Positions 1 through 64,000 of a DNA stretch of 64,000 nucleotides are shown piece by piece. The first letter of the stretch is position 1. Each line of letters begins with the position of its first letter. This stretch comes from Polytrichum commune. Its lineage: Eukaryota > Streptophyta > Polytrichopsida > Polytrichales > Polytrichaceae. The position numbers and the translations under genes are program-made. The stretch covers positions 2,108,001 to 2,172,000 of the forward strand of contig OX485809.1 in assembly GCA_950295325.1 (NCBI GenBank), given 5' to 3'. Under the pieces are notes generated by a model. It was not told the DNA's origin. It saw only the letters and a list, made by a program, of their open reading frames with translations, and did no database searches.

Positions 1-228
1 ATTATTGGTAGAGTTCAGGTCTTAAGAATATGAATATATTGAATATTGTGTAGTGGTCAAATTATCCAACAGGAGAGCAATTTTTGGTGACCTTCTAGGG
101 CCGCGCTGGACGTATGTGGACATGCCAACAAATATCAGACGATTTCAAATTATAGCCATTTGAATATAATTTCTTGTTGATGGTGGGAAGGATGTTTATT
201 TTGGGATATTGGATTTGTAGGTTGCAGA

Positions 229-314
229 GTTTGGGTCGAGCGACCCAAACCAGCTGCAGAGTTTGGGTCGAGCGACCCAAACCAACTGCAGAGTTTGGGT
301 CGAGCGACCCAAAC
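229..314. repeat. Array of three 22-bp palindromes, centre AG
   Basis: Three identical copies at 229-250, 261-282 and 293-314, spaced 32 bp. Each has the 10-bp arm GTTTGGGTCG, the centre AG, and the reverse complement of the arm. A looser relative (one base shorter, arm GTTTCGG) lies at 360-380. The same palindrome family occurs in all later arrays with other centre dinucleotides. Confidence 0.95.
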
Positions 315-417
315 TAGCTGCCCAGTTAATTCTTTATGGGTTTGGGGTTTTATATAGAGGTTTCGGGCGTCTACCGAAACCGTAGTGTTTCAATATTCAC
401 CCATAATGTTTTACGCT

Positions 418-447
418 GCATATACAATGCTTATGCATTGTATATGC
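418..447. repeat. Perfect 13-bp inverted repeat with 4-base loop
   Basis: Arms GCATATACAATGC (418-430) and its reverse complement (435-447) flank the loop TTAT. The same core occurs with 16-bp arms at 19123-19158, beside another 22-bp palindrome array. This suggests that both belong to the same kind of element, here in minus orientation. Confidence 0.9.
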
Positions 448-519
448 ATGAAGACCCTAAAGGCTAAGAAGCAGGTTATGTTGAGTGAGATAAGTTACCT
501 TGATGCAAGCTCTGCCAAT

Positions 520-1130
520 CTGATGCTGTTTTGCGAATAGGTTTTGCGAATCTGATTCTTAGAATCAGATTACACCTGAACACTCAGATATCACTAACAT
601 TCACTAAAATTCCACTCACTAGATTTCACAAACAACTCACACACACTTCAAAACAACAAAAACACTCTGAAATCACTACAAGGGCGCACTTTAAAACAAA
701 AACACACTCCTAACCAACAAACACACTCTGAAATCACTCAATGCTCGTATTTTTAAACAAAACAACACTCCTAAACAACAAACACACTATGAAATCATTC
801 AATGCGGATGCTTTTACACAAAAACACTACCCTACTACAATCACTCCTAAACCCTTACAAGAAGAAGAGAGAATGAGAGACGGCGAGAAGAATGAGAGAA
901 TGAGAGTATGAGAGAATGAGTGTAAGTCGAAAGGCGCCGCTTCCAGTCCTAACCAACAAACACACTCTGAAATCACTCAATGCTTGTATTTTTAAACAAA
1001 ACAACACTCCTAAACAACATACACACCCTGAAATCACTCAATGCGCATATTTCTACACAAAAACACTTCCCCAACCCATAAACACACTCTACAATCACTC
1101 CTAAACCCTTACAAGAAGAAGAGAGAATGA
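520..1130 (-). repeat. Degenerate short tandem repeats (leader-like)
   Basis: Units with the theme AACAAACACACTCTGAAATC followed by an ACTCAATGC-type segment recur at about 715, 775, 955 and 1015, interspersed with AAACAAAACAACACTCC. There is no convincing coding. Read on the minus strand this resembles the repetitive leader at 18600-18970, so it may be the 5' transcribed leader of a related transposon running leftwards out of the window. Confidence 0.6.
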
Positions 1131-1149
1131 GAGAAGAGGGTTACAAGAA

Positions 1150-1505
1150 TCAGAGAGGTGGAAAGGAATGAGAGAGAGAATGTGGGAAGCGGCGTTAGGC
1201 GGAGGCGCCGCTTCACGACAAGGTGAGAAATGAGGGAGAGAAAGGAGGGAGCTTGGCGCGGAGGGAGTTAAATAGACAAAGCGAAGGGTCGCCATGGGAC
1301 CCAATCTGGGCCATGGGAGCACCCCGAGCCCATCTACGGCTCACAAGCCTCGCGGGCAGCCACCCTGCCATGTGTCAACACCTTATTGGTGATGGTGGCT
1401 ACCCGAGGCTTCTGGGGTGCACACTTGGCGCCTAGCGGCCACCCGGCCTCCTGCCCGCCGAAGCCCGGCCCCGGCCTTCTAAGCCGCTATCTATAGCGGC
1501 TTAGC
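1150..1505 (-). promoter_or_regulatory. GC-rich promoter-like segment with GCGCCGCTT boxes
   Basis: A GC-rich island in an AT-rich surrounding. On the minus strand it contains a TATTTAA-like stretch near 1272, CT-rich runs, and AAGCGGCGCC/AAGCGGCG boxes around 1190-1215. A 24-bp palindrome (11-bp arms TAAGCCGCTAT, two-base centre) sits at 1480-1503. The boxes recur at 18415-18465 upstream of the ParB/FCP1-like locus. Assignment as a promoter is inference. Confidence 0.4.
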
Positions 1506-2033
1506 CCAAAAATCGAAAAGCAACATAGCCTAAGGTATTGCACAAAATTAACACCATCACCAACTCTGATTTTAATGGTGTTCAATTCAATGGTCCCGCG
1601 TTGGAATTGCTTACATCATAGAATGAATCCATTATTTGTTTTAGTATTTGAATATTGTAGTGATATGGAGTAAGATGAGAGCGATACAAAGTCTAAGAGG
1701 AGTATTTCATAAGTATATTGCAATCCTCAAATGCAATTGCACGGTGCAACAATTAAAATATGGTGACAATTTACATGGTCAAGGGTTTAGACTAAGTGCT
1801 CTCTATTGTAATTTCTATAACCCAAGTTCGTAGAAGATAAGGCTCTAGCCTACAATGGATATTACCCACCCAAGTAGCATTAAATTCAACATTTATATCA
1901 GTACATAGAAGTTGACATTTGAAGTACATGGGAGATACACAAAGATTACAAATTTATCTACTGCAACCCCATGGAGTTCAACATCATATGAAGCCATGTA
2001 AGCATTAAGCTTGATGTTCGATGATCCCTCCAA

Positions 2034-2068
2034 CCTAAACCCTAAACCCTAAACCCTAAACCCTAAAC
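2034..2068 (-). repeat. Interstitial telomere-like repeat (CCCTAAA)
   Basis: About five consecutive CCCTAAA units ending in CCCTAAACACC. A nearly identical tract with the same ending occurs at 16749-16776, and a short TTTAGGG tract occurs at 3628-3644. This is the Arabidopsis-type plant telomere unit. Confidence 0.9.
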
Positions 2069-2817
2069 ACCGCAAGCCTTAAATGAATGGCACATAAGGT
2101 TAAATGACAGGGCCTTAGTGCTTGTAGTTTCCAATACAAATGTATATTGTCTTGACAACATCCTAATCATATGTGCTCACGATCATGTCAACCAATATTA
2201 AGTTATAACAATGTCTGTCTAAAAAGAAGAGTATAATAACTTGATTATAGTATATATGATGTTCATACTAGATTTCAAATGGACTTCATGATAGTTTCAA
2301 ACATCCTTGAAAGAGTGAACTAAAAAGTCCTATTCGTGATGGAATTCCCATTAATGCCTTTCACATAGGTTATCCATTGCCACACTTGTATGTTGGACAA
2401 TGGATCAACATTGTGTGCACACATTACAAACGTCACATGTTCTTTTAAAGCTTTTCTCATTTTATTGTTGCAAATTGAAAGTTGGCCAATTTATTCAAAT
2501 TTGTCATGAGATCAATTCCTTGTTTTCAATGTATAAGTCCTCATGTGAAAGTCTTCATAACGACATAAACTGTAATTGTATTTGGTGGCTTCAGCTATAT
2601 GAAGTTTCATAATGTTGCCACATATATTGTCAAGATATTATTTGAAATAAACCATAATATTTGAGTCCAAGTAGAGTAATATCCTGGAAGTACATAATTT
2701 AATTTGTATGCAATGCATCAATGTGAAGTTGTGGAGGATGGGTTCTCAAAATCAGTTATCAAATATCATTTTCTTCCCAATGGTGCATGTCATAGGCACA
2801 TAAAATGAGACAGTCTA

Positions 2818-3367
2818 CCCCCATCAACAATAATTTTAATTTTTTTGACAAATATTGTTATAGGATATTGGAAGATATATTGGAGATCTTTCTTTATCAT
2901 TTTTTTTCCATATCCTTACTAACACTATATTCAAACATGTAACTTCAACATATTACCATAGATAATATTGAGTGTTTGAGTTTACAATGTTTGATGTTAC
3001 TTACTTTCATAGTGGTATTAGTATTGAGTAGATGCGTTCGTATTTAGTGTATCAAACTCTAAATATGTTATGAACTAAACTCCTAAACCCAACTACACAA
3101 AATATGATATCTAGTGTTTGATACCCTATATACAAGCGCATGCACTAAATATCAATAACCATATGAAAGTCAGTGACATAAAATGTAAACTCTCACAATA
3201 AGTATCATCTATGGTAATATGTGGAATTTACATGTTTGCAATTAGTGTTAGGAAGGATGTGAAAAGAAAAAATATACGTGAAAGTAGAAGGTAAGCGACA
3301 CATTTATGTGTAACAGTAATTGTCAAAGATTTAAAAATTAATGTTGAGCATAGTAGGGTGGTAACAA
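2818..3367. mobile_element. Imperfect fold-back (hairpin) element
   Basis: The left half (about 2818-3080) pairs with the reverse complement of the right half (about 3090-3367). Matching landmarks are CATATTACCATAGAT at 2949-2963 against ATCTATGGTAATATG at 3208-3222, and CCTTACTAACACTA near 2914 against TAGTGTTAGGAAGG near 3244. There is no coding capacity. It is most likely a MITE or fold-back element. Intervening bases 1506-2033 and 2069-2817 hold nothing I recognise. Confidence 0.7.
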
Positions 3368-3627
3368 CACTAAATATAATGAAACACACACCCCATATTT
3401 TGTGTAGTTATTTCATCACGGAATTAGCAATGTCATTTGATGGTTGGCGCCACGAAGAGCCACGAAGGCCACACATTAGTAAACTTGAAGTGAACTTCAA
3501 GATGGATTCAAATATCATTAACAGATTGAACTAAAAAGCGACATTGGTAGTTAGTATCCCTTTAACAACGTCCACATACGTTCCTCATTGGCACACTTGC
3601 ATGCGAGATAATAGAGCAATGTTCTAG

Positions 3628-3644
3628 GGTTTAGGGTTTAGGGG
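3628..3644 (+). repeat. Short TTTAGGG tract at the edge of the giant inverted repeat
   Basis: CTAGGGTTTAGGGTTTAGG lies immediately left of the point (3647) where the inverted-repeat arm begins. Confidence 0.75.
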
Positions 3645-4057
3645 AGACAAATAAATAATTTTATTCATCACGACAATGGCCTCAAGCCTTGGAAACCCTT
3701 TCATAATTGCAGCCTCCAAATGGCCCAAACCCCACCTAAATAGGTTTACACTTGAAAGCATTGAATGGAGTTAAAATATTTGTTAAAATATACCGTCATG
3801 ACACTTGAGAAAATTAATGTGGCCGCCACCCTTCCTCCCAACGGCGTATGTCATATCCACACAAGACAAAAAAAAATAAAAAAATATCATAGACTAAGTC
3901 ATATGACGGCTGGAGTATCAGAGGGGCATTGAAAGATGCGCATTTTCTACTATAAAAAAAAAAAAGGAATTATGTCAGGAGGTTTGAAATAACCTCTGCA
4001 GGAGAACAAGGCGGGAAAGGCATCCAATGAGGAAGTCCGAGAAAGGGAGGTGGATAG

Positions 4058-4063
4058 TATAAA
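4058..4063 (+). promoter_or_regulatory. TATA box of transposon copy 1
   Basis: TATAAA in the context GGATAGTATAAAGGG, followed by a GCACCCCCCAAAAGT segment. The equivalent box is preserved in the other copy (minus strand, 15851-15856). It lies upstream of the leader and palindrome array. Confidence 0.6.
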
Positions 4064-4339
4064 GGGACGCACCCCCCAAAAGTCTGTCCTTTTTTGCTCT
4101 TCTCCCACTCTTGAATTCGTAGAGAGAACTCTTAGTCGGAGCTATACTTCAAGGTTCGTGCATGCTGCCGTTCATTAGCACTTATCCACAGCATGCAAGT
4201 TCATGAGCACCTACCCACAGCATGGAAGCCCACCGTGAACTTTGCAATGAGCTTAAAAACAACACATTTCGGATTATCCGCCGCATTATCCGCCGCATTA
4301 TCCGCCGCATTATGAGGGTTTTAGCGTGACTCTTATCAG

Positions 4340-5403
4340 GTTTGGGTCGGTCGACCCAAACCCCTCCGCTACTGTGGGCGGGTTTCAGCATGACCCTGAT
4401 CAGGTTTGGGTCGGTCGACCCAAACCCCTCCACTAGTGTGGGCGGGTTTCAGCCTGATCCAAACCTATCCCCTCGTGAGGCAGGTACTAGAGTGGACAAG
4501 GAGCCCATCCTGGCCCTCAAGGTTTGGGTCGGTCGACCCAAACCTATACCCTCCTGAGGCAGGTACTATGGTGGACACGGAGTCCATCTTGCCCCTCAAG
4601 GTTTGGGTCGGTCGACCGAAACCTTTACTCTCATGAGGCAGGTACTAGGGTGGACACGGAGTCCATCCTGCCCCTCAAAGTTTGGGTCGGTCGACCCAAA
4701 CCTATCCCCTCGTGAGGCAGGGTCTAGAGTGGACAAGGAGCCCATCCTGGCCCTCAAGGTTTGGGTCGGTCGACCCAAACCTATCCCCTCGTGAGGCAGG
4801 GTCTAGAGTGGACAAGGAGCCCATCCAGGCCCTCAAGGTTTGGGTCGGTCGACCCAAACCTATATGCTCATGAGGCAGGTACTAGGGTGGACACGGAGTC
4901 CATCCTGCCCCTCAAGGTTTGGGTCGGTCGACCCAAACCTATACCCTCATGAGGCAGGTACTAGGGTGGACACGGAGTCCATCTTACCCCTCAAGGTTTG
5001 GGTCGGTCGACCCAAACCTATACCCTCATGAGGCAGGTACTAGGGTGGACACGGAGTCCATCTTACCCCTCAAGGTTTGGGTCGGTCGATCCAAACCCAC
5101 CCCCACGTGAGGCATGTACTAGGGTGGACTTTGAGCCCTTCCTGCCCTATAAGGTTTGGGTCGGTCGACCCAAACCTTATCCCATAGTGGGCATGTACTA
5201 GGTTTGACACATCCCATTGCCCTTACATAATTTGGGACGGTCTACCCAATCCATCCCCACTGTGTGGGTGCTCTCTGTTATGAGCCTGAACCCATCTTGC
5301 GAAAAGGTTTGGATCGGTCAACCCAATTTATCCCCACTGTTTGGATGGAGTCTGGATGACCATGATCCCATCGTGCCACAAGGTTTGGGTAGGTCGACCC
5401 AAA
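4340..5403. repeat. Array of about 14 22-bp palindromes in 79-bp tandem units, centre GT
   Basis: Palindromes with centre GT start at 4340, 4404, 4522, 4601, 4680, 4759, 4838, 4917, 4996, 5075 and 5154, with decayed copies near 5230, 5307 and 5382. From 4522 to 5075 the spacing is exactly 79 bp, so this core is a tandem repeat whose unit is palindrome plus a 57-bp linker containing TGAGGCAGGTACTAGGGTGG. The array lies between the promoter and the coding start, i.e. in the 5' leader or a 5' intron. Spurious ORFs through it arise because the palindrome has no stop in any frame. Confidence 0.95.
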
Positions 5404-5595
5404 CCCAAACCCACCGTGTGGATGGGCTCTAAATGATAGTGTGTCCACTGGCCAACCCAAACCTTTACAAAGCCAATGGCATAGCATTCATATGAACATG
5501 TATGAACACTGTGTATTTGCAATATTGTTTATATAAGATGGTTTTTGTATTATTCGATTGGAACCTACAATTTTGTGGTTTCTTGATAAGGTTCA

Positions 5596-8500
5596 ATGTT
5601 CATGTGTGTAGGCAGAATGAATGGGTTTAGTGAAAGAGGGGATTGGTCATCTGAAGATATGGCCACTTGGCCATCTGCATCTGAGGATGAGATAGACATT
5701 GTCGGGGAGGATACTTTGGCTGACAGTGCAGATGAAGATCATTTGGATTTACCTTCGCCTTCCGTACCGCAATGTCCCATTGCTGAATGTACGGGACTCT
5801 CAAGGGCTTCATGGATGAATTTGGAGGTGGTACTTCTTAATGACAGTGGAGTTGTTGTGGCGGAGGGGATTTGTCGCAACACCCATCCACAAGATTGCAT
5901 TGATGAAAACCCGCTTGGCACCGAGGACGTTGGGGTTGTCATATTGGAGTCGCTCGTTCATTCCGAGGTGGATCCCACTCACAGGTTCTCCCTCCGGAGG
6001 TGGCCATTGAGGAATGTCACGATTGATGGTGTTTCCTTGTGTGAACATGAGCAACGACACTTGCAAATCCAAAAAGAGCAGCAATCAAACATGCGGCCAC
6101 GCAAGGGTCAAAGAAAGTACGATACATTGGCACGTCCTGCTCCGTCTGCAACTGATTGTAAACGTCAAAGGTTGCTCGGGGAGGAGTCCATTAGAGAAGT
6201 TGCCACAAAGGATTGTTGTGTGCATCGTTGTTGCCAATTGTTTCCCCGGGATAAATTGTTGGCCATCCGCGAAGAAATGTGGCTTGGTGATTTCCGTCTA
6301 AGATCCACCAAAAAACTTGATGTGCATAGGGCGATACATGTGAATGGGGCGGGTCGCAAGGTCATCACCATTGAGAGCATAGACGTGTGTTGCAAGGCAT
6401 GGTACACCATTCATGGTGTGTCGAAAGCGGACTTTTATAGACAAGCTGCTTATGCCAAGGAAGGCCGCCGGTCCCGTCACCATGGGAACGTGGGTTTAAA
6501 GAAACCTAGGGAAGCAACAAGGCAAGCAACGGCCACTCTAGCAACCATAATTGTCCCACTTGCCGATGCAATGCCGCACAAAACACGCACACTCACAACT
6601 GGTGAAAAGGTTGTGGAGAAAGTTCTTCCCACAGGCACAAAATGGAAAGACATATTGTTGGATGTAAATGCAGTTGGGGAGAAGATTGGGTTGGAGCCAA
6701 TTTCATCGTCAAAATTGAGTACAATCAAGAAAGCAAACTTCAGCGAATACATTACAAAAAGACAAGGGGACAAATTTGCAAGGTGCTCTAATTGCGAGAA
6801 GTTGAAGCGCCTTCGGGATGCACACACGATGGGTACCGAGTCGTTTGCGGTGCATCAATTGAACTATTTCAAGCACGTAAACATGCAAGAGGCACACCGT
6901 AATGATTACTACACAAATAGAGCGTTGTCCATCTCCAGGCCCTTGGAAGTTCTTACGGTCATCCATGACAAAATGGACCATGCCAAGACAGCCTCCCCAT
7001 GTTTTGCAAAACGAATCAAGGCCACGGATGGGTTTTTTAAGTTGCCTGTATCGATTACAGGTGATCTTCGAAACAATGTTGACATATCCTAAATATTGTT
7101 GTATTTTATTATGTGATGTACTTGAGAACATTGATTCACTCAAAACGATTTAGACATACATAGATACTAATCACTTTGGGTTGGCATTGTAGGAATGATT
7201 GCACATGGACACGGTGATGTCAAGTTTGCCCATTATGCTCTTGATTTGTATCCAGCAGATTCAAACCACACGATAGGGTCATTTGCAAGGCTTTTGCGTG
7301 ATTTAGAGAAACTGCCAGCCTATTCTTCAGGATTGTTATTTGAAAATACGGGTTCAACACCTTTATATGAAGCAGTGATGGATGGAAAAGATGTATGCTT
7401 GCATTCGTTGCCCGAACCACCCAGTGAACCCGTGATAGCCAAGAAGTTGCCCCCCACTTTGCGTGTCCAATTGGACAATAAAAGTAGATATGTATTTGCA
7501 TATTGGTCGTTGTTGGTTGCGAAAGGCATTTTCAAGGAGGTTTTTGTGTCCTTCCTATTGGTAGGCCACACGCACGACGATATTGATGCATCTTTTGGAC
7601 GGTGGAGCATGAAGTTGCGGGAGGAGGATTTTCCTACAATCCCGTTATTGATGAAGTCGTACATGGATTTGGAGAACGTTCCCGTCATCCCCCATATGAT
7701 TGAGGAGGTGCCAGACTTCAAGGCATTTATAGAACCTTATATTCGAAGTGGAGCTCATCGATTGATTGGCCATACGAAGGCACAACAATTCCGGTTCTAC
7801 ATGCGTGATGATGGTGTCCCGGCCATGCAATACAAGTTGTTGTGCACGACACAAGACTGGAGCCCGCCAGAGGGTCTCCTTGTGTGGTGCGTGGATGCGG
7901 ATGGGAAGACCATGTTACCGGATGGAAAGCCTAGGCCTTGCAAGCCAATAGCCATGAAGAATTTGAAGGATATTTTGAAAGGTATATCAGGCTTCATTCA
8001 ATATTGGGAGAGTTTGAAGATAGCGGATGTTGGCGGATCATGTTGGCATCGTTATGGGAGTTGGATACATTATTGGACACGTGTTCGTGCGGCCTTGGCA
8101 GACCTCCACCAAGATAGCCCTCATACTTTGAGGCACGGATTTTGGCCACAAACTCGTATCGATGTACAAGCTTCGGAGGCTAGTCTTTTGGGAAATGGAG
8201 AGGTTCGTGAGGAGTTTGATATGGATGACCATTACGTTGGGCCTGCTAGTCAACGTCCCCCACCATCTTTCCGCATTGCAGTGGATTGTCATGAAGGTTA
8301 TATGCTCATTTTGCGTCCTGGAGATGAGACATATGCAAAGCCAGTGTGGGTGGCAAGAGCTTTGTCCAATCCAAATTTTGTATCTTCCAGCCCTCATTTT
8401 CGACAAATACAAGTAGAGTACTACCGACCGACAGCACGGAATGAAGATGTTGTTCGGCATTATACAGGCTGGGATACAAACCAACACTTTCGGTGGAAGG

Positions 8501-8664
8501 TGGATTCTGAGCACGGTCCATCTTGGGTAGATACAGATTCCATATTCATAGCATGGAAACCACGGAAAAATCATAGTGGATCAGTGTCCATCCCTCAAAA
8601 ATACATAACTTTTGCAAAAGACAACCTTGCTCGGATCGCAGAAGAAGCAACCCACGTTGAATGA
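5596..8664 (+). CDS. Transposase-like protein, DUF7869-type, two exons (copy 1)
   Basis: Exon 1 is 5596-7060 and exon 2 is 7193-8664. The 132-bp intron has CAG/GTGATC, a TACTAAT branch-like site and a TTGTAG acceptor. Joined length is 978 residues. The start may instead be the ATG at 5617, because TGTGTGTAG just before it looks like a splice acceptor. Visible features are an acidic N-terminus, Cys-rich segments (CCVHRCC near residue 207; CSNCEKLKRLRD near 397), VIHDKMDHAKT near 455-465, QLDNKSR near 582 and GHTHDDIDASFGRWS near 613-627. The HTHDDID block and the preceding Asp motifs recall DUF7869/RNase-H-like transposase proteins of plants (family recalled, not searched). Compared with copy 2 it lacks five residues (CAKDN or equivalent) in the LDNCAKDNKS motif, so activity is doubtful although the frame is open. 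Confidence 0.75.
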
Positions 8665-9121
8665 GAAGTTGGTAGGATTGTGTTAGCATGATTATAGTGT
8701 AAACAGTAATTCGACGAATATATATTACTCATATGTGTGCTCCTCAAACTTGGGGCAAAGTTTGGGTAGAACTTGCGAATGCTATATTGTTTGGGGTTGG
8801 ATGAATATCCATTTACTATATTTCAATACAATTGTGAAGTTCATTTTTTTATTAAATTTGGGACTAAATTTTCCATTGAAGAAATATGCATTTATTGCAT
8901 GCACTTTGTATGTTGCAATGTCTATATTTTATTGACCATGCTAATAATAGAAATCATTTTATATGTTTCTTGGGTGAAACTAGTTTGGAGTGCTCTACCC
9001 AAAGTGTTTTTGTTGATGAGGTTGGTGTTGAGTGCTCTACCATATGTGCTTATGTCCACACATAATAGATTTGGGATATTAGAACATATAATATATTTGA
9101 GATTGTTCACAATATAGTTTC

Positions 9122-9438
9122 TTGTTGTCCTTTTCATTCCTTGATCCTAAGGTGAATAATTAAGACAGCACTCCTGAATGTCCTTTAAGGAATCAAAAGG
9201 ATATCTTAGATGACCCTATTCCTTCTAAATTAACTTTGTCAGTGTACTCGATATGGAGTATGAAATGTAGGTATGATCCAAAAGAGGCTTCACAATACAA
9301 ATCTAAGCATACCAAGCATGTGAAGTTATCCAAAAAAGTCCGTTTTCCGTTAGACGGCCAAAAGTAGTACCCTAACCGTGAATGGCCCCTTCTATATGTG
9401 TTTAGAACTTGTGTATTTCAACTTGTATGTATAGTTCC
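9122..9438. other. Spacer between the inverted-repeat arms
   Basis: A 317-bp single-copy sequence between the two arms. I see no recognisable coding, splice or repeat signal in it. It could be host DNA between two insertions or the loop of one composite element. Confidence 0.6.
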
Positions 9439-10626
9439 GAAACTATATTGTGAACAATCTCAAATATATTATATGTTCTAATATCCCAAATCTATTATGT
9501 GTGGACATAAGCACATATGGTAGAGCACTCAACACCAACTTCATCAACAAAAACACTTTGGGTAGAGCACTCCAAACTAGTTTCACCCAAAAAACATATA
9601 AAATGATTTCTATTATTAGCATGGTCAATAAAATATAGACATTGCAACATACAAAGTGCATGCAATAAATGCATTTTTCTTCAATGGAAAATTTAGTCCC
9701 AAACTTAATAAACAAAATGAACTTCACAACTGTATTGAAATATAGTAAATGGATATTCATCCAACCCCAAACAATATAGCATTCGCAAGCTCTACCCAAA
9801 CTTTGCCCCAAGTTTGAGGAGCACACATATGAGTAATATATATTCGTCGAATTACTGTTTACACTATAATCATGCTAACACAATCCTACCAACTTCTCAT
9901 TCAACGTGGGTTGCTTCTTCTGCGATCCGAGCAAGGTTGTCTTTTGCAAAAGTTATGTATTTTTTAGGGATGGACACTGATCCACTATGATTTTTCCGTG
10001 GTTTCCATGCTATGAATATGGAATCTGTATCTACCCAAGATGGACCGTGCTCAGAATCCACCTTCCACCGAAAGTGTTGGTTTGTATCCCAGCCTGTATA
10101 ATGCCGAACAACATCTTCATTCCGTGCTGTCGGTCGGTAGTACTCTACTTATATTTGTCGAAAATGAGGGCTGGAAGTCACAAAATTTGGATTGGACAAA
10201 GCTCTTGCCACCCACACTGGCTTTGCATATGTCTCATTTCCAGGACGCAAAATGAGCATATAACCTTCATGACAATCCACTGTCATGCGGAAAGATGGTG
10301 GCGGACGACTACTAGCAGGCCCCACGTAATGGTCGTCCACATCAAACTCCTCTCGAACCTCTCCATTTCCCAAAAGACTAGCCTCCGAAGCTTGTACATT
10401 GACACGTGTTTGTGGCCAAAACCCATGCCTTAAAGTAAGGGGTGTATCTTGATGAAGGTTTGCCAAAGCGCCACGAACACGTGTCCAATATTGTATCCAA
10501 CTTTCGTAACGAAGCCAACACGATCCACCAACATCCGCTACCCTCAAACTCTCCCAATATTGTATGAAGCCTGATATGCCTTTACAAATGTCCTCCAAAT
10601 TCTTCATGGGTATTGGTTTGCAAGGC

Positions 10627-11849
10627 TGTGAGCCCAAAATTGATGCCCACATTGGTTGTTAACACTTGTAAAACATTACAAGTGGTGTTTTGGTGATTTA
10701 TGATTATTCACAAAAATATAAAAAGAGTGAAGTTTGAAGAAAGCTTAGTTTGAAGCATAAGGCTTTTGTGGAGTGGATTTAAGTAGGAGAAGGACAAACC
10801 TTGGTAAAGTGTGGTAGGTAGAAAGCCAAGGTTAGTTAAATGTTTGAATTAGGATCCTTGTTGATCATTTGAGGGAGGAAGGCTTAGGAGATAGGATAAG
10901 AGCCTACAAAGTAGGAGGAAATCTCGAGGGCTTATCGTGAGCCTTGAGGGTGCTCATCCCCTCAAACTCACTATATAATCCCTCATTCTTCCCTCACTCA
11001 TCCTCTCTTTCCTTGCGTGGGAAGCAAGATAAGAGCACGTGTGTGTGCATGGATGTAAGGTTAGGAGCCAAGGCTAGTTGGCCTTGAAGAGGTCTTGACC
11101 TCTTGTTAGTAATAGTTGGGCGTGAATGATTTAAAGTTCAATTTATGGCTTTGTTTGAATACTTGGATTTACATTGATTAGCCTTATACTTATGCGGATG
11201 TGCAAAGTCTCTTATTGGAGCATTTAGTTTTGTTGGACTTCATATGAATTTTTGAGAGCCAAAAAACCGAGACTATGTCCAAACTTCCAAAAACTAGTGA
11301 AAAAATGTAGGTTCAAAGGGAACAACGTAGAATTGCGACCATATACTTTGTGGCAGTAGAAATATTATTACATATTCATGTAGAGGACTTCATTACCTAT
11401 CCATGGATACCAAGAACTCATTTTTTGGACTTCATATGAATTTTTGAGAGCCAAAAAAACGATACTATGTCCAAACTTCCAAAAACTAGTGAAAAAGTGT
11501 AGGTTCAAAGGGAACAGCGTAGAATTACAACCATATACTTTGTGGCAGTAGAAATATTATTGCATATTCATGTAGAGGACTTCATTACCTATCCATGGAT
11601 ACCAAGAACTCATTTTTTGGACTTCATATGAATTTTGGAGAGCCAAAAAACCGAGACTATGTCCAAACTTCCAAACTTCGAGATTAAGGAGTGTAAGAAG
11701 ACATAGTATAGACTTGGCTAAGTTGCGTATATTCCAACGATAAATTGGAATCATACATTATGTTACAAAGAAAGAAATCTCTACATGTCATTATAAACTT
11801 CTCCATTCGGGCTAGGACGAAATTGAAGGGTGGAGGCTTTTTGGTGACA
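10627..11849. mobile_element. Solo LTR (1223 bp) with 5-bp target duplication
   Basis: It begins TGTGAGCCC and ends GGTGACA, i.e. TG...CA. It is flanked by AAGGC on both sides (10622-10626 and 11850-11854). Removing it restores the transposase reading frame found in copy 1. A promoter-like CTATATAATCCCTC stands near 10972. No gag or pol coding is present, and only one LTR is seen. The internal tandem repeat is listed separately. Orientation is most likely plus, from the TATA position. Confidence 0.85.
11232..11680. repeat. About 190-bp tandem repeat, 2.3 copies, inside the solo LTR
   Basis: TTGGACTTCATATGAATTTT starts at about 11232, 11422 and 11618. The first two units are nearly identical and include CCAAAAACTAGTGAAAAA and CATATACTTTGTGGCAGTAG. 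The third is truncated after CGAGACTATGTCCAAACTTC. Confidence 0.85.
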
Positions 11850-14383
11850 AAGGCTTAGGCTCTCCGTCAGGCAACATCGTCCTTCCCTCCCCATCAACAC
11901 GCCATACAAAGAGACCCTCCGGCGGGCTCCAGTCTTGTGACGTGCACAACAACTTGTATTGCATGGCGGGGACACCATCGTCACGCACGTAGAACCGAAA
12001 TTGTTGTGCCTTCGTATGTCCGATCAATCGGTGAGCTCCGCTTCGAATATACGGTTCTATAAATGCCTTGAAGTCTGGAACCTCCTCGATCATATGGGGG
12101 ATGATGGGAATGTTCTCCAAATCCATGTACGACTTCATCAACAATGGGATTGTTGGAAAATCCTCCTCGCGCAACTTCATGCTCCACCGCCCAAAAGATG
12201 CATCGATATCGTCGTGCGTGTGGCCTACCAATAGAAAGGACACAAAAACCTCCTTGAAAATGCCTTTCGCAACCAACAACGACCAATATGCAAAAATATA
12301 TCTACTTTTATTGTCCTTCGCACAATTGTCCAATTGGACACGCAGAGTTGGGGGCAAATTCTTGGCAATCACATCTTCACTTGGTGGCTCCGGCAAGGAG
12401 TGCACGCATACATCTCTTCCATCCAAGACCGCTTCATATAGAGGTGTTGATCCCGAGTTTTCAAATAACAATCTTGATGCATAGGACGGCGGTTTCTCCA
12501 AATCACGTAAAAGCTTTGCAAATGACCCTATCGTGTGGTTTGAATCCGCCGGATACAAATCAAGAGCATAATGAGCATACTTAACATCACCATGTCCATG
12601 TGCAATCATCCCTGTAAAGCCAACCCAATGGTTTAATATTCAACTATAACACCAAAAAATTCACATGGTGTACATCTATGGCCCCAAGTACAAACCTAAA
12701 GCACAAATTTGTGTTTAGGTAATGCAATGCAATTGTTATCGAAATCACCTGTAACCAATACAGAAAGCTTAAAAAGGCCGTCCATGGCTTTGATTCGATT
12801 TGCAAAACATGGTGAAGTTGTTTTGGCATGGTCCATTTTGTCATGGATGATTGTAAGGACCTCCAAAGGCCTAGAGATGGACAAAGCTCTATTTGTGTAG
12901 TAATCATTACGGTGTGCCTCTTCCATGTTCACATGCTTGAAATAGTTCATTTGATGTGCGGCATAGGACTCTGTCCCCATCGTATGTGCATCTCGAAGGC
13001 GTTTCAACTTCTCGCATTTGGAACAACGGGCAAATTTGTCGCCTCGTCTTTTTGTGATGTATTCGCTAAAGTGAGATTTTTTTATTGCACTCAATTTCGA
13101 CAACGAAATAGGGTCCAACCCAGCCTTCTCGCCAACTGCGTTTACGTCCAACAATATGTCTTTCCATTTCGTGCCTGTAGGAAGAACCTTCTCCACAACC
13201 TTTTCACCGGTTGTGAGTGTGCGTGTTTTGTGCGGCATTGCATCGGCAAGGGGGACAATGATGGTTGCCAGAGTGGCGGTTGCTTGTCTCGTTGCTTCCC
13301 TTGGTTTCTTTAAGCCCGTATTCCCATGGTGACGGGACCGGCGGCCTTCCTTGGCATACGCGGCTTGTCTATAAAATTCCGCTTTCGACACACCGTGAAT
13401 AATGTACCATGCGGTACAACACACGTCTATGCTCTCAAGGGTGATGACCTTGCGACCCGCTCCGTTCACATGTATCGCCCTATGGACATCAAGTTTTTTG
13501 GTGGATCTTAGACGGAAATCACCAAGCCACATTTCTTCACGGATGGCCTTCAATTTATCTCTTGGGAACAATTGGCAACAACGATGTACACAACAATCCT
13601 TTGTGGCAACTTCTCTAATGGACTCCTCATAAAGCAACCTTTGACGTTTACACTCATTTGCAGACGTAGTAGGACGTGCCAATGTATCGTACTTCCATAG
13701 GCCTTTGCGTGGCCGAATGTTTGTTTGGAGCTCCTCTTGGATTTGGATGTGTCGTCGCTCATGCTCATGCAAATTAACCCCATCAATTGTCACATTCCTC
13801 AACGGCCACCTTCGCAACGAGAACCTATGAGTTGGATTCACTTCGGAATGTACGAGTGATTCCAGTATAACAACTCCAACGTCCTCGGTGCCAAGGGGGT
13901 TTTCATCAATGCAATCTTGTGGATGTGTGTTACGACAAATACCCTCCGCCACAGCAACTCCACTGTCATTAACAAGTACTACATCCAAATTCACCCATGA
14001 AGCTCGTGAAAGCCCTGCACATTCCACAATGGGGCAAGAAGGGGCAGATGGCGAAGGACTCCCCAAGTCACCTTCATCTGCACTGTCATCAAAACTATCC
14101 TCCCCAACAATGTCTAGCTCATCCCCAGACGTAGATTGGGTGTTGCCCATGTCGTCAGAGAAGGAATCCCCTCTTCCACCAACTCCCTCCATTGCGCCTA
14201 CACACATGCACATGAAACCTCAACACACATGGAAAGAATGTAAGGGTCCAAAAGAATCAAATATCGGAAAATGCAAGACACCATGATCAATGGGGACACC
14301 GAGGATTTCCAACACAACTACAATGTGAACTCCCAACACTGTGTGCAAGTCCAAAACAAGTTCCAGAAATTATTTTGGTGCGG

Positions 14384-15545
14384 GTTTGGGTCGACCGGCC
14401 CAAACCTCATAAGGGTCGGACTGAACCCCTAACACACTGGGGTAGGGGTTTGAGTCGACCGACCCAAACCTCACAAGGGTACATCCACCCACACCAGGTA
14501 GGGGTTTGGGTCGGTCGACCCAAACCTGATAAGGGTCAGGAAAAAACCCTAACACACTGGGGTAGGGGTTTGGGTCGACCGACCCAAACCTCACAAGGGT
14601 GTATCCACCCACACCAGGTAGGGGTTTGGGTCGGTCGACCCAAACCTGATAAGGGTCAGGAAAAAACCCTAACACACTGGGGTAGGGGTTTGGGTCGACC
14701 GACCCAAACCTCACAAGGGTACATTCACCCACATCAGGTAGTGGTTTGGGTCGGTCGACCCAAACCTGACAAGGGTCAGAAAAAAAAACCCTAACACACT
14801 GGGGTAGGGGTTTGGGTCGACCGACCCAAACCTCACAAGGGTACATCCACCCACACCAGGTAGGGGTTTGGATCGGTCGACCCAAACCTGATAAGGGTCA
14901 GGAAAAAACCCTAACACACTGGGGTAGGGGTTTGGGTCGGTCGACCCAAACCTGATAAGGGTCAGGAAAAAACCCTAACACACTAGGGTAGGGGTTTGGG
15001 TCGACGGACCCAAACCTGGTAGTGGTTTGGGTCGGTCGACCCAAACCTAACAAGGGTCAGAAAAAAAACCCTAACACACTGGGGTAGGGGTTTGGGTCGA
15101 CCGACCCAAACCTCACAAGGGTACATCCACCCACACCACGTAGGGGTTTGGGTCGGTCGACCCAAACCTGATAAAGGTCAGGAAAAAACCCTAACACACT
15201 GGTGGTAGGGGTTTGGGTCGACCGACCCAAACCTCACAAGAGTACATCCACCCACACCATGTAGTGGTTTGGGTCGGTCGACCCAAACCTGATAAGGGTC
15301 AGGAAAAAAACCCTAAGACACTGGGGTAGGGGTTTGGGTCGACCGACCCAAACCTCACAAGGGTCAGACATAAACCCTAACACACTAATGGACAGGTTTG
15401 GGTCGGTCGACCCAAACTTGATAAGGGTTAGACAAAAACCCTAACACACTGGGGTTGGGGTTTGGGTCGACCGACCCAAACCTGTTAAGGGTCAGACATA
15501 AACCTTAACACACTAGTGGACAGGTTTGGGTCGGTCGACCCAAAC
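14384..15545. repeat. Array of about 22 22-bp palindromes with alternating AC and GT centres
   Basis: Copies start at 14384, 14448, 14504, 14568, 14624, 14688, 14744, 14810, 14866, 14930, 14994, 15025, 15090, 15146, 15211, 15267, 15332, 15396, 15460 and 15524, with point variants. The centre dinucleotide mostly alternates AC, GT, AC, GT. Because AC and GT are reverse complements, neighbouring palindromes point in opposite directions. Linkers alternate between two types (ACATCCACCCACACCAGG and GATAAGGGTCAGGAAAAAAC). The array lies upstream of the copy 2 transposase, the same place as in copy 1, but its linkers and period differ. Confidence 0.95.
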
Positions 15546-15850
15546 CTCATAGGGTCAGACTCAAAACCCGCCAACACTAGTGTAAAGGTGAAGGTTCGCC
15601 CAAGTACACCACAAAATCCGGCGTATAATGCGGCGGATATTGCGTGGTGTGTTGAATTTGAGCTCATTGCAAAGTTCACGGTGGGCTTGCATGCTGTGGA
15701 TAGGTGCTCATGAACTTGCATGCTATGGATAAGTGCTCATGAACGGCAGCATGCACGAACCTTGAAGTACAACTCCTACTAAGAGTTCTCTCTACGAATT
15801 CGACAGCGGGAGAAGAGAAAAAAAGGACCGACTTTTGGGGGGTGCGCCCC

Positions 15851-15856
15851 TTTATA
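15851..15856 (-). promoter_or_regulatory. TATA box of transposon copy 2
   Basis: TATAAA on the minus strand in GGATAGTATAAAGGG, equivalent to 4058-4063 in copy 1. Confidence 0.6.
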
Positions 15857-16283
15857 CTATCCACCTCCGCTTCCCAGACTTAGTCATTGGATGCCTTCCC
15901 CGCCTTCTTCTCTTGCAGAGGTTATTTCAAACCTCCTGACAGAATTCCCCGTTTTCTGTTTATAGTAGAAAAATGCGCATCTATCAATGCCCCTCTGATA
16001 GCCCAGCCGTCATATGACTTAGTCTATGTTATTTAATCTATTTGTTTTGTTTTGTATGGATATGACATACACCATTGGGAGGAAGGGTGGCGGCCACATT
16101 AATTTTTTCAAGTATCATCAAGGTATATTTTAACCAATATGTAGACCCAAACACAACTCCATTCAATGCTTTCAAGTGTAAACCTATTTAGGTGGGGTTT
16201 GGGCCATTTGGAGGCTGCAATTATGAGAGAGTTTCCAAGGCTTGAGGCCATTGTCATGATGAATAGAATTATTTATTTGTATA

Positions 16284-17010
16284 ACATATTAACATGATCA
16301 AGATTGTATTTACTATGACCTTCCGATTAGACTCTTCTTCATATTATGCAAACAATATCTGTTATATCTTCCTCCATTATCTAATACACGTGGAGAGAAC
16401 AATGAATAACAACATGATGTTGTGCTTCTCCGATTTACTTTTACATGACATTCCATGTATTAAATACATCATGAACGATGGTCTATTAGCGACTAATATG
16501 TGATTTCCTAAAGTGAGCGAAACATCCAAAGTTGGACCCCTAGCCCCTATTAACATCCACAATATTTCATGTTATTTGAATAAACACACGACCAATCAAT
16601 ATATCGCGTTTAAACGTCTCAAATAACAAATTAACATAATCAACATCGTCTTCACTATAACCTTCCTATAAGACTCTTCTCACGAGTAAGACAATGTTAT
16701 ACATTGACATTGGATAGATTAATATGTTATAACCCTATCTCCTATCTCCTAAACCCTAAACCCTAAACCCTAAACACCAAATGTAGTTGTGGTTCACTGA
16801 TGCCCCCATATACAAACAACATCTATTTTATCTTGCGCCATCATCTAATATACATGGAAGGAACAGGGAATAACAACATGATTGCTTGAATGGCTTCATT
16901 TGATGTTGTGCTTATCCCATTTACTCTTATATCACAATCTATATATTAAATATATCATGAACCATGATTTATTGGCGACTATGTGATTCGTGAAAGTCAC
17001 GATGTAAGGG
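16284..17010. repeat. Two diverged direct copies of an AT-rich repeat
   Basis: The segment at 16284-16520 (landmarks GACTCTTCTTC, TATCTTCCTCCATTATCTAA, GAACAATGAATAACAACATG, GATGTTGTGCTTCTCC) recurs in the same order at about 16620-17000. The second copy is interrupted by extra sequence that includes the telomere-like tract. No coding is seen. Bases 17011-17573 hold nothing I recognise. Confidence 0.7.
16749..16776 (-). repeat. Interstitial telomere-like repeat (CCCTAAA)
   Basis: Nearly four CCCTAAA units ending CCCTAAACACC, the same ending as at 2034-2068. It lies inside the second copy of the AT-rich repeat. Confidence 0.9.
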
Positions 17011-17573
17011 ATGTACTTAAAACTTGAGCATGTTCGCATTTTCAAATAAGGATCGTGCATTTCAAAACCCTTGCAAAATGCAGTTGGGGAAGGTATTCAT
17101 TTATTAGGCTCCACACTCAATTATTCTAAATTGTTCCACATGTTAGGGGGTGTGGGTAATCCTTTTTTTTTCATTCAATATCGTGTGAATTGTTGGCATC
17201 ATTGGTAAAGACTAAATGTGAATGGTTACATCGTTAAATATAACGCAATTATATGGTTTTTCTAACATGCTCAAACAAAAGAGAAACCAATGCCTTCAAT
17301 GATTTTGGAAAATTTAGGGTATGGTGTCATGTAAGTAGGGGATAAGTATTAGTTTAGCATAAAGTTTTGTTGTAAGAATGCGCTGGCTATATAAATGGTT
17401 AGTTTTGTAGAATAACACATTTTATGTAGCACCTTAGGGTACTCCATAGTTCTTTTGAAAAAACTAATAAGGGTTTAGAGCAGGGTCCAAAAGAACCTAA
17501 ACCCTAAAATTCGCTAATTTGAGATTTTCTCTTCTCTTAAATTAATATATGGACCACAACAACATAGTGTAAT

Positions 17574-17755
17574 GTTTGGGTCGTCCTACCTAAACCATCT
17601 TCATATGAGATCTTAATTGCGTTCTTGATATGAACACCCGCTTCAAAGTATTTGCATCTTACAACATTCTCCAATGTACGTGCGATTTTATCCATGTTCT
17701 TATATTTGTAACTTTCTCAAAATGCCGAAAAAATCCCAAATTAACGAATATACCG
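17574..17755. repeat. Left member of a direct-repeat pair (about 185 bp)
   Basis: It starts with a degenerate 22-bp palindrome (17574-17595) and continues with CACCCGCTTCAAAGTATTTG, TTACAACATTCTCCAATGT and TTCTCAAAATGCC. The same series in the same orientation is found at 27059-27235. Together they flank the ParB/FCP1-like locus. Confidence 0.75.
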
Positions 17756-18297
17756 ATTAAAACAAATGCAGCCTACAAAATTAGTGACTTAGCCTATAAA
17801 ATTTTGAAAGTGTAGGACAAAGAGCCTATGGACAATTTAAAAACATAGGATATCAACCTATGTGATAAAAAACATTTAGGAAATTTTGCCTAAATTTTTT
17901 TTAAAAGAGAGGATTTTAGCCATTCATCCTTCTTCAAATTGGGAAATTAGTTGGCCTAAGTACATATCTTTAGGCTATATCTTGCAGGAAGAGTAGAGGT
18001 TGAATGAGAACATGGTGAGAACTTTCACCCTTAAACTCATTTGAATTTTAGCAACCTTTCATAACTTATAATCAACTCTTTAAAAAAGACTTGGTTAATC
18101 CTTGGCCTTCAAACGTGGTGAAAGGCTTAGCCAGGTTCAATTCCTGCCAAGGATCCCACTTAGTACTCAAATTTTGATTTTAAAACCTACAACATTAAAA
18201 GATATGAAGGATTTTAACCTACCCCTAAACCTACCGCTAAGGGTTTAGAGTCAAGCGTTAGGATTTAGGTTTTAGGGTTCCATGTAACCCTGTTTCC

Positions 18298-18580
18298 GTG
18301 GGTGCCCTAATCCTGTGGGCACCCTATTCATGCGGTTGGGGGCCAATGCCCGAGGTAAACAAAACCCCAACCGTCGCATTTTTTATTTCTTTTTCTCTCT
18401 CTCTCTCCGCGCCTCGCTTGGAAGCGCCGCCTCTCCTGAAGCGCCGCTTTCGCAAAGCGCCGCGGCAAATCAGGCTTGGTGTAGGCAACCCTTCATTCTC
18501 CCGCGTTCATTGCTTTCTTCTGCATCTTCTTTTCCCTCCTTTCTTTTGCTCTTCAATAGAATAGCCCTTGTGCAATCTTA
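18298..18580 (+). promoter_or_regulatory. GC-rich promoter-like segment upstream of the ParB/FCP1-like locus
   Basis: CT-rich runs (TCTCTCTCTCTCTCCGCGCC) are followed by repeated GAAGCGCCGC/AAGCGCCGC boxes at 18421-18465. The same box type occurs, inverted, at 1190-1215. It is followed by a repetitive leader and a palindrome array, matching the layout at the left end of the window. A promoter role is inferred only from position and composition. Confidence 0.4.
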
Positions 18581-18619
18581 GAAGTTAGGAAGAGTTTTGA
18601 AAGAAACATAAACATACGG

Positions 18620-18975
18620 AGGAAGGTTTTAGAGCGTGAGAGTGAAGGAAGTTAGCAAAAGAGTGTTGAAGAGTATTGGAAAGTGCTGAAGGAAGTTAGT
18701 AGAACATTGTGTAGTAGATAAAGCTTCTGTTTGGGAGGTCCAGGTGTTTGAACTGGAAGTTTTAGGAGTGCTTGTGAAATTCAAGAGTTCTTTAAGAGTA
18801 TCAAGAGTTGTTTGAGAGTTTTCGAAGTCGTTTGAGAGATTTAGTAGTTTTGTGAGGGATTCAGGAGTCGGTTTAGACATTTCGAAGTCTTTTGAGAGGT
18901 TTAGTAGTTGTGTGTGAGATTCAGGAGTTGGTTGAGAGATCCAAGAGCTATTTGAGAGAGTTGATACTTGTTTGA
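18620..18975 (+). repeat. Short degenerate repeats in the leader (AGAGTTGTTTGAGAG theme)
   Basis: Many variants of GAGTTGTTTGAGAGTTT, TTTAGTAGTTTTGTGAG and GATTCAGGAGTCGG follow one another. No long plus-strand ORF covers the stretch. It is a candidate 5' untranslated leader of the locus that starts coding at 19750. Confidence 0.55.
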
Positions 18976-19122
18976 AAGTTTCTCATTGAACTTTCTCACA
19001 GTTTGTTTGATATTGAGAATTATTGGAAGAACAACCTACTCTACTCCAAATTGTCTGCACAACATCTTTGAAAGGTATTGTGTTTTATTTTAACCAATAT
19101 GTGTTTGTAGATTCACGGTGTT

Positions 19123-19158
19123 GTAGCATACACAATGCATAAGCATTGTATATGCTAC
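19123..19158. repeat. 16-bp inverted repeat with 4-base loop
   Basis: Left arm GTAGCATACACAATGC, loop ATAA, right arm the reverse complement with one mismatch. It shares its core with 418-447 and lies just before the palindrome array at 19193. Confidence 0.9.
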
Positions 19159-19192
19159 ATGTCAAGTTTAAAAAATATATTAAAATAATACT

Positions 19193-19463
19193 GTTTGGGG
19201 AGACGACCCAAACACAGCATATTGTTTGGGTCGACCGACCCAAACACAGCCTCTTGTTTGGGTCGACCGACCCAAACACAGCCTATTGTTTGGGTCGACC
19301 GCCCCAAACACAGCCTCTTGTTTGGGTCGACCGACCCAAACATAGCCCCAAACACAGCCCCTTGTTTGGGTCGCTCGACCCAAACACAAAACAAAGCATC
19401 ATGTTTGGGCCGAACGACCCAAATATAACACAAAGCATCATGTTTGGGTCGAACGACCCAAAC
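19193..19463. repeat. Array of eight 22-bp palindromes, centres AC, CT and AA
   Basis: Copies start at 19193 (decayed, 21 bp), 19224, 19256, 19288, 19320 (AC), 19364 (CT), 19403 (AA, decayed) and 19442 (AA). A further copy with a damaged right arm is at 19702-19723, 27 bp before the first coding exon. The linker theme is ACAGCCTCTT. The array sits in the 5' untranslated part or first intron of the downstream gene. Confidence 0.95.
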
Positions 19464-21083
19464 TAAGTCTTCTAATTATAAACTCATAAAGAAATCCATG
19501 ATTTTTGCATCAATATAAAATTCACATCAACCCAAAATAATAATCAATGAATGTATCAAGGAAAAGTATCAAGGAATCCTGCATGTCACAAACAATATAA
19601 AATGCAAATCCACCCAATAATCACAACATTCTTATTATCATTACAAATGATGCTGAAATATATAAATACACAATCCACCTAAACCTATTCATGTCGTAGA
19701 TGTTTGGGTCGAACGACTGAAACTAACTTTGCACATTATTTTCTTACAGATGGCTCCAAAGAAAAGACCCGGCGAAAGGTGGTTCATGCCTGCGCCGGAC
19801 ATGTTGTGGCAGGAGCACGAAACCCCGCAGGATGACTCCTATTCACTTGGGACGGGCTTGTCCTCGCTTGGTCTATTCAAGTAGTCAAAGCCTCAACATA
19901 CAAAATGATTTTTGTTGTCAAGGTGGGAACCGTGGAGAAACACACCTGGGCGACTCTTACGGGATGGGAGGTCGCATCGGTACAGTCTCTTGGAGACTAT
20001 ACCAACGTCATCCTCGAGAACTCGGCTGTGCAAAACGCGCATATGTTCATGCACCAGTTCTCCGAGCCTTTCGACGCACTCTATGCAAGAGAGTCCTGTG
20101 TCGAACCGGAAGTTATCAAGCCGGAGACAATATTTATCGATGGGAGTACATCGAATACCAAGGTCTCAAGCCGGTTCACAAAACTATAACATGCAATAAC
20201 CGTGCTGAACAGGGGCCTGCAAAGCAAAACCAAATCACAGCAACCTGTGAGGCGGAAAGCTCCCACAGAGGAAGGAGCAGGGTCGTCAAGACCTCAATCG
20301 GTAAGGATGCCGCTACCAGTACCGGCTGACTCGCGTAGGACCACTCCCTCCCAAACACCTACGAATAGTGAGACCCCTACACCTTCTGGGAGCCGTCAAA
20401 CAACTCCATCCAAGAGGGCGAGAGAGTCATCTGTGATGACTGACGAGCCAGTCTCACCGGAGTTGCGCATGCCGAAGCCCAGCGAAGAGGTGGATGCAGG
20501 GGAGCTGCAGAAAATCGTGAACAATTTCACGACGAAATGCTCCCACTGTTTTTTCATGGGCAGGGATTTCAAGTTCGACGTGAACATCAGCCAGTGCCAT
20601 CTAGCGCCACCGGAGAAGTGTGTCCGGGCAAAGGAGGACGCCTACATTGACTGGATAATCGCGCAGATCGTTTGCGAGCAGTTTAAATACGACAGGCAAA
20701 CGATTGTAGTGATGCCACAGGGTCTCAAGAAAATGCCTACACCTGAAATGTGGCCAACAATTCAGAAGGGCGATTTTTGGCTGATAGACGGCCAACACAG
20801 CATGGAGGCATCCAAGAAAATCCAACTCATGAATGAGTGGGACAATCCCAACAATCAGAAGGAAAAGCTGAAGGTTTGGAAGGCACTGGTGGTGTGGTCT
20901 GATGACGAGACCAAGCTCAGCGACATCTCCCGGTACTTCAATATGGGAAACAAGAAGAGGGCCTACCAAGCTTCCTGGATAAGGAATATCATGGCCTCGC
21001 GGGAGGTGTGGGAGTTCTATGGTAGGCCTCCCAAGGAGAGGGAGAATGTGAAGGACAAGAATCCCAAGTGGGAGGTGAGTATT

Positions 21084-21346
21084 GTTTGGGTCGACCGACC
21101 CAAACTCCTGGTGCAGCCATGTTTATTTAGTTTGGGTCGATCGACCCAAACAACTGTTGCAGTCTTGTGTTTTTTTTAGTTTGGGTCGATCGACCCAAAC
21201 AACTGTTGCAGTCTTGTGTTTTTTTTAGTTTGGGTCGATCGACCCAAACAACTGTTGCAGTCTTGTGTTTTTTTAGTTTGGGTCGATCGACCCAAACAAC
21301 TGTTGCAATCTTGTGTTTTTTTTAGTTTGGGTCGATCGACCCAAAC
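21084..21346. repeat. Intronic array of six 22-bp palindromes, centres AC then AT
   Basis: Starts at 21084 (AC), then 21130, 21179, 21228, 21276 and 21325 (all AT, which makes them perfect palindromes). The spacing is about 49 bp with linker AACTGTTGCAGTCTTGTG. The array lies wholly inside the intron 21075-21436, beginning 10 bp after the donor. Confidence 0.95.
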
Positions 21347-22796
21347 TCTTGTTGTAGATGTTGGTCATGATATGGTTTGGAAATCACATGTACTTATCTA
21401 ACACGCATTCAAATGTTATGTTTTGTTCACGTGCAGAATTTCAAATACCAGATGATCAACAAATTCTCCTCCATTGATAATTCGAGCCACAAGCAGAAGA
21501 AATACAGCGACCTGAAGGGGGAGATTTACTTGATTACAGCATCGGACTCAGTTTGGAGGAAGTGGAAAACCGTGTTTGAAAAACACGAGACGGGGGATTT
21601 GATCGACCCCGACACTGGCGCTTTCTTCAGCCTGGCCTCGCGCTTCAAGCAGATGAAGCCTCTTGTGAGAGAGTTATTTAGAACTCTTCAAGGGCTGTCA
21701 GAGACGGAGGTGGAGAAGGCGGCATCGCACATCCTGCACGTGGCACCCACGGCCAAGAGGTGTTGGGTGCACCCGAAGATTGTCTTCGTAAAGCCCAAAT
21801 CCTTCATTCCTTCATGCTACACCATGAAGGAATGGACGGAGAACAGGAAAAAGAAGACGACTATCGTGCAGGAGCTGCATAAATTGGTGCCAGAGAGGAA
21901 TATTGTCGTGGACGGCGAGGTTCATGATGCTAACTGGAGAGCATTCAAAGATGAATATAAGTTCACCAGTGCCTCCATGGCGGCTCTAATAAGGAAAGCG
22001 GGGGATGACTTCTTGCGGGCCAAGATGGTGAAGGGTGGGAAGAACCGGGCGCTTCCGGATCACACAGCGCGTACGTTCTCGAACTTCATCAAGGAGAAGA
22101 AGATTGTCCAGTTTGAAGGGGACGCTTACTTCAACCTTGTCACCTTCGAGCCTTTGAAAATTCAGGGCTGGCCAGGTCAAGACGCCAGAATGGCGATAAT
22201 GACGAAAGCAAGGGACCGCTTTCCTTTTGGGATGATTGATTTTAGAAATATTCCCGGAAGCTCATTTGAGGGCACAATGAGCACCCCCTTCTACGACCCC
22301 TTCTTAACTAAGTTCGTCGATTATGCAAGCCCTAAGTTCAGGGAGGTAGATATCTGGCTTTAGATAGTCGAGGATAGGAGGGCGGAGCAGGTGTACGAGC
22401 TTGTCCGGAAACTGCAGCTGGAGTATGCAGTGTCCAAGTCTCACTACATCGCCGTACCGGCGGAGGGGGCTTACACGATGTTGAAGGACAAGAAGACCAA
22501 GTTCGTCAACGTCTTGTGTTTGTACTTCGTGTACAAAGCGGAGTTGCTGAAGGTGCCGAACCACCCTATATCCCGGATGGACAAACTCTTCCAAGTTCCA
22601 GAAGGGTTGGGTGCCAACAAGTGCCTCTACGACGAGGCTAAATACGCGAACTATCCTGCAGATGAGCTGCGGATGGAATTTTACATGAGAATGATGAGGA
22701 CGCTGACGAGGAGAGGGGACTGCATCTTCAACGTCTTCGGAGGCTCAAAACCTGTCTATGCTGCTATGGTAAGTGACTTTCTATAGCTCGTAAGCA

Positions 22797-22926
22797 GTTT
22801 GGGTCGATCGACCCAAACTAGGCTCTTTGCAGGTTTGGGTCGACCGGCCCAAACTAGGCTCTTTGCAGGTTTGGGTCGACCGACCCAAACTAGGCTCTTT
22901 GCAGGTTTGGGTCGACCGGCCCAAAC
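22797..22926. repeat. Intronic array of four 22-bp palindromes, centres AT and AC
   Basis: Starts at 22797 (AT), 22833, 22869 and 22905, spaced 36 bp. Two carry CGGCCC in the right arm. All lie in the intron 22769-23000, soon after the donor, as in the preceding intron. Confidence 0.95.
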
Positions 22927-24118
22927 TACACATTTCACTTAGTCTTGTTTATGTGACTGCCTCGACAAATTCTAATTTCCCTATAACTTGGATTGTGTAG
23001 ATGTCGGGGTTGAATATATACTCCTACATAGAGGATGGCGATCTGCCATTTTATAGGGTGCAAAAATCGCTGGCGAAGAAGATGGACATCCTCGATTGGA
23101 TCCCGGGTAGCTACGTCGACGAGGTTGTTCAGGGTGGCGAAAACCCTCTTGATAGGGTGAGGCGCATCAACCTGGAGGAAATGGCCATGAGGGCCACGAC
23201 CCAAGTTCCCGAACCTCTGGTCGGGTTGCATCCGGGCAATCCGTCCCGCACAGAAGGTGGCGAGGTTGAGGAGGAGGAGGAGGAAGAAGAGGAACACGAG
23301 GAGGCGGAGAAGGAAGGCGACGTCGAGGAAGGGGCAACGGGCTTCACGCAAGAATCCGAAGCCCCTCAACGGAAGAAGGCGATGCGGGCGGCAACCCCGC
23401 AGAGTAAGCTCGTGCCCGTCCTGACTGTGGACGATGCACGGGACATGTACTCCAGGGACGCCACCGCCACGTTCAGGGAGAGGAGGAAGTTGAAGGGGAA
23501 GAAGCTGTATGGCGACTACTCCGTGGAGGAGACCATTGCCATAAGCAGCGAGGACGACGATGATATTGAGCTCGCCAAACGGCTCAGATCAGATCCCCCC
23601 TCCCCGACAGCGTTCGCTGGCATGGTTAGGGTGAAGCCCGAGGTCCTGACGGTGGAGGAGGCAAACGAGAAGATGAGGAGGGACGAGGAGCAACGCGTCC
23701 ATCTGCAGAAGGCTGCCGCGGAAGAACCCTCAATGCGGAACGAGGTCGCACAGCTGAGGGCTCTCCTGTTGGAGCAGGAGCGACAGAGGGCGATGGCCCA
23801 ACCTCCGTCCCACGCCGACTTGATATCACAAGTGATACAAGGAATGTGGGCGCAAGGTTTGGTGGTGGCTCCCTCCAGCTCCTTCCCGCACTTGCCCCCC
23901 GGCTTCCCTCCGCAGAGCATCCCTCAGCAGCCTGTGCCGCAATCGTCTTTCAACTTCCAGCACTTGATGCGGCCCCACCAAGTTCCGTACGCGCCGGTCC
24001 AGCAAGTGAATGACCCCAACATCTGGCGCGTCTCTAGAGCCTCCTCCCCTTTGGGCCCTCCACCACTTCGGCCCCCGATAGTCATGGCGCCCCCTCACCA
24101 ATCGGACGACCCCAGGAT

Positions 24119-24209
24119 GTTTGGGTCGACCGACCCAAACCCACGATCCACTGTAGTGTCCGAAGGGCCCTCTCCAGATGCAGGACAGTTTGGGTCGGGC
24201 GACCCAAAC
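24119..24209 (+). repeat. Two 22-bp palindromes inside the coding exon
   Basis: Copies at 24119-24140 (centre AC) and 24188-24209 (centre GG) lie in frame within the third exon, where they encode FGSTDPNP and FGSGDPNP. They keep the frame open because the palindrome contains no stop codon in any of the six frames. Confidence 0.95.
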
Positions 24210-24509
24210 CCCGTTGCAGCGCAGTCCTCCCTTGACCAACATGGGTGTCAACTAGACACGGCCATGCTAGATGTTGAAGGCCTGCAAGGGCCTGGTGATA
24301 CCTCTACTCCTAACCAAATCGATGAACGCATGCATGATGCACATGCGGAGATTGGTTTAGGACAAGGGCCTGATGCCGATCGTTTGCAGGAGAAGGTTCC
24401 TGACGTCGTCGGAGAAGGCGGTGGCGAGAGAGGCGGGGCAGCGGGGACGGTGGAGGCTTCCACATCGTCGAGACATGACCAGGGTGAGGTAATACACTGA
24501 GCCCTCCCA

Positions 24510-24531
24510 GTTTGGGTCGACCGACCCAAAC
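24510..24531. repeat. Single 22-bp palindrome just after the exon
   Basis: A perfect copy with centre AC. It lies 10 bp after a TGA stop, or 18 bp into an intron if the donor GAG/GTAATA at 24491 is used. The position shortly after a donor matches the two preceding introns. Confidence 0.95.
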
Positions 24532-24979
24532 TTCTTGGGTCATTGTCTTGTTGGCCTGGTCGTGTCCCCCTTGCTAGGAGGAAATGCACACCCCCTGCCC
24601 CCCCCCCCCGCTCTACACTTGCTCCCCCTCCCCCCAACGTGCCCCCCCGCGATCCCCTTCGTCTCGTCTGCATTCGACTACGCTCGACCTTGGCGGCGCG
24701 CAACCAATTTTGTGGATGTAGAATTAGGATAGTGTGTTTTCCCTCGTTCACCGCGCCCCCCCCCCCCATCAAATTGTACATAGAGATTTGTAACAATAAA
24801 ATTATTATTTTTGGCGCCCATATGTTTGCATCCGTGTCCCAATGTATGTTGTTCCCCTTGTATGTTTTTTTTGCCACCAATGGTCCAATTCTTCTTGTGT
24901 TTGCACAAAATTTCCGTTCTGCTTGAGATGGACATAGCATAACATAGTCCTCGCCGCCTTCTCTCGCTCGTCGCCGCAG

Positions 24980-25792
24980 GGATCGGAGCATAGCGTCGCA
25001 GCTCCCCACCGATCCTCTCCGAGGAGTGTGGAGGACAGCGCGGTGGTCCCCCCGATTTTGCCCTCGCCACCTTCGCCTCCCAAGACCCGGTTCCTGGTGC
25101 TAGACCTCAACGGGGTCCTTGTCCAGTGCGTGCATTGTCCGAGGGTCCCCACGGTGCCTTTTTGCAAGCCCGAGGACGCCAACTACGATGGACCCCCCGC
25201 GTACATCAAAAGCAAGCTAGTGTACCTCCGCCCGTCCCTTCGGCGCTTCCTACAGGTCGCCCTATCCAAATGGTGGGTGATCATTTGGAGCTCCATGAAG
25301 TCCGAGAATACCCAGGCCGTCGTGGAGTTCATCTTCAAGGGACTCCAACCCCCGTGCTTGGTCCTAGGACAGGATTCTTGTAAAACATTGTACACCCCCG
25401 AGGGCAGGGTTGTGAAGAAGCCCAACAACCCCGCCGTAAACCAATTTCTTAAGGTCTTGAAGCCATTCGTATGGGACCAGCGTCCGACCATGGTCGGCTG
25501 TCCCTACGACGTTCGCCCCACCCGTGACAACACGTTGATGGTGGACGACATCGCTTCCAAAAACATTTTGAACCCGACCTCCAACTTCATAGTTTGCCCC
25601 ACGTGGACGGTCGAGAAGGTCCGAGACCGCTTTTTGTTAGACCTACTTAAGTACATTCAAACGCTCGTGGGGAGCGGACTACCCGTGCCCCGGTTCCTTA
25701 GTTGTAATCCGATAGGCGAAAGATACATGGATCCGAAGGACTATATGTACAGAGAGTTGTACGCTCACGCGAAATATAATAAATTCATTTGA
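24980..25792 (+). CDS. FCP1/NIF-like HAD phosphatase domain exon
   Basis: The open exon begins after the acceptor CTCGTCGCCGCAG at 24979 and ends at a TGA at 25790-25792 (about 270 codons). No convincing ATG precedes the domain in frame, which supports splicing from an upstream exon. Phase 0 fits a donor at 24491. Visible HAD/FCP1 features are FLVLDLNGVLVQ (25090-25125; the family's DxDG is DLNG here), VYLRPSLRRFL, VIIWSSMKSEN (the motif II Ser/Thr region), a Lys in KKPNNP and MVDDIASKNILNPTSN (motif III, Asp-Asp). FCP1-type domains dephosphorylate proteins such as the RNA polymerase II C-terminal tail. Asn in place of the second motif I Asp raises doubt about catalysis. Being inside a repeat-flanked locus, it is probably a transposon passenger or the C-terminal half of the ParB-like protein. 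Confidence 0.65.
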   Translation, partial: GSEHSVAAPHRSSPRSVEDSAVVPPILPSPPSPPKTRFLVLDLNGVLVQCVHCPRVPTVPFCKPEDANYDGPPAYIKSKLVYLRPSLRRFLQVALSKWWVIIWSSMKSENTQAVVEFIFKGLQPPCLVLGQDSCKTLYTPEGRVVKKPNNPAVNQFLKVLKPFVWDQRPTMVGCPYDVRPTRDNTLMVDDIASKNILNPTSNFIVCPTWTVEKVRDRFLLDLLKYIQTLVGSGLPVPRFLSCNPIGERYMDPKDYMYRELYAHAKYNKFI

Positions 25793-25911
25793 GATACTAC
25801 ATGGTGTGCCATTGTGTGTGATATATTATGCCTCAATTGTATATCGATTTTCACATGCTCTCCCCTCCCCCCCTCCCCTTGGGTTTTGTTTTGTTTCCTT
25901 TTTTGCGCCAG

Positions 25912-26699
25912 CGTTTGGAGCCCTCGATTGAGATCGTCAGCGAATCAAACTTGGGGAGCTTCTTCTACGAGACCGTCTACGATGCCGCGTCCACCATCGA
26001 CTACTCCAAGGAGCCTCTTGACGCCGGCGTCGTCGATAGCCCCCCACCCAAGCAAATCTTCCGGCGATCTGCGTCCCCGTCACCGTTCAAAGGCATAAAT
26101 CGCAAATGCGTCCGGACATCCCCCTCTCGGCCCGGCGGCAGTAGTACACCTCAACGGCGGCTGCGGATGGACGCTCGGCCTACGAAGAGTGGAACCCTTC
26201 CTATTCCTTTGCGGGATGCCTTGCCCCTCCTCGCCAACTCCGACGGGAACGCCCCCAGTGACAAGGTGAACCCCCCCCCCAAAAAAAAACATGGTTATCC
26301 ACGCATTACAATCATTTTGCACTTAAAAAATGAACGTGTGACACGTTTGGGTCTTCCTCCCTAAACTAACACATGTGTTCTTGCATTGACGCGTTGCAGG
26401 TTGCTCCCACCCGTAAACCTATGCGGTCTAGTGCGTCCATCGAGTTGGAGCGTTTCTACTCCATGACCAGAAATGCAAGACAGTCCACTTCATCGTATTC
26501 GAATTCTTCGTCGTATAATTCGGGCGGCCGACGGAATCCAAAATGTGTTATTGATGGCGTTCACCCCAAGAATGGCTATAGTCGCGGGGCGGAGATTTTC
26601 AGGAATGTTGAAGCAATGCGAGCAAAAGAAGCCGCAGCAAAAGAAAAAGAGGCAAAAGAAAAAAAAAGCAAAAGAAAAAGAGGTAGTCTCCGAGGCTAG
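25912..26699 (+). CDS. C-terminal Ser/Lys-rich exons downstream of the FCP1-like domain
   Basis: Two exons, 25912-26265 and 26400-26699, are joined in phase 0 (AAG/GTGAAC donor, GCGTTGCAG acceptor). The first follows a strong polypyrimidine tract and CGCCAG acceptor, so it must be spliced to something upstream. The FCP1-like exon is the obvious partner, but a TGA at 25790 intervenes and no clear phase-0 donor precedes it. The product starts RLEPSIEIVSESNLG, is Ser/Pro-rich and basic, and ends in a Lys/Glu run (AKEKEAKEKKSKRKRG). The intron holds a degenerate 22-bp palindrome (26345-26366). I recognise no domain. Confidence 0.5.
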
Positions 26700-26869
26700 A
26701 TAGGCCATAGTAGGCGTAGGGTTTTGGGCCATAGGCAAGAACATTTTGGGTCGCACTATCCAATGGATGTGTGGTGTTAGCATGCTATGCATTTTACATG
26801 CCACACTTTGTATGTTTTTTTTTGCAATAATATAAGTGTCACATGATTTCCCCTTCCATATGGTCTAAG

Positions 26870-27080
26870 GTTTGGATTGCCCTACCTAAACCATCACAAA
26901 TATGAGTTTGGAATATTTTGTATGTTATATTATATTGGTTCACATATTTCCCCTTCAATATGATCTATGGTTTGGATTGCCCTACCTAAACCATATTCAT
27001 ACAAGTTTTTGTGCGATAATATGAATGTTTTAAGATTTCCCCTTCAACTTGGCCTAAGGTTTGGATTGCCCACCCTAAAC
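26870..27080. repeat. Three degenerate 22-bp palindromes in about 95-bp units
   Basis: GTTTGGATTGCCCTACCTAA-type copies start at 26870, 26970 and 27059, each preceded by TTTCCCCTTC. They are a decayed form of the palindrome and grade into the direct repeat at 27059-27235. Confidence 0.8.
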
Positions 27081-27235
27081 AATCCCAAATATTGAGTTAT
27101 TAATGGGGTTCTTGTTCTAAACACCCACTTCAAAGTGTTCGCATCTTACAACTTTCTCCAATATGTGTTCCATTTATCCTTGTTCTTATTTCTGTGAATG
27201 TCTCAAAATGCCCAAAAAGTCTCAATTTAACGAAT
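27059..27235. repeat. Right member of a direct-repeat pair
   Basis: It matches 17574-17755 in the same orientation: degenerate palindrome, then CACCCACTTCAAAGTGTTCG, CTTACAACTTTCTCCAAT, GTCTCAAAATGCCC and TTAACGAATATA. Divergence is considerable. Confidence 0.75.
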
Positions 27236-28949
27236 ATAGTGTTATTTCGATAGTCACCTCCCTGATAGTCAAACCTCGTCAACTTTTGTCTTGGATGTGG
27301 TTAATCAGTACTTGGCACTTCTTCATTTATTTATCTTTCAAACACTTGTGAACAGATATTGAGATGATTTATACCCATATGAATTTGTTACTACCCCGTT
27401 TCATCTATTGAAAAATTTATATGTTGTTGGTCCACTTTATACTGCCGGTCTTTGTTGGTATGTACATGAGATTTTGCACATAATTTCCAATGATCGTAGA
27501 TAGCACATAATAAGAAAGAGGGAGGTACCAAGTGCCAGGAAAGTAAAGGGGATGAAATTAAGCTTGGGTCTTCACCTTGAACATTAGTTGAATACATCAT
27601 GGGAAGAGAAATGAGGGTTTATATGGGGTAGTAATGTGTTGGTAGGCATTGGATTGCAAGTGGTATTCTCTCCTTTAGGCCCAAGACGAGAGGGGTAGGT
27701 GTTTTGGAGGTTCATCATGATGGTTAAATATGACCTTAGTTATTGTGTTGATATCTTCTTTGGTGGTTGGTCTTGCCTAGTGGATTGCTTCCATGATAGA
27801 ATTTTGTTCTACATGATAGGCTGATCCAATCCCTTCCCATTTGAATGACAAGTAGCTAATCTTGATGAACCAAACACCATGTCTTGGTTGTGACGCAAGT
27901 TGAAGTGTGTGAGTTTTATTGGGCATTTTAATGGTGAGGAGAGGTATGAGTGTGTGATGTTGAATGCATTTATTAGGGTGTTTATTGTTGTTAGATGTGG
28001 TGTTTGGTGAAGTGTTACTAGCATCAAGTGACAATAGATGTGTTAGTTTTGTTCAATTCACATTTTCATCGATTGTTGTCATATGGTAATAGTCCTCAAT
28101 GACTAACCATGTCCATTCTTGTTAGGGTTTGCAATTGGTATATAGGATTTCGCAAACTGGAGGCTCTTGAAGTGCTCATGGGCTCCCTTGAGTTTTTCTC
28201 TCTAGATTGTGGCTAAGTTATTATGCTCTTGTCTTCATGTGTTAAATGCAGTTGTTGAGCTACATGCTATGGATGAATAACTGTGCAATGACTTTCTCAT
28301 TGGAAAGTGAGATTGAATTGTTATTTGTAATAAAGGCCTACTTGGTACATGATATGTATTTTGCATATCTAGTGGGGGCATTTATCATAATAAATTAAAT
28401 TGATTAGAAGACACACATGAGTCCATTTTCTAGCTTGCTACTGGTACATTTTATTTTCTCTATAAACCTCTTGTATATAGGGGGTTTAATTTCATAATGA
28501 ACCACGCACATCATTTAGGTCTCCAATGAAAAGTAACCCCCCCCCCCCCCGACCCCAAGGCCGCACACTTCATGTAACAACATACATGCCTTTGCTTTGG
28601 TTAGACCCATATTTTATGACTCTGTAGATCTCCCAACTATGCCAATTCCCTTTCATAATATCTAAATATTGAGTAATTTGCTTCAAGTATCTAAATATTG
28701 AGTAATTTGCTTCAAGTATCTAAATCGTTTTTTAGTTCATTTAAGTCTTTGAATTTTCTCTTGTCACCTACACAAGATTCATCAAAATGATATGTATGAG
28801 GCTACCAATGTTCTAGGATTGATTACCAACTACACCTAATCTAAGGTTGGTTCCTACTGAGGACATAGTGGCAAGGCAAAAAACCAGTACCACATTAGAG
28901 CCAGTAACCAATTCACAAACACCAATTACCGGACGTAGTCGATGTTTGA
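27236..28949. other. Non-coding stretch with simple repeats
   Basis: No gene is supported. It includes a poly-C run near 28538-28552 and a tandem duplication of about 34 bp (ATCTAAATATTGAGTAATTT) at 28660-28728. Short ORFs here lack any recognisable feature. Confidence 0.6.
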
Positions 28950-29345
28950 AACCCTATTGCTCCCTCAACGAACAATTCAATAATTTAGACCAATTCTGAT
29001 TGTCTTGCTCATTACTGATTGTTAACCACGATACAGTGTGACCAACACTGAATGTAAACCCAACAAAAATTATCATTCCTTGTAAATTTCTTGGGGAATT
29101 ATAGATTTACAATGTTGCAATTACTGTCACTTACCAAGTGATTTTTCATTCAAATTTCAATCATCCATGGCGGTATTTCATCACAAGTTGCGGACAAGAG
29201 AAGGTAGGGTTCCAGCCAAAGGATGAACTCATTCATCATCCATGACAGTATTTGTTCTCTTATTGACAAGAAGTGTCATCCAAAAAGCTGCCAGTAACTT
29301 TAAATACCATATGACACTAAATATCATATCTAGTGTAGTTTAACC
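28950..29345. repeat. Dispersed repeat, copy 1 (second copy at 53885)
   Basis: It shares a long ordered series of blocks with 53885-54255: GATTGTCTTGCTCATTACTG, ACACTGAATGTAAACC, TAGATTTACAATGTTG, AAGTGATTTTTCATTCAAAT, AAGAAGTGTCAT and ATACCATATGACACTAAATA. Same orientation, non-coding. Confidence 0.75.
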
Positions 29346-29862
29346 CAACATCAAGTGATACAAAGTGGATGTAAGGATGCCACTCTTAGAACTTTAAGAA
29401 ACTTCAATACCTTTATTTCAAGTGCCTGAGAACACAATTACACTTGATTTATGAGATGCCCTGGCCCGAACATAATTCACAGCCCACCCCCAAGGTCCTC
29501 TTCAACAGCCGCATCAATTACAAACCCTAAGCCCGGGCCCAACAAATCAGCTCTTCACTAGGGGGTGGGGTGGGGAAGAAAAGTTGGATTCTATTGCACA
29601 GGAGGTGACATTACTGGTTTAATCACCCCAAAAAAATAAAAAATAAAAAATGGCATCTTGTCTAAACTTTCGTACACTCAAAAAAGTGGTCCAGTTCTCC
29701 TACGACAAAAATTTGCTTCTTGAAATACAGGAAAGGAAACAAGCTAGACTAAAGAAACCCAACCGACCCTGCAGAGTATTTTACAGGCAATGGCTCCAAT
29801 TTATGTCGAGCAATGCCACTAAAATCACAAGATGAGAGACAGCCTTGATCTAATCTCTCCCT

Positions 29863-32800
29863 TTAATTCTGTGAAGTCGCAGAGTACTCAATCAGAAGGC
29901 GGTTGTCAACAGAAGGTATAGAGGAAAATAGAATCCTTAGCTTGCTGTTTAGCTGATAGAGCAGGGTCCATTGTGTGGCCATCTCCGACTCCTTAAGTTG
30001 TCGCACCACGGAAGCCTGTAACAAGTGGGAAGACAACCTCCAATATGTTGATACATAATTGAAATTAAGAATAAATGACACACATTGGTGTAAGGCCGAT
30101 GTGCCTAATTCAGTTTGTGATCTTAAACAAACACTTATATTTAAGAGGTGTATGGTTGAGTGTGAATCCAAGAACGGACACTAAAAAGACATGTGTTGGA
30201 AAGAGATTGAACTACATGCTCAAAATTTGTTAGCCATTCTAGACATAATAGTCAACATAATTGATGGGACCTGTATGATCATTTATTAACTCATAGAATC
30301 TTCACTTTGACAATGAAAAGGGTCGTCATGACTTCCAAAAATTATGTGGAAAGTGCCTACGGGCATGAATTGGACTTGCTAATCATCTCCCACTAACTGC
30401 ATGTTTCATATCCTATAAGAAGTGGATGCAGAGAGAAAAGCATCTGCTTAAGACTAGCTTACCTTAATGACACCTGTGCGAGTGTCAATCATGAGCTCTT
30501 AACAACCAGCAACTGAGTTTCAATGGTAACTCTCTACCTAGTTGTGACCATTGCCCATAAGCAACCCCTACACATTCTTGCCTATAATTAACATGGTTTG
30601 AACAAGTAAGCCTCGGTTTGCTTTTGGAGACACCTGTACTCAACACAATTAAAAAACTACAGTTTATTCATACAAGTAGATTTATCTGTTAACTCGACGG
30701 GATTTTTGATCAAGAGTTTGATTATTTTGCATACAGCACCTTCCATGTTCGGTAAGCTTTGGGTGCATGCTTGGAAGCAGTGTGGAGGTTCGCAAAAAGA
30801 ACATTCTTAATTGGTTCGTTAAGGACTTCAAACTGATTTTAGCATGCCAAGAGGTGCTAAAATGAGTTGCTCTTCATTCAAATTCAGACACTACCTCAAA
30901 GCATGCACCACAAGAGGAGAGAAACAATTGACTTTGTATGCAAAACAACCAATGGGAAATCATAGGGGACAAAATCCTGACCAAAAACCCTATTGAGTTG
31001 AAAACATAACTCTAACTGTCCAAAAACTACATGTTGAGGAGGATTGAAATCCTCTTTCAAATACCAACAAAATCCAACAAAAATGAAGGTAAATTGATAA
31101 TCAGGAATAACATACCTGCAAATGTCGACCTAGTTGCACCTCCACTTCCGCACCAAACGAGAGATTGGCAAGGGACTTGAAAGGGTCCGTGGTTGGATCA
31201 AGTGACAGCAAATTGGGAATCTGGGGTGCTGAGACAAGACGCCATCGAGCTTGCCCAAATTCACCTTTTGTTTCAATTTTAGGCATGAGAGTCTCAACAG
31301 TAGCTGCAGCTAGTTTTTTAAACGCCAACTGGCCATCACCCTCGAGCAATGAATCTGCCAATTGACTTTCAAACACACGTGCAGCCTACAATAACCCAGA
31401 TATATGATGTTAAATCATTGGGAAGAAAGTGAAAATTTCTGGTAGCTGAAACTCTTTGCGTTCATTTACAGGAGCAATGTAATATCAGTTATAAAAACAA
31501 TGTATAAGTAAAATATTATCATCAGATTGTAGATCTCTAAAAATATGATGAGCGGTATAAATAAGCGTCATCTATCTTGTACCAAAAGGGTGGTGTAAAA
31601 TATATTTGTTGCACCTAGTGGCATATAATGTAACTATCATGTAATACATGTATCAATCTTATGTAGGAATTTGCTTCATTATAGTATAATGTCACACATT
31701 TAAGGAGAATAACAAGGAAATGTAATCATTACCACATTCATTGAAATTTATAATGAAATACATAATGATTTCATGTAAATGTTTAGACTCGGGGAAATTT
31801 GTGATGTGGTTTCATAAAACATAGGGTAAGAAGTGAGGACCTCAATACGAGTGAGAGCATCTTGCTCCCCAGTGCGATTCGATGTCACGACAAGATTGTC
31901 TTGCCAATTGCTGGCCAGCCCTTGTACTTTAATCTGCCAGTCTGCTCCCACCAATGCCAGGTCGAGACTGGGGTCGAAGCCTTGGTCTGGCTCGAATTTA
32001 GCCCTGTTGGGGTGGTCTCTATTTAATCGAACCTGCAATTTAAAATGTAATGCTTAGGGCCACTTTACAGTATGCCCAAGGGCCATGACCATGACATTAT
32101 GAGGGCCCTTGAAACTCAACCTAAGGCCGTACCAAGGAAAATGAACATTGAATTTTGTGTGGTCACTGGCCTTCAAGTGTACTGTAAAGACACATGTGAC
32201 CAGGCTCTCAACCAAATTCTATTTCAATACCATCCTATTCATGTGGGCTCTTCTACACAGTAACTTACAATAAATCAAGGGTTGCGAAAAGTGTCAGTCT
32301 CCTAGTTTGGTGTTAGACCTACCTCCAAGAGGTGGGCTTGACACAAAACCCAACAGGTTATGAAATATTACCCATTACATGCGATGTAGAACTTCATGTA
32401 GGTTTTTCATCATTCAAACTTCCTTGGTCAACTAGGCCCTCAAGCTCTAGTATAAAGTGACGTGGGATGGTCTTGGCATTTTCTACCAATAAAAGATTTT
32501 GGGTTTCAATGGTCATGGACCCTGTGCCCTTTCAAATGTACTGACTTCCAGACAATTAATAACCATTTTTGGTACTGCAGTTCATATTCGAATAAGGTAT
32601 ATTATCAATGAGAGATGCGATAGGCATGAGAAATGTTTCATGAAAACAAACCTGGGTGGCAACAAGATTCACATCTCCATTCTCGAATGTCAAAGTACCC
32701 TTTGGTTTCACCCTCAAGGGATCAGCAAAACCGTTAAGATCCAGCTCCCCACTCACAGCAAAATTGAGGATTAGTGGGTACACCATTCGGAGCTCAGGGC

Positions 32801-35800
32801 CTAACTGCAACTTCAAGCCCCGAAGCCGCACTGCAACAGGAGGCTGTGCGATTTGGTCCTTCCCATCATTTGAAGGTAGCTCCTCTGTTGTTCCAAACAA
32901 TGAAATTAAGTTCGGTGACCTCAACACTCTCAACTGTAGTTTTTTATACAATATCAATAATTTCTTTGTACTAGTGGTGTATGCTGGAAGGTAGTGTTTA
33001 AATCTGGATCAAGAGCAAACTATTTCGGTTCATTGAGGGCCAAATTCAGCTGAAGCACCTCTTGGCATGTCAAAATGAGTTTGACCCTCAATGAACTGAT
33101 ATAGAATGTTCTTCATTCAACCCTCCACACATGCACCAAAAACTTACCAAACACAGAAGGTGTTGTATGCAAAACAACCAACTCCTGATCAAACACTAGT
33201 TGACTTGTAGGAATACTCTATTGAGGTATAAGCATCCCAACCTATTCAAACAGAATACATTATCATTATATGATCATCCACATTCAAACCCCTGTAATTC
33301 ATGACAGGTGATGTCTCTGGAGCCTGAGTCCCCCCACAAATCATACTGTACATTCAGGTCTAATCCAGCACGTCTTTGCCTGAATTCAATTTCCATGTGA
33401 TCTTTTAAAATGTTCTGTGTGATAACATGTGGCACTTTTTAGTCCAAAATAACTAATTTACACCTTACCTGACCCGTGCAAATAGAGAAATCTACAAGTA
33501 ACATCGTAAAAGCAAACAACCACGACAAATTCCAGTCTGCAGCCTACCTGAGATCTTCCTGATAAGCTGATCAGGCAGAGGGAAGATGTCGGCAGTGTGA
33601 CTGCGTGCAATATTTCCAGCGGCTGCCATCCAGCTGTAGCCACCGCCAGGTGGACCCGTGGAAATTGTTGAAGCTGGTGGACTCCCAGCTTTCTCCAGCC
33701 CTTTCTCTTGTGACAGGTAGGCTTCACCATGGCTCAATTTTACGGAGCCTGTGACCTCCGGCTCCATGAGAGAACCCATCAGCTTGATCTTGCTATCAAC
33801 TTGCCCACTGCAGGAAAATTCTTACATGAGTGAAGACTAATTTTGAAAGGTGAGAAGAAATATTTTGTAGGCTTGCATCACCTATACACCATTAACCCCT
33901 AAATGCCCAAAGAGTTACACACTTTCATAAGACCTACTCTACAATGCAGCATTTTGGTTTCAAAAGGTGTCTTGTGCTTCTACAAAGTTGTTGGAGATGT
34001 TTTCTATACTCTAGCAAAACAGATATAATCTGCAAGTTCCTCCATAAGCTACACATTATTACCTATGAAAATTCAAAACTTGAACACATGATATGACAAT
34101 GTGTAGAATTTTTATCCAAGTCCTTTATAATCCATGTGCTTCCATGCTGTGAAAAGATTCAAAGCAAGGGTGGTCACCTGTAGGAACTAGAGCAAAACAT
34201 TCCATATATAGTATGGTGTTTAGCAAAGGCCATTATTTGACATTCTTGTGATTTTTATTTCTTGAGATCACTTAATTGACCATACCAAGATGGGAAGAAT
34301 TCCATGTCAAAGGGAACATCTTTTGGAGCCCAACAACTATGGTGGCAAATTTCCTAGAAACTTCCTTTAGGGTGAAAAGAGTGCAATTAATCACCCATCA
34401 ACCACTTTTGGGCTTTGTAGGCATTTAGGGGTTAACAAGCATACATGGAAGCAACAGAAACATTGTGAATGTAGCCAAAGTATGATTAAATTCCTTTTTG
34501 CTCATTAATCATGATGATGGAAACTGCCAACCATTAGAAATAACTCCATAAAAAAAAAGATCACCAAAAGTCCAGGAACACAGGAGTTTGATGGTTGAAA
34601 CCAAGGGGACAGCACTTTGTACAACATGAGTTCTTGGCATCAACAAACTTTGTCCAACAAACCTGAATGTGTGCCGAGCTCGCACTTCCAAGCTCTCGGC
34701 CTTGATATCAATTGCCTCTCCGTTGGTGTAAGAATCATTAGCTTTAATAGGCAATTGACCCTTGACTTCCAAGTGGCCACGTCGTCCAACACGACCTTCT
34801 AGTCCTTCCACACAAAGCTGATTATTCTTGACCCTTATAGTGCCCCCTAGGTTGGAAAGCGGTCTTGGTAAAACAGGAGAAGAAATTGAGACCTTGTGAA
34901 ACTCTGCGACGCCATCAGCAACCGGTTGCTGTACTGTACCCCTAATCTGAAAATTCCAGTAAAAAAATAACCATGTCTTGAGCAATCACATCTTCCCTTA
35001 AAGGACCAAGGGGGCCAAATACACAACTTCTACAAGCCTCATCAAGTCTGAAAATGATATTTTTTGTAATCTTGGGTTTTAAACTTTACTTTATACATAA
35101 TTTTATGTCAAGGAGAAAATCAATTATACTCACATGTGACGTTGATGATCAAATTACTAAGTATGTATTTGCATCCATCGGCATCCATGCTTTGTATTTT
35201 AGCCCAAATCTTCCATAAGTGTACTAAAGGAATTTGTTAGTTAAAGGTAAGGTCACTCCTGACACAATTGGCTTAAAATGGAAGTAGGTAGCTCAAATAC
35301 ATGTGTTCATGTATGGAGAAGCCCAGATTTGGGCCTCGTAGATGCTTAGGGGTTATTGTTACACAACACAGTTACAATCACAAAAGATGTTATGTCCAAA
35401 GAAAAGTGGAACCTTAGTGGTATGCATCTTCAGAATGTAACCCACAGATCCCTAACATTGGGAACAAAAATGTCAGCATAGATTCCAGCCTCATGCTGGC
35501 TACTGTAACACTTAAAAACCCAAGTTCCAAAATGAACACATAGGAACCCCATTGGATGGCCAACCTCGTTTTAGCAGCTCTTGGCATGCCAAAATGAGTT
35601 TGACCCTCAATGCAGAGATATAGAATGTTCTTCGTTCAAACCTCCGCACTACCTCCAAGCATGCACAAAAAAAATTCCAAGATTGGAAAGCGTCATGTGC
35701 AAAACATTCAACTCCCAACCAAAGTCCTGTTGAGCTGAGAATAACTCCAATATCCCATGTTGGAGTTTCCAACTTTGCTATATCTCCTTAAAGGTGAAAA

Positions 35801-38800
35801 GAAAATATGAACAAACCAGACATATATACCGAGTTAGAAATATTGTGAGCACCTGCACAGTTACATCAGCGTTTCCTTGAATCCACTGTAAGCCTGGCGA
35901 AACCGCCGTAAGCAACATCATACCCCCATCTTTCACAGCAGCATCAATTTGAACTGCACCTATGTCGAGGAAATCTTTGTCCAAAGCTTTCAAACTCTCT
36001 GCCAACCTCACTTCCCACCCTTCTTCTCCACCCCCACTTTTTTCCGGCACATATTCACCATCTTTTTCATCGCCATCTTCGACATCTCGTTCACGATTTC
36101 GTTCCCACCCGCGCCCACGGCCACGTCGATGAGTCTCTCGTTTCCTTTCTTGCTCTTCATCCAACTCTTCTTGCATCTCATCTAAACCCCCACCTGGCCC
36201 CATGGGTAGGCTCCCTCTAACCCTTACATGCCCAGTTTCGGTCATCGGTTCGAAAACTGCATTGAAAACCAACCGATTTGCAGAGCTAATCGATGCCGCC
36301 ACCTCAGCACGTCCTAAACTTATGCCGCCAATTGCACCGTCCAAAAGCCGGATCTGGACGTCACATTGAGGTTTAATCATGTGGCCTCGAAGGTCACCTT
36401 CCATGTAAAGGGTTCCTTTTAAAGGTGGGGGTGTATGGGTAGAAGGTGAAGGCAGGGGCTCCGGAGAAGATGACTGAATAGCATGATAAAGAGGAGGTAC
36501 CAAACTGACAGGGAAGTTCAGAACTGCAAAATGGAGATTGGGCTTTGGGCCTAACAAAGTTCCATCTGCGTGAAGAGTCGCAGTGTCTTTTTGGATGAAA
36601 AATCGCTCCAGTCGAAGACCATCATTGTTTGTGAAGTCACCCACGGCAATCACACGCTGCGTTCTGTAAGCTCCCCACTCCCAGTCCTCTCCTCGTAAGT
36701 CGAAGTCCGCCTGCACCCCATAAAAATATTACAAGCATGCCCTTCAGTCTAGTGGTTATATTCAACATTTGCAAAAGTTCAATGTTTGCAAACCAAATAA
36801 AATGTGGGTTTCCAAAATATCACCAATTTAATTTGAGGACGATCAAAGAAAATTAGAATTATCCTCTGACTGTACATAACTTTTGGTTGAGAGTTGGTTG
36901 TCTTACACGCAACACCTTCATTGTTTGGTAAGTTCTTGGTGCATGCTTGGTAGTATGGACGTTTGAACAAAGAACAGTCTTTATGGTTCATTGCAAGTTA
37001 AACTCATTTTGGCTTGCCAAGAAGGGCTAGAATAATTTTGGCCCTCAGTGAACCAAAAAAGGTTGCCCTTCATTCAAATTCAAGAACTACCTCTAAGCAT
37101 GCACCACAAGTGAAAAGACAGTTTCTTATGCAAATCAACCAATAGAGAATCTTGAAGGACCAACTCCCTATGCGATGGTCCCATTGAGTTAAAAGACAGC
37201 TATGTTAATGAGTAAAACTGAAGAAAAAAAATTAAATTAAATTAGACAAACAAAAATGAAAAATGCAAGGTTCAGAGATAGAGAAAGAGACCGTAGTATC
37301 CCCCTTGCCACCACCGGTGGCCTCCAGAGTGCCTTTCCATTTTCCTTTCAGCTCCGCCAAGCCCGGCAAAGGAATGCTCTCAGGTTCACCATCATCTTCC
37401 AGCGTTCCAGCTTTTCGATTTCGAATATACTCAAGCAGCTCCTTTGCATTGTCGGCTGAAAAGCCCGCATTCTGAACTCCTTGCAGAAAAAGTTCTTTTG
37501 ATCGAGACACGACTGCAGGATCACTACTCCGGGACAAAATGCGTGCAACCGGCAACATCTCAGAAACTTCTGCATACGGCACTTCAAGACGCAATCGCCA
37601 GCGTCCCATGGAAGTGATAAACGTGCCTAATTGGCCTGCCATAGCTCGCTCCCACATAACCTCTTCGTCTCTTTCTTTCTCTCCCGCACGTTGACCTCGT
37701 AAAACATACTCTCCTTGCAATTCGTATTTACTGCTAGCTTGCTCCAGAACGGACTTCTCTAATGTCACCTGTGAATATGAGATACAGGGGAAATTAACCC
37801 CTGACGTCACAAAAGCCCTGACAGAGCTTTGGAGACAAGAAAAAAGAATGTTGTAGTCGATAACTTCACCTTAGTCATTTCTCAGAAAAGTAATCCTTCT
37901 TGAAATAGCTTTATCCTTTGAACAAATTATTTTATTTGAATTTAAGGTGCAAATACGGTCAAGAAACCCAGCATACAACCCTGTGCAATGCCTAGGAGTT
38001 TTAGCCATCATTTCTAAACATGAGTGTATTTCTTCAATCCTTCAAATTATGTTCTACATAGGTTACTTTTGAGCATTGGACCCAATTTCATATATAATAC
38101 CTTGGATATCTATGAATCTTGCAATCATCTCATACATGGCTTTTGCCACGTCAAAGTGTTAGATTTAGATTTTAACCATATGGATGTAATGTTTATTCGC
38201 TTTGAAACAACTTTCTTTGACAACATTTGAGCATTGAGAGTTGTTTGTCTTTCAAGAAACACACAGTGACCTTTTAGGATTATTGTTATTAAGGATTTGG
38301 TTTCCAAGACACAGCTTGGGTGCCTTGGATGCAGATACATACTTAATATTTTGATCATCAATGTTAAATATGAGGATATTATTTATTTTCTCCTTAACAT
38401 AAGATACCGTACTAAAAAAAGAAGAAAACCCTTAAATACAAAACATTATGGTTTTAAGACTTGGTAAGGCTCGTAGAAATTGTCGTATACAGGTCGTACA
38501 TTGAGCCCCTTGGTCCTTAAGGGTTAAGACATGTGGAACATGGTAATCTATGACACACCAATGATATAGACATGATATGTTATTCAGAAACTATTTGCAT
38601 ATTAATGAAGTAAACAGCATGCGCACCACATCCCCAGACCAGCGAGCTGCGAGATCGAGAGATTCTCCTTGCAAGCCACTGAACCGTGGTTGCCTGACAT
38701 CAAGGCTCCCTTGGCCCCTCCTCTTCAGCAAATTCAATAACATGTCCGCCTATGTCCCAATACAGAATAAAATACCAAAAACAATGTTATCTGTCAATTG

Positions 38801-41800
38801 CCTTTGGTACTCAACACCAGAAAGGGAACAAAAACATTTCTTCTTGCACTAAACAATCCAGAGCCACTGTTAGCCAAATTGCTAAGGTGGATGGTAATTA
38901 TAAATAAAATCAGGATATATTGGACCACAAAGGTGGTGAATTAAAGAAATCGTATCAAAACATCACCTTCCAACACTTTTCTATCTTTTGACCCTGAATA
39001 CATATTTAACTTAATGTGGTAGAGAAGTACCTTAACCACAGCACCTCGCAGAGAAGCCAGCTCCAGCTCATCAAGTTGCAAGTTACGCACCTATGGCATG
39101 CATATCAAACAACATAAGCCAAAGTGATAAATATGAAACAGGAAGATTACCAGGACAATCTGAAGTCTGATTACCGTACATTGATATCTGATTCAATACT
39201 TAAGAGTGCTGGAAGGTATTTCTCATAGTATTCAATAGGGTCTTGACCAATGTAGATATGACATGCATCAAATTTCTTCCTGGAAAATATTTATTTTATG
39301 TCGACTCAGATAGCACCCTACGGTAAGTGACCCAACATAGAGAACACCAAGTGAACATATTGATCACAAGCTGCCCACTGTGCCACCATATATATAATCT
39401 CCATTTGAGGATGACAGTGACTTACATAGGCACTTATCGAAATGCTTTGAGGGTCTAAAACAATAATCATCCCATGGCCAGCCACTGAGCTTGTTCTAGA
39501 ATAATACCTCAAGCTTTGCCAAGTGTCCCGGTCGATATTGAGCATCCGTGCGCAGGTGACCCCTCTGTAATGAAAAGGATGCTCCCCTCTTTGAACTCTC
39601 ACCAAAAAATGGTGGCAACACTTGGCCTTCCCGTGAAATAGATCCATCTTCATTGGTATCAAAGATATGAACTCGAAGATGTTCATCGAGCCTGCCCACT
39701 GTGTCTAGCTGTGGACAAAAAAAGCCCTTGACAAGTTTATTGATCTCTCAACAAGGAAAGACAAAATCTAAAGGACATTAAAGACGCAGCATAACCAACC
39801 CAGATAATTACAGTGCTGGTTGCAAAAGCAATGTATTACTCAACAAAAGATGCAAGCATAATAGAGTTATCCTCTAATTCAGCAAGACTTTTGGTTGGGA
39901 GTTGGTTCTTTGCATACAAGACCTTCCATTTTCAGTAAGTTTTTGGTGCAGGCTTGGAGGTAGTTTGGAGGTTGGAACAAAGAAGTCTATATCGGTTCAT
40001 TGAGGGTCAAACCCATTTTGGCATGCCAGGAAGTGCTAAAATGAGCTTGGCCCTCAATGACACGAAATAGGTTTCTCTTATTTCAAATTCAAACACTACC
40101 TCTGAGCATGCACCACAAGTGGAAAGTAATTACTCATTTTGTATGCCACACAACCAGTGGGAGAACATAGGGGACCAACTCCCAACCAAAAGTTCCATTG
40201 AGTAGAAAGGATAACTCTAATACCAACTTATTTTCAGTTGTGCATGTCCCAAGCAGACTTACCTTCAATGATGTAGATGAAATGTCGAGTGAGCCAAAAA
40301 GATTGGGAGCCACAAGGAACTGGTTCAACTTCAATCCAACCAGAGATACTTCACCAACCATTCCTCTGACCTTATTATTAATCTCCAGATCGATTTCACT
40401 TTGTGAATCTCCCTTCGAGGCTCTCTTCAAATCCGGAACCCGTCCATTGAATTTCAGTTTGCCAAAGAGCTTCATATGCATTGACTGAGGGGACGAAGCC
40501 ACATCATCAAAGCGCAGAGGATGCATACCCATGAGGTCGAACCCATTTAGGCGAAGATCCACATCCACACCATCAATTTTAGGAAGAACAGCTGGCTTAA
40601 ACTCTAAAGAGCGCGGTCCACGTTTCTGGACAATCGGAGGATATGTAGTGCGAATTTTTGTTAATAAGTTGAACGAGGATGCAGAGGATTTCAGTATAAT
40701 GGCTTTGCGTGAGATATGGATGTCTCCATAGCCTCCATAAAAAGCACCTTGTGCTTCTGGGGTGGCCCATTTGATATCAAAGACCCTGGCACATGTATGA
40801 TGAACTTAAATCATCAATTTCAGAAGAATTGAGACAATATCATTACTCACAACAGGATGTATCCACTGAAAACAGTTCATTTATGAACCTGCTCTTCATA
40901 AATTGAAATTCAGAAATTCACGCAAGCAAAACTTCCATGCTTGTTCAGCATCATACAACTCCACTTTAAAAATGAAGATTAACCCTTGAAGGACTGGGCT
41001 GTGGACATACAGGGTACATGATGATTTATCTAAATCCCCAACAAGCATTCACACAATATTTTATTTGACCTATGATATTGAATCCATTTTTAGCAAAACC
41101 TATTTAAATGAGGAAGTGAAAATAAAGTCATATAGGGTGAGTAGATAAAATTAGTATGAGTCTAGGTCATTAATACGAGCTATAATCTCCCTAAAGTTCA
41201 ATTTACATCTATGCGTGCTAAGATTGGAATAATGCATGATAAATGGCCACATTTTGAATGAGGTCACTTTTGACACTTTGAGCTGAAACAATTCAAGAAG
41301 TAATCTTAGATCTATATGACACCTTGAGGCCCAGAATGGGTCTTGGAATATTTAGAGTTAAGGAATTCCCTATCACAATAGGTTTCTTTGTACACTAAAC
41401 TAAATGAGGGTATAGAGGTGCAGTGATCATACGGCATAAGTAAAGCTCCTCGAATTTTTGACTCCAGCTGTGTGGTCCCAAAGCTAGACGGAGGAATTTC
41501 TGTACCTGCAGGTGCATAAAAACCAGCCAATGCATCCCCTCCCAGGGATCCTGAGCAGTCCACATTCACTGAAGATGGATCAACCTCCCCCTGCAACCCA
41601 CAATGTGAGCAGAGATGAAAATATTAGGTTGTTATAATAAAGTTAAGCATGTAGTCTCTCAAAGAGGGACGAAACCATGGGCTTGATCCAGCTTTAAGAG
41701 AATTTTCTATTAAGAGCTCCCTAGCTCATCTGTGTCAGAGCCTATTTTAAAAGTTAAGAAAACTCCTTGGACCTTCTCTTGCCATCTCAAAAACTCCAAG

Positions 41801-44800
41801 AGAACTTAGAGATCTAAAATTGTATCTGCCCATGGGAGCCGTCACCCTATATCTCGGATTATCCTATGCAAGGCTAGCTTGGCCCACCCACTCTAGTATA
41901 ACAAGCTAATAAACCAGTGTTTCATAGCCCAACCCCACTGTTTGAGCATGTTAATTTAAGCCTGAAGAAGACGTGGATGACTCTATGGATATGCTCTTGA
42001 ACTCACAATTTAGCCAACTCACCGGGAGTTTGATCCCAAGACTTTACACAACTCTAATACCTAAAACCATGCAGTGACAGATTCAGGATGGTGGTTGTAT
42101 ACCATTTGTCTATTCCTCACAGACAACTCAGGAAACTGATGATAGATACCTCTGGACAAATCCACAGACTGCCAGCACCACGAATTTCACCTCCACCAAC
42201 TGGAAATATCCTTAATCCATATAAATCAGCCATCTGCCAGGCATATTCGCAACAAAATTACCTCATAACATAGACTAAATGATGGTAAGTTTATGGCAGC
42301 GTTACTAAGAATCAAAAAATTATACATGTGAATTACACATGATAGCAACATCACATACTGCATAGAAACAAATGAAAACATATGGAAGCTGAGTCTAAGT
42401 AAGCAACAAAAATCAATCGCACGCAAAAACTTACACAATTGTCGGTGTTGAACGTGAAACTTCCAGAGCCAGAAACAAAAGGAACATGATCATATGCAGC
42501 TACTGCACCCCTCTCTAAATTACTGCGTATTGCATCAATAGCTGCTGATGGGCATGTGTCATATGTTAAAGACATATTTCTTCCGGTTGTTTCAACACTG
42601 CCTTCAAAAATTGGGCTATCTAATGGCCCCCGACAGTACACAACTCCCTTCAGTGACCCTGCCAGCTGCCACAACACCCCTGTCAAAGTCTTGTTTATAT
42701 GGTTCATGATAAACAACATTATTAGCATAGAATGTGAAAATGAAAATAAAGTTATCCTCTAACTCCACATGACTTTTGGTCAGGAGTTGGTTGTCTTGTA
42801 TACAACACCTTCCATGTTCGGTAAATTTTCAGTGCATGCTTGGAGGTAGTGTGGAGATTTATAGAAGAACATTCTACATTGGTTTATTGAGAGTACTAGA
42901 ATGAGTTTGGCCCTAAATGAACCGAAATAGGTTGCTCTTCATTCAAATCCAAGCACTACCTCCGAACATCCACCACAAGTGGAAAGAAATTATTGATAAT
43001 GTATGCGAAACAACAGATGGAAAGTCGTAAAAGACCAACTCCCGAAGCAAAGTCCCATTGAGTTTAAGGATAACTCTAAGGAAGAAATAAAGGATTTTCA
43101 AGGAACTAAGAATGCATGAAATAACAACACGAGATTTAAAACTATCCTGCACCATTTACAAGGCCAGAAAAACATGCTAAAAAACAAGGGAACTTACAGG
43201 AAGAGGAGGGGGCTGTGCACCAAGACTCCGCATCAATGAATTGGCTTCCACCCCAGATACCTTTAACACCAACCAAATTTTTCCCACTCCTTTAGAATGT
43301 TGTGATCTGATAGGAGAAAAGATACCTCAAAAGTGTTGCATCATAATTTCTGCTGGTGATATACATGCACAATAACTGACTATTCATGAAGAGTCAAAAG
43401 AAAGCGTTGAAGATAGGAAATACACACAAAGCTTATCAGACGACTAGGACTCCTAAGTGATGGTTCAAGATAACTCTCAACTTTAGCACCAAAATTTGAG
43501 ACAGGGCTTCCCAAAATATATAAATATATTTAAAAAATATTAAAAACCTGGCAACTGAGTCGATATTCTCCATCATCTGGATTGATGTCAATGTCTCCAG
43601 ATACATCCAGCGGGATTGAACCATACATACCACTAGCATTATGGAAAAACAAGCGCCGCCCTTGGAAAAAGAGTGTGCCACTCACTCCCTACAAAATATG
43701 AACTTTGGATATCAAAATCCATCTAAGCTTCCAAATTTCATAATATCAGTACAAGAACACATAAAATAAATAGAAGGATAAGAAGCACACCTTAAAGGAG
43801 GCAGGAGCATCTGCAATGTGAAAGTTGAGCCCTTTCACGTCTAATTTCCCTCCAAAATTTGGGAACGTGTCCATTTTTGTCATCCACACATGTACCTGCG
43901 GAGAATCTCCCACATCCACCTCCAGCTTAAATTTCAGTATGTAAAGGTTCCAAGGAATTGGATTCTTACATTTACCAGAAGAACAGAAAATGTCTAGAGA
44001 TTTCAGTCCAGAAATTGGGGACACTTGCTGTCAGCTGGATGGATGATGTGAACTACAATAATAAAAAACAATACCTATCCTGACATGCATTCTCACTTTT
44101 CAAGCCCTATTGCTGAAGAGGAGGTATGTAAACAGATAAGTAATGATGTCATCACTCATTGATAAAAACTTGTAAATCTTCCAATCCCCACTTGCAGGCT
44201 TGTGCTATTTCACCTTCACTAAATAGACATCTTCTAGTCTTCTAAACACCTCCAAATTATAGTTTAGGTCATATTAAGGAGAGGATGATGATAATACTAT
44301 GCATTGATGATGGAGCTAGTATTTTGTCATTAAGCCTTGCTGTTGTAGTCACTTCCAATTACCTTAAGCCAATCCAAACATTCACTATAGGTCCAGTTCA
44401 ATTTGAACAGACAAGACAACTTCATGTCACCATAGCCCTTACTATTATAAAGTGAGTACAAGAGTATTTATTGTAAAAGTGCAGCATAGAACCTCTCCAG
44501 AAGCCCTTCCATCCGACCACTCCAAAGGAAGCTCCAGTAACCTCTCAAACAGCTGCGAGTTTATAAAACCAAGGTATAAGCAGAATGAGACATAATTGAC
44601 CTAATAGAGTTATCCTTTAACTCAATGAGACTTTTTGTCGAAAGTATGATTTCCCATTGGTTGTTTTGCATAAGAAATCAATGATTGCTTTCCACTTGTA
44701 ATGCATGCTGGGAGGTAGTGTTTGGATTTGAATGAAGAGCAATCTATTTCAGTTCATTGAGGGCCAAACCCATTTTAGCACCTCTTGGCATGCCGAATTG

Positions 44801-47800
44801 AGTTTGACCCTCTAGTGAACCCATATAGAATGTTGTTCTTTCAAACCTCCACACTACCTCCCACACTACCTCCAAGCATGCACCAAAAACTTACCAAACA
44901 TGGAAGATGTTGTTTGCAAAACAACCAACTCCCAACCAAAAGTAATGTTAACTCAGAGGATAACTCTGATATCTTCTCTCATGGCAAGAACACAACTACC
45001 ACAAAGATAAGAATACAATCCCTCCATCCCAAAGCATCAATTCCAACCAATAATTAAGTCATCCTCTAACTCTACATGACTTTTGGTCGGGAGTTGGTGG
45101 TTTTGTATACAGTGACTTCCATGTTCAGTAAGTTTGAGGTAGGAGGTTTGAATTAAGAACATTTTATATAAGTTATTAAAGGTCAAACTCAATTTGGCAT
45201 GCCAAGAGGTGCTAAAATGAGTCCAGCCCTCAATAATCTGAAATAGGTTGCTCAGTCATTCAAATTCGAACACTACATCCAAGCATGCACCACAAGTAAA
45301 AACAAACTATTGCTTTTGTATGCAAAACAACCAATGGAAAATCACAGGGAACCAACCCCCATAAAGAAGTCCCATTGAGTTAAAAGATAACTCTACTGTC
45401 TCCACTAAGATGATAACGATTTACTTTGGAAGTCCTTTGCTGGTTTATAGTACCAAACATATATAGATTCTCTGAAAATTGGATTCAATTAAAAACAAAA
45501 CAAGAGCCTGGCATCTGCAGGGTAATGTTACCGGAGCGAATAGATTGAAGCCTTTCACTTTGACATCCCATGATTGCTTCACCAAATCAACAGCCACTTT
45601 CACTAGAAGCCTGCCACCATTGCCTGCCCGCCCTGTTCGCCACTCATTCAGCCTTCCTGCCACCTGCACCATAATTTGCTGGTGGTTACTGCTCAGCTTG
45701 ACAGACCCATTTACCCTCTCCATCACCCTGCAATAACGGAAGATGGAATATCAGAATTCTGAATCATTCAAATTAAAACTTTGGAACACTTGCTCCATGC
45801 AAGGACTCATTGCACATACACTCTGCAGTTTCAAAAGCTCAGCATTGATTAGTAGTAGAAACTAAAATCAACAACTTTTGCTTATTTCTCTTCCCCTTGT
45901 GCCTTAATTTCTTTCATGTCTTCATTCTTGAGTGCTGACAACATTGCATAATGGAAGATGGAAAAATATCAGAGTCTGATTCAGTCAGAAAAACTGTGAA
46001 ACACACTTGCTCATTGCAAGGTCTCATTGCTCATACACTATGCAGTTTTATAAAGTACAGCATTGATTAGCTATAGAAATTAGTTATAGTCACTTTATAT
46101 AAAATCCATGGTTGCAAATTAGTATGGACAAAGTCTGTAGTGCTAGAATTGAGAATTTTTGCATTTGTTCCTTGTGTAAAGAGCAGTCGCTATGATGTGA
46201 AGCAACATAAAGTTCAGCATGGATTAGTTGTAAGCCACATGAAGTTCAGTATCAATTACTTATAGGAACTAGAATTGGCAGGTTTTGCTTAGATCTCTTT
46301 CCCTTGTGCCTTCATTTCTTTCATCTCTTCATTCTTAGTGCTGCCCTTGGGTTATAATGAACATAAGAATAGGAGAACATGACTTGATACAAACTTTATG
46401 GTGGAAAATGGCTACGGGACAAGTGCTGTTAGAGTTATCCTTCAAGTCAAGGGGGCTCTTGTTGGGAAGACCTAATTCGATATAGCGTTTTGTTCATTTT
46501 GGTATTCGATGGTCATATATGATATTTGCTGGTGATAGAATTTCACATTTGCACAAGCTAATTCCAATAATTGTTTTAAATGGACACCTTTATTTTGAGT
46601 GGTGCATGGTGCATGGTTAGGTGTGGATCTAAGGATGGACACCAAAACGACATGTATTTAAAAGAGGTTGGACTATGTGCTTGACAATTCATTTACCGTT
46701 CTAGACTCAACTGTCAACTTGATTTGGGGAGTGGCCTATGTGACCAAGTTATGGCTCCCTGGCCGTCACCTTTGAAAATTCATATCAATTCAGGACGGGC
46801 CCCAAATTTCTCTGCGATTAAACCTGGCTTCTCCATCCACATTCATGGATCCACCAAAATTTAGAGTTCACAAATCGGTCTTGCATTTCATAGCGGATAT
46901 GAAAAAGTAACCATTTGAGACCCACCTACCTTACTTCAACGACTAGATTGCACCAACGAAGGCCACTTACTTACCTGGCTTCATCGTCACCATAGCCCAA
47001 GAGCATAAATGTTCCATCTCGGAAGTACACGGTGTCTATGGCAACCGGCGTCCACCCATTCGCGCGCGAAACATCCACCCTTCTCTTTGCTTGTCTCACG
47101 AGCCTGTTCGCCAGCCCCTTCACTCTCTTTGTCAGTCCACTCCCAATGGTTGCATCCCCCATTGAATCGTTGCCCCAGAATTCGTCGAAGGCACCCCACT
47201 TTGAATCATCATCCGAGAAATTCTTCGACAATCTTCGTTGTTGCTCCACAGCTCTCTCGTCTGCACACACAATTCCTTCGTCGTTCCTACCACTTGGTGG
47301 TGGCGATGAAGTGCTTTCAAGCTGAAATGCAGTCTTACCCTGAGCTTTTGCTCCCTTACTGCGCATGGAGAGCAGCATCTTTTGCCGTCTGTCTCGATCG
47401 TTGCTTTCAAACATCGAACGAGCAGCCACCGCACTTCGTTGCAAATTTCGGTTTTGATACTCAGATTTCGTCATCGTGGAGCCATGGCTCCGTGACCAAC
47501 TCCGGAGCAGCTTCCGTTTCACGGGTCGGATTACCCTTCTCCCTGTCCAATCTTTCGCTCTGGAGAATGTTCTTTCCACATCCTTCGCCAATGTAGGCTC
47601 CTCAAAGTCATCCTCATCAATCCCTGCGTCGATCTCTGACTTCCTCTTGCCACCTCTCCTGCTTCTACCATTCCGGTGTTGTTCCGGATACTCATCTTCG
47701 AAATCCGAATCAGCCTGGACGGGTGAATCCACCTTCCTGCCGAAGTTTTCAGCTTCCTTGGCTCTGCTGCTGCTGCTGGTTACGCATTCCTCCACTTCCC

Positions 47801-48941
47801 CTGTTGTGTAACCGGTTTTGGCAGCCAATCGCGCGGCGACCTCCCTCTCCTTCATCATCCTCACCCCCATTTCCTCCCTCGCCTCCCGCCGCACTTTGGT
47901 TCTCACATCAATCCCGTCCTCGGAGCTTTGCTTTGTGGACTTCTTCTCGGCCGGAGCGGGAATGCCAAGCCAAGACCAATCCTGTTTCTGTGCAACCAAC
48001 GCATGCGGGTTACGCAACACCGCATCCAACACCAGCTGACCTCTCTTGAGGCTCTTGAGCGGCCGCAAATGGATTTCAATGCCCGGAATTTCCCCACACG
48101 AAAATTCCTCCGCGTGAGGCCCTACGGACGTCGGCCCCAACGAGACCGAAAGCAAAGAGAGATGCTCCACCTTCCCAAGCTCCACTTCCCTCCCCAAATG
48201 CGCGCTCACAATGCTCGCGAGCGGCGGCATCACCTTGCGCTCCAAGTACGCACGCGCTCGTGATTGCGCGTACAGCGTGCTCGCCACGATTACAAGCACC
48301 GCGGCCAGCCATGTCGCAGCCTTTAAAAACTTCCCCCGATGCTCGAGCGTTCGCAAGCTCTCAAGCGCCTTCCGAGAGCTCGTGCCATTCGGCCGCTTCT
48401 CCCGCCACCAGCTGCTCCCCGACTCGAACATGTTGGAGAAAGAAGCTCGAGCTTTCGTCGGCAATCCGACACGCGAGGTTCGGCAATTCGGCAAAGGGCA
48501 GAACAAGAACCCCCCTCCTTCCTTAGAATTCGAATCCCCATAGCCATAGCCATGGCCTCTCTTCCTCCTCCTACTCAAGTCTCTGGACCCTCCCCATTCG
48601 ACCGTGTTGGAGAAAGAAGCTCGAGAATCCGGCGGCGGAGGCGGCGATCCGACACCAACACCATGCCGCAATGTGAGAGGGGGACAGAACGGACAATTTG
48701 GCAATGGGCAGAACGAGAACCCTCCGCCTTCATGATGATGATGCCTACCTTCCTTAGCATTCGAATCGCCATAGCCATGGCCTCTCTTCCTCAAGTTTCT
48801 GGACCACTGCAGAATGCTGTGACTGTCACCGAGCAATTCTTTGTGGAATTTGAAGGGACTCAAACGGCGCGCGGATGACTGCAGGGAGCTTGTTGGCAGC
48901 CTCAGGCTTATGCTGCCGCTGACAGGAACCGTCACTTGCAT
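29863..48941 (-). CDS. TIC236: TIC236-like chloroplast import protein (TamB/DUF490), 22 exons
   Basis: Exons, high to low: 48941-46975, 45727-45532, 44552-44493, 43895-43791, 43688-43548, 43260-43198, 42665-42435, 42233-42150, 41590-41433, 40785-40263, 39708-39508, 39090-39031, 38749-38627, 37768-37292, 36710-35853, 34946-34663, 33807-33548, 33491-33469, 32933-32652, 32032-31841, 31385-31116, 30015-29863. Phases agree throughout and sum to 2236 codons plus stop, close to the roughly 2.2 kb-residue size known for Arabidopsis TIC236. Exon 1 has a Ser/Arg-rich transit-peptide-like region and one membrane segment (AATWLAAVLVIVAS, about residue 210). The rest is repetitive beta-rich TamB-like sequence, ending with the conserved C-terminal DUF490 region (LVLGPEL-like, LNFAVSGEL, TFENGDVNLVATQ, VEQDAL-like EQDALT, FESQLA, GEFGQARWRLV). 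The family member sits in the inner envelope, spans the intermembrane space and links TIC to Toc75 during protein import. Introns carry many MITEs. Confidence 0.93.
30120..30470. repeat. Repeat family C, copy 1 (3' part of TIC236 gene)
   Basis: It shares blocks with 46595-46955, 50985-51990 and 54830-55185: AAAAAGACATGTGTTGG, GATTGAACTACATGCTC, CTTTGACAATGA and TGTTTCATATCCTA. It lies in the last intron. About 350 bp, non-coding; element type unknown. Confidence 0.7.
30677..31014. mobile_element. Hairpin MITE copy 1 (TIC236 intron)
   Basis: Member of a roughly 350-bp family whose termini are TAGAGTTATCCTCTAACTCA and its reverse complement and whose halves pair along most of their length (TGCATGCTTGGAGGTAGTG in one half, CACTACCTCCAAGCATGCA in the other). 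Both ends are recognisable but diverged here. Confidence 0.8.
32053..32545. mobile_element. About 500-bp repeat with short terminal inverted repeats, copy 1
   Basis: Near-collinear with 61573-62075: GGGCCACTTTA at the start, then CCAAGGGCC, TGAGGGCCCTTGAAA, AAGGCCGTACCA, TTTCAATACCAT, GGTGGGCTTGACACAAAA and CAAGCTCTAGTATAAAGTG. The right end resembles the reverse complement of the left (CACTTTA...), as in a non-autonomous DNA transposon. It sits in a TIC236 intron. Confidence 0.75.
33000..33240. mobile_element. Hairpin MITE copy 2, 5'-truncated (TIC236 intron)
   Basis: It contains GGTTCATTGAGGGCCAAA, AATGAGTTTGACCCTCAATG and TATGCAAAACAACCAACTCC, the middle and right part of the family. The left terminus is missing. 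Confidence 0.75.
33469..33491 (-). CDS. TIC236: Predicted 23-nt microexon of the TIC236-like gene
   Basis: Exon 17 (33807-33548) ends in phase 1 at a good donor (TCTCAG/GTAGGC), but the next large exon (32933-32652) starts in phase 0. A segment bounded by TTACTTGTAG and CAG/GTAAGG, exactly 23 nt long, repairs the phase and adds eight codons. The upstream intron would be only 56 nt, unusually short for a plant, so this is a prediction. Confidence 0.5.
33892..34435. mobile_element. MITE with TTAACCCCTAAATGCC terminal inverted repeats
   Basis: The left end TTAACCCCTAAATGCCC (33892) matches the reverse complement of the right end GGCATTTAGGGGTTAA (34420-34435). It is non-coding and inside a TIC236 intron. 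A related end (TGCTTAGGGGTTA) occurs at 35338-35350, and another (ACACTTAGGGGTTGAAC) near 52647. Confidence 0.7.
35556..35760. mobile_element. Hairpin MITE copy 3, truncated (TIC236 intron)
   Basis: It contains GCATGCCAAAATGAGTTTGA, ACTACCTCCAAGCATGCAC and AACTCCCAACCAAAGTCC. Only the right half of the family is present. Confidence 0.75.
36854..37202. mobile_element. Hairpin MITE copy 4 (TIC236 intron)
   Basis: Full length. It begins TAGAATTATCCTCTGACT and ends in CCCATTGAGTTAAAAGACAG. Internal halves pair (GGTGCATGCTTGGTAGT and AACTACCTCTAAGCATGCA). Confidence 0.85.
39862..40219. mobile_element. Hairpin MITE copy 5 (TIC236 intron)
   Basis: Full length, 358 bp. It begins TAGAGTTATCCTCTAATTC and ends AGAAAGGATAACTCTA, the best-preserved termini. 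The internal halves pair along most of the length. Confidence 0.9.
41150..41345. repeat. Dispersed repeat D, copy 1 (TIC236 intron)
   Basis: It shares with 52085-52290 the series TATGAGTCTAGGTCATTAAT, AATCTCCCTA, GAAGTAATCTTA and ACACCTTGAGGC. Weakly conserved, non-coding. Confidence 0.5.
42747..43078. mobile_element. Hairpin MITE copy 6 (TIC236 intron)
   Basis: Begins TAAAGTTATCCTCTAACTCC and ends TAAGGATAACTCTA. Full length with paired halves. Confidence 0.88.
44605..44968. mobile_element. Hairpin MITE copy 7 (TIC236 intron)
   Basis: Begins TAGAGTTATCCTTTAACTCA and ends AACTCAGAGGATAACTCT. The centre is in the opposite arrangement to copies 4-6, as expected for a hairpin-like element inserted in the other orientation. 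Confidence 0.87.
45055..45395. mobile_element. Hairpin MITE copy 8 (TIC236 intron)
   Basis: Begins TAAGTCATCCTCTAACTCTA and ends GAGTTAAAAGATAACTCTA. It lies 87 bp from copy 7 in the same intron. Confidence 0.87.
45735..46345. repeat. Tandem degenerate repeat in TIC236 intron 1 (about 210-bp unit)
   Basis: The series GGAAGATGGAA..ATCAGA, CACTTGCTCC, CTCATTGC..CATACACT, CAGCATTGATTAG and CTTCCCCTTGTGCCTT..ATTTCTTTCAT occurs at 45735-45945. It recurs in part at 45948-46100 and its last part again at 46240-46345. Confidence 0.7.
46429..46475. mobile_element. Hairpin MITE terminal fragment (TIC236 intron 1)
   Basis: TTAGAGTTATCCTTCAAGTC followed by CTTGTTGGGAAGACC resembles only the left terminus of the family. 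Confidence 0.5.
46595..46955. repeat. Repeat family C, copy 2 (TIC236 intron 1)
   Basis: It contains GGTTAGGTGTGGATCTAAGG, GGACACCAAAACGACATGTA and CCATTTGAGACCCACCTACC, shared with 54830-55185 and 50985-51990. It lies just downstream of exon 1. Confidence 0.7.
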
Positions 48942-50226
48942 CCTGCATAATGGTCCCTTCCCTTCTTCAAAACCTCTGGCTCACCTCAAAACCCTGAAGC
49001 TCATCAAAACAAGATGATGATTCTCCCACCATCACGGCTCCCACACCGAAGCAGCTTGACCTAATTGGAATTTTGGCAACAAGGGTTAGAATCATCAAGC
49101 ACACAACCAACAACTACACAATTACTTTAATTGTGCGGGAGCCTAAACCTCCCTCCCTCCGCATCCAATTTTGCAAAACAACAAAAGAAAGATGAGAAAG
49201 GTATGACAAAAGATAGAGCTTCTGGAAATACATGTAGGATATGCAGGGACAACCCATGTGCCACACATTACACATACATATCAATTGCTGAAATTCAGAT
49301 TATACACTAACTCATCAAAACCTCGCAGAAGAAGGAGAAGCCAATGTATGTGATGATCAGTCATCCAACATCACCAGCCCACCATGGGCATAATCATACA
49401 ATCAATGCATTGAACAATTACCACACATTATATTCCCCGGGAATCTCCCTGGAGATACCCGTGTGTTGTGATGAGCAAGCATCCAATGCGAAGAAGTCTC
49501 ATTTCTTTGTAACAATTATACCAAAATAGTGTAGAAAACCTCAAATATTCTTCTTGTTATCCTGCTGCCATGATGGCAAAGCCAGAACAACACACATTAC
49601 CAACCCATCAGATTCTTAATGGAATATGATGTCCCTTAAGCTCTTAAATCCTAACCCTACGAAGAAAATTTAAAACATCCAATCGACGCCACCTCAGTGA
49701 GGATTCTCTTCACCTGTGCTCCATAGCCAGAGATTCAAACTTCAACTTGAAAGATGTATTGAACCATCGCCATGATACAAGTTCGGAGGCGCCAATTCAC
49801 AGCAAACCGACTCCAAAGTGCCTTTCATCAACAAAATGGTCATTGTTCGTCACAATTTTCTCTCACAGAACATCCACATTCCACTTATTCAGCCATGCTG
49901 CAATCGCGGCGCAACCAGTAAAACGATTTCGCACAACACGCACAAATTCCAAATCCTACGTTTGCTCGGTCGACGAGCAAGTCCCGCCTCGCTGGTGTTA
50001 GGGCTTCTTGTCTCTAACATGTACCGTAGACGTACATCCTGAAACTTTGTCTATCGCAATGCGAAGATTTTACAGTGTAAATACTGCTTTGGGAGATTTC
50101 TGACCCAAGATGAAGCCATCACCAAGATGTCAGACCTCCAGGGAGAATTATATTGGAACCTAGATAGAGTGATGAAAGAAGAATAAGGAGGAAAAATGAA
50201 TGTGAGTTATAGCATGCCTTCACTTA
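48942..50226. other. Upstream region of the TIC236-like gene
   Basis: Presumed promoter and 5' untranslated region of the minus-strand gene. No TATA box, repeat or second gene could be supported. Short ORFs here have no recognisable features. Confidence 0.4.
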
Positions 50227-50747
50227 TGCCCCCTTCCCACCTGACTTTAGTTAAGACCCAAAGTATTTCCTAAAAACTGGGTAAAGCTCCCTCGGTTATA
50301 GCGGAGGCATCCAACTATCCCAATGCACCTACAAGAACTTGCTCCGGAGATTTTCAAGTAGGTTTTAGTTAAGTAGCTTTCACACATGTTCATGGTTTTA
50401 TCTACCAAGCAATGAAAGTTGGGTAGTTTTTGTCCCATCCCCAAATGCCTTACTACTCACCTATCTTACCATCGGTTTTTGTTAATGAAGCTCCTCGTGC
50501 CCTCATAGCTAAGACTAAAAAGCAACCAATCACAAGGGTGGGAGGCGACACTTTTCAAGTTCCTATATTCTTGCCTCATGTTTAGGTACCGATGGGAGGG
50601 TCGGTGGTTGAGGCATAAAACCTCCACTTTTAAGCCATGCCACATCATTTGCCAACTAGGCTCGGCACTAGATAATGTCGATGGTGTGAAGGCCGGTTTG
50701 TTAGAACCAACTTTTAGTCTTAGCTAAAGTCAGGTGGGAAGGGGGCA
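50227..50747. mobile_element. Harbinger/Tourist-like MITE, TTA target duplication
   Basis: A 521-bp element beginning TGCCCCCTTCCCACCTGACT and ending with the reverse complement (CAGGTGGGAAGGGGGCA). The inverted repeats extend for about 35 bp (CTTTAGTTAAGAC on the left, GTCTTAGCTAAAG on the right). It is flanked by TTA at 50224-50226 and 50748-50750. A 3-bp TTA duplication is typical of PIF/Harbinger. No transposase is encoded. Confidence 0.85.
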
Positions 50748-50984
50748 TTACTCTAGCAAATGTGAGACTAGCAACCAGCTCCTACCAATAGGGGCCACTT
50801 TTAGCTCCAGCTTGACCAGTGATAGCCACTAGATGTAAGAATTGTTGGTAAGAATTGTTCAGTGATGGCCTGCACCAATAAGTGTGGGTGGGTTATTAGT
50901 GAAAACAAGCATATGGATGTCATCCTAGGCTGAGTTGGCCAACTATTAAGGTAGACGCGACTACATCAAACACAGCAATAGTAT

Positions 50985-51990
50985 GCACACATATATTTGA
51001 GTGGGTATGTGGTTAGGTGTAAACCTAAGAATTAACACCAAAAAGACATGTGTTGAAAAGAGATTGGACTACATGCTCAAAATATGATAATTCATTCTAG
51101 GTTCAATAATCATCATGGTTGGGGGGGGACCTAAATGATCACTTGATGAGCACAAGAATCTACACTTTGATATTGAATAAGATATTCATATGAACTCTGA
51201 AAGTTATGAGGCAAATGAAATGAAATTTATTTTAAAGTCCGGGAAGCCCAAAGGCTAATGGGACTGAAAGTACATCATGATGGTTTCAAAATCGGTTGAT
51301 TCCCTAGAGTGGCAAAGTGCGGTAGCCTCCATGAGATGGAGGCTAATGTCAACTTGATGGTCCAATTGAAAGAAAGACGTGAGGCACCCTAATACTACGT
51401 TCTCAAATAATGATGGAAACTTATCTCTAATGAGGTTATATAAGGGACACTCCAACACAAAGTGTGCCTCATTTTCAATTGCGTTATAAGAACAGAAGTG
51501 GCATAGTCTATTGTCTGTAGAGATAGGGATAGTTGACAACCATCATGTTTTGATGCCAAGTCTATGATTTAAGGTGCGATTAGCAGCAATGATCTTGCAT
51601 TGTGGTGGTGGCAATGATTGCTTCAAGTATAACTCACATTTGAGAAAATCCTTAAGGTGGAGGTAATCTAGTTTCGGCCTAAGAGATGGAAAGAGTTCCA
51701 TTCCTTAGCAAGAAAAGCCTCCTCGATATCATCAATGTTATTTTTGACGTTGTTGGATTGTCATGGTTTCCCCAGTGCAATTGACTCCATGATGCCTTCC
51801 ACATGTTTGTCAATTCGTGCGAGGTGGTTAATCCTACAATGTTCCAAGTGCTAGGTGTTCCAAAATGGCTATGAGCACAATTTGGAATTGCTAATTTTCT
51901 TGCACTGATTGTGTGTTTCGTATCCTACGAAAAATGGATGCAAAGAGATTTTATTTTCTAAGTAAGGCACATCCAATTTAAGCTTGAAGG
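50985..51990. repeat. Repeat family C, copy 3, split by a LINE fragment
   Basis: The left part (50985-51212) and right part (51868-51990) together match the 30120-30470 and 54830-55185 copies (GTGGTTAGGTGTAAACCTAAG, AAAAAGACATGTGTTG, TGTTTCGTATCCTACG). The break is filled by the LINE fragment. Confidence 0.75.
51218..51862 (-). pseudogene. Truncated LINE (non-LTR retrotransposon) fragment
   Basis: A 645-bp insertion flanked by AAATG (51213-51217 and 51863-51867). On the minus strand it encodes RLCHFCSYNAIENEAHFVLE and CPLYNLIRDKFPSLFE, the Cys/His zinc-binding segment (zf-RVT type) found at the C-terminus of plant LINE reverse transcriptases. Upstream NRTLNHRLGIKT is in the same frame but separated by a TGA, and further coding traces need frameshifts. 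It is 5'-truncated and dead. No clear poly-A tail is seen. Confidence 0.75.
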
Positions 51991-52084
51991 GTTTAAAATG
52001 GAAATAAAAAAACACAAATAGTCAGATGTGACAACACTGTAACACAATCACATGCCAACACAACACTTATTGATGATTACTAGA

Positions 52085-52290
52085 TATACATGATATGTAT
52101 TTGAGTCTATGCCATTTATACAAGCTCAAATCTCCCTATATATATATATATATATTGTGATTGGCATATTTATGTGAAAATGGCACTATTTAGATTAAGT
52201 TATTTTTATACTTTTAGCTCAAAATATCAAGAAATAATCTTAAACCCCTCCATGTCACAACAACTTGAGGCTCATATTGGGCCATTTGGA
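52085..52290. repeat. Dispersed repeat D, copy 2
   Basis: Weakly matches 41150-41345 (GAGTCTATGCCATTTATACA, AATCTCCCTATA, AGAAATAATCTTA, CAACTTGAGGC). It contains the TA microsatellite. Bases 52291-53884 hold nothing I recognise. Confidence 0.45.
52137..52155. repeat. (TA)n microsatellite
   Basis: An uninterrupted TA run of about nine units. Confidence 0.95.
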
Positions 52291-53884
52291 TCATTAAAGG
52301 TCTAAGGGGCTCAATCTACGAGCTATATACACGGTTTCAATGAGTCCTTGTCATGTTTAAGAGTTTTTAAGAGTTTATTTAGTGCATTAACTTAGGTCAA
52401 GGAGGAGTTCAAAATATACTTATATATGACATATTAATATATTGAGAGTGTATTTGCATTGAAGGGCAACATGGTCATGTGTTTAAATTAAATGTTCAAT
52501 GACATTTACTTAATGAGCAAGTATTTAATCGATTCATAAAGCGTACTTTATGAACTACTTTAACTAGATTGGGTCACACAATTAGCAAAATAATGAAAGT
52601 ATGTAGCTCAAGTGTATGATTTTGTGCATGTTAAGGCTACTCACAGACACTTAGGGGTTGAACTTTGTGAGGCTTCCATTTGTCCAATAAGGTTGTGCTC
52701 CAAAATGGAGTTGAATGAGCCTACTATTTTAAACCTCTTTTTATGAATTCACCTTAGATAAAAGAAATCTATATGCTTTTAAGAAAAATGTATTAAAATT
52801 TTGAACCAAGTCGCAAGAATTTCTAAACCTTAATTCAAGTGCATTTCTTTCATCCAAAAAGTTATTTATAATAATATTCAACTTATCAATGCTAATTAGG
52901 GATCAGAGAATCTTTGCGGGTCCACCAATCTCATAAGAATTCTCTTGGGTAATGATAATAATAAGAATAAGATTAACAAGGAGCCCAAATCCAACATTGT
53001 ATATGGTAACTCCTCCCCTACATTCACTTGGCACATTGTGAGTCACTAAGATATTGCAACTGGGATGGACTGGTGGGCCCATCTGCAAGCTACAACATGC
53101 AATCCTCAATATAGCAAGTGTTTGCAATGGTGTGACATGATCTCTTGGTTCTTAACTAAAATGCATTAGAGAATTTATTGTGCCATAGTCTTAGCATCAA
53201 TCTACCGCATCCCCACATTCACACTTATCCCACTAGATTGGCTACTATCTGACTCCTCCTTGCTGTGAAAAAGAAATACAAACTTAGAAATGATAGGTAA
53301 ATTTTTATGTTGTTTATTTAGAACATGATCGCAACAATGTGCTTATTTAAAGTCATGTCACAATGGTATACTTCACGTTCATTATGACATGGAGTTATTT
53401 TTTTGCTAATTATTTATGGCAAGTCCTCAAACACTAATTACACATGTTAGGTATTGTGGCCCCACTATAATTTTGAAATACCACGATAATTTTGGTCAAT
53501 GTGATTTTTTCCGCCCACGCTATTTTTGAGCACACAATATCATAGTTCAACATTACGAATATGGAACCAAAATATTTACATTCACATAAAATATTATGGC
53601 ATGTCAAACATCCTTCTCCATAAGAAATTGCCATCTCACTTATCACAATAGTAGAATGTAGGGTTACCTCTTCCAAAACCCAACTACTTGCTTCTTCACC
53701 TCAAATCATGCGACCCATCCTACAACATTGTCCCAAGAAGACGACTTAAAACCCTAAGTCTCACACACCTAAGTTCATATTGTGGCCTGGGCACCCTAAT
53801 TTTGAACCCACATATAAAATCCAATGAGCCACAATATTTTCTACCGACATAAATTATAATTTTGATACTACATTGAATATTGTA

Positions 53885-54255
53885 TTTAGTGTCACTGATT
53901 CTAGTTGTCTTGCTTGATATGAATTGTAACCCACCCATGTTGTGTCACCAACGTTGAATGTAAACCTAGCATTATTTTTTTCACTCTAGTTTGGGCACAG
54001 TAGATTTACAATGTTGTAATTTTTATAAGTTACTAAGTGATTTTTCATCCACATTTCAATCATTTATGACAGTATTTCATTACAAAACGTTAGGATGCAA
54101 AATCTACCAACCTTTATTTCAATAATTGCCATGAATTTCATCCAAATTTCATCAATGATGACAATATTTATAAACTTATTCATAAGAAGTGTCATTAGGA
54201 AAGTTACTACAATGACATAAAATACCATATGACACTAAATACAATAATGAGTGTA
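53885..54255. repeat. Dispersed repeat, copy 2 (first copy at 28950)
   Basis: Same orientation and block order as 28950-29345, including TAGATTTACAATGTTG, AAGTGATTTTTCAT, AAGAAGTGTCAT and ATACCATATGACACTAAATA. Bases 54256-54829 hold nothing I recognise. Confidence 0.75.
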
Positions 54256-54829
54256 GTTGAGTAGGTTCTTTGTAAATGATAAGGCCCTCAGGCTAAGGCA
54301 TGCTATAAATTAGCACCCCCCCCCTATTTGTAGAAGGCCTTGGCCCAAGGACCTTGTTGAGGGTTAAACCCTAAGGAGAATTCTAGGCTTCATGATCAAG
54401 AATCTAATCAAAGGTTAAAGGATCGGTTATACCAAGAAACCCTCTTGGGTCCAAGGTGAATGAGTATGTGGTGCAAGGTGCCTGCCTTTTACATTATAAG
54501 ATGTGCTAGAGGACTTTACAATACCATAACCGATCACACATCAAACAACACAAGGGTTATTATAAGTTGTTGCAATGTTTCATCCATGTAGGCATGATAG
54601 ATACCATTCACATTTCTTAGTTCTATTCATGAATTGATTGATTACAACTATTAACCAACTCGTCATCCATTCTCCTTTTGCTAGTTATCTAGTGACCAAT
54701 CCATGTATTCACCTATATACGATCCAATGTTGATCTTCACTTTTCACCTTCCTAATAGATGAGTTTACGAAGCTTAAGGTAGACAACACTAGACTTACTT
54801 GGTTACATTATTTTTCTTACTAGGGCACC

Positions 54830-55185
54830 TATACTTGAGTGGATATGATTTGTGGCAGCTCCAAAAATAGATATTAAAAAGACACGTGTTCAATCATGAT
54901 TGGACTGTGTGTGCGTTGAAAATATGATGAGCATTCTGAACTCCACATTGAAAATATTCGGAGACACCAAACATGACCATTTAATGAGCATGAGAGTCTT
55001 CAATTTGACAATGAGTAAGATATTTATATAAGCTTCAAAAATTATGAGGAATGTGGCTACGGCATCCATTTGGATTTGCTAACTATCTTGTACTAATCAC
55101 ATGTTTCATATCCTAAGAGAAGGTGGGTAGTTGGAAAAGTAACCATTTAAGACCCATCTACCTTAGACTTGAATGCTGGACCAAT
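54830..55185. repeat. Repeat family C, copy 4
   Basis: Contains TTAAAAAGACACGTGTTC, GATGAGCATTCTGAACT, TTTGACAATGAGTAAGATAT, TGTTTCATATCCTAAG and AACCATTTAAGACCCATCTA, matching the other three copies. Confidence 0.7.
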
Positions 55186-55527
55186 ACAACAGAATGACAT
55201 ATGGATGAAAAGAGATATGACGTCATTCATCCATATCCTTTTGTCTCCCTTGGTCCTCCGCGTCGCTGCTAGCCTGCTCTCTCAGCTTCTGGCTCTCGCC
55301 CATTCGCACACACTTTGTGCGATTTTGCACCTCATTCCTGCTGCTCACATTGTTATTTTATTTTTCTCGTCCCTTACATTTTTCTCTCTCGCATCAAATT
55401 CCTCTCACGCGCATGCATTGAGCCACTCCTCGTCGCTTTTGACCTCATTTTGACTTTGTGGTGAGCAATTCGCCAAGCCTGGCTGGCCCATTCCATTCCG
55501 TTTCTAGTGAAATCTTCGTAATTTCTC

Positions 55528-56345
55528 TTGAATCACAAAAATTGGCTCTCTGTAGAGAAATTCGAAGCTGTCAGATTTCATATTAGACGAGCCTCACATT
55601 TGCAAAAGAATTTTGGAAATTCAGTTTGTTTGCCAAGCACCCTGTGTATTCGTCATTTCTATCGAATCATAGAATTTGACGCTCTGATGAAGATTTCTAA
55701 GCTCACGGGGTACAGGATAGGGGAGGGGAGGCTCAGGAATGGATATCACATTCGCAAAAGACTTTTGGAACTTTCGGGGTGTCTGGTCGCTCAATCACCC
55801 TATGTCTTCGTGGTTTCCTTGAATGAGAAAATTTGGCGCTCTGTAGGGAATTTTGAATTTCTCATCAGAGTCCAGCCCTTGGAAATTTCGGAGAGTCGGG
55901 CCTATTCTGTTTGGCAATTACCCCTGTACTGTCCTCGTCATTTCTCTTGAACGATAGCTTGAGTTTGGCGCTCTGTAGGGAAATTCCAAGGAGGTTTGGT
56001 AATTTCGGGTTGGGAAAATTTGGTCCAATCTGTTCGCCAATCAATCCTCACATGTGCAAAAGAGTTCTGGAAATTTAAGGGAGTCTAGTGTATTCTCTTT
56101 GCCAATTACCTTTACTGTGTGACTCTTGTTCTTGATTCATGTCATTGTTATCTTCATTGATTAGCAACACTACTTAATATGCATACGTGGAGGAGGAAAT
56201 TTTTTCAAAGTCTGAATACTACACCATACCATACCATACCATACTATGCTATATCTCTTCAATGATCTCTTGAATTTGGCGCTTTGTAGGGAATTTCGAA
56301 GGCTCAGGAATTCATCTCACATTTGCAGAGGAGTTTCGAAAAAGC
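55528..56345. repeat. Degenerate tandem repeats immediately upstream of the Rubisco activase start
   Basis: A block of the type TTGGCGCTCTGTAGGGAATT recurs at about 55545, 55678, 55833, 55966 and 56276, at steps of 133-155 bp (the last step is about double). It is accompanied by CACATTTGCAAAAGA..TTTTGGAAATT and CTCGTCATTTCTCTTGAA. The series ends less than 20 bp before the ATG at 56364. The long plus-strand ORF through it (55528-55950) looks accidental. Confidence 0.75.
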
Positions 56346-56363
56346 ACAGGAAGAATTGGGAGA

Positions 56364-59300
56364 ATGAGGGCACTTGGCGCCACAGCATTCGCTGCACGAC
56401 ACTTTGTTGATCCAACAATTTCCCAAAACTTCTCTTCACCCACTCAAGTGCTCTGTCAAAAATTCTCATTGACCCGAAATTCCCACCGGTATCGATCCGA
56501 GATTTTGAGATGTCGCACTCGCAGTCCCTTGATGGTGCAATCATGCCTGCCGCCCAATTCGCCTCCAAGTGATGTCGAAGCAGACAATTCTTCCTCGAAG
56601 AAGAGCAAGGATGATCCATCGGTGGAGGTTGAAGAAGAAGAAGGGAAGAATAATAAGAAGAAAAGCTCGGTGTCACAGCAATCTTCGTGGGATGCCAAAG
56701 ACGCAGAGGGAAATGACTATCTCTACAGGCTTGGCAAGGAAGCTGACAATCTCAACATCACCGTGGGCGCCAAGATGGGCATGATTGACCCCCTGTTCGT
56801 GGGGAATTTCTTGGGCCAAGAAGGTGAGCAGGAGCTTTTTACCTTTACCTTAGCCCAGATTTTTTGGAGAGCAAATTGATGCATTGCATCGAAAATGATA
56901 CTCTACTGTTGCATTTAAAAGAACACCATCACATTTTTGGCGGAGGCTAGGAAATAAGTTTCTATCACATGAAAGTTTGCTGAAACTAGGTAATTTACAT
57001 GGAAGGACTAAATCCTGATTAAAATGTGTTGTTGTTTGTGTTCCTTGTTGGGTTAAGGTGTAGAATTGCACTCTTGCCATTCAAGCGAACATCATCACAT
57101 GTTGGGTGGCCAGGAAATAAGTTTCGATTTCATGAAAGTTTGTTGAAACTAGGTAATCTACATGGAAGGTTTAACTCCAAATTAGATCTTTTGTTGTGTC
57201 CCTTGTTGGGCTAGGTCTACTCTTGCCATTCAAGAGGACATCATCACATGTTTGGTGGCCAAGAAATAAGTTTCTATCACATGTTTGAAAGCTTGTTCCC
57301 ACTAGGTACTTTACATGGAAGGTTGTCCTGCTAATTAATATCTGTTGTTGTGTTGCGTAAGGCGTAGTAGATTTACTCGTGTTAATGTTCTCAATGCTCT
57401 TTCACAGTAAATGAGTTCGCCGAAATTTGGTCTAAAAGGGTTAGGAGGAGCTCAACCTTTACTCTGAATGCTTGCATAATAATTTAGTTGATGCGATGCA
57501 TTGAAATTGGTATTGCACTGTTGCATTCAACAGACATCATCCCATGTTCGGCAGCCAGGAAATAAGTTTCTATCACATGGAATTTTGTCAAAAGTATGTA
57601 ATTCACATGGGAATGGTGTTGTCCTATTTTAAAAGCTTTCTTGTTTGTGTTCCTTGTTGGTTTAACTCCTAATTAGATCTATTGTTGTGTTCCTTGTTGG
57701 GCTAGGTATAGAATTGCACTCTTGCCATTCAAGAGAAGATCATCACATGTTCGGTGGCCAGGAAATAAGTTTCTAGCATATGAAAGTTTGTTAATACTAG
57801 GCAACTCACGTGAGAGGTTGTTCTTTTAATTTATATCCGTTGTTGTGTTCCTTGTTGGGTGAGGTGTAGTATAATATGTCACTGTTCTCAATGCTCCTTA
57901 TTGTAAATGACTTCGCTGAAATTTGGTTCATGATTCTTGTGACCAATTTCAGCTTGACCTAAGCAATCCAATTCCACCGCCGATAGGGTAGAAAGCCACT
58001 TAGATCAATCTCTGCTCTCAATTTATGCCATGGTTTGACAAGACCCACGACAGAGGGACTGATTCATGTGGGAATCTTGGTCTAATTGGTTCAATTGAGG
58101 CTAATACGGCAGCAATTGTTATCACATGAAAGTTTGTTAGAATGACATGAAATATTTCTCCTAATTTAAATCACTGTTGTATTCCTTGTGAAGTTAGGTG
58201 CTGCAGTTTTGCTCATGTCAGTGCTCTCAATGCTCCTTAGAGTAATGACATCGCTAAAAGTTAGTTCAGGGTTCTTGTGAAATTTGAGCTTGACCTAAGC
58301 ATTTCGATTTGGGTCATGATGATTCTGTGCAGCTGACATAGTTTTCAAGTATCGACAGACAGTGACGCGATCCTTCGAGCATTTGCAGGGAGATTACTAC
58401 ATCGCGCCATTGTTCATGGTGCCGACTTCTCCTTCTTGCAATTTTTAGCAATCCTTACAATTTACTCAATTCTAGTTTTTCCTATTGTTGCACAAGTATA
58501 TTAAGGCAAAACCCTGTATCGGAGGTTTTAGCAACACCCAGTGGAGTTTCTTGATATTAGGTCACCATTGTCGGTGATTTGGAATGACAAATGACCTCAG
58601 TAATAAGTTCTTGCACTTGTTGAAGAGAGGGTTGTAATTTAGGTAAAAGAATTTCAGTTAACACCATCATCATCAATAGGAGTGTAGATAAAGTTGAACC
58701 TCCATTACTGATCAGAGCCCAATGTCTTGATTGAGATACGAAGTTTCTCCCGTATGTAGGTATGACCCAACTTTGAATGTTTACCTCCTCCATGTATGCA
58801 TATTAGTGTTGTTAATCAACGAAAATTACTATGACATGATTCAAGAACAAGCTATCCATTAACTCAATGGAACTTTTTTGTGGGAATTTGGTCCCCTATG
58901 ATTTCCCACTGGTTGTTTTGCATACAAAATCAATAATTTCTCTCCACTTGTGGTGGATGCTCGGAGGTAGTGTTTGAATTTGAATGAGGGGCAACCTGTT
59001 TCAGTTCATTGAGGACCGAACTCATTATAGCAGCTCGTAGCATTCCAAAATGAGTTTGACCCTCAATGAATTGATATAGAGATTGTTATATTTTTCAAGC
59101 CTCCACAGTAGCTTCAAGCATGCACCAAATACTAGCGAACATGGAGGGTGTTGTATGCAAAATAACCAACTCCCAGCCCAAAGTCGTGTTGAGTTAGAGG
59201 ATAACTCTAGTGGCTCACTGATTTGGTAAGTTGAGCGGGCCCACTCGCTCTGCAAATGTCCAATTGAAAGAAAGGACTAGTTCCAGTCTCTCCAACTTGG

Positions 59301-62300
59301 ACGGATTGTATGAGATTAGACTACGGAAATTGTAATTTTTTGGATTGCTTTATCTGCATCTGTCAGGGGATTCTAACCTTGGGCAATTTGTGTGAAATTG
59401 TAGGAGAAAGTGGGTAAGCCAACAAACTCCAGCATCAATCTCTCTATTGTCTACGCAAGTTTGTACCTATGATAAGAAGCAAGTCCCCTCGCATACCATG
59501 CCATATCCACCCATTTACAATTTATCTTATGTTAAAAGTTTTTGCATTTTAGTGGCACTTTAGTTACTAAGCCAGTTTATGTGTCAATTGTAGAAATATG
59601 AATGGGGACTATCTGAAGAAGATTAATTCCTGTAGCGTTTAACCTGGACAGAGATTTATGTAAGGAACATCTGTTGATGCAGTGATACACATTGCCAAAA
59701 ACTATTTGGCCGCTCAAATCGATGGCAAAGTACCACTTATCCTTGGTACATTCCTTTTCATTTCTGTATGGTCCTTTCTTGTCAGGTAGTTGGTCAATAG
59801 AGTTGGCTTTTAATCCAATGGAACTTTCTATCGGGAGTTGGTCCCCTATGATTTTCCGTTGGTTGCTCTGTATACAATATCAATTATTTCTTTCCACTTT
59901 GTGGTGCATGCTTGAGGTAGTGTCCAAATTTGCATACAGAGCAACCTATTTCGGTACATTGAGAGCCAAACTCATTTTAGCACCTCTTGGCATGCCAATG
60001 TGAGTTGACCCTCAATGAACCGATATAGTATGTTCTTTGTTCAGATCTCCACACTACCTCTAACATGCACCACAAACCTACCAACTCCAGACCAAAAGTT
60101 ATGTTGAGTTAGAGGATAACTTCAATAAGGTGCCCTTAAGTTGCTGTGAACCTCTTGTTATTGTAAAATCATATTGCGAGTTTTGCATAACATGCAAGCA
60201 ACTTAGATTATTCTTTGAAAAGTACTTATCAATTGTAGATCGTTAACATTGTTGATTTTTGGATGGCAGGTGTGTGGGGAGGCAAGGGCCAAGGAAAATC
60301 TTTTCAGACTGAACTGATATTTAAGGCATTGGACATTGAGCCCATCATCATGTCAGCTGGGGAGATGGAATCAGAGTGGGCAGGTTGTTGACTTGATTAT
60401 GAATACCACTCTGCAGGATTTTTTTGTTCGAAAAATGGATAGAATGCTTTGGTATTTTTCTGATAGTATTGAGAGTTTGAGTTACTTGAAATTTATGTAC
60501 TGAAATAATGCAGACTGAATGTGCTCAGTCATTCCCATTCATCATGTATTTGCCAGAATGGATGTGTGTGCTGGAAACGGAGAGATTGCATTTTAAACAA
60601 TAATTACAGCACCTGATATGTGGCAGAACTTTTATCTTATGATTAAGCTACTTGGGTTTTGTTGTGCATAGTCTCTGCATGAAGTTAGTGCAAAACCTCA
60701 TGGTGCTGTAGCTTATGGTACTCTAAGAATTCGCAACGTTTCTCTTTCTAGAATCCTTTACACTAACATTATTCTGGTGGTGCAGGAGAGCCAGGTAAGC
60801 TAATCCGAGACCGATATCGGGCTGCCCATCTTGTCATCAAAAATAAGGTGCTTCCTTCATCCTTGAGAATGTCACTATCTCGTTACATTTATTCCAAAAT
60901 TTGTTTTCTATGCCAGGCTACACGTTTCATATGGCCATAGTGCTCCTCTCTTGAACTCATAAATCCTTAAGAGAATAAAGTCATTCTTCAACTTAATGGG
61001 AGTCTTCGTCAGGAGTTCGCTCCTATGATTTCCCATCAGTTGTTTTGCATACAGGATTAATAATATCTTCCCACTTCTAGCCTTGCATCCTCGGAGTTAG
61101 TTTTGGAATTTGAAGGAATAGCAACCTATCTTGGTTCAATGACGGTCAAACTCATTTTAGCACCTCGTGGCATGCCAAAATGAGTTTGACCCTCAATTCA
61201 CCAACCAAAACTTCTATTGAGTTAAAGGATAATATGAATAACATGCTAACTTACATGTCCTATTTTCTCTCCTGAGCTGAACAGTAGCAATTGCAGACAA
61301 CGAGTTTCTGGATTAATTCATTTGAAAATTTGCCATCTTTTCCCTCCCTTTTGTTTTGAATGTGATGGACAGTCTTCACTTTGTTCATTTACAGGGAAAG
61401 ATGAGCTGCCTTATGATCAACGACCTTGACGCTGGAATTGGTCGATTTGGTATGACTCCTAGGCAAGTAATGTTGTTTTCAACAAGTGCATGTCTCAGAA
61501 TATATTTAAATGCCGTCTTTTTTAGCGTAATGAGGATGGAAACCATTGCTGCTCAGGTTATAGCCAGTATCTACTGAGGGCCACTTTATGCTATGGCCAA
61601 GGGCCGTGACCATGAAATTGTGAGGGCCCTTGAAATTCATCCCAAGGCCGTACCATGGAAAACTGACATTGAATTTGGTGTGGTCACGGGCCTTCAAGGG
61701 TAGTGTAAATACAAACTGGGCTTTCAACCGAGTGCTATTTCAATACCATTCTATTCATGTGGGCCCTTCTACACAGTAAATTATAATCAATGAAGCGTTG
61801 TGAGATTTTGAAGTGCCGTGGTCTCCTGGTTTTCTGTTAAGACCCACCACTTTGAGGTGGGCTTGACACAAAATCTGATAGACCATGAAACATTCACCAT
61901 ATTATGCCATGTAGGACTCCATGCAGGTGTTTCATCCATTTACACTTCCTTCGTGTCTTAGGCTCTTAAGCTCTAGTATTAAGTGAAGTGGGACGGTCTT
62001 GGTTTTTTCCACCAATGAGAGATTTTAGATTTCAACAGTCACAGGCTCTCAAGCTCTGGTGTAAAGTGCCCCGGATTAGGATCAGTTCATTTAAATAATG
62101 GCACATGAGCCCCACTAAATTAAGTCTTGATTAAGCTGCAATCTTTTTGGTACTGGGTGCATTTAGAATGCTTGTGAGTATCATTGGGTTTAGGGTTTAG
62201 GATATAGGGTTCAGAATTCCATTGTCAAACGATGTGAACAGATGCAAACCTTACAGTGTCTTTTGATTGAGCAGAAAACACACAGATGACTGTGAATAAT

Positions 62301-63683
62301 CAGATGGTGGTTGGCACGCTCATGAACTTAGCCGACAACCCGATGCGCGTGAGTATTGGGCAGGAGTGGCGAGAATCAGATATCGTGAGTCGAGTGCCTA
62401 TAATTGTAACTGGCAATGACCTCTCTACAGTTTGGGCTCCACTCATTCGAGATGGGCGCATGGATAAATTTTACTGGTACCTCCAACTGCACATCACTGA
62501 TTTGTACACTGATTCCGTTTCATAGTTAATTATTTTTTCTATTCAATAGAGTTATCTTATGGGGCTTCTTTGTGGGGAATTGGTCCCCTATGATTTCCCA
62601 TTGGTTGTTTTGCATGCAAAATCAATAATTTCTTTCCACTTGTGATGCATGTCTGGAGGAAGTGTTTGAATTTGAAGGAAGAGCAACCTATTTTGGTTCA
62701 TTGGGTGCCAAACTCATTTTAGCACCTCTTGGCATGATAAATGAGTTTGACCCTCACTGAACCTATGTAGAATGTTCTCCGTTCAAACCTCCACACTACC
62801 TCCAAGCATGCGCCAAAAACGTATCAAACATGGAAGGTGTGGTATGCAAAACAACCAACTCCCAACCAGAGGTAATGTTGACTTAAAGGTTAATACTAAT
62901 GGGATGTTTCTAAGAGTGCTATAAGTTACAGATCAACTGTGGTCTGTCACACAAATGTCAATTTCAGCAACAAGGTGCCATGTTTAGCATAATAGTAAAT
63001 TTAAGCTGAATTCCATGCTGAATGTAGTTTAGCCTGAGTTTTTTGTGCTATTGTGACGCTTGATTGCTTGTTTACTTGGTGCTTTGTTGCAGGCAACCTA
63101 CCAGAGAGGACCTGGTGAAGATTGTCTTTCAGATGTATCGAAAGGATGGCTTGACGGAGGATGACATTGGTTTTATTATTGACACGTTCCCAAACCAAGG
63201 TATTATTTGATTCCTTGTCCTGCTCCACCTTATTTGTCATGTCAAAGTGGACACAATTACTTCATAGCTACAGATTGATTATTTTTATCATAGCAACTAC
63301 ACTAAACATCTGATGTAGTGTGGTATTAAAATTGGCGTGAGAAAATAATTAGGGTGACCTTTGCGACTTGTCATGTGACCTAGTGACTGCATGACAAAAA
63401 ATGTGGGTCGATCATGAATAGTGTGGGCCACTCTAAATCAGATATTTAGTCAACTGTAGGTGGGTAAATGTAAACAGTCACACATGTTTTCTATTTGAAA
63501 ATTTCTATAATTAGTAAAAGCGTACTAAGTAGTATGCCATACAAACCAAATGATTGTCAAGAATGCAAAACATGTAAGTATTTAAACCTGGCGGCTAAGT
63601 GCACTGCCGGTTGGGGATTGGGAACAGCACTGGACTTTTATGGTGCCCTTCGCTCAAGAACATATGATGCACACATTCTTGAG
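56364..63683 (+). CDS. RCA: Rubisco activase (AAA+), 3' end beyond the window
   Basis: Exons: 56364-56823, 58333-58418, 59404-59413, 59683-59745, 60270-60383, 60786-60847, 61395-61449, 62275-62476, 63093-63199, 63628-63683. All are GT-AG, phases agree, 405 codons so far. The N-terminus is transit-peptide-like, followed by an unusual Ser/Lys/Glu-rich linker (about residues 75-110; EVEEEEGKNNKKK), then the conserved core: YLYRLGKEADN, DPLFVGNFLGQ, Walker A GGKGQGKS (about 210-217), IMSAGEMESEWAGEPGKLIR, Walker B LMINDLDAG (about 271-279), NNQMVVGTLMNLADNP, VPIIVTGNDLST, GRMDKFYWQPTRED and TFPNQALDFYGALRSRTYD. The protein uses ATP to remove inhibitory sugar phosphates from Rubisco in the stroma. 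The C-terminal exon(s), including any redox-active extension, lie beyond 64000. Introns contain four hairpin MITEs. Confidence 0.95.
56876..57880. repeat. Degenerate tandem repeats in Rubisco activase intron 1
   Basis: The series TTGCACTCTTGCCATTCAAG, CATCATCACATGTT, GGCCAGGAAATAAGTTTCTA and TTGTGTTCCTTGTTGGG recurs about five times at roughly 56900, 57065, 57225, 57510 and 57715. The unit is about 155-160 bp with a longer third interval. Non-coding. Confidence 0.75.
58846..59210. mobile_element. Hairpin MITE copy 9 (Rubisco activase intron 2)
   Basis: Begins CAAGCTATCCATTAACTCAA and ends GAGTTAGAGGATAACTCTA. The halves pair as in the TIC236 copies. Confidence 0.87.
59404..59413 (+). CDS. 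RCA: Predicted 10-nt microexon of Rubisco activase
   Basis: Exon 2 ends in phase 0 with PLFM, while the next exon starts with two bases completing a codon and IHIAKNYL. The segment GAGAAAGTGG, bounded by GAAATTGTAG and GTAAGCC, supplies Glu-Lys-Val plus the first base of the next Val. This restores the family sequence (D/E)KV..HI.KN. Without it the conserved core would lack these residues and the phases would clash. Confidence 0.75.
59798..60125. mobile_element. Hairpin MITE copy 10 (Rubisco activase intron 4)
   Basis: Begins TAGAGTTGGCTTTTAATCCA and ends GAGTTAGAGGATAACTT. Full length, diverged. Confidence 0.85.
60976..61238. mobile_element. Hairpin MITE copy 11, internally deleted (Rubisco activase intron 6)
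   Basis: Both termini are recognisable (TAAAGTCATTCTTCAACTTA; GAGTTAAAGGATAATATGA), but the right half lacks the CACTACCTCCAAGCATGCA region. Confidence 0.8.
61573..62075. mobile_element. About 500-bp repeat with short terminal inverted repeats, copy 2
   Basis: Collinear with 32053-32545. The start GGGCCACTTTATG..ATGGCC and the end CTCTGGTGTAAAGTGCCCC form imperfect inverted repeats. It lies in Rubisco activase intron 7. Confidence 0.75.
62547..62898. mobile_element. Hairpin MITE copy 12 (Rubisco activase intron 8)
   Basis: Begins TAGAGTTATCTTATGGGGCT and ends ACTTAAAGGTTAATACTA. Internal halves pair. Confidence 0.85.
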
Positions 63684-64000
63684 GTACTCATGCGTGTCCC
63701 TCAATCCAAGCCCCCTCCATATATTGCAAAATACCACAAAGATTTTGCAGGGTTTTAGCAGATATCTTAATCTCAGGAGGTGCACAATGTGTTCTTTTGT
63801 TCATACCACATGCTGCAAATGGATGTTTTCAGGAGGGCTATGAGTAATGCGTATATTCTCAGAAGTACATCATAAATGGCGACTATTTATCTAAGTTCCT
63901 TGTATATTGTGTTATTGGATTTATTGGACCCTATTTACTTCTCATATTTGTAAATTTGAAGTCCAAAGATTATATGGGACCCTATTTTTTGTCCCACATG

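Follow-up and report, generated by a model that had tools for sequence, protein, structure and literature searches.

VANDAL elements are MULE transposons of Arabidopsis that carry VANC anti-silencing proteins (PMC5735166; PMC10398659). VANC proteins bind short, transposon-specific motifs of 8–9 bases, different for VANC21 and VANC6, arranged in rapidly evolving tandem repeats both upstream of the transposase gene and within introns of accessory genes. Such a motif is rare in other elements, and the VANC6 motif also occurs in one unrelated element (PMC5735166). A second class of accessory gene is represented by Sola1-1_Ec32, a 21.5-kb element of Ectocarpus with a ParB–DNA methyltransferase gene, whose authors propose that the protein binds and modifies the element's own DNA; the available part of that text names no target sequence (PMC12477816).

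Here we describe a 22-bp palindrome, with two 10-bp arms around two central bases, in a 64,000-nucleotide stretch of DNA (the window). Like the VANDAL motifs, it forms tandem arrays upstream of a transposase gene and within accessory introns. In contrast to the short VANC motifs, which differ from one another, it is nearly fixed across diverged lineages, it also occurs in coding sequence, and it is shared by a DUF7869 element and a MULE-like one. VANC proteins bind their motifs, whereas here a binding role is predicted for an accessory protein with a methyltransferase fold. The likeness to Sola1-1_Ec32 lies in a giant transposon with a 4-bp target site duplication (TSD), an accessory gene opposite the transposase, a methyltransferase fold and a possible ParB-like part. 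Four base pairs is the TSD length of Sola1. The differences from the algal class, within the text available for it, are a methyltransferase that lacks DPPY, a host that looks like a land plant, perhaps a moss, rather than an alga, and a clear candidate target.

In En/Spm (CACTA) elements, TnpA binds short repeated subterminal motifs. The element termini here read AA-CACTA...TAGTG-TT, but the TSD is 4 bp rather than 3, and the arrays are internal. Pfam found no CACTA/TNP2-type transposase domain among the scanned ORFs. The name DUF7869 gave no match in the literature searched, and the palindrome arm strings gave, among the matches listed, papers unrelated by title.

Results

Palindrome copies in the window and the assembly

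An earlier note on this DNA had counted about 60 good or slightly mutated copies, and the number holds up. The window contains 57 copies with ≤3 mismatches, all within 229-24531, against none in 100 dinucleotide shuffles, and 67 copies with ≤6 (44 exact, 10 with one mismatch, 3 with two, 5 with four, 4 with five and 1 with six). The seven clusters were recovered, as were the decayed copies at 17574 (2 mismatches), 26345, 26870 and 26970 (4 each) and 27059 (5). The absence of copies farther right was likewise borne out: the host stretch 27300-64000 has none with ≤4 mismatches, nor do the single 10-kb control and the element flanks that were inspected. In our reading, the host gene may be TIC236-like. 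No Rfam family reaches gathering score in the window.

Across the 408-Mb assembly there are 9,231 exact palindromes (reversed control, 0) and 13,847 with ≤3 mismatches (reversed control, 5). Among the matches listed, their places are clustered, not scattered uniformly over the genome. These matches form at least 11 groups, a partial set even for the first 4 Mb; DNA was fetched for 8 of the 11 (D, E, two in F, A, B, C and G), leaving aside those near 3.44, 3.49 and 3.96 Mb of C1. The two central bases do not vary freely: pyrimidine–purine steps occur in only 38 of the 9,231 exact copies, all CA/TG. A small number of ancestral centers, passed on by descent, may explain part of this rarity. A viral origin was rejected, since IMG/VR contains no exact palindrome and no relative of the accessory exon 2 profile, none of 65 pattern-matched stretches there being confirmed.

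Two copies of one giant transposon

The clusters had been attributed to several transposon types, but all seven belong to two head-to-head copies of a single type of about 17–19 kb (Table 1). Its terminal inverted repeat (TIR) is AACACTATATTCG, and three of three complete copies have a 4-bp TSD (AAGT, CCTT and ATAA). A DUF7869 gene occupies one strand; the other carries an accessory gene of several exons together with a NIF phosphatase, so that the accessory gene of this giant element runs opposite the transposase. PF25273 (DUF7869) is the only Pfam match in the transposase unit, and the element B ORF has 144 scored genome matches at ≥95% identity among 1,450 candidates. Element B is collinear with complete copies at C1:1174918-1193533 and C1:2112817-2129768; its left TIR is lost where element A adjoins, and element A extends past the left end of the window to about C7:2104010.

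Some palindromes are upstream of the transposase gene; others are in the accessory gene, in its introns, coding tail and 3′UTR. A relic with six mismatches at 19192 sits beside the 5′UTR-intron cluster. The subterminal relatives at 26870 and 26970 read GTTTGGATTGCCCTACCTAAAC, and the one at 27059 is a further changed form.

Table 1. Coordinates of the two elements, their genes and their palindrome sites in the window
Feature	Position	Strand	Remarks
Element A, truncated second copy, head-to-head with B	1..9121	-	same element type
Palindrome cluster, presumed 5′UTR-intron region of A accessory gene	229..314	-	3 exact, period 32
Palindrome array upstream of A DUF7869 unit	4340..5404	+	14 copies with ≤4 mismatches, period 77-79
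A DUF7869 unit, first ORF	5596..7092	+	498 aa, no Pfam match
A DUF7869 ORF	7195..8664	+	PF25273, E 6.1e-34
Element B, near-complete; DUF7869 unit -, accessory unit +	9434..27244	+	collinear with complete copies
B DUF7869 ORF	11812..12609	-	PF25273, E 4.9e-41
B DUF7869 unit, first ORF	12696..14213	-	505 aa, no Pfam match
Palindrome array upstream of B DUF7869 unit	14384..15545	-	20 copies, 120-bp (64+56) period
Degenerate palindrome	17574..17595	+	within 17570-17752, which resembles the element's right end
Palindrome cluster, presumed 5′UTR intron of B accessory gene	19224..19723	+	8 copies; splice-like sites
Accessory exon with ParB/DGQHR-like signature WLIDGQHSMEA	20445..21075	+	47 homologs
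Palindrome cluster, accessory intron 1	21084..21346	+	6 exact copies, period 49
Accessory exon 2; C-terminal half, DNA amino-methyltransferase fold	21437..22768	+	frame broken by a stop; fold from the intact exon of copy A
Palindrome cluster, accessory intron 2	22797..22926	+	4 copies, period 36
Accessory last exon	23001..24500	+	499 aa, no Pfam match
Two palindromes in coding sequence	24119..24209	+	translated FGSTDPN and FGSGDPN
Palindrome in 3′UTR	24510..24531	+	
NIF/FCP1-like phosphatase ORF	25028..25792	+	PF03031, E 1.5e-12
Three subterminal degenerate relatives (26870, 26970, 27059)	26870..27080	+	
Element B right TIR, inward AACACTATATTCGTTAAATTGAGACTTT	27217..27244	+	

Arms are kept while linkers turn over

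Tandem periods in the window differ by cluster (32, 36, 39-49, 64+56 (120) and 77-79 bp). The earlier note had read this as something other than simple tandem duplication, which is half right: within clusters, motif and linker are tandemly duplicated together, and the motif is afterwards kept. Between diverged element copies, in which 27 of 50 four-fold sites have changed, the position-matched arms are identical at 60 of 60 sites, whereas the neighboring sequence is 78.9% identical. Linker identity in such copies is 0.47-0.62, compared with 0.43-0.52 after shuffling, with two of four clusters retaining some similarity above shuffles; between close copies the linkers are conserved too, as expected. 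The proposal of a transposon-borne motif that outlasts its linkers is therefore upheld, and linkers as conserved as the motif are not what the diverged copies contain.

The aligned coding/3′UTR comparison is the one in which sites were chosen by position; in the multi-copy clusters, copies were picked by their likeness to the consensus, which inflates the arm identities obtained there. The comparison is a nucleotide alignment. It replaces a codon-based test, which was dropped because copy A is frameshifted before its palindromes. At the amino-acid level, the palindrome is read after the same exons in accessory homologs of 63-89% identity from public contigs; P0026, a false match to the anchor, was removed from the set of 17. 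Where identity falls to 26-40%, in the most diverged homologs, the readable tails contain no motif. Sequence comparison thus gives strong evidence that selection keeps the palindrome in large DNA transposons, in their noncoding DNA and at a few sites within exons.

The accessory protein

The C-terminal half of accessory exon 2 has a DNA amino-methyltransferase fold. The analysis used the intact exon of copy A (L048:153-1484); in the window's own exon, a stop at 22361 breaks the frame. In the Foldseek search by itself, no match fell below E 0.001. The protein thereby has the methyltransferase domain by which the ParB–DNA methyltransferase accessory class is recognized. None of the 34 aligned members, which include partial ones, has the catalytic [DNS]PP[YFW] motif (DPPY), and IDFRNIPG appears to occupy its presumed place. 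With such a fold and no DPPY motif, DNA modification is unlikely. The protein perhaps has a ParB-like part as well. We take WLIDGQHSMEA to be a ParB/DGQHR-like signature; Pfam finds no ParB domain in the accessory exons, and the PHROGs ParB profile matches at a nonsignificant E 0.22. Sequence searches of the accessory exons against solved structures returned nothing credible, and NCBIfam likewise. Pfam scans of the exons, taken singly, and of their homologs found no DUF1985, presumably the family of the VANC proteins.

A MULE-like family with the same palindrome

Elsewhere in the genome another family also has the palindrome, a separate MULE-like one (C1:2150001-2170000). The single copy inspected has a 10-bp TSD, AGTTGGCATG, found by eye, and a 61-bp TIR, 87% identical. 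Pfam matched no MULE domain in this family, and the PF04434 SWIM score of 13 bits is under the cut-off of 19.6. Its ParB-like partner exon gave a poor model (pLDDT 52), and none of 30 homologs of the partner contains the motif in translation. Its accessory exons gave no tblastn match at E 1 inside the window element or in copies A and B, nor did comparing profiles of the two families' ParB-like exons support homology, so that a protein common to both families is conjectural. That motif and protein belong together is suggested by their co-occurrence and by a methyltransferase signal in both families. Only sequence resembling a terminus, a 39% match to the transposase and matches of 26-29% to the methyltransferase exon identify the element at the palindrome group C1:475306-475402.

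Discussion

With moderate confidence, we regard the palindrome as a putative sequence-specific recognition site bound by the element's own accessory protein in an anti-silencing role. As to the recognition site, the basis is that the arms are kept amid divergence, spread over the transposon's genes, and present in two kinds of transposon. Of the two functions named by the earlier note, protein binding thus remains the best reading, while a recombination site finds no support: the scanned ORFs contain no recombinase domain, and the intact arrays lie away from the element ends. Insertion of a mobile 22-bp unit ("seeding") was also rejected, as no target duplication was seen around single copies and each cluster repeats the motif and its linker together in tandem.

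Folded in pre-mRNA, the palindrome would form a hairpin with a 9-bp stem and a 4-base loop that might affect splicing, retention or small-RNA production. Most clusters do lie in introns or in upstream/5′UTR positions of both gene units, deduplicated arm changes in transcript sense run 20 C>T to 8 G>A, and arm transitions preserve pairing in 21 cases and break it in 12, against 36 and 58 in linkers (Fisher p 0.015); homologs P0099 and P0101 can be interpreted as variants with both arms changed symmetrically. We nevertheless consider a hairpin unlikely. The excess of pairing-preserving changes is not significant alone (p 0.16), the sole double change among 214 copies is not complementary, and a loop leaves unexplained the near-exclusion of central pyrimidine–purine steps. 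The exact compensated forms of two such changes number 0 and 0 genome-wide, double changes being rare anyway. Binding by the transposase for synapsis or excision, as at the subterminal repeats of CACTA elements, would fit the three occurrences of a degenerate relative less than 400 bp from the right TIR. It is quite improbable, since it is the degenerate copies that are subterminal, while the intact arrays sit kilobases deep in the element, and the DUF7869 and MULE-like elements share the motif with different transposase genes and ends.

A single host protein could explain a motif common to different elements, whether the plant uses it as a silencing mark or the elements exploit a host activator. 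We doubt this, given that 27300-64000, the control and the examined flanks are free of copies; moreover, selection on the element should discard a silencing mark, yet every matched site is kept. Least of all do we favor a tandem satellite carried along passively by transposons, with expansion or gene conversion driven by its own palindromic shape. The local units are plainly tandem duplicates, but drift should erase arms like their surroundings, contrary to the coding/3′UTR comparison and to the recurrence of the motif after the same exons in diverged homologs; this reading is very improbable.

Returning to a site recognized by the accessory protein, we propose that this product would be a homodimeric DNA-binding protein that cooperatively occupies the palindrome arrays. 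Once bound, it would keep the genes of the element switchable; the most likely means is opposition to host DNA methylation or silencing, the part that VANC plays in VANDAL elements. Arrays would expand and contract through tandem duplication, and linkers would drift while being homogenized within each cluster; the arms would be locked unless the protein changed together with them. By analogy, the locus is most likely a candidate self-recognition and anti-silencing system like Arabidopsis VANC, within the ParB-methyltransferase accessory-gene class. A bolder version, which we offer tentatively, is that a captured prokaryote-type ParB-methyltransferase, its catalysis lost, became a self-label that loads on parS-like arrays and spreads against silencing, and that unrelated transposons converged on or exchanged the protein–site pair as a common password.

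The algal ParB-methyltransferase proposal, in its available text, lacks a named target, and the palindrome provides a concrete candidate site in thousands of copies. There is strong evidence that selection keeps it, and its predicted binding can be assayed. More broadly, our analysis suggests repeated origins of VANC-like self-recognition in plants, here through a different protein, and a single recognition code that different transposon superfamilies can share.

Results

In the window, the palindrome GTTTGGGTCG-NN-CGACCCAAAC, in which a 10-bp arm, two central bases, and the arm's reverse complement follow one another, occurs in 57 copies at ≤3 mismatches, all within 229-24531, with none in 100 shuffles. 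At ≤6 mismatches the count is 67, and this search recovered the decayed copies claimed by the earlier note. In the assembly containing the window (407.8 Mb, 64 contigs) there are 9,231 exact palindromes and 13,847 at ≤3 mismatches, with reversed-pattern controls of 0 and 5, respectively. Thus, two thirds of the near copies are letter-perfect. The motif had also been described as absent from the host genes to the right, and this was borne out: at ≤4 mismatches, it was missing from the host stretch 27300-64000, from a single 10-kb control, and from those element flanks that were examined.

Two copies of the same large element lie in the window, inverted relative to each other. Three complete copies from contig 1 (C1) are 18.1, 18.6, and 17.0 kb long; they carry terminal inverted repeats AACACTATATTCGTTAAATTGAGACTTT, and all three have 4-bp target duplications (AAGT, CCTT, and ATAA). 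One unit, transcribed towards the element's left end, comprises a 498-505-aa ORF and the DUF7869 (transposase) ORF; the second, on the opposite strand, combines an accessory gene of several exons with a NIF-type phosphatase. Searching the genome for the DUF7869 ORF gave 1,450 candidates. Because the 144 that were scored are at least 95% identical, on C1 to C7, most with open frames, at least this scored part of the family is recent.

Coordinates of features in the window and on contig 1
Feature	Position	Remarks
Element copy A	from 9121 leftwards, past window edge	- strand
Element copy B	9434 to 27244	+ strand
Head-to-head junction of copies A and B	9121-9434	transposase-side inverted repeat missing from both
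Stretch between DUF7869 and accessory units	17570-17752 vs 27055-27238	resembles right end in direct orientation, as though an earlier right terminus had gained the accessory unit on its outer side
Imperfect subterminal palindrome relatives	26870, 26970, 27059	~90-100 bp apart, near right terminal inverted repeat; also present in other copies; may be repeats bound by the transposase
Short interstitial telomere repeats	2034-2068 and 16748-16775	plant-type (CCCTAAA)
Host gene region	34500-64000	introns long; encoded pieces presumably belong to a TamB/TIC236-type protein
Insert in a MULE-like copy	C1:463009-477725	14.7 kb
Old MULE-like relative	C1:2131149-2135719	exon pieces mostly ~47-69% identical; adjoins an intact palindrome-bearing element; no palindrome at ≤4 mismatches

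Across the element copies compared, palindrome clusters recur at matching places: ahead of the DUF7869 unit; in three introns of the accessory gene (the presumed 5'UTR intron, intron 1, and intron 2); and at that gene's end, with a pair of palindromes inside the coding tail and a single one in the 3'UTR. All five positions are present in four copies; window copy A, which is truncated, has the first four. Element copies differ in palindrome number, period, and linkers (the DNA between palindromes). In the array that precedes the DUF7869 unit, the period is 77-79 in window copy A, 64+56 in window copy B, 78 in the copy at C1:610757, and mostly 64 in that at C1:1174918.

The copy at C1:610757 is an old relative of window copy B: across 432 nt of exon 2, 27 of 50 four-fold sites have changed between them. 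Across their coding/3'UTR alignment, the arms of position-matched palindromes were identical at 60/60 and the surroundings at 536/679. This 60/60 is the reliable figure, since the arm identity of ~0.99 in multi-copy clusters is biased by the way copies were picked. For the same pair, linker identity (shuffled value in brackets) was 0.518 (0.451) for the array, 0.622 (0.452) for the 5'UTR intron, 0.470 (0.516) for intron 1, and 0.600 (0.433) for intron 2; two clusters are at or near shuffle level and two retain some similarity. The proposal that the motif outlasts its linkers is supported by this diverged pair. Between close copies, as expected, the linkers remain alike (0.932, 0.710, 0.977, and 1.000 for window copy B vs the C1:2112817 copy). 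The two central bases are constrained as well. Only 38 of the 9,231 exact palindromes have a pyrimidine-purine centre, always CA/TG and never TA or CG, and none of the 214 copies collected has one. Some of this bias may come from shared ancestry, if all copies trace back to a small number of original centres.

Other palindrome clusters on contig 1 sit in a different transposon. We class this second family as MULE-like from a weak, sub-threshold SWIM zinc-finger match in its gene, 61-bp inverted repeats, and a 10-bp target duplication (AGTTGGCATG). Its palindromes lie in a transposase-gene intron and ahead of its own accessory gene. In one copy, the array is interrupted by a stretch with four palindromes of its own, apparently a MULE-like element that has diverged and includes transposase-like and methyltransferase-like exons. 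DNA was examined for 8 of 11 palindrome groups among the matches listed, and all 8 fall in such elements. The accessory exons of the two families gave no tblastn match to each other, and profile comparison did not support homology of their putative ParB-like exons.

Among proteins predicted from public genomes and metagenomes, the accessory exons had 47, 30, and 49 matches. The translation of some of these homologs runs beyond the exon into the intron, and the motif evidence from them is at the amino-acid level throughout. For intron 1, the palindrome was present in translation, within one residue, in 14 of the 17 homologs reading at least 13 residues past the exon end. As a control for intron 1 alone, the reversed pattern was sought in 77 homolog proteins and occurred in none, and none of the 30 among them that match the MULE-like family's accessory gene contained the palindrome. 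For intron 2, the palindrome was found in 13 of 17 homologs (63 to 86% identity). Homolog P0101 (69% identity) has a different yet symmetric form in both introns, FGPxGPN and MGRPAQT, consistent with both arms having changed together, and P0099 reads FGRPTET; exact variants matching these forms number 0 and 0 in the window's own genome. The tails of the most diverged homologs contained no motif.

Discussion

These results fit a palindrome that is read by a protein dimer, which would contact two 10-bp half-sites around a stiff centre. In both kinds of element the motif occurs together with a gene that gives a methyltransferase signal, so the element's own accessory protein is the natural candidate binder; in the window element, its methyltransferase fold is without the catalytic motif. 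That a host protein binds the palindrome instead seems unlikely to us. We give about the same low weight to an RNA hairpin formed by the palindrome, for which there is a weak hint, but no compensated double changes were found in this genome. The idea that the palindromes are transposase sites fits worse and is slightly less probable still, and a passive satellite, which also fits worse, is the least probable of these explanations.

Binding by the accessory protein would have parallels. According to PMC12477816, the 21.5-kb Ectocarpus transposon Sola1-1_Ec32 has a ParB plus DNA methyltransferase accessory gene, the protein class that the accessory protein here appears to match; self-binding and self-modification are proposed for it, and similar proteins are reported in green and red algae. 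The position of the arrays here, ahead of the transposase gene and within introns of the accessory gene, is also that reported for the motifs to which VANC binds in Arabidopsis VANDAL elements (PMC5735166). According to the same paper, VANC6 motifs are found in an unrelated element too, and VANC binding at VANDAL motifs removes silencing. In the elements studied here, binding of the accessory protein to the palindromes may likewise have an anti-silencing effect.
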